A stretch of 53,307 bases of DNA, taken from contig JAFRLY010000036.1 in NCBI GenBank assembly GCA_017431005.1, forward strand, positions 1 to 53,307, written 5' to 3'. Shown here in pieces: positions 1 to 53,307 of this stretch. How positions within the stretch are numbered: position 1 is the stretch's first letter; each line of letters opens with the position of its first letter. Both the position numbers and the translations under genes were made by a program. The DNA is from Clostridia bacterium. GTDB taxonomy: Bacteria; Bacillota; Clostridia; Christensenellales; Aristaeellaceae. Below the pieces are notes generated by a model. That model did no database searches and had not been told where the DNA came from. It was given only the letters and a program-made list of their open reading frames with translations.

Positions 1-92
1 GACCCCCGAAAGACGATCGGGTAGATAGGTCATCGGTGGAAGTGCGGTAACGTATGGAGCTTGATGATACTAATAGGTCGAGGGCTTGATTT
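1..92 (+). rRNA. 23S ribosomal RNA, 3' end (partial)
   Basis: The first ~90 bases match the conserved 3' end of bacterial 23S rRNA, including the GATGATACTAATAGGTCGAG stretch (63-82) that lies just before the mature 3' end. The gene begins outside the window. The exact 3' end is estimated by comparison with remembered Bacillota 23S ends. It is transcribed on the plus strand towards the 5S gene. Confidence 0.93.
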
Positions 93-318
93 TAGAGCTT
101 TTTAGAAAGAGATTAATTGGTAAAGGTCAGAAACTTGAATCCGGAATCTATGCGGTTGTCAGGGCGCGATGCGTCCGAAAGGGCCCGGACAGAGGAAGAT
201 AAGGACGACTGAAAGGGCCTGTCGTTTCTCTCAGGAGAAACGGAAAGAAGCAACCTTGGATGCCTTAGTCCGGAAACGGACTGGCTCCGTAAGGTTGGAT
301 TTTAAACAGCTCACCATT
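93..318 (+). other. 23S-5S spacer with a long stem-loop
   Basis: This 226-nt transcribed spacer contains no tRNA that I can fold and no T-arm-like GTTCGAATC motif. Its clearest feature is a nested stem: CAACCTT (251-257) faces AAGGTTG (291-297), and inside it AGTCCG-GAAA-CGGACT (267-282) is extended by GCC (262-264) with GGC (283-285). The stem probably takes part in rRNA processing, which is an inference. Small reading frames over this stretch have no coding support. Confidence 0.55.
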
Positions 319-434
<116 letters not shown>

Positions 435-443
435 TTCCAATAC

Positions 444-473
444 AGCAGCTTACGAAAGTAAGCTGCTTTTTCT
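444..473 (+). terminator. Rho-independent terminator of the rRNA operon
   Basis: A perfect 10-bp stem AGCAGCTTAC/GTAAGCTGCT closes on a GAAA tetraloop (444-467) and is followed by TTTTCT. It lies directly after the 5S gene. Confidence 0.93.
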
Positions 474-476
474 ATG

Positions 477-509
477 AAAACAAGCAGTCTGAATGCTTCA
501 GACTGCTTG
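477..509 (-). terminator. Rho-independent terminator of the minus-strand envelope operon
   Basis: The inverted repeat CAAGCAGTCTGAA/TTCAGACTGCTTG (481-509) has a short TGC loop. Read on the minus strand it is followed by TTTTC. It lies 21 nt past the stop of the YhhN-like gene, and with the rRNA terminator it separates two converging transcripts. Confidence 0.85.
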
Positions 510-530
510 TTTCTTCGGAGCAATGTTGGT

Positions 531-1169
531 TTACAGATAAAGGCAGGAGGAGGCCAGCAGGAGCTGAGCCAGATAATAGGTGATCATGATGATCCAGGAG
601 ATGGATTTGCTGACAGGATACAGAATTCTGTAGAGCAGGAGCGCGTCGCTGAAAAAGAACAGGGAGGCGCCCGCGGCAGCGAGCATACCGCCGTTTGAAT
701 GACTGAAGATACCGCCGGCAACCGCGCTTGCAGTCAGCAGGCAGAGAACAACACCGTACAGGATGAAAAGGGGGAGCTGCTTGCCCGCGGCTTTCCGGCA
801 GCGGTAAAGAAACAGTCCCAGTATAAAGAGGAAACCCAGCAGACACAGCACGTGAGAGGACGTCAGCGTATAGACCTGGCAGAAATATGCAATATAGAAG
901 ACATGACCGGCCAGAAAGAGACCTACGCCCAGCGGAAAGGAGAATTCCAGCGCGTAATCCGCACAGAGATGAAGGGCAAGCGCCGCCACGCAGATAAAAC
1001 AGCGGGGATCAATCCGCAGGGCGGCAACCAGCGCGATGACCAGGGCGCATGCCGTTCCGAGAGCCTTGAACATAGCGCCCATAACCGGACGCAGGGAACG
1101 CTTGTAATACATAAACAGCGGAAGACAAACGCCCAGGGAGAGCAGCGTCGCACCACAAAAGAGCAGCAA
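531..1169 (-). CDS. YhhN/TMEM86-family membrane protein (lysoplasmalogenase-like)
   Basis: A 212-residue polytopic membrane protein with about eight hydrophobic segments and very few charged residues. Length, spacing of helices and the conserved-looking polar sites, such as LHLCADYALEF near residue 87 and FFSDALLLYR near residue 172, fit the YhhN family. Characterised members hydrolyse the vinyl-ether bond of lysoplasmalogens. Plasmalogens are common in anaerobic Clostridia, so the role is plausible, but substrate use here is inferred. The start is TTG, chosen because AAGGAGGAGG lies just upstream (minus strand, about 1178-1187). It is the last gene of the seven-gene minus-strand operon, 41 nt after the CHAP gene. 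Confidence 0.75.
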   Translation of the reverse strand: MLLFCGATLLSLGVCLPLFMYYKRSLRPVMGAMFKALGTACALVIALVAALRIDPRCFICVAALALHLCADYALEFSFPLGVGLFLAGHVFYIAYFCQVYTLTSSHVLCLLGFLFILGLFLYRCRKAAGKQLPLFILYGVVLCLLTASAVAGGIFSHSNGGMLAAAGASLFFFSDALLLYRILYPVSKSISWIIMITYYLAQLLLASSCLYL

Positions 1170-1210
1170 TACAATACCTCCTCCTTTGAGAACTGTTAAA
1201 CGGGGACAGA

Positions 1211-1990
1211 TCAGTCAGCAGATTCCTCCGGCAGCCACGGAGCGAGGAAGCAGGTGACGTACCACGGCTTTTTTTTGTTTTTTGACTTCACGTGGATGCT
1301 GTAGGTTTTATATTTGGTGGTTTCCTCCGTCTGCTCCTCTTCCGGGATCGCGGAAACGTTGCTGTTGTCGGGATACTTGTTTTTATAGGAAAACTCCTTG
1401 TCAGCGTCATAATCGAACATATACATACGGACAGAATTGCCCATATTCCCCTCGATGGTGGTCAGACGGTATCTGCCGTCTTCAAGTTTTCTGACATCGT
1501 AAACAATGCCGACGTGCACCGTTTTGTTGTATTCCTCGCCGTAGAGGATGATATAACCCTTCTGGGGAATCATGGTTGTCCGATGCATATGGGAATAGGC
1601 TTCCAGCAGCCGGGCCGGAGCGGCTGCCTTGCAGTGCAGAATACCGGTAACAGGACCATCCTCCCAGGAAAGAATGGTTTTCTGCTCTTCCTGCGGCACC
1701 TGAGCCTCCAGCATGCACCAGGTCACAAATCCGGCGCACCACTCCCACGTATAATTATTCCGCCATTTAGTATACTTATTGCTTTTTTTCAGAGTTTTTC
1801 CGTGCAGCTCATCCCACTCGCGATACGCGATTTCCAGCATGTTATGAATAACCTCCGGCGGTTCTGCAACCTCGCGGCTGATTTCAAGCGGGACAGGAGT
1901 GGGCGTCGCCTTCTCTTTTTTTGCCTGCGCCGGAACGGTTTCCAGTGTCAGCAGAAGCAGAACTGCCAGGAGAGCAATGATTCTTTTCAT
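1211..1990 (-). CDS. Secreted CHAP-domain cell-wall hydrolase (amidase/endopeptidase)
   Basis: A 259-residue exported protein. Residues 1-23 form a signal peptide (basic MKR, Leu-rich core, AQA cleavage region), followed by a Lys/Thr/Pro linker. The catalytic part shows the CHAP/NlpC-P60-like order: Cys85 in WEWCAGFVTWC, His159 in HVGIVYDV and the polar pair in IEGN (about 180-182). Such enzymes cut peptidoglycan peptides or amide bonds. Placement beside a PBP and RodA suggests peptidoglycan remodelling during growth; specificity is unknown. I chose ATG 1990 because an AAAGGA site lies 9 nt upstream. The ATG at 1999 sits on top of that site and is too close. Confidence 0.8.
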   Translation of the reverse strand: MKRIIALLAVLLLLTLETVPAQAKKEKATPTPVPLEISREVAEPPEVIHNMLEIAYREWDELHGKTLKKSNKYTKWRNNYTWEWCAGFVTWCMLEAQVPQEEQKTILSWEDGPVTGILHCKAAAPARLLEAYSHMHRTTMIPQKGYIILYGEEYNKTVHVGIVYDVRKLEDGRYRLTTIEGNMGNSVRMYMFDYDADKEFSYKNKYPDNSNVSAIPEEEQTEETTKYKTYSIHVKSKNKKKPWYVTCFLAPWLPEESAD

Positions 1991-2020
1991 GATGACCATC
2001 CTTTCAGGTACCGGTTTGTA

Positions 2021-3469
2021 TTATTGTACACGATCCGGATGATTCCGGATATAGGTAAAGATATCTTTTACGATGCGGGCGGCGGTGGTTCCTCCGGTTT
2101 CCCCGTCCGGTATATTCTCCACCAGAACAGTAACGGCAACCGGAAGATCAGTCTGCGCATTGTAACCGGTGAACCAGCCGTAATTCACCTTACTTCCGTG
2201 ATCCGTGGATTCAGATGTACCGGTTTTTCCCCGGATATCCAGGGTTGTAACTGCAGCGGCAGCGCCGCTTCCGCCCCCCTGAACCGCGTCTTTCATCAGC
2301 AGCTGAAGCTGACGAGCAACGGAAGGCTCACACACAGTCATCAGACTGGCGGCAGACCAGGAGAGAACGCCGGCGCCTGAAGCGGACCGAACGGAGCGAA
2401 CCACCCGGGGCTCCATCATAATCCCGTCGTTCGCCACTGCTCCGGTCATCAGACACAGATGCATGGGCGACAGTGTGATGGCGGACTGCCCATAACCGGA
2501 GGCCGCCAGCGCGGCAGGGCTTTGAGCACCACGGGGATAGGCGGAATTGGAAACCACCAGATCCCGGAAAAGAAAATTGCGGTTAAAGCCGAAGTCTTCA
2601 GCGGCAGCCTGCATCGCGTCACTGCCCAGCTTCAGCGCCTGGGAGGCGAAAAAAACATTGCAGGAGCGCGTAAAGGCCTGCGAAAGCATAAGGGTACCGT
2701 GGGAGACACCGCTGAAATCATGCACCGTGAAGGTGTCGGAAACCTCCAGAGAACCGGAACAGACAAAAGGATCCGCGGCGCCTGCGGAGCCGCGGCTGAG
2801 CATGGCGGCGGCGGTGACCATCTTGAAGGTGCTGCCCGGCGGCACCTGTGCCTGCAGCGCGCGGTTCCAGTACGGCTGATCCAGCGCACCGATGATCTCT
2901 TCCGACACGTTATCCGGGTCAAAGGATGGCAGGGAGATCATGGCCAGGATTTCGCCGGTCCGGTAATTCATGACGACTGCCGCTCCGCTTCTGCCGCCGG
3001 TTTTCTCATGACGCATGAAGGCTGCGGCTGCTTCGGTGCACAGATCAGCGTCGATTGTGAGGCTGACGTTGTTTCCGCAGCGCCCGGTCTTCCGGATCAG
3101 ACGGTAGACTGCATCCGGGAGGGATGACTGATATCCGTAAAGATAGCCTGCCTGGAGCGATTCCACTGTATTGGCGATCTGCCTCTGCCGGTCCCCGAGA
3201 ATATGCACCAGGGAGGAACGGTCTGCCGCACTTTCGCGGAAGACTCTGACGCCGTTCTCGTTCGTATGCGCCAGCAGAATGCCGTTCCGGTCCAGGATAT
3301 CCCCTTCCGTGACCTCCTTTTTCAGCGCGTTCAGGCGGACATTGCCGGCATGGGAAAACCAGCGGTTGCCATAATGGCTGACAGACCAGGCACCCCAGGC
3401 TGCCAGCCCCAGAAAACACAGGATAAGCAGCATCGCGATGAGCTTTATGCGGTAACGCTGCCGTTTCAT
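2021..3469 (-). CDS. Class B penicillin-binding protein (PBP2/PbpA-type transpeptidase)
   Basis: A 482-residue transpeptidase that crosslinks peptidoglycan. One membrane anchor lies at residues ~10-30, then a short non-catalytic region (DILDRNG near 57-63 is typical), then the penicillin-binding domain. All three active-site motifs are present: STFK (213-216, nucleophile Ser213), SCN (269-271) and KTG (415-417). At 482 residues it is shorter than FtsI/SpoVD and lacks PASTA repeats. It most resembles the PbpA-type partners of RodA. It lies 21 nt downstream of the rodA-like gene, so the two probably form a SEDS-PBP synthase pair. Whether the pair serves elongation or division cannot be settled from sequence. 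Confidence 0.88.
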   Translation of the reverse strand: MKRQRYRIKLIAMLLILCFLGLAAWGAWSVSHYGNRWFSHAGNVRLNALKKEVTEGDILDRNGILLAHTNENGVRVFRESAADRSSLVHILGDRQRQIANTVESLQAGYLYGYQSSLPDAVYRLIRKTGRCGNNVSLTIDADLCTEAAAAFMRHEKTGGRSGAAVVMNYRTGEILAMISLPSFDPDNVSEEIIGALDQPYWNRALQAQVPPGSTFKMVTAAAMLSRGSAGAADPFVCSGSLEVSDTFTVHDFSGVSHGTLMLSQAFTRSCNVFFASQALKLGSDAMQAAAEDFGFNRNFLFRDLVVSNSAYPRGAQSPAALAASGYGQSAITLSPMHLCLMTGAVANDGIMMEPRVVRSVRSASGAGVLSWSAASLMTVCEPSVARQLQLLMKDAVQGGGSGAAAAVTTLDIRGKTGTSESTDHGSKVNYGWFTGYNAQTDLPVAVTVLVENIPDGETGGTTAARIVKDIFTYIRNHPDRVQ

Positions 3470-3490
3470 GTTCTGCTGCCTCCTTTTCTG

Positions 3491-4720
3491 TTATGTTCCG
3501 AGCATGGCCAGGTGCGCATCTCCGTCAAGAGCTTCCCGGTTCAGACTTTCCACCCCCTGAATCAGGCCCAGAAGACAGAAGGAGGATACCATGGAGGTTC
3601 CGCCGTAGCTGACAAAGGGAAGCGTAACGCCGGTCAGAGGAATCAGCTTCAGAACGCCGCCGATGATCAGAAAGGCCTGGAGTCCCAGAAAGAGTGCCGA
3701 TCCCATGGCCAGAAGCCCATGAAAGCGGTAACGGGCAGCTCTGGCGACGGAAGCGCTGCGCCAGATCAGCAGCGCATAGACAGACAGCACGCAGGCCCCG
3801 AAGATAAGCCCGAACTGCTCACAGACAGCGGAGAAAATAAAATCAGAGGTATGAATCGGAATTGAATCGGGAGCGCCGAGGCCCAGACCGACGCCGAACA
3901 GGCCTCCGCTGGCAATGGCCACAAGACTTTGCACCAGCTGGTAACCGGCGTTCTGATAATCCTTCCAGGGATCGATCCAGATTTCCACTCTGCGGCGGAC
4001 ATGCGCGAAATGATGATATCCCCACACCGCTGCGGCACCGCCGCCCAGCAGACCTGCAGCCAGCACGGAAAGACTGCCCGAAGCCATCCACCAGATCAGC
4101 AGCGCCACGGCGAAATAAAGGAGCGCGGTTCCAAGGTCCTTCTGAAGCATCAGCAGCAGCAGACAGAGCGCAGAAAAGAGCAGACAGGGGAGTATGCGCC
4201 TTTCTGACATCCAGGCTGCAAGGCAGAAGACCAGGACGGGTTTAACGATTTCGCTGGGCTGGAAAGAAAGGGCGCCGATATCCAGCCAGTTTCTGGCTCC
4301 GTACATTTCCTTCCCGAACAGGACCGGCAGGCACAGCAGGGTCAGCCCCAGAACGCCCAGAATCATCGCCCATCCGCTTCGGCGGGAATGCAGGCGGACA
4401 AAAGACGCTGAACAGAGCATCGCAGCCAGGCCGACGCCGCAGGCAGCCATCTGATGAAGCGCGAGGGACGGATCGGTGATATACAGCACAAGAATCCCCA
4501 GCCCGCTCAGAAAGCTGACCAGAGAAAGCAGCAGCCGGTCCAGCGGAAAAAGAAGCGGAAGCAGCCAGGAAGCCAGCAGAATGACGGCCGGGAGTGCCAA
4601 AGCCGGGACAGCGCTTTCCAGGGTACCGCGTTTCAGGGCCAGAAGGCCGAAGCCAAGGAAAAAGAATAACGCAACAAGACCGGACAGCCCGCGCTTCGGG
4701 GCAGCTCTTTTCCTGCTCAT
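3491..4720 (-). CDS. rodA: SEDS-family peptidoglycan polymerase (RodA/FtsW-like)
   Basis: A 409-residue membrane protein with about ten to twelve hydrophobic segments. The SEDS signatures are clear: GARNWLDIGALSFQPSEI (about 140-157) with the conserved Asn/Trp/Glu cluster, and the C-terminal LPFVSYGGTSM loop. The family polymerises lipid II glycan strands together with a class B PBP, here the next gene. The rodA symbol is a choice within RodA/FtsW/SpoVE; the partner being PbpA-like favours it slightly. Its ATG overlaps the TGA of the FHA gene (4717-4720), which suggests translational coupling. Confidence 0.88.
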   Translation of the reverse strand: MSRKRAAPKRGLSGLVALFFFLGFGLLALKRGTLESAVPALALPAVILLASWLLPLLFPLDRLLLSLVSFLSGLGILVLYITDPSLALHQMAACGVGLAAMLCSASFVRLHSRRSGWAMILGVLGLTLLCLPVLFGKEMYGARNWLDIGALSFQPSEIVKPVLVFCLAAWMSERRILPCLLFSALCLLLLMLQKDLGTALLYFAVALLIWWMASGSLSVLAAGLLGGGAAAVWGYHHFAHVRRRVEIWIDPWKDYQNAGYQLVQSLVAIASGGLFGVGLGLGAPDSIPIHTSDFIFSAVCEQFGLIFGACVLSVYALLIWRSASVARAARYRFHGLLAMGSALFLGLQAFLIIGGVLKLIPLTGVTLPFVSYGGTSMVSSFCLLGLIQGVESLNREALDGDAHLAMLGT

Positions 4721-5478
4721 TCACTCCAGTCCTCCTTCCAGCGGTCGGAACGCCTGACGCGCCCGGATGAAGCGGGTGCATAGGCTTCCGGGATACCCGG
4801 GGAGGACGGAGAGGGAAGCTGCTCCGGGGGAACCGGCATTTCCTGCGGGGAGACCCATGGAGATCCCTGTGCCGGATGCTGTACCTGCGGCACAGGCTGC
4901 GCAGCGGCGGGCGGGAAAGCAGCCTGACAGACGTCGCCGGCTTCCGGAAAGAAAACAGATTCCGGCATTGGATTATCCGTTCCCTGCGGCGCAGTCTGCA
5001 GACCGGTGAACACATGAAGCCTCAGAACAGCATCTCCGACGGCCAGAATGCCGCCGTGACACAGGGGAAACTGCCGGGGATCCGAACGGCTGTCCAGTAC
5101 TGCTCCGTTCACAGCTGCGCCGCAGCCGCGCCGGGGAAGCAGCAGCAGGCCGCGCCCGTCCTCCCAGATAAAATCCAGATGACTGCGGCGGACGCCCGGA
5201 CAGGGGACAAACAGGTCGCAGCCGCGGACGGATCCCAGCACCCCTTCGCGGCCTACAGGCAGGCAGGTGTTTTCAGGCAGCTCAGAGGATCCTCTGAGCA
5301 CCATCAGCTCCCCGACAGTACCGGCGTCCGGCAGCTTTCTCAGGCGGCTGCGGTTTGCACGGCGGTCCGCCAGCATCAGACGGAAAGCCCGCAGCACAAT
5401 CAGAACCCCAAAAAAAGCAAAAACGTACCGCATTGCGAGTGAGATGACCTCATACAGCTCAGCGGATACGTACGGCAA
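4717..5478 (-). CDS. Membrane-anchored FHA-domain protein
   Basis: A 253-residue protein with one N-terminal membrane helix (about 10-35) and a forkhead-associated domain at ~60-155. FHA motifs visible are LGSVRGCDLFV, RRSHLDFIWE with the Ser-x-x-His pattern, and AVNGAVL. FHA domains bind phosphothreonine peptides. A Pro/Gln-rich tail follows. Placement directly before rodA and a PBP resembles FHA/rodA/pbp loci of other Gram-positives, where Ser/Thr kinases tune wall synthesis, but no kinase lies in this window. The start is TTG at 5478, supported by GAGGG 8 nt upstream; a later ATG (residue 17) would leave only part of the membrane helix. Confidence 0.78.
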   Translation of the reverse strand: MPYVSAELYEVISLAMRYVFAFFGVLIVLRAFRLMLADRRANRSRLRKLPDAGTVGELMVLRGSSELPENTCLPVGREGVLGSVRGCDLFVPCPGVRRSHLDFIWEDGRGLLLLPRRGCGAAVNGAVLDSRSDPRQFPLCHGGILAVGDAVLRLHVFTGLQTAPQGTDNPMPESVFFPEAGDVCQAAFPPAAAQPVPQVQHPAQGSPWVSPQEMPVPPEQLPSPSSPGIPEAYAPASSGRVRRSDRWKEDWSE

Positions 5479-5519
5479 AGCGGTCGCCCTCTTTCAGAAG
5501 AGAAAGAAATTCCGGAAGC

Positions 5520-6422
5520 TCAGTCTGACAGGGCTTCCTGCAGTGTTTTCATATTGGAAAGCATCACTGTTTCATAATAATTCAGGGGAACATCGCTCTC
5601 CGGCCCGGTTACAACCGGGTCCAGCATATAAACCGGAGCGCCGGTTTCCCGGGAAATGGTGCGGGCGGAAAGATCCTCATACTGGGGTTCCACAAACAGA
5701 GGTATCCTTCCCATCGTCCGGATCGCTTCCACGATTCCTGCCAGCTGCACAGGGGTCAGCGGTTCGCCCGGTTCGCGGTTCACAACCGCTGCCACCCGGA
5801 GTCCATAGGCTTCGGCAAAGTAGGGAAAGGCTTCATGAAATGTAATGATGTCATGACGCGGCAGATCCGCCAGACCGGCGCGCAGCGTGCTGTCCAGGGC
5901 AAGAAGCCGTTCTGTATACCTGTCCAGATTGGCCTGGACAGCATCCGCCTGATCCGGCAGCACCTGCTTCAGGCCTTCGGCCAGCCGCTCACACATCAGA
6001 ACAGCGCGCCCGGCATCCAGCCAGAGATGAGCGTTGACTTCCTCTTCCTCTTCTTCCGCTTCTCCGATTTCAAGGACTTCCGCTTCCTTCAGGAGGGGGA
6101 TGCCCTCAGATGCCACAACAACAGGAAGCTGCGGAAATGCGTCCGCTATCAGGGGAAGAAAGGATTCCATGCCTGCTCCGTTGACCAGGAAGGCATCCGC
6201 TTCCGCCAGGGCTTTCATATCGGCTGTCTGCAGCTGATAATCATGAAGACATCCCGTATCCGGCGCGGCAAGATTACGCACGGCAATATCCGGGAGGCCT
6301 TCCGTCAGATTCAGCGTGAAAAGCCAGATCGGGTAAAAACTGGTTACAATGACTGTCTGCCCCAGCGCGTGCACCGGTATGAAAATCAGCAGCAGGAGCA
6401 GCAACAGTATTCTTTTTGTCAT
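5520..6422 (-). CDS. ZnuA-like metal-binding lipoprotein-type component (cluster A-I binding protein)
   Basis: A 300-residue exported solute-binding protein of the zinc/manganese ABC family. An N-terminal Leu-rich signal peptide ends near ALG-QT. Likely metal ligands are His in GCLHDYQ (about 60), His in NAHLWLD (about 131), His in ITFHEAFPYF (about 195) and the acidic site in FVEPQYEDL. The ZnuA-type charged loop before the second His is a run of Glu (EAEEEEEEV) rather than the usual His-rich loop. There is no lipobox cysteine, although Gram-positive homologues are normally lipoproteins. No znuB/znuC neighbours exist; the gene sits inside a cell-wall operon, 41 nt before the FHA gene. Confidence 0.85.
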   Translation of the reverse strand: MTKRILLLLLLLIFIPVHALGQTVIVTSFYPIWLFTLNLTEGLPDIAVRNLAAPDTGCLHDYQLQTADMKALAEADAFLVNGAGMESFLPLIADAFPQLPVVVASEGIPLLKEAEVLEIGEAEEEEEEVNAHLWLDAGRAVLMCERLAEGLKQVLPDQADAVQANLDRYTERLLALDSTLRAGLADLPRHDIITFHEAFPYFAEAYGLRVAAVVNREPGEPLTPVQLAGIVEAIRTMGRIPLFVEPQYEDLSARTISRETGAPVYMLDPVVTGPESDVPLNYYETVMLSNMKTLQEALSD

Positions 6423-6449
6423 CCTCGTAAAAACCTCCTTCCGATCCGG

Positions 6450-6929
6450 TCAGCTGTCCAGGAAGCTGCGCCAGCGCTCAGCCGGAAAGCTGCCCCGGAT
6501 GATCCGGGAAAGAACCTGACGCTCTTCCGGGGACATCAGGGATTCATAGCGCAGGTACAGGCACCGCATGGCCGAAAAGGAACCGGTCTTCATACAATAG
6601 GCATGAAGAGCCTCATAGCTGACAGAGTAAACCTTCAGAGAATCAAAGAGCACTCCCATGGCATCATCGGCGATCTCAGGCAATTCAGCAAGCCGGATCC
6701 GCCGGCAGGTTCCGTCATCCATCCTGGCGGACATGCCGGGGCCGAGATGCTCATAGATGGCATTGAACAGTACATCCTCCAGCCGTGACGCAAGCTCCTG
6801 AAAGGTATCATGCTGGGGGGAAAAGCTCTGAAGCAGGGCCAAAGCAGGATCCACAAATCCCGGTGCTCCGGCCAGCATGGATCCCAGACGGGGACTGAGA
6901 GCGTCCTGAATCTGCTGCGCTTCGATCAT
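6450..6929 (-). CDS. Hypothetical protein, first gene of the envelope operon
   Basis: A 159-residue, predominantly helical, soluble-looking protein with no signal peptide or membrane segment. I do not recognise a family. It starts with an ATG about 35 nt below an extended -10 element and ends 27 nt before the znuA-like gene, so it is probably cotranscribed with the six genes that follow. Codon use looks like that of its neighbours. Function unknown. Confidence 0.65.
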   Translation of the reverse strand: MIEAQQIQDALSPRLGSMLAGAPGFVDPALALLQSFSPQHDTFQELASRLEDVLFNAIYEHLGPGMSARMDDGTCRRIRLAELPEIADDAMGVLFDSLKVYSVSYEALHAYCMKTGSFSAMRCLYLRYESLMSPEERQVLSRIIRGSFPAERWRSFLDS

Positions 6930-6963
6930 ATCATGATGCCCCCATTCCGCTTCGGATGCAGGT

Positions 6964-6992
6964 ATTGTAACATATTTCCCCTGGAAAAACGA
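6964..6992 (-). promoter_or_regulatory. Promoter of the minus-strand envelope operon
   Basis: On the minus strand the extended -10 TGTTACAAT (6964-6972) has a poor -35 (TCGTTT, 6987-6992) 17 nt away. It lies 35 nt upstream of the first gene and diverges from the dnaA promoter. Confidence 0.5.
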
Positions 6993-6999
6993 TAGAAAA

Positions 7000-7300
7000 A
7001 GGCAAATTCAGACAAAATTATTACAATTTATGAATTTTCCTGACAAAATCTTTTCTGAACAGAGTCAAACAAAAAGAAAACAAGGGAAAGAACCGGGGAA
7101 AAGTCATAAATCTTGTGGAAAACAAAAAGGGGATATACTATCTGTTGAATGCTGACTCTATTGAATTCTAACATTTTTCTGAAAATTATCCACAAGCCTC
7201 AAGGCTTGATATTTCAACGGGCTTTTGATATTATTGGCAAGCCGGCATTTTACGGAAATGTTATCCACAGCCAGTTATCCACAGCCTGCTGCGGCTGTTT
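7000..7300. other. Origin-like region (candidate oriC) with DnaA boxes
   Basis: The 451-nt gap between the divergent operons is AT-rich at 7000-7075 and holds three perfect TTATCCACA DnaA boxes on the plus strand (7186-7194, 7261-7269, 7275-7283) plus a one-mismatch reverse box TGTGGAAAA (7114-7122). An AT-rich tract next to clustered boxes, directly before dnaA, is the usual make-up of a Bacillota oriC. The boxes at 7261 and 7275 lie downstream of the dnaA promoter, so they may also serve dnaA autoregulation. Direct proof would need skew or marker-frequency data. No boxes were seen after dnaA, where bipartite origins usually have a second cluster. Confidence 0.65.
7206..7234 (+). promoter_or_regulatory. 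dnaA promoter
   Basis: TTGATA (7206-7211), a 17-nt spacer and TATTAT (7229-7234), with TG at 7226-7227 making an extended -10. Predicted transcription begins near 7241, between the first and second perfect DnaA boxes. Confidence 0.65.
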
Positions 7301-7381
7301 GTGCGCCTTTCTGCAGCACCGCGAAAATGCCCGGGACCAGAAATCATGCGAATGTACGCATTCGCTTCGGAGGAATACCGT

Positions 7382-8701
7382 ATGAACATGGAGTCGCTCT
7401 GGGAGAAAACCTGCGGCCTGCTGACGCGGGATATGAGTTACGTCTCCTATACGACTTGGGTTGAAGGCAACATGGAACCGGTGGCTCTGGAAGGAGACAC
7501 CCTGATTCTTTGCGTACAGATGGACAGCATGCGGCCTATGATTGTCAACAAATACGGCGCTGTGATTGACAAGTGCCTGAGCGAAGTGGCCGGGAAACCC
7601 ATGCAGGGGCGCCTGATGACCCGGTCGGAGATTGTCGGCAAGACAACCGACGAGGAAAAGAAGGACGACAACGATCCGCATCTGAACCCGAAATATACCT
7701 TTGACAACTTTGTGGTGGGAAGCAGCAACCGCTTTGCCCACGCAGCGGCCCTGGCTGTGGCGGAAACCCCCGGGGACGCCTATAATCCACTGTTCCTGTA
7801 CGGCGGCGTCGGACTGGGCAAGACGCATCTGATGCAGGCCATCGGGGATTTTATCCACCGTGAAAACCCGAAGCTGAAAATCGTATACATGACAAGTGAA
7901 ACCTTCACGAATCAGCTGATCAACGCGATCCAGGAAAAGAAGACCTTTGAGTTCCGCGAGAAAATCCGCATGGCGGATGTGCTGATGGTGGATGATATTC
8001 AGTTTATCGCCGGGCGCGAAAGCACCCAGCAGGAGTTTTTCAACACCTTTAATGAGCTGCATAACAACGGAAAGCAGATCATTATGACAAGCGACAAACC
8101 GCCCAAGGAAATCCAGCGGCTGGAGGAACGTCTCTGCTCCCGGTTTGAGTGGGGTCTGCAGGCGGACATTCAGCGGCCGGACATTGACATGAAGGTGGCG
8201 ATTCTGCGGAATAAATGCCGCCAGGACGGATTCCAGGCTCCGGACGACGTGCTGCAGCTGATCGCAGGCAAGATTGAAACCAATATCCGGGAACTGGAAG
8301 GCTGCCTGACCCGTCTGGAGGCCTATGCGCATCTGACAGGCGAGCCGGTGACCATTGATCTGTGCATGAACGCGCTGAAGGATATCTTTGATCAGAAAAG
8401 AATCCGCCAGGTGACCGCGGAGCTGATTATGCAGACTGTCAGCGATTACTACGGGCTGACCATCAGCGATCTGACCGGTCCGACCCGGAAGCGGGAGATT
8501 ACCGTGCCGCGGCAGATTGCCATGTATCTGACACGGGAAATGACCGGAATGAGCCTTCCGCAGATCGGGACGGTTTTCGGCGGCCGTGATCATACGACGG
8601 TGCTTCACAGCTACAAAACAGTGGAAGCCGGCATGAAAACGGATTCCATGCTAGAAGCTGTGGTAGGGGAGATTCAGCGGCTGGTTAAGAACGCACAGTG
8701 A
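7382..8701 (+). CDS. dnaA: Chromosomal replication initiator DnaA
   Basis: A 439-residue AAA+ initiator that binds DnaA boxes and opens oriC. Domain I occupies about 1-75 and the linker about 76-105. The AAA+ core has Walker A GGVGLGKT (141-148) and Walker B VLMVDDIQF (200-208). The C-terminal DNA-binding domain has the signature GRDHTTVLHSY. The start ATG 7382 is set by GGAGG 8 nt upstream; the frame is open further 5' but lacks a site. In most Bacillota dnaN follows directly. Here pheST follows, about 130 nt later, behind its own promoter. Confidence 0.97.
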   Translation: MNMESLWEKTCGLLTRDMSYVSYTTWVEGNMEPVALEGDTLILCVQMDSMRPMIVNKYGAVIDKCLSEVAGKPMQGRLMTRSEIVGKTTDEEKKDDNDPHLNPKYTFDNFVVGSSNRFAHAAALAVAETPGDAYNPLFLYGGVGLGKTHLMQAIGDFIHRENPKLKIVYMTSETFTNQLINAIQEKKTFEFREKIRMADVLMVDDIQFIAGRESTQQEFFNTFNELHNNGKQIIMTSDKPPKEIQRLEERLCSRFEWGLQADIQRPDIDMKVAILRNKCRQDGFQAPDDVLQLIAGKIETNIRELEGCLTRLEAYAHLTGEPVTIDLCMNALKDIFDQKRIRQVTAELIMQTVSDYYGLTISDLTGPTRKREITVPRQIAMYLTREMTGMSLPQIGTVFGGRDHTTVLHSYKTVEAGMKTDSMLEAVVGEIQRLVKNAQ

Positions 8702-8765
8702 AAATTCAGACGGACAGATCCGGGCGGAGCGCGCAGGCGTTCCGCCTTCCTTTTACCCTGTTATC

Positions 8766-8794
8766 TTGACAATCCCCCCTCCGCGTGATAGAAA
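8766..8794 (+). promoter_or_regulatory. pheST promoter
   Basis: Perfect -35 TTGACA (8766-8771), 17-nt spacer, -10 TAGAAA (8789-8794) with TG one base upstream (extended -10). It rules out upstream in-frame GTG 8785 as a start, because that codon lies inside the promoter. No T-box sequence is present in the short leader. Confidence 0.75.
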
Positions 8795-8832
8795 TAGGAA
8801 CGTTACCGAGAAAGATTATGGGAGTGGATAGC

Positions 8833-9855
8833 ATGGAACAACGGATTCGGGCGTTGCGCGAGCAGATGGAGCAACGGCTGGGACAGGTGGATTCCAAGGA
8901 AAAGCTGGCAGCCTTCTGGCAGGAATATCTTGGAAAGAAGGGCAGCATTGCTGAGCTGATGAAAGGCCTTGGCGCGGTATCCAAGGAGGACCGTCCCGCG
9001 ATGGGCAAGGTCATCAATGAGTTCAAAGCGCAGGCGGAAGCCCGGTATAAAGCGCTGAATGAGAAAATGGAGCAGCTTGAGCTTGCGGCCAGAAACCGCC
9101 TGGAAGCTGTGGATATTACGCTGCCTGCCCAAAAACGTCCGCTGGGCGGGCTCCATCCGCTGACGATTGTGAAGGATGAGATGATCAACGTTTTCGCCGG
9201 TATGGGCTTCGAGATCTTTGAGGGCCCCGAAGTGGAAGACGATGACCACAACTTCACCCGTCTGAATGTTCCGAAGGATCATCCCTCCAGGGACATGCAG
9301 GACACCTTCTATCTGGGCGGAGATCTGCTGCTGAGGACGCAGACCAGCGGCGGTCAGATCCGTGTGATGGATCTTGAAAAGCCTCCGATCAAGGTACTGG
9401 TACCCGGACGCGTTTTCCGTTCGGACAGCGACGCGACCCACTCTCCGATGTTCCATCAGATGGAAGGTCTGGTAGTGGATAAGCATATCACACTGTGCGA
9501 TCTGCAGGGACTGCTGGACAAATTCGTGAAGCAGATTTTCGACGCTGACGTCAAGACGCGGCTGCGCCCCAGCTATTTCCCGTTCACTGAGCCCAGTGTG
9601 GAAGTGGACGTCAGCTGCTTTGAGTGCGGCGGGAAGGGCTGCTCCCTCTGCAAGCATACCGGCTGGATTGAAGTGCTGGGCGGAGGCGTCGTTCATCCGC
9701 ACGTGCTGGAAAACTGCGGCATTGATCCGAAGGAGTATTCCGGCATTGCTTTCGGCATCGGTATTGAACGCATTACCATGCTTAAATACGGCATCAACAA
9801 CATCGGCCTGCTGTTTGAAAACGATCTTCGTTTCCTGAAGCAGTTTAAAGAGTAA
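8833..9855 (+). CDS. pheS: Phenylalanyl-tRNA synthetase alpha subunit
   Basis: A 340-residue class II synthetase subunit. The N-terminal coiled coil (about 1-85) binds tRNA-Phe, and the catalytic domain follows. Class II signatures are visible: [17 protein letters not shown] (motif 1 region), [20 protein letters not shown] (motif 2), and [15 protein letters not shown] (motif 3). The beta subunit follows after a 36-nt gap, and together they form the alpha2-beta2 enzyme. ATG 8833 is chosen because GGGAG lies 8 nt upstream and the promoter excludes earlier starts. Confidence 0.97.
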
Positions 9856-9891
9856 GGACAACGGCGATCGCGCAAAGGAGGAAAGTTGACT

Positions 9892-12300
9892 ATGAAAGTG
9901 CCATACAGTTGGCTGAAGGAATACGTGGATATCGATGTGTCCGCGCAGGAACTGATGGATAAGCTCTTCGGATGCGGCTTCGAAGTGGAGGAAATGATTG
10001 ACCTGGGTGCGGAGGTTTCCAGGGTGGTCGTCGGCGAGGTCCTCAGCTGCGAGAAAGTGGAAGGAACCCATCTGGCCATCTGCCAGGTGAACTGCGGGGA
10101 ATACGGAAATCCGGTTCAGATTGTTACCGGCGCGCCGAATGTATATGCGGGTATGCATACCCCCGCGGCCCTGGATAACAGCCGGCTTCCGGGCGGCGTC
10201 GTCATCAAGGCGAAACCCCTGCATGGTATCCCTTCTTCCGGTATGCTTTGCTCGGGGGAAGAGCTGGGGCTGAACGACGATCTTTACCCGGGTGCTGAAG
10301 TATACGGCCTGATGGATCTGCCGAAGGATACGGTGCCCGGTGCTGATATCCGCGAGGTTGTGGGCCTGAACGACTATATTTTTGACATTTCAATCACCTC
10401 CAACCGTCCGGACTGCCAGAGCATTCTGGGTATCGCCCGGGAGGTGGCGGCCGTACTGGGCAAGGAGCTGAAAATGCCCGCAACGGATTACACCTGCAGT
10501 GAGGCGAAGGATCCGGATCTGAAGATTACCGTGGAAGCACCGGATCTCTGCCCCAGATACCTGGGTCACTACGTACGGAACATCCAGGTAGGGCCGAGCC
10601 CCCGGTGGATGCGGCGGAATCTTGCTCTTTGCGGACTGCGCGGCATTTCCAATGTGGTGGATATTACAAACTATGTGCTGCTCGAGATCGGTCAGCCCAT
10701 GCATGCCTTTGACATGGAACAGCTGCAGGAGAAGCAGATTGTTGTGCGCCGTGCAAAAGACGGTGAAAAGATCCAGACCCTGGATGAAAAGGAATTTACC
10801 CTGAATCCGGACAACCTGGTGATCTGCGACGGAAACCGGCCGGTTGCCCTGGCGGGTATCATGGGCGGCCTGAACAGCGAGATTACCGGGAATACAACTC
10901 AGCTGCTGTTTGAGGCTGCGAAGTTTGCACGGGATAACGTGCGCCATACCTCCCGCGCGCTGGGACAGAGCAGCGATTCCTCCGCGCGGTTTGAGCGGGG
11001 CATCAGCGAATACACGACGGAGCTGGGCATGGCCAGAGCCCTCCATCTGATTCAGGAGCTGGGCTGCGGAGAAATTACCTCCAGCGCGTTTGACTGCAGC
11101 GCCGGCGCGCCGCGTGAAGGCAAGCGCTTCACAGCAAGTCTGAGCCGGATCAACAGCATTCTCGGCATTGAGGTGCCTGCGGAGGAAGTGCTCAGCATCC
11201 TGGAAAGACTGAATTTCAAAGTCATCCGGGACGGAGACATACTGGATGTGACGGCTCCCCGCTACCGGGAGGATATCGAGGTCGGCGATCCGGATCTGGC
11301 CGAGGAGATTATCCGTGAATACGGGTATGACCATGTTGTGCCGACCTTCCTGAAGGACGCCCAGGTAACCAGCGGCGGCAAGAATCCGGAACAGCAGCGG
11401 AAGGACCGGGTGAAACGCATTTTCTGCGCAGAGGGCTATCATGAAATCTCCACGCTGGCATTTTATGCCGACAGCGACCTGGATGCGCTGCGGATTCCGG
11501 AGGATGCACCGGAGCGCAATGTGCTGCGGATCCTGAACCCGATTTCCGCGAACCTGTCCATTATGCGTCCGCTGCTGGCGCCGAGCATGCTGAATATCGT
11601 GGTGGAAAACCTGAAGCGCGGCAACGAGGACGGCAGAGTCTTCGAGATGAGCAATATCTATGTGCCGCGCGGAGAGAACGAGCTGCCGGATGAACGGCTG
11701 CACCTGGGCATTGCGGCCTTCGGCGACGCGGAGGACTTCTTCACCGTCAAGGGAACCGTCGAAGCGCTGGGCGAAGCGCTGGGCACCGCCTTTACCGTGG
11801 AGCGGGCGCAGGATGTGCCCTATCTGCATCCGGGAATCGCCGCCTATATTCTGTGCGAGGGCGAGCGGATCGGCGTGTTCGGCAAGCTGGCCAATGAGGT
11901 TACGGCGGAGCTGAAGCTGCACAAGGACAGCAAGTCCAACCATAAGATTTTCCTGGGAGAGATCGACTATACACTTATGATGAACCACGTAGCAGCCAGC
12001 TTCCGCTACAGACCGATTTCGCCCTTTGCGCCGGTCATCCGGGATCTGGCGCTGACGGTCACGGAAGAGATTACATGCGGAGCACTGATGCAGGAGATCG
12101 CGAAAGCCTGCAAACAGGTTACGGATGTGGAGCTGTTTGATATCTACCGCGGTGAACAGATCGGAGCCGGGAAGAAGAGCATGGCCTTCAAGATCCGCTT
12201 TGAATCGGAGGAAAAGGCGCTGGCACCGGAGGATGTGGACCGCTTTGTCAAGAAGATCCTGGGCAACCTGAAATTCAAACTCGGAGCGGAAATCCGCTGA
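9892..12300 (+). CDS. pheT: Phenylalanyl-tRNA synthetase beta subunit
   Basis: An 802-residue subunit of normal length. In order it has an N-terminal domain with tRNA-binding EMAP-like fold (about 40-150), B3/B4 with the editing site (about 200-400, including NVVDITNYVLLEIGQPMHAFD split over 254-274), the B5 domain (about 410-480), the catalytic-like core, and a C-terminal anticodon-binding FDX-ACB domain (about 710-800, FRYRPISPFAPVIRDLA). Editing removes mischarged tyrosine. AAAGGAGG at 9875-9882 places the start at ATG 9892, not TTG 9886. Confidence 0.97.
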   Translation: MKVPYSWLKEYVDIDVSAQELMDKLFGCGFEVEEMIDLGAEVSRVVVGEVLSCEKVEGTHLAICQVNCGEYGNPVQIVTGAPNVYAGMHTPAALDNSRLPGGVVIKAKPLHGIPSSGMLCSGEELGLNDDLYPGAEVYGLMDLPKDTVPGADIREVVGLNDYIFDISITSNRPDCQSILGIAREVAAVLGKELKMPATDYTCSEAKDPDLKITVEAPDLCPRYLGHYVRNIQVGPSPRWMRRNLALCGLRGISNVVDITNYVLLEIGQPMHAFDMEQLQEKQIVVRRAKDGEKIQTLDEKEFTLNPDNLVICDGNRPVALAGIMGGLNSEITGNTTQLLFEAAKFARDNVRHTSRALGQSSDSSARFERGISEYTTELGMARALHLIQELGCGEITSSAFDCSAGAPREGKRFTASLSRINSILGIEVPAEEVLSILERLNFKVIRDGDILDVTAPRYREDIEVGDPDLAEEIIREYGYDHVVPTFLKDAQVTSGGKNPEQQRKDRVKRIFCAEGYHEISTLAFYADSDLDALRIPEDAPERNVLRILNPISANLSIMRPLLAPSMLNIVVENLKRGNEDGRVFEMSNIYVPRGENELPDERLHLGIAAFGDAEDFFTVKGTVEALGEALGTAFTVERAQDVPYLHPGIAAYILCEGERIGVFGKLANEVTAELKLHKDSKSNHKIFLGEIDYTLMMNHVAASFRYRPISPFAPVIRDLALTVTEEITCGALMQEIAKACKQVTDVELFDIYRGEQIGAGKKSMAFKIRFESEEKALAPEDVDRFVKKILGNLKFKLGAEIR

Positions 12301-12314
12301 CAAACAGCAAGAAG

Positions 12315-12345
12315 GACGGACCGGAATTACCCGGCCCGTCTTTTT
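12315..12345 (+). terminator. Terminator after pheT
   Basis: GACGG-A-CCGG pairs with CCGG-C-CCGTC around an AATTAC loop (12315-12340), followed by TTTTT. It ends the pheST transcript 15 nt past the stop codon. Confidence 0.85.
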
Positions 12346-12389
12346 GCTGCACCGGGAAGAGTATGTAAAAAAATGTAAAATGCTTTTAA

Positions 12390-12418
12390 TTGACAGAAAA
12401 AGTCCGTACTTGTATAAT
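12390..12418 (+). promoter_or_regulatory. Perfect consensus promoter of the sugar-transport cluster
   Basis: TTGACA (12390-12395), 17-nt spacer, TATAAT (12413-12418): six of six in both hexamers at the ideal spacing. Transcription should begin near 12425, leaving a ~90-nt leader. No cre box or obvious operator was seen, so any regulation by a repressor or of mRNA remains unidentified. Confidence 0.88.
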
Positions 12419-12514
12419 TGCGATGTCAAATTTCCTCGGGAAATCTTCATAAGAAAAAGTCCGGCAGCGAAGGGGGAAAACCATTTGATGTCGGATCAAA
12501 CAGGAGATGGGCAA

Positions 12515-15400
12515 ATGTCAAGAAAATGGCGAAATTTCCTCATTGCTGCTGTGGTGGTGGTTCTGTGCGTCGCAGCCATCTGGCTTCTGAGCCGGGGGAC
12601 TAATGACTTCAGCGCGAAGTATGCCGGCGTTGACCTGAGCACGGATGTCACAGGCATAGGCCGCGGCAACACCTATCAGGCCTATCTGGACGCGCACGCG
12701 AAGGCCGCAGAGACAACGGAAGCTGTTCCGGTGGACCTGTCCTCCTTCGAGGGCGGCGGAAAGCAGCAGGCGGAGGGTATCTATACCTCCGAGACGGATG
12801 AGGTTACCTGGAAGGTCGACGTACCGAAAGCGGGCCTGTATAACATCCGTCTGGACTATCTGACCACGGAAGCGCGCAGCGTGGATATTGAGCGTCAGCT
12901 GCTGATCAACGGCGAACTGCCGTTCACGGGAGCCGGGACGCTGACCTTCACGCGCCTGTGGACCGATGCCGGGGAGATCCGCCAGGATAACCAGGGCAAT
13001 GATATCCGGCCGAGCCAGGTGGAGCGGACCGGAGAAAAGCAGACGGCCTACTGCCGGGACGACATGGGCTACCATACCGAGCCCTACGCGTTTTATTTTA
13101 AGGCCGGGGAGAACACCCTCACCCTGAAATCGGTCAACGAGCCGATGATCGTCTGCGGGATCACTCTGACTCCGATCGTGAAGTACGCCTCCTATGAGGA
13201 ATATCTGGCCGCACAGCCGGAGGTGTCCATGTCGGAGGACGGCGGAAAGTATCTGGCAACCGTTCAGGGCGAAAGCGCGAAGCTGCGCTCCAGCCCGAGC
13301 CTGTATGCCCGGTATGACCGCAGTTCCTCCAAGACGGAGCCGTATTCCGTGACAAAGACCGTGCTCAACTATATCGGCGGGGACCCCTGGACGCATCCCG
13401 GCGAGTGGATTGAGTGGGACTTTGACGTGCCGGAAGACGGGTATTATCACATCTCCGTTAAAGCGAGACAGATGTATCAGCGCGGCGCACTGAGCGCCCG
13501 CACGGTCTATATCGACGGCGAGGTTCCGTTTGAGGATCTGGAGGCGGTGACCTTCGCCTACAACACGAACTGGGAGATGCGGACCCTGGGGAAGGATGGG
13601 GAGCATCCCTTCCGCTTCTATCTGAAGAAGGGCAGCCACAAGCTGCGGATGGAAGTGACGCTGGGCGAAATGGGACCGGTGCTGAACCGGGTGGAGGACA
13701 GCATTTTCCGCCTGAACCAGATTTACCGGAAGCTGCTGGTGCTGACCGGCGTCAATCCGGACCGGTTCCGCGACTACAACCTGGCCAAGGTGTATCCGGA
13801 AGCCATCGAGGCGATGGATCTGGAAAGCAAGCGCCTGTACAAGATCGTCGACGATATCGTCGCGACCACCGGGGAGAAGAGCGACCGGGCCGCGGTGGCT
13901 CAGACCCTGGCGAACCAGCTCGAAACCTTCGTGGAAAGCAACGAGCGGATTACCGAATCCTTCTCCAACTTCAAGGACAACATCACCGCCCTGGGCACGG
14001 CCATGCAGAACATGTCCGAAAGCAAGCTGGACGTGGACCTGATCGTAATCTCCGGCGAAAAGGCAAAGGTTCCGGACGTCCGGGAGAACTTCTTTGAGAA
14101 AGCCGCCCACGAGATCCGGAGCTGCGCGAGCTCCTTCTTCGTGGATTACAACTCCCTGGGCGACAAATATGATGATACCGACGACGTGCTCGATATCTGG
14201 ATTACCACGGGCCGTGACCAGAGCACCGTGCTGAAGACGATGGTGGACGACACCTTCACCGCGAAGACCGGCATCAAGGTCAACGTCAAGCTGGTGCAGG
14301 CGGATGCCATCCTGACGGCGGTTGTGGCCGGAAACGGTCCGGACCTCGTGCTCAGCGTCAGCGGCTGGTTCGCCGTGAACTACGCGATGCGCAACGCGGT
14401 GGAGAACCTGATGCAGTTCCCGGATTACGAGGAGGTCATCAAGCCCTTCTATCCGAGCATCCTGGAGCCGCTGACCTACAACAACGGGACCAAGGTCGGC
14501 GTTTACGCACTGCCTGAAACGCAGAACTTCCCGCTGCTGTTCTACCGCACCGACGTCATGGAGGAGCTTGGGCTTCCGATTCCCCAGACCTGGGAGGAGC
14601 TGATTTCCCAGCTGCCCACCATTCAGGGCAACAGCCTGACGGTGGCCGTCAACTTCCCGGATATCGCCGTGGCGGATATCTCCATCCTGAACTCAATGAT
14701 CTATCAGAACGGCGGCAGAATCTATGACGATGAAGCCAAGCATACCCTGATCGACAGCGAGGCCGGCGTGGCCGCCTTCAAGCAGTACACCAGCCTGTAC
14801 AACGACTATGGACTGCCGGTCGTGTTCGACTTTGTGAGCCGGTTCCGCAGCGGCGAAATGCCGCTGGGCGTCGCCTCCTACGCGACCTACAACACGCTGA
14901 TGGTATCCGCACCGGAAATCCGAGGGCTGTGGGACTTCACTCTCTTCCCCGGAACGGTGAAGGAGGACGGCACCATCGACCGGACGACCCAGACGGACGG
15001 TCTGTGCTGCATGATGGTCGCGACGAAGGACGAAAAGGTCAAGCAGAACGGCTGGGAATTCATGAAATGGTGGGTCAGCGAGGATGCGCAGGTCCGCTTC
15101 GGCCGTGAGATGGAAAGTATCCTGGGCGCTTCCGCCAGATATCAGACGGCTAACCGGGATGCGCTGAAGCGGCTGGCCTGGAGCAGCAGTCAGCTGAAGG
15201 TGCTGGAGGAGCAGATGTCCCATACCAGGGGCTTCCCGGAAATCGCCGGCGGTTATTCCACGACCAGGCATATCACGAACGCCGTGCGCCGCGTGATCAA
15301 CACGAAAGAGGATCCGCGGGAGACGCTGCTGAATTATGCCCGGACCATAAACGAAGAAATTCGGATCAAACGGCTGGAATTCAACCTGCCGGTGGACTGA
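12515..15400 (+). CDS. Membrane-anchored sugar ABC binding protein with two N-terminal beta-sandwich modules
   Basis: A 961-residue protein, more than twice the length of normal sugar-binding proteins. It has an N-terminal membrane helix (about 8-27, no lipobox Cys), a first CBM-like module (about 71-222), a second (about 245-395, with EWIEWDFDVPEDGYYHISV), and a helical linker (about 395-545). The extracellular solute-binding domain (about 556-950) has WITTGRDQSTVLKTMVDDTF and the FYRTDVMEELGLPIPQTWEE hinge typical of family-1 proteins. The modules resemble galactose-binding-fold CBM6/35-type domains by pattern only. Permeases follow immediately, so it should feed them. ATG 12515 is chosen because AGGAG lies 8 nt upstream; ATG 12488 is the alternative. 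Confidence 0.87.
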   Translation: MSRKWRNFLIAAVVVVLCVAAIWLLSRGTNDFSAKYAGVDLSTDVTGIGRGNTYQAYLDAHAKAAETTEAVPVDLSSFEGGGKQQAEGIYTSETDEVTWKVDVPKAGLYNIRLDYLTTEARSVDIERQLLINGELPFTGAGTLTFTRLWTDAGEIRQDNQGNDIRPSQVERTGEKQTAYCRDDMGYHTEPYAFYFKAGENTLTLKSVNEPMIVCGITLTPIVKYASYEEYLAAQPEVSMSEDGGKYLATVQGESAKLRSSPSLYARYDRSSSKTEPYSVTKTVLNYIGGDPWTHPGEWIEWDFDVPEDGYYHISVKARQMYQRGALSARTVYIDGEVPFEDLEAVTFAYNTNWEMRTLGKDGEHPFRFYLKKGSHKLRMEVTLGEMGPVLNRVEDSIFRLNQIYRKLLVLTGVNPDRFRDYNLAKVYPEAIEAMDLESKRLYKIVDDIVATTGEKSDRAAVAQTLANQLETFVESNERITESFSNFKDNITALGTAMQNMSESKLDVDLIVISGEKAKVPDVRENFFEKAAHEIRSCASSFFVDYNSLGDKYDDTDDVLDIWITTGRDQSTVLKTMVDDTFTAKTGIKVNVKLVQADAILTAVVAGNGPDLVLSVSGWFAVNYAMRNAVENLMQFPDYEEVIKPFYPSILEPLTYNNGTKVGVYALPETQNFPLLFYRTDVMEELGLPIPQTWEELISQLPTIQGNSLTVAVNFPDIAVADISILNSMIYQNGGRIYDDEAKHTLIDSEAGVAAFKQYTSLYNDYGLPVVFDFVSRFRSGEMPLGVASYATYNTLMVSAPEIRGLWDFTLFPGTVKEDGTIDRTTQTDGLCCMMVATKDEKVKQNGWEFMKWWVSEDAQVRFGREMESILGASARYQTANRDALKRLAWSSSQLKVLEEQMSHTRGFPEIAGGYSTTRHITNAVRRVINTKEDPRETLLNYARTINEEIRIKRLEFNLPVD

Positions 15401-15424
15401 GAAAGAAGAAGGGAGGGTTTCCAG

Positions 15425-16372
15425 ATGCAGCAGACTTCATCATTCACATCAAGATTTATCCGGATGAAGAAAGATCAGTTCGAGCATGGCTGGACGCTGG
15501 CCAAGCGGAATAAAACCTGCTACCTGTTCCTGGCGCCGTATGCGATTCTGTTCTTTATCTTCTTCATTCTCCCGATCGGGACATCCATTTACTACAGCTT
15601 TACCTATTACAACATTCTGGAACCGGCGCGCTTTATCGGCCTTCAGAACTATATCAACCTGGTTCTCCAGGACGAGGTGTTCCTGACGGCAATCAAAAAC
15701 ACGTTCATCATCGCCGTGATTACCGGGCCGGTGGGCTATATTCTGTCCTTCCTTTTCGCCTGGTTCATCAACGAGCTGCCGAAGTGGCTCCGGGCCGTCG
15801 CGGTTGTGATCTTCTACGCGCCTTCCATCGCTGGCGCGGCCTTCACGGTTTTCTCCATTATCTTCCGCGGAGACGCCTACGGCTGGTTCAACTCCCTGCT
15901 GCTGGAGTTCGGCCTGATTGAGGCGCCGCGCCTCTGGCTGACAGACCCGAACTACATGATGACCATCCTGATCATCGTCATCCTTTGGATGAGCATGGGC
16001 ACCGGCTTCCTGAGCTTCGTCGCCGGTTTCCAGGGCATCGACAAGAGCATGTATGAGGCGGGCTATGTAGACGGCGTCCGGAACCGGTGGCAGGAGCTGT
16101 ATCACATCACGCTGCCGAGCATGAAGCCCATGCTGCTGTTCGGCGCCGTCATGAGCATCACCTCCGCCTTCAACGTCTGCGACGTGCCGCGGGCCCTGTG
16201 CGGCTATCCCTCCACAGACTACGCGGCACGCACGGTCGTGACCCATCTGTTCGACTACGGCTTCAGCCGGTTCGAGATGGGCTACGCCAGCGCAATCGCC
16301 ACGCTGCTGTTCCTGGTGATGATTCTGTGCAAGAAAGCAATCAGCTCGCTGCTGGGAAGGGTGGGAACCTGA
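15425..16372 (+). CDS. Sugar ABC transporter permease (MalF/UgpA type)
   Basis: A 315-residue permease with six membrane helices, the first at about 32-55 (FLAPYAILFFIFFILPIG). The EAA loop that docks the ATPase is visible near 215-240 (MYEAGYVDGVRNRWQELYHI, followed by LPSMKPM). GGGAGG lies upstream of ATG 15425, 24 nt after the binding-protein gene. It pairs with the next permease, their ends being one base apart. No ATPase gene lies in the cluster, so a shared MsmX/UgpC-type ATPase is expected elsewhere. Confidence 0.93.
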   Translation: MQQTSSFTSRFIRMKKDQFEHGWTLAKRNKTCYLFLAPYAILFFIFFILPIGTSIYYSFTYYNILEPARFIGLQNYINLVLQDEVFLTAIKNTFIIAVITGPVGYILSFLFAWFINELPKWLRAVAVVIFYAPSIAGAAFTVFSIIFRGDAYGWFNSLLLEFGLIEAPRLWLTDPNYMMTILIIVILWMSMGTGFLSFVAGFQGIDKSMYEAGYVDGVRNRWQELYHITLPSMKPMLLFGAVMSITSAFNVCDVPRALCGYPSTDYAARTVVTHLFDYGFSRFEMGYASAIATLLFLVMILCKKAISSLLGRVGT

Positions 16373-16373
16373 T

Positions 16374-17597
16374 ATGAGTGAAAATAATATCGTGAAATCC
16401 AACGGCACGCTGATTACCATCGACGGCAAAAAGACCCGGGGCCGGCTCGAGGCCGGTGAGACCGGCGCCGCCTTCTACAAAAAGGGCAGCGCCGAGCCCC
16501 TTCTGCAGTGGCACTATACCCGGCTCCACCGGATGGACAATATCCGCCGGGGCGGAACCAGCAGCCAGATTACGGTGATTCTGAAGGACGACAGCCGGTA
16601 TATCTTTGATCTGGATCAGGGCCTGAAGGTCTACAGCCAGATGGACAAGAATTGGGCCGACAAGCCGGTCGTCCGCAAAACCCGCGGCGACGAGCTGCAC
16701 CGGCTGGCGGAGCTGCGGGGCGAGAAAATCCAGGTCAAAAAGCACCTGATCACCCGCCGCCATCCGAACCGGTCCATCGCCGGCGATATCGGCATCTATC
16801 TGATGCTGCTGCTGGTCGGAATCGCGATGATTTTCCCGCTGGTCTTCCTGGTCGGCTCCGCCCTGAAGCCCCTGGACGAGCTGTTCCGCTTCCCGCCGCC
16901 CGTGTGGCCGCAGCATCCGACGCTGGATAACTTCTCGGATCTGTTCGTGACCATGGGACAGAGCTGGGTGCCGTTCAGCCGGTATCTGGTCAACACGGTG
17001 TTCATCACCCTGATCGGTACCTTCGGGCATCTGGTGATCGCCAGCATGGCGGCCTTCGTCCTGGCGAAATACGAGTTCCCCGGCGGCAGAACCTTCTTCG
17101 CCATCGTCACGACCTGCCTGATGTTCTCCGGCTATGTGACAGGCATTCCGAACTACCTGATCATGAGCCGGCTGGGCATGATCGACACCTACTGGGCTCT
17201 GGTTCTGCCCGCGTTCGCCGCGCCGATCGGACTGTTCCTGATGAAGCAGTTCATGGAAGGACTTCCCACCGCCCTGATTGAGGCGGCCACCATCGACGGC
17301 GCCAGCCAGTTCCGGATCTTCTGGAGCATCGTGATGCCCAACGTCAAGCCGGCCTGGCTGACGATGATCATCTTCAGCGTGCAGAGCCTGTGGAACACCA
17401 GCGCCAGCACCGTGATCTATTCCGAGGCGCGGAAGACCCTGGTCTACGCCCTGCAGCAGATCCAGGCGGGCGGTATTGCCCGTACCGGCCAGGTAGCCGC
17501 GGCCAACGTCATCATCGTGGCAGTCCCCATCCTCATCTTCATTCTGAGCCAGAGCCGGATCCTGGAGACCATGGCCTCCTCCGGTATCAAGGATTAA
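16374..17597 (+). CDS. Sugar ABC transporter permease (MalG type) with an extra N-terminal domain
   Basis: A 407-residue protein of which residues ~140-407 are an ordinary MalG-type permease with six helices and an EAA loop (LIEAATIDGASQFRIFWSIV, about 302-321). Typical MalG-type permeases have 270-300 residues; the additional ~125 N-terminal residues are soluble and beta-rich (GTLITIDGKKTRGRLEAGET, later ITVILKDDSRYIFDLDQG). The pattern suggests a small PH/GRAM-like barrel on the cytoplasmic side. That fold is a guess and must be modelled. The gene starts 1 nt after the preceding stop, so the two are coupled. Confidence 0.88.
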   Translation: MSENNIVKSNGTLITIDGKKTRGRLEAGETGAAFYKKGSAEPLLQWHYTRLHRMDNIRRGGTSSQITVILKDDSRYIFDLDQGLKVYSQMDKNWADKPVVRKTRGDELHRLAELRGEKIQVKKHLITRRHPNRSIAGDIGIYLMLLLVGIAMIFPLVFLVGSALKPLDELFRFPPPVWPQHPTLDNFSDLFVTMGQSWVPFSRYLVNTVFITLIGTFGHLVIASMAAFVLAKYEFPGGRTFFAIVTTCLMFSGYVTGIPNYLIMSRLGMIDTYWALVLPAFAAPIGLFLMKQFMEGLPTALIEAATIDGASQFRIFWSIVMPNVKPAWLTMIIFSVQSLWNTSASTVIYSEARKTLVYALQQIQAGGIARTGQVAAANVIIVAVPILIFILSQSRILETMASSGIKD

Positions 17598-17607
17598 GGA
17601 GCGCGGT

Positions 17608-19761
17608 ATGATGAAAAGAGCACGCAACAGGAGGGGAGATCAAGTGAAAGGGATTATCAAGGCTGCCGTGATTCTGTGCCTGATTGTCCTGCTGCCCTTC
17701 TCCGCCTTCGCGGATGACAGCTACAATCTGAACCAGGACGGCTTCAGCACATCCTATTCCTATATTTATGACTACTGGGGAGACGTACAGGAAGCACCGA
17801 ACCCCTATCGGGTCAAAACGGTGATTGATACCACGACCATCGGACTCGAGCAGCTGGGCGGAAAAGCCATGAACAAGCCGCAGAGCCTGTTCGTTCAGGG
17901 CCAGGAGCTGTATGTCGCTGATACCGTCAACAACAGAATCCTGCAGATCCACCGGGAGGGAAACGAATTTGAGCTCGCCCGGATCATTGACACGGTTTAC
18001 GGCCCCGCCGGGGATTTCGCGATGGCCGAGAAAATCCAGACCACCAAGGATGATTATAGCGGAACGGTTAACGTGCTGGCAGCCACGGAAAAGAAGCTGG
18101 ACGATGTGAAAACCGCGTACAGCAAGGGCCCTGACAGCGAGGAATATGAGCAGACGATCATTCCGATGCTGAATGCGGTGATCGCCGGCGAGGATCCGTT
18201 CGCTTCGCTGGCCCGGCCGGCTGCACCGGAGGCTGTGACCGTGGAGCCCGTCGCGGAAGAGGAAGCGGCGGCGGAACCGGCAGGGGAGGAGCCGGCGGAG
18301 GAAGCGCCGGCCGCCGAGGCCGAAGCCGAGCCGGCGCCCGAGGCCGAGACAGCCGCGGAGGCTGAGACCGTTCCGGAGGAGCCCGCGCAGCTGGACACCG
18401 ACCTGAGCAGTCAGGACCGGGACGCGCTGATTCAGCAGCAGATCGAACGGCTCACGCAGATGGCGGAGGAAGCCCGCGCCGCGGAGGAGGAAGCCTATCT
18501 GGCCGCGGAAAAGGCGGAGGAAGATGCACGGACCGCGGGCTGCCGGATCTGGGAATATGACCGATGGTCCCTGGACGCGGACGGAAAGGCGGTTTCCGCC
18601 TTCACCGCGCCCTATGACGTGAACGTGGATCCGGAGGGCAACATTTACGTCGCCGACACCAACGGCAAGCGCATCCTGAAAATGGACGCCGAATGCAACG
18701 TCCTGCTTGAGTTCACCAAGCCCATTGACGCGACCTTCGACCAGACGCTGGACTTCCTGCCGAAGAAGATCGTCATTGACGTGGCCGGCCGGGTTTACGC
18801 CCTGTGCCAGAACGCTAACAAGGGTCTGGTCAAGTACGAGGCGGACGGCACCTTCTCCGGCTTCATCGGAGCGAACGCCGTCACGGTTTCCATGGGCGAA
18901 TACATCTGGAAGCGTTACTTCCAGACCAAGGAGCAGCGGGCCGCCTCCGCGGCGTTTGTTCCGACGGAATACGAGAACATCTATATTGATGAGGAAGGCT
19001 TCATCTACGCGACGAACACGGTTTTTGACGAGTACGACCTGCTGTATGACAACGCGAAGCCCATCCGCCGGCTGAACAGCCTGGGGAACGATATCCTGAT
19101 CAAGAACGACCGGTATCCTCCCATCGGCGATCAGTACTGGGTGGAGCAGAGCACGCAGAACGGCCCCAGCAAGTTCACGGATATCACGGTCATGGGCAAC
19201 GATATCTACGTGGCGCTGGACCGGACCCGCGGCCGGCTTTTCGCCTACGACAGCCAGGGTGTTCTGCTCTGGGCGTTCGGCACGAAGGGCAACGCGGACG
19301 GCGCGTTCAACTCCGCCGTCAGCGTGGAGCATATGGGCTATGACCTGTTTGTGCTGGACCAGCTGAAGAACAGCATCACGGTCTTCACGCCGACGGAGTA
19401 CGGCCGGCTGATCTACGACGCGAACGAAACCTACATGAACGGTGAGTATGAAAAGAGCGCGGAGATCTGGGGCGACGTCATGCGGATGAACGCCAACTAC
19501 CCGCTGGCCTACCGGGGCATCGGCCGGGCTATCCTCCGCGAGGAGGATTACGAGGGCGCCATGAATTACTTCAAAATGGCGCATGACCGGGAGAACTACG
19601 GCAGAGCCTTCAAGCTCTACCGGAAGGTCTGGATCGAGCAGAACATCCTGTGGATCGTTGTGGTGCTGGCTGTGCTGCTGATTGTGCCGCTGGTCATCGG
19701 AAGGATCAAGAGAACAAAGTGGGAGGTGATCATGCATGAGCAAAGCAAAGTCCGTCAGTAA
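17608..19761 (+). CDS. Exported NHL-propeller / TPR protein with C-terminal membrane anchor
   Basis: A 717-residue protein with a signal peptide (core VILCLIVLLPFSAFA). NHL-type propeller blades follow, e.g. NKPQSLFVQGQELYVADTVN and NVDPEGNIYVADTNGKRILK. A Glu/Ala-rich, probably coiled-coil insertion (about 190-315) separates the first blade from the rest. After the last blade comes a TPR-like helical repeat (about 610-665, YMNGEYEKSAEIWGDVMRMN), then one membrane helix (about 675-697) and a short basic tail. The propeller is therefore outside the cell. Function is unknown; the context suggests a partner of the sugar transporters. ATG 17608 has AAGGAG 6 nt upstream; GTG 17644 with GGAGGGGA is an equally possible start. 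Confidence 0.82.
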   Translation: MMKRARNRRGDQVKGIIKAAVILCLIVLLPFSAFADDSYNLNQDGFSTSYSYIYDYWGDVQEAPNPYRVKTVIDTTTIGLEQLGGKAMNKPQSLFVQGQELYVADTVNNRILQIHREGNEFELARIIDTVYGPAGDFAMAEKIQTTKDDYSGTVNVLAATEKKLDDVKTAYSKGPDSEEYEQTIIPMLNAVIAGEDPFASLARPAAPEAVTVEPVAEEEAAAEPAGEEPAEEAPAAEAEAEPAPEAETAAEAETVPEEPAQLDTDLSSQDRDALIQQQIERLTQMAEEARAAEEEAYLAAEKAEEDARTAGCRIWEYDRWSLDADGKAVSAFTAPYDVNVDPEGNIYVADTNGKRILKMDAECNVLLEFTKPIDATFDQTLDFLPKKIVIDVAGRVYALCQNANKGLVKYEADGTFSGFIGANAVTVSMGEYIWKRYFQTKEQRAASAAFVPTEYENIYIDEEGFIYATNTVFDEYDLLYDNAKPIRRLNSLGNDILIKNDRYPPIGDQYWVEQSTQNGPSKFTDITVMGNDIYVALDRTRGRLFAYDSQGVLLWAFGTKGNADGAFNSAVSVEHMGYDLFVLDQLKNSITVFTPTEYGRLIYDANETYMNGEYEKSAEIWGDVMRMNANYPLAYRGIGRAILREEDYEGAMNYFKMAHDRENYGRAFKLYRKVWIEQNILWIVVVLAVLLIVPLVIGRIKRTKWEVIMHEQSKVRQ

Positions 19762-20431
19762 CGCGCAGGATTCCGCACGGGCGGCGAAAACCAGTACATG
19801 GTGGGGAAAATACAAGGACTCCCTCCGGTATTCGCTGTATGTGATTACGCATCCCTTCGACGGTTTCTGGGACCTGATCCATGAGAAGCGGGGAACGCTC
19901 GCCGCGGCGCACACGTTCCTGTTCCTCTTCCTGCTGGTCCGGGTGCTGAAGCTGATGCTGACCAGCTTCCAGTTCATTTCCGCCCCGGTGCAGTACATGA
20001 ACATCTTTGAAGAAGCGGCTTCGCTGCTGCTGCCCTTCCTGATCCTGTGCCTGGCCAACTGGGCGCTGACCACCCTGTTCGACGGCAAGGGACGCTTCCC
20101 GGATATCTACATGGCCATGTGCTACGCCCTCGTTCCGTACATCATGATCCAGCTGCCGATGACGATCATCAGCAACGGCCTGACCTTCGAGGAGGGAAGC
20201 TTCTTCACCGTGATGCTGTCCTTCAGCGTGATCTGGTGCGTCTTCCTGGTGTTCGTCGGCCTGATGGAGGTCCATGATTACGGCCCGGGCAAAACGCTGA
20301 TCTTTATCGGCGTGACGATCGTCGGCGCCGCGGTGATTATCTTCCTGGTGCTGACGTTCTTCAGCCTGCTGAGCGACGCGATCGGGTACTTCGTCAGCCT
20401 GTACCGTGAGATCGTGTACCGGATGTATTAA
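19736..20431 (+). CDS. Yip1-family integral membrane protein
   Basis: A 231-residue membrane protein with an N-terminal soluble part (YVITHPFDGFWDLIHEKRGT is typical of bacterial Yip1-domain proteins) and five hydrophobic segments at about 57-80, 93-112, 124-148, 157-180 and 187-215. The function of bacterial Yip1 proteins is not known. It overlaps the end of the NHL/TPR gene by 26 nt and has GGAGGTGAT upstream, showing tight coupling. It is followed by the DUF5696-like gene. Confidence 0.82.
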   Translation: MSKAKSVSNAQDSARAAKTSTWWGKYKDSLRYSLYVITHPFDGFWDLIHEKRGTLAAAHTFLFLFLLVRVLKLMLTSFQFISAPVQYMNIFEEAASLLLPFLILCLANWALTTLFDGKGRFPDIYMAMCYALVPYIMIQLPMTIISNGLTFEEGSFFTVMLSFSVIWCVFLVFVGLMEVHDYGPGKTLIFIGVTIVGAAVIIFLVLTFFSLLSDAIGYFVSLYREIVYRMY

Positions 20432-20445
20432 GGGGGAAGATGAAG

Positions 20446-23019
20446 ATGAGAAAAAGACCGTTCATTCTGAAGCTGCTTCCCTGGCTCATCCTTCTGCTGG
20501 CAGTGGCGGCGCTTGTGGTTTTTGTGTTCATCCCGATTTATTCGGAAAAGGAAACCTCCTTCAGCGCGGCGCCTGAAATCCACAGCTATTCCGGAGACGG
20601 CGGCCCCCTGGTGATGGAGAACGACCGGCTGCGGTTTGAGATGGACGCGAACACCACCCAGTTCAGCGTGACCGACAAGGCCTCCGGCAAGGTGTGGTAT
20701 TCGAACCCGCAGGACAGGGACAGCGACCCGATCGCCCTGGGCTCCAACAAGTATCTGCTGTCCTCGACCCTGAACGTGACCTACACGGCCTCGGGCGGCG
20801 ACATCGAGCTGAACAACTATACCTACTCCATTCAGAACCAGACCTACGACGTGAGCCAGCTGGACGACGGCTCCGTCCGGGTGGATTACGCCATCGGCAA
20901 GATCGAGAAGGAATACATGATTCCCGGCGCGATCACCGTGGAAAGGTTCAACGCCTTCGCGGAAAAAATGTCCAAGGCGAACCAGAAGAAGCTGAAGTCC
21001 TACTACTCCCAGTCCAAGCCGGAGGATCTGGCCAAGAAGGAAAACAAGGAAGAGTTCCTGGCCATGTATCCCAGCGCGGCGGAGCAGGCGATGTATATCC
21101 TGAAGTCCGACATCAAGGCCTCCAACAAGGAAAAGGTGGAGGAATACTTCGCGGACGCGGGCTACACCCAGGAGGACTACGAGCTGGACAGCCAGCTGGT
21201 GGCTGAAAAGAAATCCAACAACGGCCCGGTCTTCAACGCCTCCATGATCTACAGCCTGGAGGACGGCGACCTGGTCGTGAAGGTGCCCTATTCCGAAATG
21301 CGCTGCGACACCAGCGCGCCCCTGACCTTCGTCAGCGTGCTGCCGTACTTCGGCGCGGCCGGCACGGATCAGGAGGGCAGCCTGCTGATTCCGGAGGGCG
21401 GCGGCGCCCTGATCCGGTTCAACAACGGCAAGCTGGCGCAGGGCGCGTATTACGCGAACCTGTACGGCTGGGACTACGCGACGGAGCGCAGGGAAGCGAT
21501 CACCGAAACGGAAAACACATTCCCGGTGTTCGGCGTGGTGCAGGACGACGGCTCCTTCCTGTGCATCATTGAGGAGGGCAGCGCCTACGCCGGCATCAAC
21601 GCCGACGTGGCCGGCCGGTACAACAGCTACAACTTCGTTTACAGCAAGTACAACGTGATCCACTACGACCGGTTCAACGTTTCCGCCCGGACGACGGAGC
21701 AGATGTACATGTATGAGATCCGGATTCCGCAGGAAACGGTCACCCACCGGTACCGCTTCGTGGAGGGCGGGGACTATGCGAAGCTGGCCCACGCCTACGG
21801 CGATTACCTGCGCGGCAATCCCGACATGAAGAGCGACGCGGCCGGCGAGGACATGCCAGTGAACATCGAGCTGGTCGGCGCCATCAACAAGGTGGTTCCG
21901 AAGCTGGGCATTCCGGTGGACTCTGTGGTGCCCGTCACCACCTTTGACGAGGCGGACGCCATCATGAACGACCTGCAGGGAAGCGGCGTCCGGGGCCTGA
22001 ACATCCGGATGACCGGCTGGGCCAACGGCGGCGTGCGGCAGAAGGTGCTGACAGGCATTCACCCGGTCGGCCAGATCGGCGGTGACAGCGGCATGAAGAA
22101 GCTGATTGCCGACGCCGGCAGCAAGAACGTCAGCCTGTATTTCGACGGCATCAGCTGCTTCGCCTACGACAGCGGCCTGTTTGACGGGTTCACGGCTTTC
22201 TCCGACGCCGCGCGGTTCACAACCCGCGAGCAGGTGAAGCTGTACAAATACAGCATCATCACCTTCCAGCAGGCTGATTATCAGGATCCCTACTACCTGG
22301 TCAAGCCGGGCTATGCCAGCAAAAACGCGGACAACCTGATCAGCGGGCTGGCCGGCCGGGGCGCCGCAGGCGTCGCCTTCCGGGACATCGGAAATCTGCT
22401 GAGTTCCGACTACACGGTAACGGATCTGTATACCCGGGAAATGGTCAAGGCAGAAAACGTAAAAACGCTGAAGAGCGCCGCGGCCAAGGGCCTGAAGATC
22501 AGCATCAAGGAGGGCAATGATTACGCTGCTCCCTACGCGGATCTGATCACGGACATGGACCTGACCGGTAACGCCTACGCGATTATCAATGAGCGGATTC
22601 CGTTCTACCAGATCGCGATTCACGGTATGAAGGATTATACAGGCGAGGCCATCAACCTGGCGGGAGATCATACGGAAGCGCTGCTGGAGTGCGCGGAGTA
22701 CGGCGCCGGCCTGAATTACACCTTCATGAAGGCGGATACCGCCGTGCTGCGGGACACCATGTATTCTGTCTATCACTCCGCGTCCTGGGACCGGTGGAAG
22801 GATTCCCTGATACCTGAACTGCTGCGCTACCAGCAGGAGATGGCCGGCCTGAACCGGATGAGGATCACCGGACATGAGCGGCTGTCCGACGAGGTGACCG
22901 TTACCGAATACGAGGACGGCACCCGGGTGTATGTCAACTACGGGGATGCGGAATACAAAGCCGGCGCGAGCCGGATTCCCGCGAGGGATTACCTGGTGGA
23001 AAGGGGGAAGGCGCAGTGA
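20446..23019 (+). CDS. DUF5696-like membrane-anchored protein with glycoside-hydrolase-like fold
   Basis: An ~857-residue protein with one N-terminal membrane helix (about 8-32). A beta-rich region (about 50-450) resembles the super-sandwich of large glycosidases and carries a helical Lys-rich insertion (about 165-255). A putative TIM-barrel region follows (about 475-775). Acidic residues at barrel-strand-like ends are in SLYFDGIS (about 567), VAFRDIGN (about 647) and KEGNDYA (about 690). FYQIAIHGMKDYTGEAINL (about 720-738) matches what I remember of DUF5696 proteins. No activity can be named. ATG 20446 has AGGGGG 9 nt upstream; the ATG at 20440 is too close to it. Confidence 0.8.
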   Translation: MRKRPFILKLLPWLILLLAVAALVVFVFIPIYSEKETSFSAAPEIHSYSGDGGPLVMENDRLRFEMDANTTQFSVTDKASGKVWYSNPQDRDSDPIALGSNKYLLSSTLNVTYTASGGDIELNNYTYSIQNQTYDVSQLDDGSVRVDYAIGKIEKEYMIPGAITVERFNAFAEKMSKANQKKLKSYYSQSKPEDLAKKENKEEFLAMYPSAAEQAMYILKSDIKASNKEKVEEYFADAGYTQEDYELDSQLVAEKKSNNGPVFNASMIYSLEDGDLVVKVPYSEMRCDTSAPLTFVSVLPYFGAAGTDQEGSLLIPEGGGALIRFNNGKLAQGAYYANLYGWDYATERREAITETENTFPVFGVVQDDGSFLCIIEEGSAYAGINADVAGRYNSYNFVYSKYNVIHYDRFNVSARTTEQMYMYEIRIPQETVTHRYRFVEGGDYAKLAHAYGDYLRGNPDMKSDAAGEDMPVNIELVGAINKVVPKLGIPVDSVVPVTTFDEADAIMNDLQGSGVRGLNIRMTGWANGGVRQKVLTGIHPVGQIGGDSGMKKLIADAGSKNVSLYFDGISCFAYDSGLFDGFTAFSDAARFTTREQVKLYKYSIITFQQADYQDPYYLVKPGYASKNADNLISGLAGRGAAGVAFRDIGNLLSSDYTVTDLYTREMVKAENVKTLKSAAAKGLKISIKEGNDYAAPYADLITDMDLTGNAYAIINERIPFYQIAIHGMKDYTGEAINLAGDHTEALLECAEYGAGLNYTFMKADTAVLRDTMYSVYHSASWDRWKDSLIPELLRYQQEMAGLNRMRITGHERLSDEVTVTEYEDGTRVYVNYGDAEYKAGASRIPARDYLVERGKAQ

Positions 23020-23993
23020 GCGGAAAGAGCCGTAAATCCATATTTGCCAGCATTGCCGAGGCTGTGCAGATGTATATCCCCGGAACCAAAGTCTATCACA
23101 CAATGCCGGCCAGAAGGGCACGCATCGGCACGCTTTTCATTCTTCCGTTTATCATCGGCTTCATTTTCTTCATGGTTCAGCCTCTGATCTTCTCGTTCCA
23201 GATGAGTCTTCATGAGGTAAAGCTGAGAGCCGGCGGCGGCTTCGAAATGGTATGGAACAACTACCATAACTACAACTACGCCCTGTTCAGGGATCCTGAT
23301 TTCAACCAGGATCTGCTGACGGAAAGCGGACGGATGGTAGTGAACACGATCGCGACTCTGGTCATGAGTTTCGTGATCGCGGTCATCCTGAACCAGAAGT
23401 TCAAGGGGCGCATCATCTGCCGCGTGATCTTCTTCCTGCCCGTGATTCTGTCCTCGGGCGTGCTGCCTGGCATCGAAAGCTCCAACGAGTTCTATAACAT
23501 GATGGGTGATATCGCCAACAACGTGCAGAACTCGTCAGGGGTCAACATCTCGGCGTCCCTGCAGCAGCTGCTGCAGGTGTCGGGCGTCGGCAGCGGAGTC
23601 TTCGACGTCATCTTCCAGATGATCGACGCCATCTACGATATCGTCATGGCGTCCGGCATCCAGATCATCATCTTCCTGAGCGGACTGCAGTCCATTTCTC
23701 CCTCGCTGTACGAGGCCGCGGACGTGGAAGGCTGCTCCGCGTGGGAATCCTTCTGGAAGATCACCTTCCCGATGGTCAGCCCGCTGCTGCTGGTGAACTG
23801 CATTTACACCATCATCGACTTCTTCATGAAGAACGACAACAGCGTGGTGGAGCTGATCAACTCGACGATGTACGGCGTGCAGCTGAACTTCGGCGTCGCG
23901 TCGGCCATGAGCTGGATCTACTTCGGCGTCGCGCTTCTGTTCATCGCGATCAGCACCTTCATTATCACAAGGGTGGTGAAGTCTTATGAGTAA
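23016..23993 (+). CDS. Sugar ABC transporter permease (MalF/UgpA type), second transporter
   Basis: A 325-residue six-helix permease whose EAA loop reads LYEAADVEGCSAWESFWKIT (about 231-250). Its GTG start overlaps the TGA of the DUF5696-like gene (GTGA), with AAGGGGG upstream. Between helices 2 and 3 it carries an external stretch of about 50 residues (NNVQNSSGVNISASLQQLLQ). It pairs with the following permease, which overlaps it by 8 nt. Confidence 0.92.
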   Translation: MSGKSRKSIFASIAEAVQMYIPGTKVYHTMPARRARIGTLFILPFIIGFIFFMVQPLIFSFQMSLHEVKLRAGGGFEMVWNNYHNYNYALFRDPDFNQDLLTESGRMVVNTIATLVMSFVIAVILNQKFKGRIICRVIFFLPVILSSGVLPGIESSNEFYNMMGDIANNVQNSSGVNISASLQQLLQVSGVGSGVFDVIFQMIDAIYDIVMASGIQIIIFLSGLQSISPSLYEAADVEGCSAWESFWKITFPMVSPLLLVNCIYTIIDFFMKNDNSVVELINSTMYGVQLNFGVASAMSWIYFGVALLFIAISTFIITRVVKSYE

Positions 23994-24996
23994 GGATAAT
24001 ACGGTCTTCATCGGAAAGAACAAAAGCTTCTGGGAACGGAACCGGCGCAGCGAGGGCTATCTGCTGAAGCGCCGCTCCGGCCAGATCGCACTGTCCGTGA
24101 TCCGGGCGCTGCTGATGTTCGGCCTGTGCTTCATGATCATTCAGCCGATGCTGACGCGCCTGTCCATGAGCTTCATGGAGGAGCGGGACCTGTACGACTC
24201 CACCATCATCCTGCTGCCCAGGCATGTGACGCTGGACAACTACCGGATTGTGGCGGATCTGACCAGCTTCCCGACATCCATGCTGAACACTCTCTGGATT
24301 TCGCTGCTGATTTCGGCCTGCCAGGTTGTGGCCGCGACGCTCGTGGCCTACGGGTTCGCACGGTTTGATTTCCCGCTGAAAAAGTTCTGGTTCGGCTGCG
24401 TGGTGGCACTGATCATTATCCCGCCCCAGACCATCCAGACCTCCCTGTACATGACCTTCGCCAACTTCGACATTCTGGGGCTGATCACCCTGATCAAGGG
24501 CTCCACGATCAACCTCCGTTCCTCCATCCTTCCGTATGTGCTGATGAGCCTGACCTGCGTGGGCCTGAAGAACGGACTGTTCATCTACATGCTGCGTCAG
24601 TATTTCAGGAGCGTTCCGGAAAGCCTGGAGGAGGCAGCCTACGTGGACGGCTGCAGCACGATGCACACATTTGTGAAAATCATGCTGCCTGACGCCATGC
24701 CGACCATTGCCAGCTGCTTCCTGTTCAGCTTCGTCTGGCAGTGGACCGACCTGTTCTATTCCCGGAACTTCCTTTCGGGCTATACGCTGTATTCTGTACA
24801 GCTCAGCACGATTGTCAGCCGGATGTCCCGCTATTTCTCCGACAATGCGAATCAGTCCATCGTGGTTCCCAACGGCCGGCAGCTGCAGCTGATTTCCATC
24901 GGCGTACTGATCTGCTGCATTCCGCTGATCATTCTGTACTGCTTCACACAGCGTACCTTTGTGGAAAGCCTGGCCATGACCGGTTCCAAGGAATAA
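23986..24996 (+). CDS. Sugar ABC transporter permease (MalG type), second transporter
   Basis: A 336-residue permease with six helices and an EAA loop SLEEAAYVDGCSTMHTFVKI (about 212-231). It lacks the extra N-terminal domain of the first MalG-type permease, having only a ~40-residue basic tail before helix 1. It overlaps the previous gene by 8 nt (ATGAGTAA). The second binding protein follows after a 159-nt gap with its own promoter. Confidence 0.92.
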   Translation: MSKDNTVFIGKNKSFWERNRRSEGYLLKRRSGQIALSVIRALLMFGLCFMIIQPMLTRLSMSFMEERDLYDSTIILLPRHVTLDNYRIVADLTSFPTSMLNTLWISLLISACQVVAATLVAYGFARFDFPLKKFWFGCVVALIIIPPQTIQTSLYMTFANFDILGLITLIKGSTINLRSSILPYVLMSLTCVGLKNGLFIYMLRQYFRSVPESLEEAAYVDGCSTMHTFVKIMLPDAMPTIASCFLFSFVWQWTDLFYSRNFLSGYTLYSVQLSTIVSRMSRYFSDNANQSIVVPNGRQLQLISIGVLICCIPLIILYCFTQRTFVESLAMTGSKE

Positions 24997-25032
24997 AGCA
25001 AAATTTGTACGGACAAAAAACAGAAGAGGTAC

Positions 25033-25061
25033 TTGAAAAGCTGTGGGATTCGGTATATAAT
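25033..25061 (+). promoter_or_regulatory. Promoter of the second sugar-binding-protein gene
   Basis: TTGAAA (25033-25038), 17-nt spacer, TATAAT (25056-25061). A separate promoter would give the binding protein more transcript than the membrane genes before it, as is usual for these transporters. Confidence 0.78.
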
Positions 25062-25155
25062 ACCCGTGAAACGGACGGAATTACCGTCAAAAAATCAGAA
25101 ACTGTGCAGCAATGGCGAAATTGCCGCATAGGAATATAACAAGGAGGGTTTTTCC

Positions 25156-26601
25156 ATGAAGAAAATTCTGGCTCTGGTTCTTGCCGCGATGATGCTGATG
25201 AGCATGTGCAGCTTTGCTGCGGCAGAGGCTCCTGAAGGCTATCCGGAGGTTATTGAAGGCCTCGATTTCGGCGGACAGACGATCTATCTGTACGACTGGT
25301 GGAGCAATGATGATGAAAATCACAGCGCCCGCAATGCCGAACCCGATGACGACGAAGCGGCTCTGTACGCTTACCGTGACTGGCTGGAAGAGACCTACAA
25401 CTGCAAGCTCGTTGAAAAGGCTCTGAGCGACTGGGCGGGCAATCCCCAGGCCCTGGCTGAAATGGTCATGAACGGCGACAATTCCGTACTGTGCCTGGTG
25501 GCGCTGGCTTCCGACTTCGTCGGCACTCCTCTGGCCAACGATCTGTTCATGCCCTGGACCATCGACCTGAGCAAGGACAAGTGGGTTGCCGCCGACCTGG
25601 AAATGATGACCAAGGACGGCAAGGTTTACGGCGTGCATGCCGGCAAGGAACCCCGCAGCTGCCTGTATTTCAACAAGCGGGTGCTGGAGGAAGCCGGTAT
25701 CAACTGGGAAGAGATCTATGATCATCAGGCGAACGGTACCTGGACCTGGGACGTTTGGAAGACCTATCTGGACAAGGTTCAGAAGGACGTTGACAACGAC
25801 GGCATCATCGACGTCTGGGGCCTGACCGGTTCCGGCGACGAGCTGGCCAACGCGCTGGTGTTCTCCAACAACGCCACCTACTTCGACTGGGAAGACGGCA
25901 AGCTGGTGAATGCCACCACCCGTCAGGAATGCATGGACGCCCTGCAGTTCCGCAAGGATCTGGGCGACAACTACATGGCGCCTCAGCCCGAAGGCTCCAA
26001 CTGGGACTGGTTCAAAGCCTACTTCAAGCAGAATCCTGTCGGATTCTACATTGGACAGACCTGGGAAGCCTACAACCCCACCTCTGAAATGGACGACATG
26101 GAAGATGACTGGGGCTGTGTCATGGTTCCCATGGGCCCGAACGCGACCACGCTGGTGGCTATGGCCTGCGACAACATCTACGGCATCCCGAACGTCTATG
26201 ACGAAGAGACTTCCCTGAAGCTGCAGCAGATCTACGATCTGTACACCGATCCCACCCCCGGCGCCGATCCCGACGCTGCGATCACCTCCAAGTATGTGAA
26301 GTGCTCCGATGAGCGCGCTGTGGATGAAACCTACGCGATGATGATGGAAGACGAGCACATCTGCGTCAACCGCACCTATCTGCTGGGCTCCACCAACGAC
26401 ATCCTGGGCAGCTCCCTGCTGTGGGGCGTGCTGCAGAGCAACACGGTTGCCGAAGCGCTGGAGAGCGCCGCTCCCTTCTGGCAGGATAAGCTGGACGTGT
26501 TCAACGGCGTGAAGACGCAGGAGCAGGTTGACGCGGAGAATGCCGCGGAAGCCGAAGCCGCTGCCGCTGAGGAAGCTGCTGAAGAGTCCACCGGTGACTG
26601 A
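25156..26601 (+). CDS. Extracellular sugar-binding protein (family 1), second transporter
   Basis: A 481-residue exported binding protein. The signal peptide ends near FAAAEA; the cysteine at residue 18 (LMSMC) does not fit a lipobox, since the preceding residue is Met. The mature part shows family-1 features: YFNKRVLEEAGINWEEIYDH, then WTWDVWKTYLDKVQKDVDND, and many aromatic residues able to stack on sugar rings. A Glu/Ala-rich tail closes the protein. It follows two permeases and precedes a xylanase and xylulokinase, so xylo-oligosaccharides are likely but unproven ligands. AAGGAGG precedes ATG 25156. Confidence 0.9.
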   Translation: MKKILALVLAAMMLMSMCSFAAAEAPEGYPEVIEGLDFGGQTIYLYDWWSNDDENHSARNAEPDDDEAALYAYRDWLEETYNCKLVEKALSDWAGNPQALAEMVMNGDNSVLCLVALASDFVGTPLANDLFMPWTIDLSKDKWVAADLEMMTKDGKVYGVHAGKEPRSCLYFNKRVLEEAGINWEEIYDHQANGTWTWDVWKTYLDKVQKDVDNDGIIDVWGLTGSGDELANALVFSNNATYFDWEDGKLVNATTRQECMDALQFRKDLGDNYMAPQPEGSNWDWFKAYFKQNPVGFYIGQTWEAYNPTSEMDDMEDDWGCVMVPMGPNATTLVAMACDNIYGIPNVYDEETSLKLQQIYDLYTDPTPGADPDAAITSKYVKCSDERAVDETYAMMMEDEHICVNRTYLLGSTNDILGSSLLWGVLQSNTVAEALESAAPFWQDKLDVFNGVKTQEQVDAENAAEAEAAAAEEAAEESTGD

Positions 26602-26623
26602 TAACTGCTGAATCCGTTTTCCC

Positions 26624-26651
26624 GGACCGCTCGAAGGAGCGGTCCTTTTTT
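26624..26651 (+). terminator. Terminator between binding-protein and xylanase genes
   Basis: A perfect 9-bp stem GGACCGCTC/GAGCGGTCC with a GAAG loop (26624-26645), followed by six T. Only 12 nt separate its T run from the xylanase ribosome-binding site, so it probably lets a fraction of transcripts through. Confidence 0.9.
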
Positions 26652-26678
26652 AAAGAATGACACAGGAGGTTCCTTTGG

Positions 26679-27767
26679 ATGAATACCAGACGCATGATGA
26701 CATTGCTGCTGTGCGCCTGCCTGGGCCTGACGGTGTCAGGCGCAGCCGCAGATACGTTACCGGCGCTGAAGGATGTGTACGCCGGCCGGTTTGATATCGG
26801 AACTGCTGCGCCGCGAAGCGCCTTTACGGATATTCAGCTGATGAAGCTCATGAAGGAACAGTTCAGTATTCTGACGCCGGAAAATGAGCTGAAACCGGAC
26901 TCTGTGCTGGATGTGGCCGGAAGCCAGAAGCTGATCCGGGAAACCGGAGACGAAACCAGCGTGGCTGTCAGGTTTGACGCAGCCAACGGTCTGCTCCGGT
27001 TTGCTTCAAACAACGGACTGAAGGTGCACGGGCACACTCTGCTGTGGCATAATCAGACACCGGTTACCTTCTTTCATGAGGGCTATGACAGCAAAAAACC
27101 GATGGTTACGCGCGATGTTATGCTGGGCAGAATGGAAAACTACATCAAAGGCGTAATGGAATATATGCAGGAGAACTATCCCGGCGTGGTGGTTTCCTGG
27201 GACGTGCTGAACGAGGCGATCGACGACGGTACGGGCAAGCTGCGCAATTCCAACTGGCTGAAGGTGATCGGGGAGGATTATCCGTCTTATGCCTTCGCCT
27301 TCGCGCGGAAATACGCGGAGGAGGGTACACTGCTGTATTACAATGACTACAACACAGCCTATGCGGGAAAGCGGAAGGGTATCATCAGCCTGCTGAAGAC
27401 GCTGATGCCGGAGGGCAACATCGACGGCTATGGCTTCCAGATGCATCACAAAAGCGGAGAACCTTCCATGGATATGATCACAAAATCCGTAGAGGAGATC
27501 GCAGCGCTGAGCCTGAAGCTCCGTGTGAGCGAGCTGGACGTGGGCATCAGCGCCAAAAGCGAAATCAGTCTGCAGAAGCAGGCGGAGAAATATGCGGCTG
27601 TCATGAAGCTGATGCTGCGCTTCAGCGACCAGACGGAAGCCGTTCAGGTCTGGGGCATCAAGGACGACATGAGCTGGCGGAACAAGGAATTCCCGTTGCT
27701 GTTTGATGCTGCCCGGAATCCGAAACCGGCATTCTTTGCCGTGGCGGATCCTGAAGGCTTTCAGTAA
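26679..27767 (+). CDS. Secreted GH10 endo-beta-1,4-xylanase
   Basis: A 362-residue single-domain GH10 enzyme. The signal peptide ends near AAA-DT (about 24). GH10 hallmarks are HGHTLLWHNQTP (118-129), acid/base Glu179 in SWDVLNEAI and nucleophile Glu285 in RVSELDVG. ENELKP (68-73) is the usual first substrate-site motif. There is no carbohydrate-binding module or anchor, so it should act on soluble or already loosened xylan near the cell. AGGAGG lies 9 nt before ATG 26679. It lies between a sugar-binding protein and xylulokinase, making a xylan use locus likely. Confidence 0.95.
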   Translation: MNTRRMMTLLLCACLGLTVSGAAADTLPALKDVYAGRFDIGTAAPRSAFTDIQLMKLMKEQFSILTPENELKPDSVLDVAGSQKLIRETGDETSVAVRFDAANGLLRFASNNGLKVHGHTLLWHNQTPVTFFHEGYDSKKPMVTRDVMLGRMENYIKGVMEYMQENYPGVVVSWDVLNEAIDDGTGKLRNSNWLKVIGEDYPSYAFAFARKYAEEGTLLYYNDYNTAYAGKRKGIISLLKTLMPEGNIDGYGFQMHHKSGEPSMDMITKSVEEIAALSLKLRVSELDVGISAKSEISLQKQAEKYAAVMKLMLRFSDQTEAVQVWGIKDDMSWRNKEFPLLFDAARNPKPAFFAVADPEGFQ

Positions 27768-27778
27768 AAAATAACCGG

Positions 27779-27807
27779 TTGTCCGCACCAATCAAAAGTG
27801 ATATACT
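27779..27807 (+). promoter_or_regulatory. Promoter of xylB
   Basis: TTGTCC (27779-27784), 17-nt spacer, TATACT (27802-27807), with TG at 27799-27800 forming an extended -10. It lies 37 nt upstream of the xylB start. Confidence 0.7.
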
Positions 27808-27843
27808 GAATGGCAGAAAACAGACTACAGGGAGGCATGTCTC

Positions 27844-29370
27844 ATGAGATATCTGCTGGGAATTGACCTTGGAACTTCCGGCACCAAAACAGTCCTTTTT
27901 GACGAAAAAGGCCACGGGATCTGCTCCGCAACGGTGGAATATCCCATGTATCAGCCGCAGAACGGCTGGGCGGAACAGGATCCGGCTGACTGGTACAACG
28001 CCGCTGTCAGCACGATTCATACCGTTCTGGAAAAGAGCGGCGTTGACAGGGAACAGGTGGTTTCCCTGGGCATCAGCGGACAGATGCACGGCCTCGTAAT
28101 GCTGGACGAAAATAACGAGGTCATCCGCCGCTCCATCATCTGGGCTGATCAGCGGACAGCGAAGGAATGCGAGGAGATCACGGAAAAGATCGGATACGAT
28201 AATATGATCCGCATTACCGCCAATCCCGCGCTGACCGGATTCCAGCTGAGCAAGGTGATGTGGGTCCGCAAGCATGAGCCGGAAAATTATGCCCGCTGCC
28301 GACATATTCTGCTGCCGAAGGATTATGTGCGGTTCATGCTGACCGGCGACTATGCCACGGAGGTTTCCGACGCATCCGGCATGCAGATGCTGGACGTTCC
28401 GAACCGCTGCTGGAGCGATGAGCTGCTGGAAAAGCTGGATATTGACAAGGCGCTGCTGCCGAAGGTTTATGAATCCTGTGAAGTGACAGGGCATATTTCC
28501 GCAGAAGCCGCGGAGCTGACAGGCCTGAGCGAGAAAACGCTGGTTGTCGGCGGCGCAGGAGACAACGCAGCGGCAGCTGTGGGCACCGGCGTTGTGGAAG
28601 ACGGAAAAGCCTTCACAACCATCGGAACCAGCGGCGTTGTTTTCGCCCATACGGACAAGCTGTCCATCGATCCCAAGGGGCGCGTGCACACCTTCTGCTG
28701 CGCGGTGCCCGGCGCATGGCATGTGATGGGTGTTGTTCAGTCCGCCGGCCTGAGCCTCAAATGGTTCAGAGATAACTTCTGCGCCGCGGAAATGTCGGCT
28801 GCTGAAGCCATGGGCGTCGACGCCTATGAGCTGACGAACCAGGAAGCAGCCCAGAGCCCGATCGGTGCGAACAAGCTGATTTATGCCCCCTATCTGATGG
28901 GCGAACGTACGCCGCATCTGGATGCGGACTGCCGGGGCATGTTCTTCGGCCTCTCCGCGATGCATAAGCGCAGGGACCTGCTTCGGGCGGTTATGGAAGG
29001 CGTAACCTACGCGCTGAATGACTGCAAGAGCATTCTGAACGGCATGGGCGTGGAACCTGAAACGATGCTGGCCTGCGGCGGAGGCGGGAAGAGTCCTCTG
29101 TGGCGTCAGATGCTGGCGGACGTGATGAACTGCCCGGTAGCCACAACAATCAACACGGAGGGTCCTGCACTGGGCGTCGCTATTCTGGCAGGCGTCGGAG
29201 CGGGCATCTACAGCAGCGTGCAGGAAGCCTGCCGGGAAATGATTCATGTGAATCCCGCACAGCAGCCCATTGCTGAGAATGTCCCGAAGTATGCAGCAGT
29301 CTACGAGGTGTACCGTAAGCTTTATGCCGCGAACAAGGAGCTTTTCAAAGAGCTGGGCCGTCTTGAGTAA
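27844..29370 (+). CDS. xylB: Xylulokinase
   Basis: A 508-residue FGGY-family kinase that phosphorylates D-xylulose to feed the pentose phosphate pathway. It has the ATPase-fold start LLGIDLGTSGTKTVLFDEKG, the xylulokinase signature SLGISGQMHGLVML (about 78-91), the substrate loop SIIWADQRT (about 98-106) and the catalytic-base region GGAGDNAAAAVGTG (about 236-249). Length is normal. Neighbours (xylanase, sugar importers) support xylose rather than another pentulose. nrdR follows after 37 nt and may share the transcript. Confidence 0.93.
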   Translation: MRYLLGIDLGTSGTKTVLFDEKGHGICSATVEYPMYQPQNGWAEQDPADWYNAAVSTIHTVLEKSGVDREQVVSLGISGQMHGLVMLDENNEVIRRSIIWADQRTAKECEEITEKIGYDNMIRITANPALTGFQLSKVMWVRKHEPENYARCRHILLPKDYVRFMLTGDYATEVSDASGMQMLDVPNRCWSDELLEKLDIDKALLPKVYESCEVTGHISAEAAELTGLSEKTLVVGGAGDNAAAAVGTGVVEDGKAFTTIGTSGVVFAHTDKLSIDPKGRVHTFCCAVPGAWHVMGVVQSAGLSLKWFRDNFCAAEMSAAEAMGVDAYELTNQEAAQSPIGANKLIYAPYLMGERTPHLDADCRGMFFGLSAMHKRRDLLRAVMEGVTYALNDCKSILNGMGVEPETMLACGGGGKSPLWRQMLADVMNCPVATTINTEGPALGVAILAGVGAGIYSSVQEACREMIHVNPAQQPIAENVPKYAAVYEVYRKLYAANKELFKELGRLE

Positions 29371-29407
29371 GACGGATACCAGAAAAGCATAAAGGAGAGG
29401 GCCTGAC

Positions 29408-29869
29408 ATGAAGTGCCAGTATTGCAACTGCCTTGACAGCAAGGTTATCGACTCAAGACCCACGGACGACGGAAACAGCATACGCAGGCGGCGGGAATGC
29501 ATGAAATGCGGACGCAGGTTCACAACCTATGAAAAGATCGAGCTGAACCCGCTGTATGTCATCAAGCGCGACGGGCGCCGCGAGGCTTTTGACAGCCAGA
29601 AAATCAAAGCCGGCATACTGCACGCCTGCAACGGCCTTCCGGTCAGCATGCAGCAGATTGACGATATCGTCGGACGGGTGGAAAGGAAAGCCTATACCAC
29701 TCTGGACGGTGAGATTGCCACAGAGGTTATCGGGGACCTGGTCATGGCAGAGCTGAAGGATCTGAATGAAGTTGCGTACGTACGCTTTGCGGCTGTCTAC
29801 CGGAAATTTACGGATCTGGCTACCTTTATGCAGGAGCTGCAGAAGCTGGTGGATGAAAATAAAATGTGA
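29408..29869 (+). CDS. nrdR: Transcriptional repressor NrdR
   Basis: A 153-residue repressor of ribonucleotide reductase genes. The N-terminal zinc ribbon has two Cys pairs, CQYCNC (3-8) and CMKCGRRF (31-38). The ATP-cone domain (about 49-139) begins YVIKRDGRREAFDSQKIKAG and senses ATP/dATP. No nrd genes lie nearby; NrdR acts in trans. AAGGAG precedes the ATG. Confidence 0.96.
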   Translation: MKCQYCNCLDSKVIDSRPTDDGNSIRRRRECMKCGRRFTTYEKIELNPLYVIKRDGRREAFDSQKIKAGILHACNGLPVSMQQIDDIVGRVERKAYTTLDGEIATEVIGDLVMAELKDLNEVAYVRFAAVYRKFTDLATFMQELQKLVDENKM

Positions 29870-29883
29870 AGCACAGTCTCCCG

Positions 29884-29921
29884 GGGAGGCAGGACTGAAG
29901 TCCTGTCTCCCTTTTGTTTTT
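29884..29921 (+). terminator. Terminator after nrdR
   Basis: GGGAGGCAGGACT pairs with AGTCCTGTCTCCC (29884-29911, one G-T pair, loop GA), followed by TTTTGTTTTT. Confidence 0.9.
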
Positions 29922-29946
29922 ACATGGCAGCCATGCAGGAAAAGGG

Positions 29947-29974
29947 TTGCAGGAGAGATTTTAAATATGATAAT
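29947..29974 (+). promoter_or_regulatory. Promoter of the alanine dehydrogenase gene
   Basis: TTGCAG (29947-29952), 16-nt spacer, GATAAT (29969-29974). It lies 45 nt upstream of the ald start and downstream of the nrdR terminator. Confidence 0.55.
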
Positions 29975-30018
29975 CTATACCCGGCGAAACATGAATACAA
30001 CCGGGAGGAAATGAAAAA

Positions 30019-31140
30019 ATGAAAATAGGCTGCGTGAAGGAAATCAAAAACAATGAATTCCGGGTGGGGCTTACGCCGGACAATGTTCGTTCCTATATCA
30101 AGGCGGGGCATCACGTTTATATCGAGAAGGGAGCCGGGGCCGGTTCCGGCTTTACTGACAATGAATATGTGGATGCAGGCGCGTCGCTGATTGACAATGC
30201 GGCGGACGTGTGGCATCTGGTGGACATGATGGTCAAAGTCAAGGAACCGCTGGAAACCGAATATCCGCTGTTTCACGACGGTCTGATTCTGTTCACCTAT
30301 CTGCATCTGGCTGCTGACCGCGAGCAGACGGATGCCCTGCTGAAGGGAAAAGTGAAGGCTGTGGCTTATGAAACGCTGCAGGAATCCGACGGATCCCTGC
30401 CGCTGCTTTCGCCCATGTCCCAGATCGCCGGGCGGCTGTCCATTCAGGAAGGAGCCAAATACCTGGAGAAGCGGTTCGGCGGGGAAGGCATTCTGCTGGC
30501 CGGTGTTCCGGGCACGCCGAAAGCCAACGTTGTGATTCTCGGCGGCGGAACAGTGGGAATGAACGCCTGCAAGATTGCTGTGGGTATGGGCGCCAACGTC
30601 ACGATTCTGGACATCAATCTGAAAAAGCTGGAGGAGCTGGACAACCGTTTCGGGGCGCATATTCAGACCCTGGTTTCCACGGACAGCAATATTGAGCGGG
30701 CGGTGAAGGACGCAGACCTGGTGATCGGTTCTGTTCTGATTCCGGGCGGTTCGACGCCTAAACTGTTCAAAAGGAAATATCTGCCGGAAATGAAAAACGG
30801 GGCGGTTTTCGTTGACGTGGCGATTGACCAGGGCGGCTGCGGTGAAAGCAGCCACGTGACCAATCACGATGACCCGGTTTATACAGAGGAAGGCGTCGTG
30901 CACTACTGTGTGGGCAACATGCCCGGCGCGGTACCGCGGACCAGCACGATCGCGCTGACCAACGCCACGCTGCGGTACGGACTCGAGATTGCCGGCAAAG
31001 GGCTGGAAAAAGCCTGCAGGGAGAGCGCCGCGATTGCGTCCGGCGTAAACTGCTATGTCGGGAAGCTTACAAACCGGAACGTAGCCGCAGCGCACGGATA
31101 TGATTATACGGAGCTGAACGAACTGATCTCAGGAGACTGA
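30019..31140 (+). CDS. ald: Alanine dehydrogenase
   Basis: A 373-residue enzyme that interconverts L-alanine and pyruvate plus ammonia with NAD(H). The N-terminal catalytic part has IGCVKEIKNNEFRVGLTPDN and the active-site Lys in MVKVKEPLETEY (about 71-82). The Rossmann domain has VVILGGGTVGMNACKIAVGM (about 171-190). The C-terminal half has the family motif VDVAIDQGGCGESS. In an anaerobe it can assimilate ammonium or make alanine as an electron sink. A kinase gene follows after 36 nt. Confidence 0.95.
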   Translation: MKIGCVKEIKNNEFRVGLTPDNVRSYIKAGHHVYIEKGAGAGSGFTDNEYVDAGASLIDNAADVWHLVDMMVKVKEPLETEYPLFHDGLILFTYLHLAADREQTDALLKGKVKAVAYETLQESDGSLPLLSPMSQIAGRLSIQEGAKYLEKRFGGEGILLAGVPGTPKANVVILGGGTVGMNACKIAVGMGANVTILDINLKKLEELDNRFGAHIQTLVSTDSNIERAVKDADLVIGSVLIPGGSTPKLFKRKYLPEMKNGAVFVDVAIDQGGCGESSHVTNHDDPVYTEEGVVHYCVGNMPGAVPRTSTIALTNATLRYGLEIAGKGLEKACRESAAIASGVNCYVGKLTNRNVAAAHGYDYTELNELISGD

Positions 31141-31176
31141 CCGGAGGACGGGACCAATCCGGCGGAGGGAGAGTAT

Positions 31177-31815
31177 ATGCTGTTTATCGGAATCTGCGGA
31201 GCCAGCGGAAGCGGGAAATCAACACTCGCACATGCGCTGCAGGACAAGCTCGGGGAGGACCGCTGCGTGATTCTGCAGCAGGACGCCTATTATCTGGATC
31301 ACCCGGATCTGACCTTTGAGGAACGGGTGAGGCTGAATTATGATGAACCGACGATCTTTGACCATGATCTGCTGCTGGAGGATATCAGACAGCTTCTCCG
31401 CGGCGGGGGCATCAGCCGGAAGGCGTATGATTACGCACTTCACCGCCGGAGCGACAGGCCGGAGGAGATTATTCTTCCGAAGGATGTGCTGATTCTGGAA
31501 GGTATTCATTGCTTCCATGACAAACGGCTGACAGAGCTGATGTTCCTGAAGCTCTATATGAAGGTGGAGCCGGATATCTGCCTGCTGCGCCGGATTGAGC
31601 GTGATATCATTGAGCGGGGCCGGGATATCGGGGGCATAGGCACCCAGTATCTGAACAGCGTGAAGCCCATGTTTGACCGGTATATCAAAAACTATGTCCA
31701 GGACGCGGACGTGATTGTCGCCGGCGGCGGAAAGAACGCCCGCATTGTGGATATCCTGGCAGGCTACGTGCAGGACGAGCTGGTGAATAAAAAGAAGGAA
31801 ACGCTTGATTTTTAA
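31177..31815 (+). CDS. udk: Uridine kinase-like P-loop kinase
   Basis: A 212-residue nucleoside kinase of the uridine/cytidine kinase group. The P-loop is GASGSGKST (8-16). The base/ribose-binding region is QQDAYYLDHP (about 36-45), followed by NYDEPTIFDHDLL, which is typical of Udk. The lid region RDIIERGRDIGGI carries the Arg residues. It should phosphorylate uridine or cytidine with ATP or GTP for pyrimidine salvage. The thrS promoter -35 lies in its last codons. Confidence 0.9.
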   Translation: MLFIGICGASGSGKSTLAHALQDKLGEDRCVILQQDAYYLDHPDLTFEERVRLNYDEPTIFDHDLLLEDIRQLLRGGGISRKAYDYALHRRSDRPEEIILPKDVLILEGIHCFHDKRLTELMFLKLYMKVEPDICLLRRIERDIIERGRDIGGIGTQYLNSVKPMFDRYIKNYVQDADVIVAGGGKNARIVDILAGYVQDELVNKKKETLDF

Positions 31816-31833
31816 GGGAAGGGATGATATACT
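31805..31833 (+). promoter_or_regulatory. Promoter of the thrS T-box transcript
   Basis: TTGATT (31805-31810), 17-nt spacer, TATACT (31828-31833), with an extended -10 TG at 31825-31826. The -35 overlaps the end of the kinase gene. Transcription should begin near 31840. Confidence 0.72.
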
Positions 31834-31839
31834 CTCTTC

Positions 31840-32076
31840 TGTTCTTCCGGATGAGGGGAAACATGCAGCCGGCGGGAAGTTCCCAGAGAGCGGGCGGTGC
31901 TGGAAAGTCCGTAACGGAACCCGAGCTGATACCATTCCCGGATGGAAGCGGGGCCTGCCCGATACAGCAGGATCAAAGAGCAGGTCTCAGCCGCCGCTGC
32001 GCGGCAGGACAAGCAGGGTGGAACCGCGAATGCTTATACAGCATCCGTCCCGGCAGTCAGCGGGCGGGTGCTTTTA
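31840..32076 (+). promoter_or_regulatory. T-box leader (threonine-specific riboswitch) of thrS
   Basis: The leader carries the canonical T-box AGGGTGGAACCGCG (32015-32028), which binds the tRNA acceptor end. Stem I includes AGAGAGCGGGCGGTGCTGGA (from about 31885). The likely specifier codon is ACC (Thr) at 31931-31933, followed by A as usual. The terminator GCATCCGTCCC/CGGGCGGGTGC (32041-32071) is followed by TTTTATT. The T-box bulge strand can pair with CCGTCCC to form the antiterminator. Uncharged tRNA-Thr should thus switch thrS on. The specifier choice rests on the codon and its position, not on a computed fold. Confidence 0.93.
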
Positions 32077-32141
32077 TTGTACCCGGAAGGCCGCGAAAAG
32101 TTTTTCAGAAAGCGGACAGATCAGCAAGGGAGGAAAGGGAC

Positions 32142-33926
32142 ATGAAAATTATCTACAATGACGGTCACGTGGCGGAATGCCCGGAGGAACTGGAGCTTGA
32201 AGTGCTGCGTCATTCCGGCGCGCACATCATGGCGCAGGCGGTGAAACGGCTGTATCCGCAGGCACACTTCGCCTACGGCCCCGCGACGGAAAAGGGCTTT
32301 CATTATGACATCGACCTGGGCGACGTGAAGCTGACGGACGAGGATCTGCCGGCCATCGAGAAGGAAATGCAGAAGATCGTGAAGGAAAATCTGCCCTTCA
32401 AAGTCTATCCGCTGCCCAGAGCAGAAGCGATCCAGCTGATGAAGGACCGTGGTGAAATCTACAAGGTGGAGCATATCGATGATCTTCCCGAGGACGCGGT
32501 GATTACCTTCTATCAGCAGGGCGACTATATCGACATGTGCGTCGGCCCGCATCTGACCTACACCAAGGCGCTGAAGGCCTTCAAGCTGACCGCCCTTTCC
32601 GGCGCCTACTGGAAGAACGACCAGAAGAACAAGATGCTGACGCGGCTGAACGGCGTCGCGTTCCGCACGCAGGACGAGCTGAAGGAATACGAGCGCCAGG
32701 TCGAGGAAGCCAAGGCGCGGGATCACCGGAAGATCGGCCGGGATATGCAGCTGTTCATGACGGACGACCTGATCGGCAAGGGACTGCCGATGTTCCTGCC
32801 CAGGGGCTATACCCTGTGGCGCGAGCTGGAAAACTACATCCGCGACAAAGAGCTGCGGCTGGGCTATCAGCATGTTATGACGCCCTGCGTCGGAACGGTG
32901 GATCTGTACCGTACGAGCGGACACTGGGATCATTACAAGGCCAACATGTTCCCGGCCATGGAGGTGGAAGGCGAAAGCTTTGTGCTCCGGCCGATGAACT
33001 GCCCGCATCATATGATGATTTATGCCAACCGGCTGCATTCCTACAGGGATCTTCCGATCCGCATCGGTGAAATTGCCCATGACTTCCGGTTTGAACCCAG
33101 CGGTACACTGAAGGGTATTGAACGCGGCCGGCATTTCTGCCAGAACGATGCGCATCTGTTTGTAACACCTGAACAGATCAAGGACGAGGTCAGCAGCGTG
33201 GTCAACCTGATTAAGGAGGTCTACCGTGACTTCCACATCACGGATTACCGCTGCGTCCTGTCACTGCGTGATCCTGAGGACAAGGTGAAATACCATCAGG
33301 ACGACGCGATGTGGGAAAAGGCGGAAAGCGCCCTGCGGGAAGTACTGCGGGAGCTGAATATCCAGTTTACCGAAGAGATCGGCGAGGCGGCGTTCTACGG
33401 TCCCAAGCTGGACGTGAACGTAAAGCCTGCCATCGGCGCTGAGTATACCCTGAGCACCTGCCAGCTGGACTTCTGCCTGCCTGCGAAATTCAACCTGAAA
33501 TATATCGACAAGGACGGGGAGGAAAAGACGCCCGTCGTGCTGCACCGCGCGATTCTCGGCTCCATCGACCGGTTCATGGCCTACCTGATTGAGGAGACCA
33601 AGGGTGCGTTCCCGCTGTGGGTGGCTCCGCTGCAGGTGAAGGTGCTGCCTGTGAGCGACAAGAGCATGGAGTACGCGGCGCAGATCACGGAGGAGCTGCT
33701 GGACCGCGGCTTCCGGGCGGAGCTTGACGAGCGGAACGAGAAGATCGGCTACAAGATCCGCTATGCCCGCCAGGAGGACAAGGTGCCCTACATGCTGATC
33801 ATCGGCGAAAAGGAGGTCACGGAGCATACCCTGAGCGTCCGTGAACGCGCCACGGACCAGACGGCCGTGATGACGATGGACGAATTCGCCGCAAAGCTGC
33901 AGCAGGAAATCCGCGACAAGCAGTGA
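32142..33926 (+). CDS. thrS: Threonyl-tRNA synthetase lacking the TGS domain
   Basis: A 594-residue synthetase, about 45-50 residues shorter than the usual ~640. The N-terminal TGS domain is missing: only ~20 residues precede the editing domain. Editing motifs are intact (HSGAH near 25-29, CVGPH near 133-137). The class II core has zinc ligands in RPMNCPHHM, HFCQNDAHLF and VVLHRAILGS. The anticodon-binding domain covers about 490-590. The frame is open upstream through the T-box leader but has no coding character there. ATG 32142 follows AAGGGAGGAAAGG. The leader riboswitch controls it. Confidence 0.95.
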   Translation: MKIIYNDGHVAECPEELELEVLRHSGAHIMAQAVKRLYPQAHFAYGPATEKGFHYDIDLGDVKLTDEDLPAIEKEMQKIVKENLPFKVYPLPRAEAIQLMKDRGEIYKVEHIDDLPEDAVITFYQQGDYIDMCVGPHLTYTKALKAFKLTALSGAYWKNDQKNKMLTRLNGVAFRTQDELKEYERQVEEAKARDHRKIGRDMQLFMTDDLIGKGLPMFLPRGYTLWRELENYIRDKELRLGYQHVMTPCVGTVDLYRTSGHWDHYKANMFPAMEVEGESFVLRPMNCPHHMMIYANRLHSYRDLPIRIGEIAHDFRFEPSGTLKGIERGRHFCQNDAHLFVTPEQIKDEVSSVVNLIKEVYRDFHITDYRCVLSLRDPEDKVKYHQDDAMWEKAESALREVLRELNIQFTEEIGEAAFYGPKLDVNVKPAIGAEYTLSTCQLDFCLPAKFNLKYIDKDGEEKTPVVLHRAILGSIDRFMAYLIEETKGAFPLWVAPLQVKVLPVSDKSMEYAAQITEELLDRGFRAELDERNEKIGYKIRYARQEDKVPYMLIIGEKEVTEHTLSVRERATDQTAVMTMDEFAAKLQQEIRDKQ

Positions 33927-33961
33927 ATTGTGACGAACGAATGAAAATAAAAGCGGGATGA

Positions 33962-33990
33962 TTGACTTTTTCCGCTCCGTGGTGGATAAT
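33962..33990 (+). promoter_or_regulatory. Promoter of pckA
   Basis: TTGACT (33962-33967), 17-nt spacer, GATAAT (33985-33990). The ~65-nt leader has no clear riboswitch. No convincing thrS terminator was seen between 33927 and 33961. Confidence 0.65.
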
Positions 33991-34061
33991 GTCTCCGATC
34001 GGATTTTTTTAGGGATCTGAGGGATTGAAAGACTGAATGTTATAAGAGGAGGTTGCTTCCC

Positions 34062-35672
34062 ATGGCTCTGGATCTGACCAAGTACGGTATTACCGGCGCG
34101 ACTGAGATTCTGCATAACCCGTCCTACGAGGTGCTGTTCGCTGAGGAGAACAAGCCCGAGCTCGAAGGCTTCGAGAAGGGCCAGCTGACTGAGCTGAACG
34201 CCATGAACGTGATGACCGGCGTCTATACCGGCCGTTCCCCCAAGGACAAGTACATCGTCATGGACGAGAACAGCAAGGATACCGTCTGGTGGACAACTGA
34301 CGGCTACAAGAACGATAACCATCCCCTGAGCGAAGAGAACTGGGCCGAGCTGAAGAAGCTGGCGCAGAAGGAGCTGAGCGGCAAGCGGCTGTTCGTCATG
34401 GACGCTTTCTGCGGCGCGAACAAGGACACCCGGATGGCGATCCGCTTCATCATGGAGGTGGCCTGGCAGGCGCACTTCGTGAAGAACATGTTCATCCAGC
34501 CCAGCGAGGAAGAGCTGGCTGCCTTTGAGCCGGACTTCGTCGTTTACACCGCGTCCAAGGCGAAGGTGGAGAACTACAAGGAAATGGGCCTGAACAGCGA
34601 GACCGCGGTGGCCTTCAACATCACCAGCCGTGAGCAGGTCATCCTGAACACCTGGTACGGCGGCGAGATGAAGAAGGGTATGTTCTCCATGATGAACTAC
34701 TACCTGCCGCTGAAGGGCATCGCCTCCATGCACTGCTCCGCCAACACCGATATGGAAGGCAAGAACACCGCGATCTTCTTCGGCCTGTCCGGCACCGGCA
34801 AGACCACGCTGTCCACCGACCCCAAGCGCCTGCTGATCGGCGACGACGAGCACGGCTGGGATGACAACGGCGTCTTCAACTTTGAGGGCGGCTGCTATGC
34901 CAAGGTCATCAACCTGGACAAGGATTCCGAGCCCGACATTTACAACGCCATCCGCCGCGACGCGCTGCTGGAGAACGTGACCGTGGATGAAAACGGAAAG
35001 ATCGACTTCGCCGACAAGAGCGTGACCGAGAACACCCGCGTTTCCTATCCGATCGAGCATATCGAGAAGATCGTGAAGAACGTAAACCCCGTTTCCGCCG
35101 GCCCCGACGCCAAGAATGTCATCTTCCTGAGTGCTGATGCTTTCGGCGTGCTGCCCCCTGTGTCCATCCTGACGCCCGAACAGACCAAGTACTACTTCCT
35201 GAGCGGCTTCACCGCGAAGCTGGCGGGCACCGAGCGCGGCATCACCGAGCCCACCCCCACCTTCTCCGCGTGCTTCGGCCAGGCGTTCCTGGAGCTGCAT
35301 CCCACCAAGTACGCTGAAGAGCTGGTCAAGAAGATGGAAAAGAGCGGCGCGAAGGCCTATCTGGTCAACACCGGCTGGAACGGCACCGGCAAGCGCATCT
35401 CCATCAAGGATACCCGCGGCATCATCGACGCGATCCTGAACGGCGATATCCTGAACGCGCCCACCAAGAAGATCCCGTACTTCAACTTTGAGGTTCCCAC
35501 TGAGCTGAAGGGCGTGGACACCGGCATTCTGGATCCCCGTGACACCTACGAGGATCCCACCGAATGGGAAAAGAAGGCCGAAGATCTGGCCAGCCGGTTC
35601 ATCAAGAACTTCGTCAAGTACGAGAGCAACGAAGCCGGCAAGGCGCTGGTTGCCGCCGGTCCTCAGCTCTAA
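34062..35672 (+). CDS. pckA: Phosphoenolpyruvate carboxykinase (ATP-dependent)
   Basis: A 536-residue enzyme interconverting oxaloacetate plus ATP with PEP, CO2 and ADP. The kinase-1a P-loop is [13 protein letters not shown] (about 243-255). The metal site region is [20 protein letters not shown] (about 262-281), and the substrate loop region is [13 protein letters not shown] (about 51-63). In fermenting anaerobes the enzyme often runs towards oxaloacetate, gaining ATP. The next operon consumes oxaloacetate. AGAGGAGG at 34045-34052 sets the start at ATG 34062. Confidence 0.97.
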
Positions 35673-35692
35673 TTTCAGAAAAATCTTTATCG

Positions 35693-35725
35693 GCACCGAC
35701 TGTCAAACAGCCGGTGCCTTTTTTA
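35693..35725 (+). terminator. Terminator after pckA
   Basis: GGCACCG-A-CTGT pairs with ACAG-C-CGGTGCC around a CAA loop (35693-35719), followed by six T. Confidence 0.92.
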
Positions 35726-35750
35726 TCCTGCTTATTGCGGAAAAAGACCT

Positions 35751-35779
35751 TGCGCGGAACAGCGTTAATGCTTATAATA
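35751..35779 (+). promoter_or_regulatory. Promoter of the decarboxylase operon
   Basis: TTGCGC (35751-35756), 17-nt spacer, TATAAT (35774-35779). It lies 51 nt upstream of oadA. Confidence 0.75.
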
Positions 35780-35829
35780 CTACACTGGTATGGAATGGAC
35801 TAACTTTCATGCTGATAGGAGAGTAGAAC

Positions 35830-37230
35830 ATGAGAAAAGTACAGTTCACTGAAACCGTCATGCGGGACGCGAACCAGTCCCTGATGGCGACCCGTCTGCC
35901 TTATGCTGACTTTGAGGCGGTTCTGCCCGTCATGGATAAGGCCGGTTACTATTCCGTTGAGTGCTGGGGCGGCGCGACGTTTGACTCCTGCCTCCGGTAC
36001 CTGAAAGAGGACCCCTGGGAACGCCTGCGGAACATCCGCAAGAACATGCCGAACACCCGGCTGCAGATGCTGCTGAGAGGGCAGAACCTGCTGGGCTACA
36101 AGCACTATCATGATGACGTGGTGGAGAAGTTTGTCGAGCTGAGCATCAAGAACGGCATTGATATCATCCGTATTTTTGACGCGCTGAACGACTTCCGGAA
36201 TCTGGGGACCGCCCTGGAAGCCACCAAAAAGTACGCGACACCCCGGACCATCGCTTCCGGCTGCATCAGCTACACCCAGAGCCCTGTGCACACGGTGGAG
36301 AAGTATGTTGAAATGTGCAAGGAACTCGTGAAGATGGGCTTTGACACCCTGTGCCTGAAGGATATGGCCGGCACGATGAGCCCCCATGAGGCGGAGCACC
36401 TGATCAAGGGCATCAAGGATGCCGTCGGCGACGTTCCGGTGATCCTGCACACCCACTGCACCACGGGTATGGCCTACATGACCCTGACCAAGGCGATTGA
36501 GAGCGGCGTGGACGTGATCGATACCGCGACCAGCTGCTTCTCCAACGGCACCAGCCAGGCGGCCACCGAAACCATGTTCTACGCACTGCAGCAGTACGGC
36601 ATTGAGACCGGCCTGGATGAGAAGATCATCAACCAGGTGAACGATTTCTTCAAGCCGGTGAAGCAGAAATATGTCGACAGCGGCCTGATCAACCCGAAGA
36701 GCATGGCCACCGACTCCCAGGCGCTGGTCTACAAGGTGCCCGGCGGCATGCTGAGCAACATGATCGCCAATCTGAAGGACATGAACGCCATGGACAAGTT
36801 TGACGAAGCACTGCTGGAGATTCCCGCGGTCCGCAAGGATCTGGGCTATCCGCCGCTGGTCACGCCTCTGAGCCAGATGGTCGGCAACCAGGCGGTTACC
36901 AACGTGCTGGTAGGTGAGCGCTACAAGAACATTTCCAACGAAGTGAAGAACTACTTCCGCGGTGAATACGGCATCGCTCCCGCGCCCGTGAACGCGGAGC
37001 TGGAAGCCAAGATCCTGGGCGAGGGCGGCAAGCCCGTTGACTGCCGGATCGAAGACTCCAAGCGCACCGGAGACGACTTCCGCAAGGCGAAGGAAGCCCT
37101 GGGCGAGCTGGCTGAGACCGAAGAGGACCTCATGAGCTATATCTGCTTCCCGAAGCAGGCGGAAGACTTCCTCAAGGCGCGCAAGGCGGATCAGGAAAAG
37201 AAGGTCAAGTATACCATCGTTGAGGCGTAA
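35830..37230 (+). CDS. oadA: Oxaloacetate decarboxylase alpha subunit (carboxyltransferase)
   Basis: A 466-residue carboxyltransferase without its own biotin domain. It has the family opening TETVMRDANQSLMATRL, the metal and Lys site in DTLCLKDMAGTMSP (about 173-186; this Lys is carboxylated in relatives), and HTHCTTGMAYMTLTKAIESG (about 203-222) with zinc-binding His residues. It moves the carboxyl group from oxaloacetate to biotin on the separate carrier two genes on. A pyruvate carboxylase B-type role is the alternative, but the beta subunit in the operon argues for decarboxylation. The gamma-type gene follows after 15 nt. Confidence 0.92.
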   Translation: MRKVQFTETVMRDANQSLMATRLPYADFEAVLPVMDKAGYYSVECWGGATFDSCLRYLKEDPWERLRNIRKNMPNTRLQMLLRGQNLLGYKHYHDDVVEKFVELSIKNGIDIIRIFDALNDFRNLGTALEATKKYATPRTIASGCISYTQSPVHTVEKYVEMCKELVKMGFDTLCLKDMAGTMSPHEAEHLIKGIKDAVGDVPVILHTHCTTGMAYMTLTKAIESGVDVIDTATSCFSNGTSQAATETMFYALQQYGIETGLDEKIINQVNDFFKPVKQKYVDSGLINPKSMATDSQALVYKVPGGMLSNMIANLKDMNAMDKFDEALLEIPAVRKDLGYPPLVTPLSQMVGNQAVTNVLVGERYKNISNEVKNYFRGEYGIAPAPVNAELEAKILGEGGKPVDCRIEDSKRTGDDFRKAKEALGELAETEEDLMSYICFPKQAEDFLKARKADQEKKVKYTIVEA

Positions 37231-37245
37231 GGAGGATGGCAGACA

Positions 37246-37632
37246 ATGAATGAAGAAGTCGTAACCACCGCCGTCCGGACTGCAGTCAGCGGAACCAAAA
37301 TGGCTTTCGGTGACGCAATGGTGGACGCCGTTCTCGGCTATCTGGTGGTTTTCATCGGCCTGACGCTGCTGATGTGCGTGGTGATTATCGCGGGCAAGAT
37401 CATGGTCAGCAAGGCGAAGGAAAAGAAAGCCGTGTCTGCACCCGCTCCGGCTGCGCCTGCCCCGGCGGCCGCTCCCGCGGTACCGAAGGAAAAGGCTCCC
37501 GGCAGCGCCGGCGAGGTGAAGATCTACGATACGGATCCGCGTGATGCCGCAATGATCATGGCGATTGTGGCGGATAAGCTGCAGAAACCCCTGAACGAGC
37601 TTCGGTTCGTATCCATCAAGGAGGTAAAGTAA
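37246..37632 (+). CDS. oadG: Decarboxylase gamma-type subunit (OadG family)
   Basis: A 128-residue protein with a single membrane helix (about 28-52, LGYLVVFIGLTLLMCVVIIA), then an Ala/Pro-rich linker and a C-terminal soluble segment. In characterised enzymes OadG holds the complex together and its tail helps the carboxyltransferase. The C-terminal part is longer than in short OadG proteins. It ends 1 nt before the biotin carrier gene, whose ribosome-binding site AAGGAGG lies inside it. Confidence 0.82.
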   Translation: MNEEVVTTAVRTAVSGTKMAFGDAMVDAVLGYLVVFIGLTLLMCVVIIAGKIMVSKAKEKKAVSAPAPAAPAPAAAPAVPKEKAPGSAGEVKIYDTDPRDAAMIMAIVADKLQKPLNELRFVSIKEVK

Positions 37633-37633
37633 G

Positions 37634-38035
37634 ATGAAGTATAAAGTGACCCTGAAGGGGAAGACCTATGAAGTGGAAGTGAATCAGGGCGAGGCCATGA
37701 TTCTGGACGAATATGAAGCTTTCGCGCCGGCGCCTGCCGCGGCTCCCGCCCCGGCTGCTCCCGCAGCACCCGCGGCTGCCCCCGCTCCCGCCGCTGCTCC
37801 CGCAGCGCCTGCAGCCGTAGCCGGCGAACAGGTAGTCAGCCCCATGCCCGGTACCATCGTGAAGGTCAATGTTACCGCGGGCAAGGCCGTGAAGAGCGGT
37901 GAAGTGCTGGCGGTGCTGGAAGCCATGAAGATGGAAAACGAGATCATGGCTCCCCATGACGCCACTGTGCTGCAGGTCCTGACCGATGTCGGAACGAAGG
38001 TGGATACCGGTACGCCCATCATGGTACTGGGCTGA
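37634..38035 (+). CDS. Biotin carboxyl carrier protein of the decarboxylase
   Basis: A 133-residue carrier with a short N-terminal beta part (1-28), an Ala/Pro flexible linker (about 31-62) and a biotinyl domain. The biotinylated Lys lies in LEAMKMEN (about 95-102). It carries CO2 from the alpha subunit to the membrane beta subunit. In many enzymes this domain is fused to OadA; here it is a separate protein, as in the methylmalonyl-CoA decarboxylase group. Confidence 0.93.
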   Translation: MKYKVTLKGKTYEVEVNQGEAMILDEYEAFAPAPAAAPAPAAPAAPAAAPAPAAAPAAPAAVAGEQVVSPMPGTIVKVNVTAGKAVKSGEVLAVLEAMKMENEIMAPHDATVLQVLTDVGTKVDTGTPIMVLG

Positions 38036-38048
38036 GGAGGGGAAAAAG

Positions 38049-39260
38049 ATGCTACAATCCCTTGCAAACCTGGTCACTGAATCCGGTTTTGCCAATATCC
38101 TGACCTCCGGGGACGGATGGAAAAACCTTATCATGATCGCCATCGCGTGCGTGCTGCTGTATCTGGGCATCAAAAAGCAGTATGAGCCGCTGCTGATGGT
38201 CGGTATCGCCATGGGCTGCCTGCTGGCCAACGTCAGCGCTCTCAGCAAATCTGACGCGCTGTATCATCAGGCGCTCTGGGACGCTTTCCTGCAGGAGGGC
38301 GGCGAGTTCTACCATGACTACGGTCATATCCTGGCCCACGGCGGCCTGATCGATATCCTTTATATCGGCGTGAAGGCGGGTATTTATCCGTGCCTGATCT
38401 TCATCGGCATCGGTGCGATGACGGACTTCGGTCCGCTGATCTCCAACCCGAAGAGCCTGCTGCTGGGCGCCGCGGCGCAGTTCGGCGTTTTCTTCGCCTT
38501 CCTGGGCGCGAACCTGCTGGGCTTCACGGGCAATCAGGCGGCTTCCATCGGCATCATCGGCGGAGCTGACGGCCCCACGGCCATCCTGACGACCACCAAG
38601 CTGGCTCCCGAACTGCTCGGACCGATCGCTGTCGCTGCTTACAGCTATATGGCGCTGATTCCCATGATCCAGCCGCCGCTGATGAAAGCGCTGACGACGG
38701 AGAAGGAACGCAAGGTCAAGATGGAGCAGCTGCGTGAGGTCAGCAAAACCGAGAAGATCATTTTCCCGATCATCGTGACGATCTTCATCGTGCTGCTGCT
38801 GCCCTCCACCGCGCCTCTGATTGGCTGCCTGATGTTCGGCAACCTGCTGAAGGAAAGCGGTGTGACCGAGCGCCTGAGCGATGTGGCGCAGAACGCCCTG
38901 ATGAACATCGTGACGCTGTTCCTGGGCATCAGCGTGGGCGCCACCATGGTTGGCTCCAACTTCCTGAATGTACAGACGATTTACATCGTGGTGCTGGGTC
39001 TGATCGCGTTCTCCTTCAGCACCATCGGCGGTCTGCTGGTCGGCAAGCTGATGTACAAGCTGAGCGGCGGCAAGATCAATCCGCTGATCGGCTCCGCAGG
39101 CGTATCCGCCGTGCCGATGGCTGCCCGGGTCAGCCAGAAGGTCGGACAGAAGGAGAATCCTTCCAACTTCCTGCTGATGCATGCCATGGGCCCCAACGTT
39201 GCCGGCGTCATCGGCTCCGCGATTGCCGCGGGCTTCCTGATGAGCGTTTTCGGCGGCTGA
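38049..39260 (+). CDS. oadB: Na+-translocating decarboxylase beta subunit
   Basis: A 403-residue membrane protein that decarboxylates carboxybiotin and exports Na+. It has about nine to eleven hydrophobic segments. The ion-site motif GIIGGADGPTAI (about 172-183) contains the Asp known to be essential in Klebsiella OadB. A second conserved region, SVGATMVGSNFLN, lies near 297-309. GAGGAGGGG precedes ATG 38049; the frame extends upstream into the carrier gene but without a start signal. It is the last gene of the operon. Confidence 0.94.
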   Translation: MLQSLANLVTESGFANILTSGDGWKNLIMIAIACVLLYLGIKKQYEPLLMVGIAMGCLLANVSALSKSDALYHQALWDAFLQEGGEFYHDYGHILAHGGLIDILYIGVKAGIYPCLIFIGIGAMTDFGPLISNPKSLLLGAAAQFGVFFAFLGANLLGFTGNQAASIGIIGGADGPTAILTTTKLAPELLGPIAVAAYSYMALIPMIQPPLMKALTTEKERKVKMEQLREVSKTEKIIFPIIVTIFIVLLLPSTAPLIGCLMFGNLLKESGVTERLSDVAQNALMNIVTLFLGISVGATMVGSNFLNVQTIYIVVLGLIAFSFSTIGGLLVGKLMYKLSGGKINPLIGSAGVSAVPMAARVSQKVGQKENPSNFLLMHAMGPNVAGVIGSAIAAGFLMSVFGG

Positions 39261-39271
39261 TGATTTAAAAG

Positions 39272-39316
39272 AAAAAGGCACCTTGTCCGTTAAAATCGGA
39301 CAAGGTGCCTTTTTTA
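39272..39316. terminator. Bidirectional terminator between oadB and argF
   Basis: AAAAAGGCACCTTGTCCG pairs with CGGACAAGGTGCCTTTTT around a TTAAAAT loop. A tracts on the left and T tracts on the right let it stop transcripts from both sides: oadB on plus and argF on minus. Confidence 0.93.
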
Positions 39317-39347
39317 CGGAATTATGCGGAAAACCGGGAGACGGAAA

Positions 39348-40334
39348 TCAAAGAGTTGCGGCCATGACCGCCTTGATCGTATGCATCCTGTTTTCCGCCT
39401 CATCAAAGACGATGGACTGCGGGCCTTCAAAAACCTCATCTGTGACTTCCATCGCGGACAGACCGTACTGCTCGTGAATTTTCCGGCCGATGGAGGTGTT
39501 CAGATCATGGAAGGCGGGGAGGCAGTGCATGAACACGCACTGCGGGCCGGCGGCCTCCATCGCGGCCGCATTCACCTGATAGGGCAGAAGATCGTGAATC
39601 CGCTCCTGCCAGACGGCGTCCGGCTCACCCATGGATACCCAGACATCGGTGTAGAGCACGTGAGCGCCGCGGACAGCGCGGGCGACGTCGGTTTCAAACG
39701 ACAGAACAGCTCCGGTGGCCTTTGCGATTTCCGCACAGGTCTGCTTCAGCTCATCGGAAGGCTGATATTTTTCCGGGCAGCAGGCGACAAAATGCATTCC
39801 CATTTTGGCACAGCCGACCATCAGGGAGTTTCCCATATTATAGCGGGCATCCCCCATATACACCAGTTTAATGCCCTTCAGGGAACCAAAATGCTCCCGG
39901 ATGGTCAGGAAGTCGGCCAGAATCTGCGTGGGGTGGAACTCATTGGTCAGGCCGTTCCAGACCGGGACGCCGGAATAACGGTACAGATCCTCGACAATTT
40001 CCTGCCCGTAACCGCGGTACTCAATACCGTCGAACATGCGCCCGAGCACCCGCGCCGTATCCGCCAGGGATTCCTTTTTTCCCATCTGACTGCCTGAAGG
40101 ATCCAGATAGGTTGTCGTCATGCCCAGATCATGCGCGGCCACCTCAAAGGCGCAGCGTGTACGCGTGCTGGTCTTCTCAAAAACCAGCGCAATGTTTTTT
40201 CCCTCATACATCCGATGCGGAATCCCTGACTTTTTCCGGGACTTCAGATCGGCAGCCAGATCCAGCAGGCCTTCAATTTCATCCGGAGTCAGATCCAGCA
40301 GTTTCAGAAATTTGTTTTCCTTTAAATGAAACAT
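39348..40334 (-). CDS. argF: Ornithine carbamoyltransferase
   Basis: A 328-residue enzyme making citrulline from ornithine and carbamoyl phosphate. The carbamoyl-phosphate site STRTR lies at 56-60 and FHPTQ near 133-137; the ornithine-side motif is HCLPAFHD near 271. The sequence alone does not separate anabolic ArgF from catabolic ArcB, and no other arg or arc gene is nearby. It ends the chaperone-type minus-strand operon, 41 nt after the zinc-ribbon gene. AGGAGGG precedes the ATG. Confidence 0.94.
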
Positions 40335-40375
40335 CTGAAATACCCTCCTGAACGTTTTTTCATCAGACCGGCGTT

Positions 40376-40789
40376 TTACGCCTTCTGTTTAAACTGATGC
40401 CCGCAACGGACGCAGGTGATCTCCTTTTCACCGCAGCCGCGTTTGAGCCGGAGCAGCACCTTGCACTTCGGACAGCGGAAATATTTGTACTCCTTACGGT
40501 TTTTCTGCCGTTTGATAAACTGCCGGACTTTTGTCGCAGCTCCTGAGGTCAGGGCGACATATTTCTGGTTTTCCTTCATGCGCGCCTCATGATTTCTGGA
40601 AAACATCCGGAACAGCGTCCAGACATAGAGCGCCAGTCCCAGCAGGGACAGGAGGCCGATGCCGGTGAAGGAGGCCAGCAGGGAGAGCACAAGGCCGGCG
40701 ATCAGCGTGAACATACCCAGCTGGTCCGCACCGTGGCGGCCCTGCATAAACATAACCAGCGTGTTTTTCAGCTTTGCCCAAAAACTCAT
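40376..40789 (-). CDS. Small membrane protein with C-terminal zinc ribbon
   Basis: A 137-residue protein with two closely spaced membrane helices (about 25-65) and a basic linker. The C-terminal zinc ribbon has two Cys pairs, CPKC (about 105-108) and CVRC (about 129-132). I know no named function. It lies between the J-domain gene and argF on the same strand with short gaps (34 and 41 nt), so a link with the chaperone genes is likely but unproven. Confidence 0.72.
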
Positions 40790-40823
40790 AGGAATTTTCC
40801 TTTCAGGGTATTCTTTCGGTACT

Positions 40824-41633
40824 TCAGCAGCACATGCCGTAACGGCAGCCGCCCAGGCAGCAGTTAAGCAGCATATTGGCCGCTATGCAGGTGAGACAGG
40901 GGTTGGAGCAGACGGCCGAACGGAAATCGTATCCGCCGCTCTGCTGGGTTCTGCGATAGGCCTGACGCCCGGATTCAATTGTGCTGAGCAGCTGCTGATA
41001 TTCCGAATCCTCCGGAGCCATACGTACCGCACTCTGCGCATGGTCCAGCGCGTCCACACGGTTGCCGAGGCCGAGATCCGCCCTGGCGTACAGCGCATGC
41101 CAGTCGGCATTATGGAGCGGAATGCGGTTGAGCAGGCTCAGGGCGTCATTATACCGGCCTGCCAGTATGTATTCCGCGGCGGATTGCAGATCCGGATGCG
41201 CATAGTTCCTCGGCCGGAAGGCAGTGCTATAGGCGCCGGACTGCCGGCCGAACCCGAAGGGATCAAAACCGAAGCCAAAGCCAAAGTCCTCGAAAGGATT
41301 GCGGCCGGACTGACCTCCGGCACCGTACTGTCCTCCGGCACCCGGCTGCCCGCCGTATCCGCCGTAACCGGATGTATAGCCGTTTCCGTAGGCTCCGGAC
41401 CAGGGGGAGCCGCTGTCCGTGTTCGGGCGCCAGGCTCCGCCGTTCTTTTTAATCTGCAGGGCCTGGGTGTAGGCCTCATTTATATCTCTCATTTTCGCTT
41501 CGGCAGCTTTATCACCGGGGTTCAGGTCCGGATGATATTTTTTGGCCAGCTTTCTGTATGCCGCCTTGATTTCGTCTTCCGTCGCGGAAGAAGAAACGCC
41601 CAGAACAGCAAAGGGATCATTGATCCGGGACAC
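40824..41633 (-). CDS. J-domain protein with helical repeats and Cys-rich tail
   Basis: A 269-residue DnaJ-like cochaperone. The J domain (about 5-62) contains the HPD motif in [12 protein letters not shown], which stimulates Hsp70 ATPase. A Gly/Tyr-rich stretch (about 80-130) follows, then TPR-like helices (about 145-225). The last ~30 residues hold eight cysteines (for example CSNPCLTC and [12 protein letters not shown]). It lacks the DnaJ zinc-finger and client-binding domains. It overlaps the DUF5685 gene by 17 nt and shares an operon with a short DnaK, its probable partner. Confidence 0.88.
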
Positions 41634-42465
41634 CGTCCGTCCCCCTTTCAGCGTGATTCAGCGCCCGGTAGCGCTGCCAGACCCCACTGTACAACACATT
41701 CCGCAGAAGATCAAGGTCTTTCTCCAGGGGCAGAATTTCGAAATGCGCTGCAGCTTCAGATAAAAACAGTTCCATTGCCTGGCGGCAGAATGCCTCATAA
41801 TCCGGACGGGTGTGCAAGGCAACGAGCGGATTGAACCGGTGCTTCCGCATGTCAGCATCATAATCCTCCCAGGCATCCATCCAGTAGACAAAGCGCCCCA
41901 GCCCCGCGCCGACGGCGCAGAGCTCCTCCGCCCACAGATCCTCCGGATCAGGAACAAACACGGCTCCCAGCATGGCGCCGGACAGGTTGCAGAGCAGATC
42001 CACGGAGGGGTTATCCTGCTTCTCGGTAGCCCACAACTCAGAAAGCGCATTCTCCACGGCCCGGGCCTGAACAGGATGCCGCAGACTGATTTCAGCGGCT
42101 TTTTCCCGAAGCCAGCGCTGGCCTGCCTGCCCGCAGAGCGTCCGGTCATCCATCCACTGGTCCCGGAACTTGTACCAGGAAAGCAGGATGTTCATTTCAG
42201 CGGCATAACGGGTCATCGCGGAAACCTGAAAAGAATGGGAACGGAGAGGATGCACGGCGCACCGTGCTTCACGGGTATCCGATTCCGGTTCATAAAGAGA
42301 ATTCAGAAGGATTGCCAGAAAAGTCAGGTCATTGCTGAGAAGGGAACGGCCGGCCGCTCCGGACAGGCCGCGCAGTTCATGGCATACGCCGCAGTAAACA
42401 CTGCGGTACCGACGCTTCTGATCTTCATCCAGCACAGAAAGAACAGGGGCTATATATCCGAACAT
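41617..42465 (-). CDS. DUF5685-family protein
   Basis: A 282-residue, mostly helical protein that starts MFGYIAP and has the Cys motif YCGVCHEL near 24-31, both typical of what I remember of DUF5685. Other notable sites are [14 protein letters not shown] (about 45-58) and the acidic [11 protein letters not shown] (about 205-215). The helical pattern with two Asp-rich motifs faintly recalls prenyl-synthase-like folds; this is speculation. Its gene lies between dnaK-like and dnaJ-like genes, overlapping the latter. Confidence 0.75.
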
Positions 42466-42515
42466 GTCAACCCTCTCTGCATTGCAACCGGCCTGTCAGC
42501 CTGCAACCCATAACA

Positions 42516-44057
42516 TCAGACATCATACGCTCCGTCATCCCTGGCTTCCGCGCTCTTCCTTTTTTCGGATTCCCGGGCATAGCGTTCAGCATCACGGATC
42601 GCCTGTTCGATCTCAGACGGGCTCATGTTGCCGGAGCCGGAAATCGTGATGTTCTGGGATCGATTGGTGGCAAGATCCTTGGCGCTGACGTGCACGATAC
42701 CGTTCGTATCTATATTGAAGGTCACTTCAATCTGGGGGATGCCGCGGAGGGCTCTGCGGATGCCGTCCAGTTTGAACTTCCCGAGAGATTTGTTTCCGGA
42801 GGCTGTTTCATTTTCCCCCTGAAGCACGTTGATTTCCACACTGGTCTGGAAATTGGCGGCCGTGGTAAAAACCTGGGAATGCTGACAGGGAAGAGGCGTG
42901 TTCCGGTCAATGATCCGGGCAAAGACATCTCCCATGGTTTCAATGCCCAGGGACAGAGGCGTTACATCGATCAGAACCATGGAATGTATTGCTCCGGTAA
43001 GCACACCGCCCTGCAGGCAGGCACCCATGGCGACGCATTCATCGGGATTGATATCCCGTGAGGGCTCTTTTCCGGTCAGCCTGCGCACCTGCTCCTGAAC
43101 GGCCGGGATACGCGTGGACCCGCCGACCAGAAGAACCCCGCTGAGCTGGGACGCGGATATGCCGGCGTCTTCCATGGCCTGCATGACAGGACCGCGGGTA
43201 GCGCTTACCAGGTGCCCGGTAAGCTCATCAAACCGGGCACGGGTCAGTTCCACCTCCAGATGTCTGGGACCGTCGGAAGCCTGCGCCAGGAACGGGAGAC
43301 TGATATCCGTTTTCTGAAGGGAGGAAAGCTCTATCTTTGCTTTTTCTGCAGCCTCCGAGAGACGCTGCAGCGCAACAGGATCCCCGGACAGATCCATGTG
43401 ATGCTCCTTCCGGAACCGGTCCAGGAGAAAACCGACAATGCACTGGTCGAAATCATCGCCGCCCAGATGATTGTTTCCGGCAGTGGCCAGTACTTCAATC
43501 GTATCGCTGTTGATATCCAGAATGCTGACATCAAAAGTGCCTCCGCCCAGATCGTAGACCATCACCTTGCGGGGCTCGCCTTTGTTGTATCCGTAAGCCA
43601 GGGCGGCGGAGGTGGGTTCGTTGATGATACGGAGCACATTCAGCCCGGCAATCAGCCCGGCATCCTTGGTGGCCTGGCGCTGTGCATCAGAAAAATAGGC
43701 GGGAACCGTAATCACTGCGTCCGTAACCGTTTCCCCGATAAATGCCTCGGCATCTTCCTTCAGCTTGCGCAGAATCATGGCTGAAATTTCCTGCGGCGAC
43801 CAGGACTTGCCGTCGACGGTGTAGCGGGTATCCGAGCCCATATCCCGCTTGACAGATGAAAAAGTGCGGGCAGCATTTGTGACGGCCTGCCGCTTGGCTG
43901 CGGAGCCGATCAGACGTGTGCCGTCCTTCAGAAAAGCAACCACGGACGGAGTCGTCCGGGAGCCTTCCGCATTGGGGATGATGGTCGCACGGCCGTTTTC
44001 CATAAAGCTCACACAGGAATTGGTGGTCCCAAGATCAATACCGATCAGCTTAGACAT
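42516..44057 (-). CDS. Short DnaK/Hsp70-family chaperone
   Basis: A 513-residue Hsp70, about 100 residues shorter than DnaK. The nucleotide-binding domain is complete: [15 protein letters not shown] (phosphate 1), [13 protein letters not shown] (phosphate 2) and [15 protein letters not shown] (adenosine). The beta substrate domain is present ([18 protein letters not shown]), but the alpha lid ends after about its first helix. No GrpE gene and no CIRCE site are nearby. These points suggest a specialised Hsp70 rather than the housekeeping one. ATG 44057 is supported by GGAGG 7 nt upstream. Confidence 0.9.
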
Positions 44058-44148
44058 TGCAGCCTCCGATGATTCATGCGGGTCCGCGGCGGCCTGATCC
44101 GGCCGGCCGGAGAACCCGAAGGAAATCCATATACATAAGGACATGCCC

Positions 44149-44177
44149 ATTATAGGTACCCCAGTTCAAGACTGCAA
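44149..44177 (-). promoter_or_regulatory. Promoter of the short-DnaK operon
   Basis: On the minus strand: TTGCAG (44172-44177), 17-nt spacer, TATAAT (44149-44154), about 92 nt before the start codon. No HrcA operator accompanies it. Confidence 0.72.
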
Positions 44178-44230
44178 GGAAACTGTGTGAAGGGAAGGTG
44201 AAGATTCCCGTCTGCGCCGGAGACGGCTTG

Positions 44231-44259
44231 TTGTCTTTTCAGCAGGTTGGTGCTAAGAT
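44231..44259 (+). promoter_or_regulatory. Promoter of the M18 aminopeptidase gene
   Basis: TTGTCT (44231-44236), 17-nt spacer, TAAGAT (44254-44259), with TG at 44251-44252 forming an extended -10. It diverges from the dnaK-type promoter. Confidence 0.6.
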
Positions 44260-44291
44260 AGCGGCAGTATCATAAGGAGGTTGCTGTGACT

Positions 44292-45674
44292 ATGGAAAGG
44301 CCGAACGCTTGGAAGGCATACGAAGAAGACGAACTCGGGAAGGTCAGGAAGCTTGGCGAGAAATATAAGGCATTCCTGGATCAGGGAAAAACAGAGCGGG
44401 AATGTGTCAGGATCACCCTGGACGCGGTCCGGGAAGCCGGATATATTTCTCTTGAGACTGCGGTCAGGGAAGGAAAAAGTCTCCGTCCGGGGGACAAGGT
44501 TTACTATAATCAGATGGGAAAGGCTCTGCTGCTGTTCCTGATCGGCAGACAGCCCCTTGAAAAAGGAATGAATATCGTCGGAGCGCATATTGATTCACCC
44601 CGCCTCGACATCAAACAGAATCCGCTGTATGAGGACAATGATCTGGCCTATGCCGATACGCATTACTACGGCGGCATCAAGAAATATCACTGGGTTGCCC
44701 GTGAGCTTGCACTTCACGGAGTTGTTGTGCGGAAGGACGGAAGCCTGATTGAACTGAGCATCGGTGAAAAACCGGAGGACCCTGTGGTATGCATCAGCGA
44801 TCTACTGATTCACCTGAGTCAGGAACAGATGGCGAAAAAACTGAGCGAAGCCATTACGGGAGAAAACCTGGATATCATTCTGGCCGGGCAGCCGCTGACG
44901 GGCGAGGAAAAGGAACCGGTCAAGGCCATGCTGCTGAAGGTCCTGAAAGAAGATTACGGCATGGAGGAGGAAGACTTCCTGAGCGCGGAAATTGAAGTGG
45001 TTCCGGCAGGAAAGGCCAGGGATCTCGGACTGGACCGCAGCATGATCCTGGGCTATGGCCATGATGACCGGGTCTGCGCATTCGCGGAGCTTGAAGCCAT
45101 GCTGAATATAGACAGTATCCCTGAGTATACCTGCTGCGGAATGCTGGTCGACAAAGAGGAAATCGGCAGCGTCGGCGCGACGGGTATGCAGAGCAATTAT
45201 CTGGAATACGCACTTGCTGAAATCCTGAATCTGGAAGGCAGCTATTCTGAGCTGACGCTGCGCCGGGCGCTGCGCAACAGCCGGATGCTCAGCTGCGACG
45301 TCAGCGCAGGCTTCGATCCGCTGTACGCCTCCGCTTTCGAAAAAAAGAACGCCGCCTTCCTGGGAAGGGGCGTGTGCTTCAATAAGTTTACAGGGAGCCG
45401 CGGAAAGAGCGGATCAAATGACGCCAACGCGGAATTCCTCGGAAAGCTGCGCCGGGTGATGGATGACGGGCAGGTTCAGTGGCAGACCGCTGAGCTGGGG
45501 CGCGTGGACCTGGGCGGCGGCGGAACCATTGCCTATATCTGCGCTCTTTACGGGATGGAGGTTGTGGACAGCGGCGTCGCGGTGCTGAGCATGCACGCGC
45601 CGATGGAAATTATCTCAAAAGCCGATCTTTATGAGGCGGTCAAGGCTTATAAAACATTCATGCTGCATGCATGA
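44292..45674 (+). CDS. M18-family aminopeptidase
   Basis: A ~460-residue metallopeptidase that removes N-terminal residues from peptides in the cytoplasm. Metal and catalytic motifs are GAHIDSPRLDIKQNP, YGHDDRVCAFAELEA, the catalytic Glu in DKEEIGSVGATG and the C-terminal MHAPMEIISK. M18 enzymes often prefer acidic residues, but many clostridial ones are uncharacterised. AAGGAGG at 44274-44280 lies 11 nt before ATG 44292 and 5 nt before GTG 44286, so either start is possible. The 3' end overlaps mutY by 28 nt tail to tail. Confidence 0.92.
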   Translation: MERPNAWKAYEEDELGKVRKLGEKYKAFLDQGKTERECVRITLDAVREAGYISLETAVREGKSLRPGDKVYYNQMGKALLLFLIGRQPLEKGMNIVGAHIDSPRLDIKQNPLYEDNDLAYADTHYYGGIKKYHWVARELALHGVVVRKDGSLIELSIGEKPEDPVVCISDLLIHLSQEQMAKKLSEAITGENLDIILAGQPLTGEEKEPVKAMLLKVLKEDYGMEEEDFLSAEIEVVPAGKARDLGLDRSMILGYGHDDRVCAFAELEAMLNIDSIPEYTCCGMLVDKEEIGSVGATGMQSNYLEYALAEILNLEGSYSELTLRRALRNSRMLSCDVSAGFDPLYASAFEKKNAAFLGRGVCFNKFTGSRGKSGSNDANAEFLGKLRRVMDDGQVQWQTAELGRVDLGGGGTIAYICALYGMEVVDSGVAVLSMHAPMEIISKADLYEAVKAYKTFMLHA

Positions 45675-46723
45675 TTAAAGCTTTCCGGCCACAGCTGCTG
45701 TGCGGCCGAAAGAGGATGCTTCATCGCCGTCGGCACAGCCAGACTTCTGATTTCACGCATATCAACGAAGGTATAACCGTCAGGAGCCGGCGCGCCGGGC
45801 GCTGTATCCGCCGAAAAAATCTGCATCTGCCAGATCTGATGGGTGAAAACATGGCGCGCGTCGCTGTGGTAAACCGGATCGGAGACGGCAAGATGCAGTT
45901 TTTTCATGACTGCATCCGCAGTCAGTTCCTTTTCTGATTCCAGCAGCGGAAAAACCCACAGGCCGTTCAGCAGATTCTCCGTGCGCCGGCGCATCAGCAG
46001 ACGGCTGCCGGAACGCAGAAGCAGCAGCTGATAAACGACAATCCGGGGCGGATGCGCCCTGGGAAGACAGGGAAGATCCGCCGCATCCTGACGGCTGAAG
46101 GCATCGCAGAGAGCGCGCATGGGACAGACGTCGCACTCCGGCGTCCCCGGAACACAGACAGTGGCGCCGAGATCCATGACAGCCTGATTATAGTCACCGG
46201 GACGATCGGCCGGAACCAGGCCTGCAGCCAGCTGACTGAGCCTGCGGCGGACAGAGGGAACCGTCACGTCTTCCCGGATGCCGAAGACCCGGGAAAGAAC
46301 GCGAATGACATTTCCGTCCACCGCCGGAACACGGCGGTCATACGCGATGGACGCGATGGCTCCGGCAGTATACGGACCGATTCCGGTAATCTTTTCCAGC
46401 TCTTCCGGATCGGAGGGCAGCCGGCCCTGATATTCACGCATCACCTGCCGGGCTCCCTTCTGAAGATTACGGGCGCGTGAATAATACCCCAGCCCCTCCC
46501 AGGCTTTCAGAACCTGCTCTTCCGGCGCAGCAGCCAGTGCTTCCAGCGTCGGAAAAAGCGATAAAAATCTATGGTAATAGGGGATGACGGTATCGACCCT
46601 GGTCTGCTGCAGCATGATTTCACTGATCCAGGTTCTGTAGGAATCATGAAAACCGCGCCACGGAAGGTCGCGGGCATTCTGATCATACCAGGACAAAAGA
46701 ATGGAAGAGAATGAATGCGGCAT
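45647..46723 (-). CDS. mutY: A/G-specific adenine glycosylase MutY
   Basis: A 358-residue repair enzyme that removes adenine opposite 8-oxoguanine. The N-terminal catalytic domain has MLQQTRVDTVIPYYHRF, the helix-hairpin-helix GIGPYTAGAIASIAYD and the catalytic Asp in AVDGNVIRVLSR. The iron-sulfur loop has Cys spacing C-x6-C-x2-C-x5-C (CVPGTPECDVCPMRALC). The C-terminal NUDIX-like domain (about 225-340) recognises 8-oxoG. Length is normal. Confidence 0.95.
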   Translation of the reverse strand: MPHSFSSILLSWYDQNARDLPWRGFHDSYRTWISEIMLQQTRVDTVIPYYHRFLSLFPTLEALAAAPEEQVLKAWEGLGYYSRARNLQKGARQVMREYQGRLPSDPEELEKITGIGPYTAGAIASIAYDRRVPAVDGNVIRVLSRVFGIREDVTVPSVRRRLSQLAAGLVPADRPGDYNQAVMDLGATVCVPGTPECDVCPMRALCDAFSRQDAADLPCLPRAHPPRIVVYQLLLLRSGSRLLMRRRTENLLNGLWVFPLLESEKELTADAVMKKLHLAVSDPVYHSDARHVFTHQIWQMQIFSADTAPGAPAPDGYTFVDMREIRSLAVPTAMKHPLSAAQQLWPESFNHACSMNVL

Positions 46724-46779
46724 AGGTTCTATCCCCTTGTCAAGATCGCCGGAAGGCTGTCATTTCCTGAATCACCGGG

Positions 46780-46808
46780 AGTATAGCATAAGGTGAAAAA
46801 CAGGTGAA
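46780..46808 (-). promoter_or_regulatory. mutY promoter
   Basis: On the minus strand: TTCACC (46803-46808), 17-nt spacer, TATACT (46780-46785), with TG one base before the -10 (extended). The region 46809-46894 is AT-rich and shows no other feature. Confidence 0.6.
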
Positions 46809-46894
46809 AATAAAAAAATACGAGAATAATGCAGTAAATCAAAGAAAAAAACAGAAAACAGCAGAAATAGTCGGAATAATGCCGGAATACAGGT

Positions 46895-46923
46895 TTGCGA
46901 TATCAGGGGGAAAGCATTAATAT
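46895..46923 (+). promoter_or_regulatory. groESL promoter
   Basis: TTGCGA (46895-46900), 17-nt spacer, TAATAT (46918-46923). It lies immediately upstream of the CIRCE operator, so HrcA bound there would block initiation. Confidence 0.72.
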
Positions 46924-46934
46924 ACCCAGTGTTG

Positions 46935-46961
46935 TTAGCACTCAGTACTGTCGAGTGCTAA
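46935..46961 (+). promoter_or_regulatory. CIRCE operator (HrcA binding site)
   Basis: Perfect TTAGCACTC (46935-46943), N9, GAGTGCTAA (46953-46961). This is the heat-shock operator bound by HrcA in Bacillota. It lies 38 nt before groES at the predicted transcription start. hrcA itself is not in the window. Confidence 0.97.
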
Positions 46962-46996
46962 AAACGACAGAAGCATGAAACGACAGGAGGAAATAA

Positions 46997-47284
<288 letters not shown>

Positions 47285-47300
47285 TCAGCAGAGACGATAA

Positions 47301-48944
<1,644 letters not shown>

Positions 48945-48959
48945 TTCAATCGGACTGTT

Positions 48960-49000
48960 ACCGGCGGCTGTGATACGCAATCACAGCCGCCGGTTTTTTC
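48960..49000 (+). terminator. Terminator after groEL
   Basis: A perfect 15-bp stem ACCGGCGGCTGTGAT/ATCACAGCCGCCGGT with an ACGCA loop (48960-48994), followed by TTTTTC. Confidence 0.95.
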
Positions 49001-49013
49001 AGTTTGGTACCGG

Positions 49014-49042
49014 TTGAGTTTGCAGACAGTCTATGATAAAAT
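49014..49042 (+). promoter_or_regulatory. Promoter of the Lgt-like gene
   Basis: TTGAGT (49014-49019), 17-nt spacer, TAAAAT (49037-49042), with TG at 49034-49035 as extended -10. It excludes the in-frame ATG at 49033 as a start. Confidence 0.6.
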
Positions 49043-49086
49043 CAGACTCGTATTTTCTTCAGAACACAGGGGGGAAATGCTGGGAA

Positions 49087-50043
49087 ATGAATCTGCCTGC
49101 TTTTTTTCTTTGGACTGCAGCGTCTGTTCTGGCCGGCAGCGCGGTCTTCTGGCTCTGCGGAAGAGAACTGACTGCCGGACTGAGAACCAGAACGCTTATC
49201 CTGGCACTGGCTTTCGGAGTGCTCTGCGCCAGAGCCTTCTATGTATTGGCCCGGCTTGGTTTCTTTATTGAGATCGGCGGTACAGCCTGGCTTTGGCCGG
49301 CGGATCCGGAATGGAGCGAATGGGGTGTGGGTCTTGGCTTTGCCCTGTGGGGTGCTGTCGGCGGAGCTGCTCTTTCCGGATGGCTTTGCACAATGAGAAA
49401 ACCGGAGGAACGGCGCCGGATGATGGATCTTCTGGCACTGGGCGGATGCCTGGCAATTGGTCTGTACCGTTTCGGCGAGTTCCTGATCGGGGAGGGAACC
49501 GGACCCTACGTGGAGTCGGATGCCTTCTGCTTCTTTCCCATCGCCGTGATGAACGAATGGGGGGAATGGATCTGCGCGGTATTTGTCTGGGAGGGGCTGA
49601 GTGCTCTGATCATCTTCCTGATCCTCTGGCGGGGAAGAAACAGAAGAGCGCCGGGTGAGACAGCCAGGCTGTTTCTCATTCTTTTCTGCGCAAGTCAGAT
49701 CCTTTGGGAAAGCCTGCGCAGGGACAGTTTTCTTCGCTGGATGTTCGTACGGGTCAGCCAGGTTACGGCAGCGATTGTTCTGGCTGCTCTGATTGTACAG
49801 GGCATCCGCCGGACACATACACATCCGGATTTGTGGAACCGGCGGAAGAAGGAACTGATAACCTGCTGCGCTGTTTTTCTGATTTGCACCGGAGCATGCA
49901 TTGCACTTGAATTTGCCATGGACAAGTCCGCCTACCTGTCCCTGGAGGCCTGTTACGGGCTGGAGGCTTTATGCTGCATAGCACTGGGAATAACCGCCTG
50001 CCGGGCTGCAATGCATTCACATAACTTAACCGATAAAGAATGA
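49087..50043 (+). CDS. Lgt-like polytopic membrane protein
   Basis: A 318-residue protein with about eight membrane segments. The region GLGFALWGAVGGAALSGWL (about 80-98), followed by MDLLALGGCLAIGLYRFGEF and LIGEG (about 112-136), follows the layout of prolipoprotein diacylglyceryl transferase, where a Gly-rich helix and the ALGQAIGRIGNFINGE helix form the active site. The conserved His-Gly and GRxGNFxN residues are altered (YRFGEFLIGEG), so normal Lgt activity is doubtful. It may be a paralogue with another role. ATG 49087 is preferred because the promoter covers the upstream ATG; GGGGGG lies 12 nt before it. Confidence 0.6.
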   Translation: MNLPAFFLWTAASVLAGSAVFWLCGRELTAGLRTRTLILALAFGVLCARAFYVLARLGFFIEIGGTAWLWPADPEWSEWGVGLGFALWGAVGGAALSGWLCTMRKPEERRRMMDLLALGGCLAIGLYRFGEFLIGEGTGPYVESDAFCFFPIAVMNEWGEWICAVFVWEGLSALIIFLILWRGRNRRAPGETARLFLILFCASQILWESLRRDSFLRWMFVRVSQVTAAIVLAALIVQGIRRTHTHPDLWNRRKKELITCCAVFLICTGACIALEFAMDKSAYLSLEACYGLEALCCIALGITACRAAMHSHNLTDKE

Positions 50044-50075
50044 CAGAAAAAACGCGGATTATGCAGGAAAATGAA

Positions 50076-50104
50076 TTGCATATGCATGGAAATTGAGGTA
50101 TAAT
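50076..50104 (+). promoter_or_regulatory. Promoter of the receiver-like gene
   Basis: TTGCAT (50076-50081), 17-nt spacer, TATAAT (50099-50104), 41 nt before the start codon. Confidence 0.72.
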
Positions 50105-50144
50105 TCGGTGCGGTAAGAGGCATTTTTGTGCATGGAGGGATTGA

Positions 50145-50945
50145 ATGTACAAACTGTTGCTTGTCACTGATCGGGAGGAAGTGCTTAATGCCTTCAACCA
50201 GATTCAGAACTGGGAAATGCTGGGGTTTAAACCGCCGCATATCAGGCACGACTTCGAGGGAGCAAAAGACAGCCTGGCGAAGCATCACGCGGACGGGATC
50301 GCCATTGCGCTGGATCCGGCTGAAGAACGGCTTGTTTTGAACTACCTGCAGGAGCGCTTTCCCCTGGTATCCATTTTCGAAGCCGGAAAAAGTCCGGAAG
50401 AAGTACTGCGGTACCTGACAGAGCTGAAAAGCCTGCTGAACCGGGTCCGGGCCGATTTTTCCAATGATTCCTACGAAGAAATCGACATGCTGCAGGTATG
50501 CAGACACGATTTCCTCGGTAAGGTTATGAACCGGCAGATTCCTTCCAGGGACGCGCTTTACCGCAATATGCGGCTGCTGCGCAGCCGTCTGGATCCAGAA
50601 CGTCCCTGTCTGCTGATGGAGCTGGAACAGGTTGCGATCAAGGAAAACAGGCTGGAAGGCCGGTGGACAGCCGGCAAAGACCGGCTTGAACTGACCCTGA
50701 GGAATTCCTTCGGACCGGATCTGGCCGGGATGCACATTGTTCCTTCACTTCTGCCGGACGGGCGGATTCAGGTGCTGGCCTGCCCGTTCAAAGGCGCCAC
50801 AGAAGACAGGACACCGGAAGAAATGCGGGCTATCCTGAACGAGCGGGCCAATGAAAGCATTGAACACTTAAAGGAATACAAAGGTCTTGAGCTGCGGCTG
50901 ACAGACATTCAGATCCTGCCGGCGCTAACTGCGCTGTGTGAATAA
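50145..50945 (+). CDS. Degenerate YesN-type receiver-domain protein without DNA-binding domain
   Basis: A 266-residue protein. The opening MYKLLLVTDREEVLNAFNQI, then NWEMLGFKPPHI, follows the first residues of YesN/AraC-type response regulators (usually VDDE, DWxxLGF). The acidic pair is changed to VTDRE and the expected phospho-Asp position is not clear (GIAIALDP). The C-terminal half resembles the middle region of such regulators (YRNMRLLRSRLDPERP), but no AraC helix-turn-helix follows. It may be a phosphorylation-independent sensor or adaptor. The SPFH gene follows 31 nt later, probably on the same transcript. Confidence 0.6.
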   Translation: MYKLLLVTDREEVLNAFNQIQNWEMLGFKPPHIRHDFEGAKDSLAKHHADGIAIALDPAEERLVLNYLQERFPLVSIFEAGKSPEEVLRYLTELKSLLNRVRADFSNDSYEEIDMLQVCRHDFLGKVMNRQIPSRDALYRNMRLLRSRLDPERPCLLMELEQVAIKENRLEGRWTAGKDRLELTLRNSFGPDLAGMHIVPSLLPDGRIQVLACPFKGATEDRTPEEMRAILNERANESIEHLKEYKGLELRLTDIQILPALTALCE

Positions 50946-50976
50946 AGGAAAAACGGGAAATAGGGAGGAGATACAT

Positions 50977-52029
50977 ATGGGCATTTTAAACATGATCAAG
51001 GGACAGCTGATTGATGTCATCGAATGGACGGATTCCAGCAGCAACACCATGGTTCATAAGTATGATATGAACGGCAAGGAAATCATGATGGGTGCTCAGC
51101 TGACCGTTCGGGAAAGCCAGGCCGCTGTTTTTGTAAATGAAGGGCAGATGGCGGACGTGTTTGAGCCCGGCCGTTATGAGCTGCAGACCAGCAACATGCC
51201 GATTCTGACGGCGCTGAAGAGCTGGAAGTACGGCTTTAACAGCCCATTCAAGGCAGACGTCTATTTTGTCAATACAAAGCAGTTCCTGGACATGAAATGG
51301 GGAACCAGCAATCCCGTGATGATGCGGGACGCTGAATTCGGCATGATCCGTCTGCGGGCCTTCGGCATCTACAGCTTCAAGGTTACGGACCCCTCCACCT
51401 TCCTGAAGGAAGTATTCGGCACGTCCGCACTGTTCACCGTGGAAGGCGTGGAAGGACAGATCAAGCGGACGCTGGTCAGCGGCCTGAGCGATGCGATTGC
51501 CGAAAGCAAAATTCCCGCTCTGGACCTTGCGGCCAACTATGAAGAGCTTGCCACCTATGCCATGCAGGCTATCAATCCGAAGCTTGCAGCGCTCGGACTG
51601 ACGCTGTGCTCTTTCGTGATCGAAAACATCTCTCTTCCCGAAGAGGTTGAAAAGAGCATGGACAAGCGCACCTCCATGGGTGTGCTGGGAAATCTGGATC
51701 AGTACGCCAAGTATCAGGCCGCAGAAGCTATGCGCGAAGCTGCCAACAATGACAACGGCGGAATGGCCGGTATGGGCGTTGGTATGGGCGCAGGCGCAGC
51801 GATGGGTCAGATGTTTGCCCAGAGCTTCAATACGGCTCCGGCAGCTCAGCCTGCCGCGGCTCCCGCAGCTATGGCGGTTTGCCCGGCCTGCGGGGCGCAG
51901 ATTGCGGCCGGTTCCAAGTTCTGCCCTGAATGCGGCGCCAAACAGAACGCAGGAGCGTTCTGCACGGCCTGCGGAGCAGCAATCCCCGCGGGAACCAAAT
52001 TCTGCCCGGAGTGCGGCGCAAAACAGTAA
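50977..52029 (+). CDS. SPFH-domain protein with two C-terminal zinc ribbons (YdjI-like)
   Basis: A 350-residue protein. The SPFH/band-7-like domain (about 15-240) includes LTVRESQAAVFVNEGQMADV and FEPGRYELQTSN. A Gly/Met/Ala-rich linker (about 258-300) precedes two zinc ribbons, CPACGAQIAAGSKFCPECGA (about 306-325) and CTACGAAIPAGTKFCPECGA. There is no membrane helix. Relatives of the B. subtilis YdjI type are thought to act at membranes with stress proteins. GGGAGGAG sets ATG 50977. Confidence 0.88.
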   Translation: MGILNMIKGQLIDVIEWTDSSSNTMVHKYDMNGKEIMMGAQLTVRESQAAVFVNEGQMADVFEPGRYELQTSNMPILTALKSWKYGFNSPFKADVYFVNTKQFLDMKWGTSNPVMMRDAEFGMIRLRAFGIYSFKVTDPSTFLKEVFGTSALFTVEGVEGQIKRTLVSGLSDAIAESKIPALDLAANYEELATYAMQAINPKLAALGLTLCSFVIENISLPEEVEKSMDKRTSMGVLGNLDQYAKYQAAEAMREAANNDNGGMAGMGVGMGAGAAMGQMFAQSFNTAPAAQPAAAPAAMAVCPACGAQIAAGSKFCPECGAKQNAGAFCTACGAAIPAGTKFCPECGAKQ

Positions 52030-52040
52030 TGGATTTCTGA

Positions 52041-52069
52041 AAAAGGCTGCCGGACGGCAGCCTTTTTTT
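52041..52069 (+). terminator. Terminator after the SPFH gene
   Basis: GGCTGCC/GGCAGCC with a GGAC loop (52045-52062), flanked by AAAA and followed by seven T. The next ribosome-binding site begins 11 nt later. Confidence 0.9.
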
Positions 52070-52092
52070 CAGATCAGGCCGGAGGAAAACAA

Positions 52093-53133
52093 GTGAAGCG
52101 AATCATAAAGATGACAGCAGTGCTGCTGGGTTTCTGCTTTCTGCTGCTTGCGCAGCATGCATGCAGCGCTGAAGGCACTCCGTCCTTCAGACGTCCGGGA
52201 GACGCACTGACATGGATTGCCGAAAACCAGCCGGAAGCGCTGGATCTTGGAAAAACGAAATTCGGCCCCGCAGATCTGCTGAAAATCCGGCAGGCGCTGC
52301 CGGCAGGCGCAGCCTTTGCCTTTGAGGCAGAATTCCGCGGCGCTGCGTATACCCAGGATACCGTGAGCTTCAACGCTAACGGAAACAAAAAGCAGATCAG
52401 CAGGGAGGAGCTGCTTGCGCTGATCCAGCTGATGCCGGAGCTTCGTGAACTGGATGTAAGCGGACACAGGGAGCTGAGCAACAAAATCATGCCGGATATT
52501 GTTGACCAGTATCCGGATATCCGTTTCGCATGGCTTATCCAGCTGCCGTACGGACACAGTCTGTCCAGCGCTTTTACCGCTTATTCCACCATGAACAATC
52601 TGGATGCCAAGCGCTTTACAGAGAAAAGCCTGGATATTATGAAATATGCTCCGGATATCAGGGCACTGGATATGGGACACAATGATATCAAAGATATCAG
52701 CTTCCTGAAATACATGCCCGGAATAGAGCTCCTGATTCTGGCGGATAATGAGATTGAAGACCTTACACCGCTGGCGGAACTGACACATCTGAGATACTGT
52801 GAGATCTTTATGAACCGGTTTTCAGATCTGTCGCCTCTCAGCCGGTGCACCGAACTGCTGGACCTGAATATTGTCCGGACCAATGTAACAAGCCTGGACG
52901 GGCTGGAAGGATGCACAAAGCTGGAACGTCTGTGGGCCCCTCAGCGGAAACAGCTGGACGAAGCTTCCATTGAGCGGTTTATCTCAGCACATCCTGATTG
53001 TCAGATTGCCTACGGAACCGGGAATGCCACCGGAGAGGGATGGCGTGATCACTGGCGCTACAGGCACTATGTCTCCTGCTTTAAGAAGCACACCTGGATC
53101 CCCTTTGAAGAAGCAGGTCAGGAAAACAGATGA
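52093..53133 (+). CDS. Secreted leucine-rich-repeat protein
   Basis: A 346-residue exported protein. The signal peptide (about 1-25) ends near HACSAEG; LAQHAC is not a good lipobox. After an N-terminal region it has at least four SDS22/internalin-like repeats (about 190-290), e.g. IRALDMGHNDIKDISFLKYM and IELLILADNEIEDLTPLAEL. A C-terminal region ends in a basic and aromatic tail. LRR surface proteins bind other proteins or glycans; the ligand is unknown. The start is GTG 52093 with GGAGG 7 nt upstream. Confidence 0.85.
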   Translation: MKRIIKMTAVLLGFCFLLLAQHACSAEGTPSFRRPGDALTWIAENQPEALDLGKTKFGPADLLKIRQALPAGAAFAFEAEFRGAAYTQDTVSFNANGNKKQISREELLALIQLMPELRELDVSGHRELSNKIMPDIVDQYPDIRFAWLIQLPYGHSLSSAFTAYSTMNNLDAKRFTEKSLDIMKYAPDIRALDMGHNDIKDISFLKYMPGIELLILADNEIEDLTPLAELTHLRYCEIFMNRFSDLSPLSRCTELLDLNIVRTNVTSLDGLEGCTKLERLWAPQRKQLDEASIERFISAHPDCQIAYGTGNATGEGWRDHWRYRHYVSCFKKHTWIPFEEAGQENR

Positions 53134-53170
53134 CAGCTGAAGCTGAATAAAAAACTGATCCCGGGCGAGG

Positions 53171-53197
53171 GCAATGTCATTAAGATAAATACATTGC
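53171..53197. repeat. Inverted repeat of unknown role
   Basis: GCAATGT (53171-53177), 13 AT-rich bases, ACATTGC (53191-53197). It could be an operator or a weak hairpin. Nothing else is seen in the short stretch after the LRR gene apart from the terminator. Confidence 0.35.
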
Positions 53198-53212
53198 GCG
53201 AAGGGCAAAGGG

Positions 53213-53248
53213 GACTGACTATCAGAAAATGATGGTCAGTTCTTCTTT
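53213..53248 (+). terminator. Probable terminator after the LRR gene
   Basis: GACTGACTATCA pairs with TGATGGTCAGTT around a GAAAA loop (12 pairs, two G-T), followed by CTTCTTTTT. Confidence 0.65.
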
Positions 53249-53307
53249 TTCCAGGGGACAGACAGCAATGTGGGCATACTAAACAAACAGATGCTTTCAT
53301 CTGCTAA

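Follow-up and report, generated by a model that had tools for sequence, protein, structure and literature searches.

CUT1 ABC importers normally work without extra subunits. The locus described here resembles those CUT1 importers that use a shared MsmK/MalK ATPase: it has a binding protein and two BPD_transp_1 permeases with EAA-type loops, and MalK-type ATPases are encoded elsewhere in the genome. Unlike such importers, its operon contains two pairs of permeases, a membrane-anchored binding protein (SBP1) of about 970 amino acids and three extra membrane proteins (NHL, Yip1 and DUF5696) that were linked in all loci examined. In the Sus system of Bacteroidota surface glycan capture is coupled to import. 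The locus would be similar to it in outline if capture and import are coupled here as well, but it differs in its Gram-positive envelope and ABC-type import, and no match to the SusC/SusD families was found at E 0.001 among the ten locus proteins scanned. The DUF5696 protein is predicted to have a common fold with the GH129/GH101 glycosidases (NagBb, the GH129-like DagB, EngBF) and has profile homology to GH129. Unlike these enzymes, it has an N-terminal membrane anchor or a lipobox, and in the loci examined full-length DUF5696 was met only alongside the transporter module.

The available part of PMC5320581 defines a gpPUL by a polysaccharide-degrading enzyme, a transport system and a transcriptional regulator. 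The locus is alike in that an importer adjoins a polysaccharide-degrading enzyme (GH10), but the regulator which that definition requires was not found beside the operon; in turn, the gpPUL description in this part of the source names no NHL, Yip1 or DUF5696 component. In the open-licence PMC literature DUF5696 is not named, and we found no tie of Yip1 to Paenibacillus polysaccharide utilization and none of NHL repeats to clostridial xylan ABC transporters. PMC4765114 and PMC5658599 likewise mention neither NHL nor Yip1 in their main text, as far as it was available, and the loci described there were not matched to these genes. On balance, we consider it probable that the locus encodes one conserved membrane-bound machine for the capture and import of hemicellulose.

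The window, i.e. the whole stretch of 53,307 nucleotides that was analysed, contains a single exact TTGACA-17-TATAAT consensus (0.005 expected by chance on both strands of 53 kb). It is followed by SBP1, PermA, PermB, NHL, Yip1, DUF5696, PermC and PermD (Table 1; open reading frames were called mechanically), spaced in this order by 24, 1, 10, -26, 8, -4 and -8 bp. The original prediction of eight tightly packed genes behind one perfect promoter is thus confirmed. SBP2 begins 159 bp after PermD, and 77 bp separate it from GH10. The prediction had placed SBP2 behind a promoter of its own, with GH10 next; a near-consensus site does precede SBP2. A terminator-like hairpin stands between SBP2 and GH10, which may therefore sit on another transcript. 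Five one-mismatch matches to the cre-like (CcpA) operator were found in the window against 5.8 expected, none of them near position 12390, and CcpA/cre control of the operon was dropped as a candidate since the matches are at chance level.

Table 1. Position and supporting evidence of the features of the locus
Feature	Coordinates	Strand	Evidence
Promoter-like site TTGACA-17-TATAAT, sigma-70-type, 12/12	12390..12418	+	sequence scan
SBP1, anchored binding protein	12488 (alternative start 12515)..15400	+	SBP_bac_8 7.5e-21; anchor 17-35
PermA, MalF/UgpA-like permease	15425..16372	+	BPD_transp_1 8e-13; EAA-type loop
PermB, MalG/UgpE-like permease	16374..17597	+	BPD_transp_1 7.9e-10
NHL-propeller protein	17608..19761	+	NHL 3.9e-08; hydropathy
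Yip1-domain membrane protein	19736..20431	+	PF04893 1.5e-15
DUF5696 protein, N-terminal TM anchor	20440..23019	+	PF18952 1.4e-182
PermC, permease, GTG start	23016..23993	+	BPD_transp_1 1.9e-08
PermD, permease	23986..24996	+	BPD_transp_1 2.1e-14
Promoter-like site TTGAAA-17-TATAAT, 11/12, ahead of SBP2	25033..25061	+	sequence scan
SBP2, secreted binding protein	25156..26601	+	SBP_bac_8 9.8e-10
Strong terminator-like hairpin, T6 tail, between SBP2 and GH10	26624..26645	+	sequence scan
GH10 xylanase, hydrophobic N terminus (signal peptide)	26679..27767	+	PF00331 1.7e-82; hydropathy 6-24
Xylulokinase XylB, 76 bp past GH10	27844..29370	+	TIGR01312 573.5 bits, cut-off 380.25

The genes of the module are tightly packed, co-inherited and mostly conserved in order over a wide range of Bacillota, including Paenibacillus, Cohnella, Caldicoprobacter and Lachnospiraceae. 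The linkage was evaluated on 199 distinct loci with full-length DUF5696. NHL and Yip1 lie upstream of it in all 192 loci with at least 2.3 kb of upstream sequence, and PermC and PermD lie downstream in all 188 with at least 2.2 kb on that side. The neighbourhood also held in relatives as a whole, i.e. all eight genes are on one strand and in the window's order in 153 of the 166 loci that are long enough on both sides. The original picture of a module enclosed by two equal importers has to be abandoned: SBP1-PermA-PermB follows the module or is found elsewhere in 14 of 174 loci, whereas NHL-Yip1-DUF5696-PermC-PermD was never found separated in the assessable loci. SBP2 is within reach in 126/151 loci. 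In some expanded genomes DUF5696 is more numerous than SBP1 (in G181 we counted 20 and 9, fragments included), which together with the movable SBP1 cassette means that DUF5696 and SBP1 are not in fixed stoichiometry.

Phylum-wide, DUF5696 occurs in 37 of 398 genomes, all of which also have NHL-Yip1; among the 361 genomes without DUF5696, NHL-Yip1 was seen once, as a fragment. The two are thus jointly present or jointly absent in 397 genomes (Fisher p 2e-51, a value that treats genomes as independent, which they are not). The HMMs of the module genes were built from loci of the own family and then applied to all sets, with up to three DUF5696 (phylum-wide) and two NHL-Yip1 candidates scored per genome; all candidates were scored for the G181 counts and for the SBP1 N-region. 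The named scan took in 80 of 574 relatives among the matches listed. The set with 20-kb flanks excludes the PF18952 matches G037:C20, G005:C194, G028:C41, G028:C70 and G045:C67, the second short match of G075, matches below the cut-off and one match in G181:C81. Five loci with short PF18952 relatives (L101-L105, 42-135 bits, above the cut-off) have no module and were left out of the module counts; in a Pfam scan without L102, L101 and L103 also match DUF6259.

Conserved operons can arise from co-regulation without a complex, and the locus could accordingly hold two independent importers and unrelated membrane proteins joined by regulation only. The mobility of SBP2 and of the SBP1-PermA-PermB cassette agrees with this, as does the fact that importers of the CUT1 type can normally do without additional subunits. 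We nevertheless regard it as very improbable, given that the linkage upstream and downstream is without exception although the DUF5696 proteins of 27 sampled loci have just 22-46% identity to that of the window, that module genes are present or absent together over the genomes, and that NHL and Yip1 can be fused. The same evidence strongly supports the original claim of a common unit made up of the permeases and the genes between them.

The fusion of NHL and Yip1 into a single protein is seen in 69 of the 192 loci, and the fused or unfused state has changed at least 7 times on a tree. Where the two are separate, the genes overlap or abut in 123/127 cases (loci not de-duplicated); in the window the overlap is 26 bp. 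The NHL protein consists of a signal peptide, a propeller with an acidic Ala/Glu insert, a helical segment and a C-terminal transmembrane helix (680-698). The TPR repeats that had been proposed for it were not recognised by Pfam, but a helical-hairpin segment is present in the predicted model of a fused NHL-Yip1 homologue. The window's Yip1 protein matches PF04893 with 58 bits (cut-off 28.6). The fold search with the fused model returned beta-propellers among the 50 matches listed and no informative match for the Yip1 half (structure-model inputs: 24/26 fused, 13/53 NHL and 10/55 Yip1 rows).

The DUF5696 protein of the window matches PF18952 with 608.9 bits (cut-off 25.6) over profile positions 2-612 of 612. 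Its AF2 model has a pLDDT of 88.5 (structure input: 58/81 available rows), and the Foldseek matches of this model are glycan-active enzymes, with 5opq as the best (1.7e-32) and NagBb 5wzr at a TM of 0.71 by target length. Judging from the model, the fold is GH129/GH101-like: the domains given for the GH129-like DagB in the available part of PMC5698469, i.e. a beta-sandwich, a TIM barrel and a C-terminal beta domain, make up the overall fold of GH129 and are found in DUF5696 as well. The profile match to GH129 scores 99.7% at E 1.1e-25. A loose lipobox pattern occurs in 27 of the 80 named DUF5696 proteins among the matches listed; we call it loose because it also matched 6/77 PermB. The search for GH129 with PF11308 at 1e-20 matched 0/61 and 0/299 genomes and no control, and is uninformative on absence. 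This threshold was too strict, since L104 (in G075, one of the 61), a GH129 by sequence with a NagBb match of 1e-193, scores only 30 bits.

The catalytic positions are less well preserved. Asp435 of NagBb aligns with D649 of the window's protein, and Asp is found there in 136 of 198 homologues. At the position of NagBb Glu478, which we take to be the acid/base of GH129, the window has Lys690; Glu is found in 35/198 and Asp in 33/198 homologues, and Asp649 and Glu690 are jointly present in 18/198. Moreover, the four His/Asp sites altered in the NagBb mutant 5wzq, to which we ascribe a metal-site role, align with unrelated residues in the window (e.g. LHLDGW versus IRMTGW). Since the pair is kept in few homologues, glycan binding by DUF5696 appears at least as likely as hydrolysis, as far as sequence comparison can tell. 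For the same reason processing is the least supported of the roles originally suggested for the middle module, which may instead present glycan, sense it or couple it to uptake.

DUF5696 might also be an active surface glycosidase that removes side groups (e.g. those of glucuronoarabinoxylan) before uptake, with NHL-Yip1 as its holder and the importers being ordinary. The fold, the similarity to the GH129 profile and the retained Asp649 speak for this. Glu691 adjoins the acid/base position, so a misalignment by one residue is possible; with such slack, Asp649 is accompanied by Glu in 43/198 and by any acid in 72/198 homologues. Acidic residues at further positions are highly conserved (E753 in 194/198; D717 in 181/198, N717 in the window). 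We still find an active enzyme unlikely in view of Lys690, the rarity of the pair and the unrelated residues at the 5wzq sites, and also because the enzymes flanking the module address various glycans, to which a single specific hydrolase would be hardly suited.

The latter is evident from the flanks of other loci. A first set of 81 ORFs, taken from 158 with a minimum length of 350 aa and covering 52 of 80 loci, gave raw counts of 16 for GH43, 6 for GH10 and 3 for GH26. The second set of 65 ORFs contained GH10 (8), the arabinofuranosidase C-domain (4) and GH43 (3); it is part of 186 ORFs of at least 300 aa, of which 91 were drawn and 26 removed by eye owing to overlap with the module or antisense position. 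In one genus the flanking proteins are GH43-CBM6 or GH26-CBM27.

SBP1 consists, from N to C terminus, of a membrane anchor, a region of about 560 aa and a sugar-binding protein. The region appears to contain a helical stalk along with two stretches that weakly resemble CBM35/golvesin; these stretches, read as carbohydrate-binding modules, remain below the Pfam cut-offs (CBM_35 21.7 versus 28 bits, Golvesin_C 23.6 versus 31.6). The N-region is kept in relatives and was found in 37/37 genomes with DUF5696 as compared to 1/21 without. PermB matches the UgpE model at 4.5e-27, yet under the cut-off of that model, and its N-terminal extension (~125 aa) is probably cytosolic. An EAA-type loop can be read in all four permeases of the window, and it is kept in 150/196 homologues of PermC and 181/196 of PermD. 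As originally proposed, no ABC ATPase gene is linked to the locus. The three OB_MalK-type matches of the same genome are on contigs C11, C2 and C55, with none on the window's contig (C38); the pattern control recovered all three MalK-type proteins. The features of a CUT1 importer are therefore present, with candidate ATPases encoded on other contigs.

The preserved loop also bears on the proposal that NHL-Yip1-DUF5696 is a transport-coupled glycan sensor, signalling via the permeases or Yip1 to the importers or to gene expression. An outside propeller, a multi-span membrane domain and a mostly unconserved catalytic pair would suit a sensor, and some flanks in the first set contain members of regulator families (GntR 6, Peripla_BP_3 6, AraC-type HTH 4, response regulator 3, histidine kinase 2; counts may overlap). 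However, Pfam finds no signalling domain in NHL, Yip1 or DUF5696, and regulators are inconstant neighbours: the window's operon is flanked by pheT, xylB and nrdR, with no sugar regulator beside it among the genes scanned. Most PermC and PermD have retained the loop for an ATPase, and a sensor seems to us quite improbable.

For the capture-and-import machine that we favour, the following course can be envisaged. SBP1, tethered by its anchor, would hold with its N-terminal domains xylan chains freed by GH10. DUF5696, anchored outside the membrane, would bind surface glycan and in some members may trim it, and the NHL propeller, which its transmembrane helix and its Yip1 partner would secure in the membrane, would keep DUF5696 beside PermC/PermD. 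The two importer cores, PermA/B with SBP1 and PermC/D with SBP2, would import different oligosaccharides, both powered by a common MalK/MsmK-type ATPase encoded elsewhere, and xylose would enter metabolism via XylB. More tentatively, we see as a possibility an undescribed import machine of Bacillota in which a propeller-Yip1 scaffold positions the DUF5696 barrel, its catalytic pair largely lost, above a dedicated pair of permeases to guide the glycan, while the tethered receptor supplies chains and also feeds a second importer core.

Many Gram-positive bacteria probably use this putative machine to hold on to plant polysaccharides and to pass the fragments to two importers. Hemicellulases from a range of families often lie beside the core, which consists of NHL-Yip1, DUF5696 and a permease pair, and DUF5696 and a bacterial Yip1 subfamily hereby gain a first functional context. 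The module is a concrete, genetically testable candidate for retaining the cut products and coupling surface cutting to uptake in Gram-positive polysaccharide degraders. If the more tentative scaffold-and-guide reading is true, the import machine would correspond in function to SusCD in a Gram-positive setting and would supply the step that has been missing between hydrolysis at the surface and uptake.

The source genome (3.0 Mb in 63 contigs, 85% complete) carries the carbohydrate island on its contig C38, i.e. the window of 53,307 bases, between pheT and nrdR. The genes of the island are all on the forward strand and follow the order SBP1, PermA, PermB, NHL, Yip1, DUF5696, PermC, PermD, SBP2, GH10 (xylanase) and xylulokinase (XylB), where SBP stands for sugar-binding protein and Perm for ABC permease. 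NHL is a beta-propeller membrane protein, Yip1 a PF04893 membrane protein and DUF5696 a PF18952 protein. The intergenic spacing across the eight genes from SBP1 to PermD is -26 to +24 bp. The window has a single exact sigma-70 consensus promoter (0.005 expected by chance); SBP2 has a separate 11/12 promoter-like site, and a terminator-like hairpin is found 3' of SBP2. We note that the island lies immediately downstream of dnaA, pheS and pheT within a run of housekeeping genes that continues with thrS, a PEP carboxykinase gene and genes for subunits of the oxaloacetate decarboxylase type.

Coordinates of features in the window and in two loci (L101, L103) with short PF18952 relatives
Feature	Location	Coordinates	Description
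dnaA, pheS, pheT	window	7301-12300	end of pheT at 12300 bounds the island
Promoter	window	12390	exact sigma-70 consensus
PermB extension	window	16374-16750	N-terminal
NHL insert	window	18220-18540	acidic, Ala/Glu/Pro-rich, in propeller region
nrdR	window	29408 (start)	bounds the island
542-aa protein	window	47316-48944	Cpn60/TCP1 family match (5e-80)
Band-7/SPFH protein	window	50938-52029	zinc ribbons at C terminus
Short DUF5696 relative	L101	8937-10634	also matches DUF6259
Short DUF5696 relative	L103	9040-10764	also matches DUF6259

The distribution of DUF5696 was investigated in three samples. Among 100 relatives, 54 had a match at E 1e-3 (50 above the cut-off), and phylum-wide 37 of 398 genomes had one at 1e-10. 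From a named GTDB scan the best 80 of 574 relatives were used, and the matches listed among these include Paenibacillus, Cohnella, Caldicoprobacter, Lederbergia, Halalkalibacter, Lachnospiraceae and others. The neighbourhood was read at 209 loci (75 + 54 + 80). The full-length DUF5696 frames numbered 205 including that of the window, 199 of them distinct; five loci with short relatives (L101-L105; 565-623 aa, above the cut-off) lack the module and were excluded from the counts.

The original prediction held that NHL, Yip1 and DUF5696 are likely parts of one machine with the adjoining permeases, and the conserved neighbourhood strongly supports that they belong with these permeases. NHL and Yip1 were present at 192/192 full-length DUF5696 loci with at least 2.3 kb of upstream sequence, and PermC and PermD at 188/188 with at least 2.2 kb downstream. 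The eight-gene order of the window was found on a single strand at 153 of the 166 loci that were long enough on both sides. SBP1 is upstream of DUF5696 in 160/174 loci; in the remaining 14 it is either downstream (six) or on other contigs of the same genome (eight).

Co-occurrence was assessed in the same 398 genomes. NHL-Yip1 was detected in 38 of them, namely in every one of the 37 that have DUF5696 and, as a fragment, in the draft genome G342. The N-terminal region of SBP1 was detected in 37/37 genomes with DUF5696 and 1/21 without it (G106, partial). The copy numbers of NHL-Yip1 and DUF5696 were equal in all ten module-bearing genomes compared (the DUF5696 count of G434 being at least 3), and an eleventh genome had neither. 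DUF5696 and SBP1 numbers agree in G200, G441, G339, G430, G389 and G493, whereas DUF5696 exceeds SBP1 in some expanded genomes (G139, 11 vs 6; G161, 10 vs 4; G181, 20 vs 9; fragments counted). Since copy numbers agree for NHL-Yip1 and DUF5696 while those of SBP1 diverge in some genomes, the unit that is never separated in the loci examined is NHL-Yip1-DUF5696-PermC-PermD. Strong expansion of DUF5696, beyond the number of SBP1 genes, is seen in G139, G161, G181, G234 and G264 (between 8 and 20 matches in each, fragments included).

NHL and Yip1 form a single open frame at 69/192 loci, and the fused or unfused state changed at least 7 times on the DUF5696 tree (FastTree, 198 tips, 72 fused). Such repeated recurrence is good evidence for the two proteins acting as one unit. 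Unfused pairs overlap or abut in 123/127 cases, counted over gaps from -150 to +200 bp and without removing duplicate loci. The model of the fused Caldicoprobacter oshimai homologue (pLDDT 90.5) contains a propeller, which resembles the NHL domains of TRIM71 and Thin in a fold search, together with a segment of helical hairpins, one long helix and a membrane domain made of helices.

The structure model of DUF5696 (pLDDT 88.5, pTM 0.84) is most similar to DagB, which is GH129-like, and to NagBb, an enzyme of GH129, then to GH101, with GH31 and GH36 lower; profile comparison with four GH129-like proteins gave 99.7% (E 1.1e-25). In the profile alignment NagBb Glu478, which we take to be the acid/base residue, corresponds to Lys690 of the window, and Asp435 to Asp649. 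Asp435 is described as catalytic in PMC5698469. Among 198 homologues (without the window copy), position 649 is Asp in 136, and position 690 is Glu in 35 and Asp in 33; Asp649 and Glu690 occur jointly in 18. As a point against reading the pair as unconserved, Lys690 of the window adjoins Glu691, and with one-residue slack Asp649 is accompanied by Glu in 43/198 and by any acid in 72/198. Other positions are well kept: P721 and G729 in 198, W527 and E753 in 194, R666 in 190, D717 in 181 and N693 in 176. DUF5696 is thus a GH129 relative in which the catalytic pair is mostly not conserved, with strong conservation at other positions of the barrel. Its role may be to bind glycan, or to cleave it via other residues. 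DUF5696 is not classed as GH129 itself. The shorter relatives at L101 and L103 retain the GH129 Asp and Glu (by eye) and possibly represent an uncharacterised glycosidase group.

The 970-aa SBP1 begins with a hydrophobic anchor (residues 17-35). A region of about 560 aa comes next, which contains two stretches weakly resembling CBM35/golvesin and a helical-looking stalk, and then the sugar-binding domain. DUF5696 has an N-terminal anchor (residues 15-33), NHL a hydrophobic N terminus and a transmembrane helix close to the C terminus (680-698), and Yip1 four strong hydrophobic segments. Because of these segments, the propeller, SBP1 and DUF5696 are predicted to face outward. A loose lipobox pattern, which gives false positives (6/77 PermB), matched 0/73 SBP1, 62/82 SBP2 and 27/80 DUF5696 homologues from the named scan. 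The PermB extension (about 125 aa, no Pfam match) is a possible regulatory domain. It is common among own-family loci, in many of which PermB has about 400-420 aa, and missing from most shorter homologues elsewhere (mostly 280-300 aa phylum-wide). We also note that, owing to the propeller insert, the NHL protein of the window exceeds in length the homologues read at other loci.

An ABC ATPase-like frame was found near the module at 1/75, 1/54 and 0/80 loci, using a pattern that recovers all three MalK-type proteins of the source genome; these are on contigs other than that of the window. A loose EAA pattern matched 173/176 PermA, 151/178 PermB, 150/196 PermC and 181/196 PermD, so at most loci both permease pairs, PermA/PermB and PermC/PermD, have probably retained ATPase docking. 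PermC accounts for most of the misses, which may reflect pattern failure or real loss.

GH10 and xylulokinase accompany the module in the window, and GH43, GH10, arabinofuranosidase, GH26, GH53, GH5, GH39 and GH130 proteins as well as CBM4/6 domains occur around the sampled relatives (raw occurrence). Because the flanking enzymes vary while the core stays constant, a machine for hemicelluloses in general, whose binding proteins are specific to each locus, fits better than one fixed hydrolytic activity.

The linkage, gene fusion, fold and genomic context are direct observations, from which we infer a complex, its cargo and the sequence of steps. GH10 or a counterpart enzyme would cut the polysaccharide at the cell surface, SBP1 and the DUF5696 barrel would retain the glycan chains, and NHL-Yip1 would place DUF5696 above PermC/PermD. 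The two importer cores would take up different products, both driven by a shared ATPase, and xylose would be processed by XylB. In the open-licence PMC literature DUF5696 is unmentioned, and the papers listed there under the other component names showed nothing on the module. The components are of known kinds, i.e. ABC importer, glycosidase-like fold, NHL and Yip1, and the assembly as a whole is possibly categorically new.
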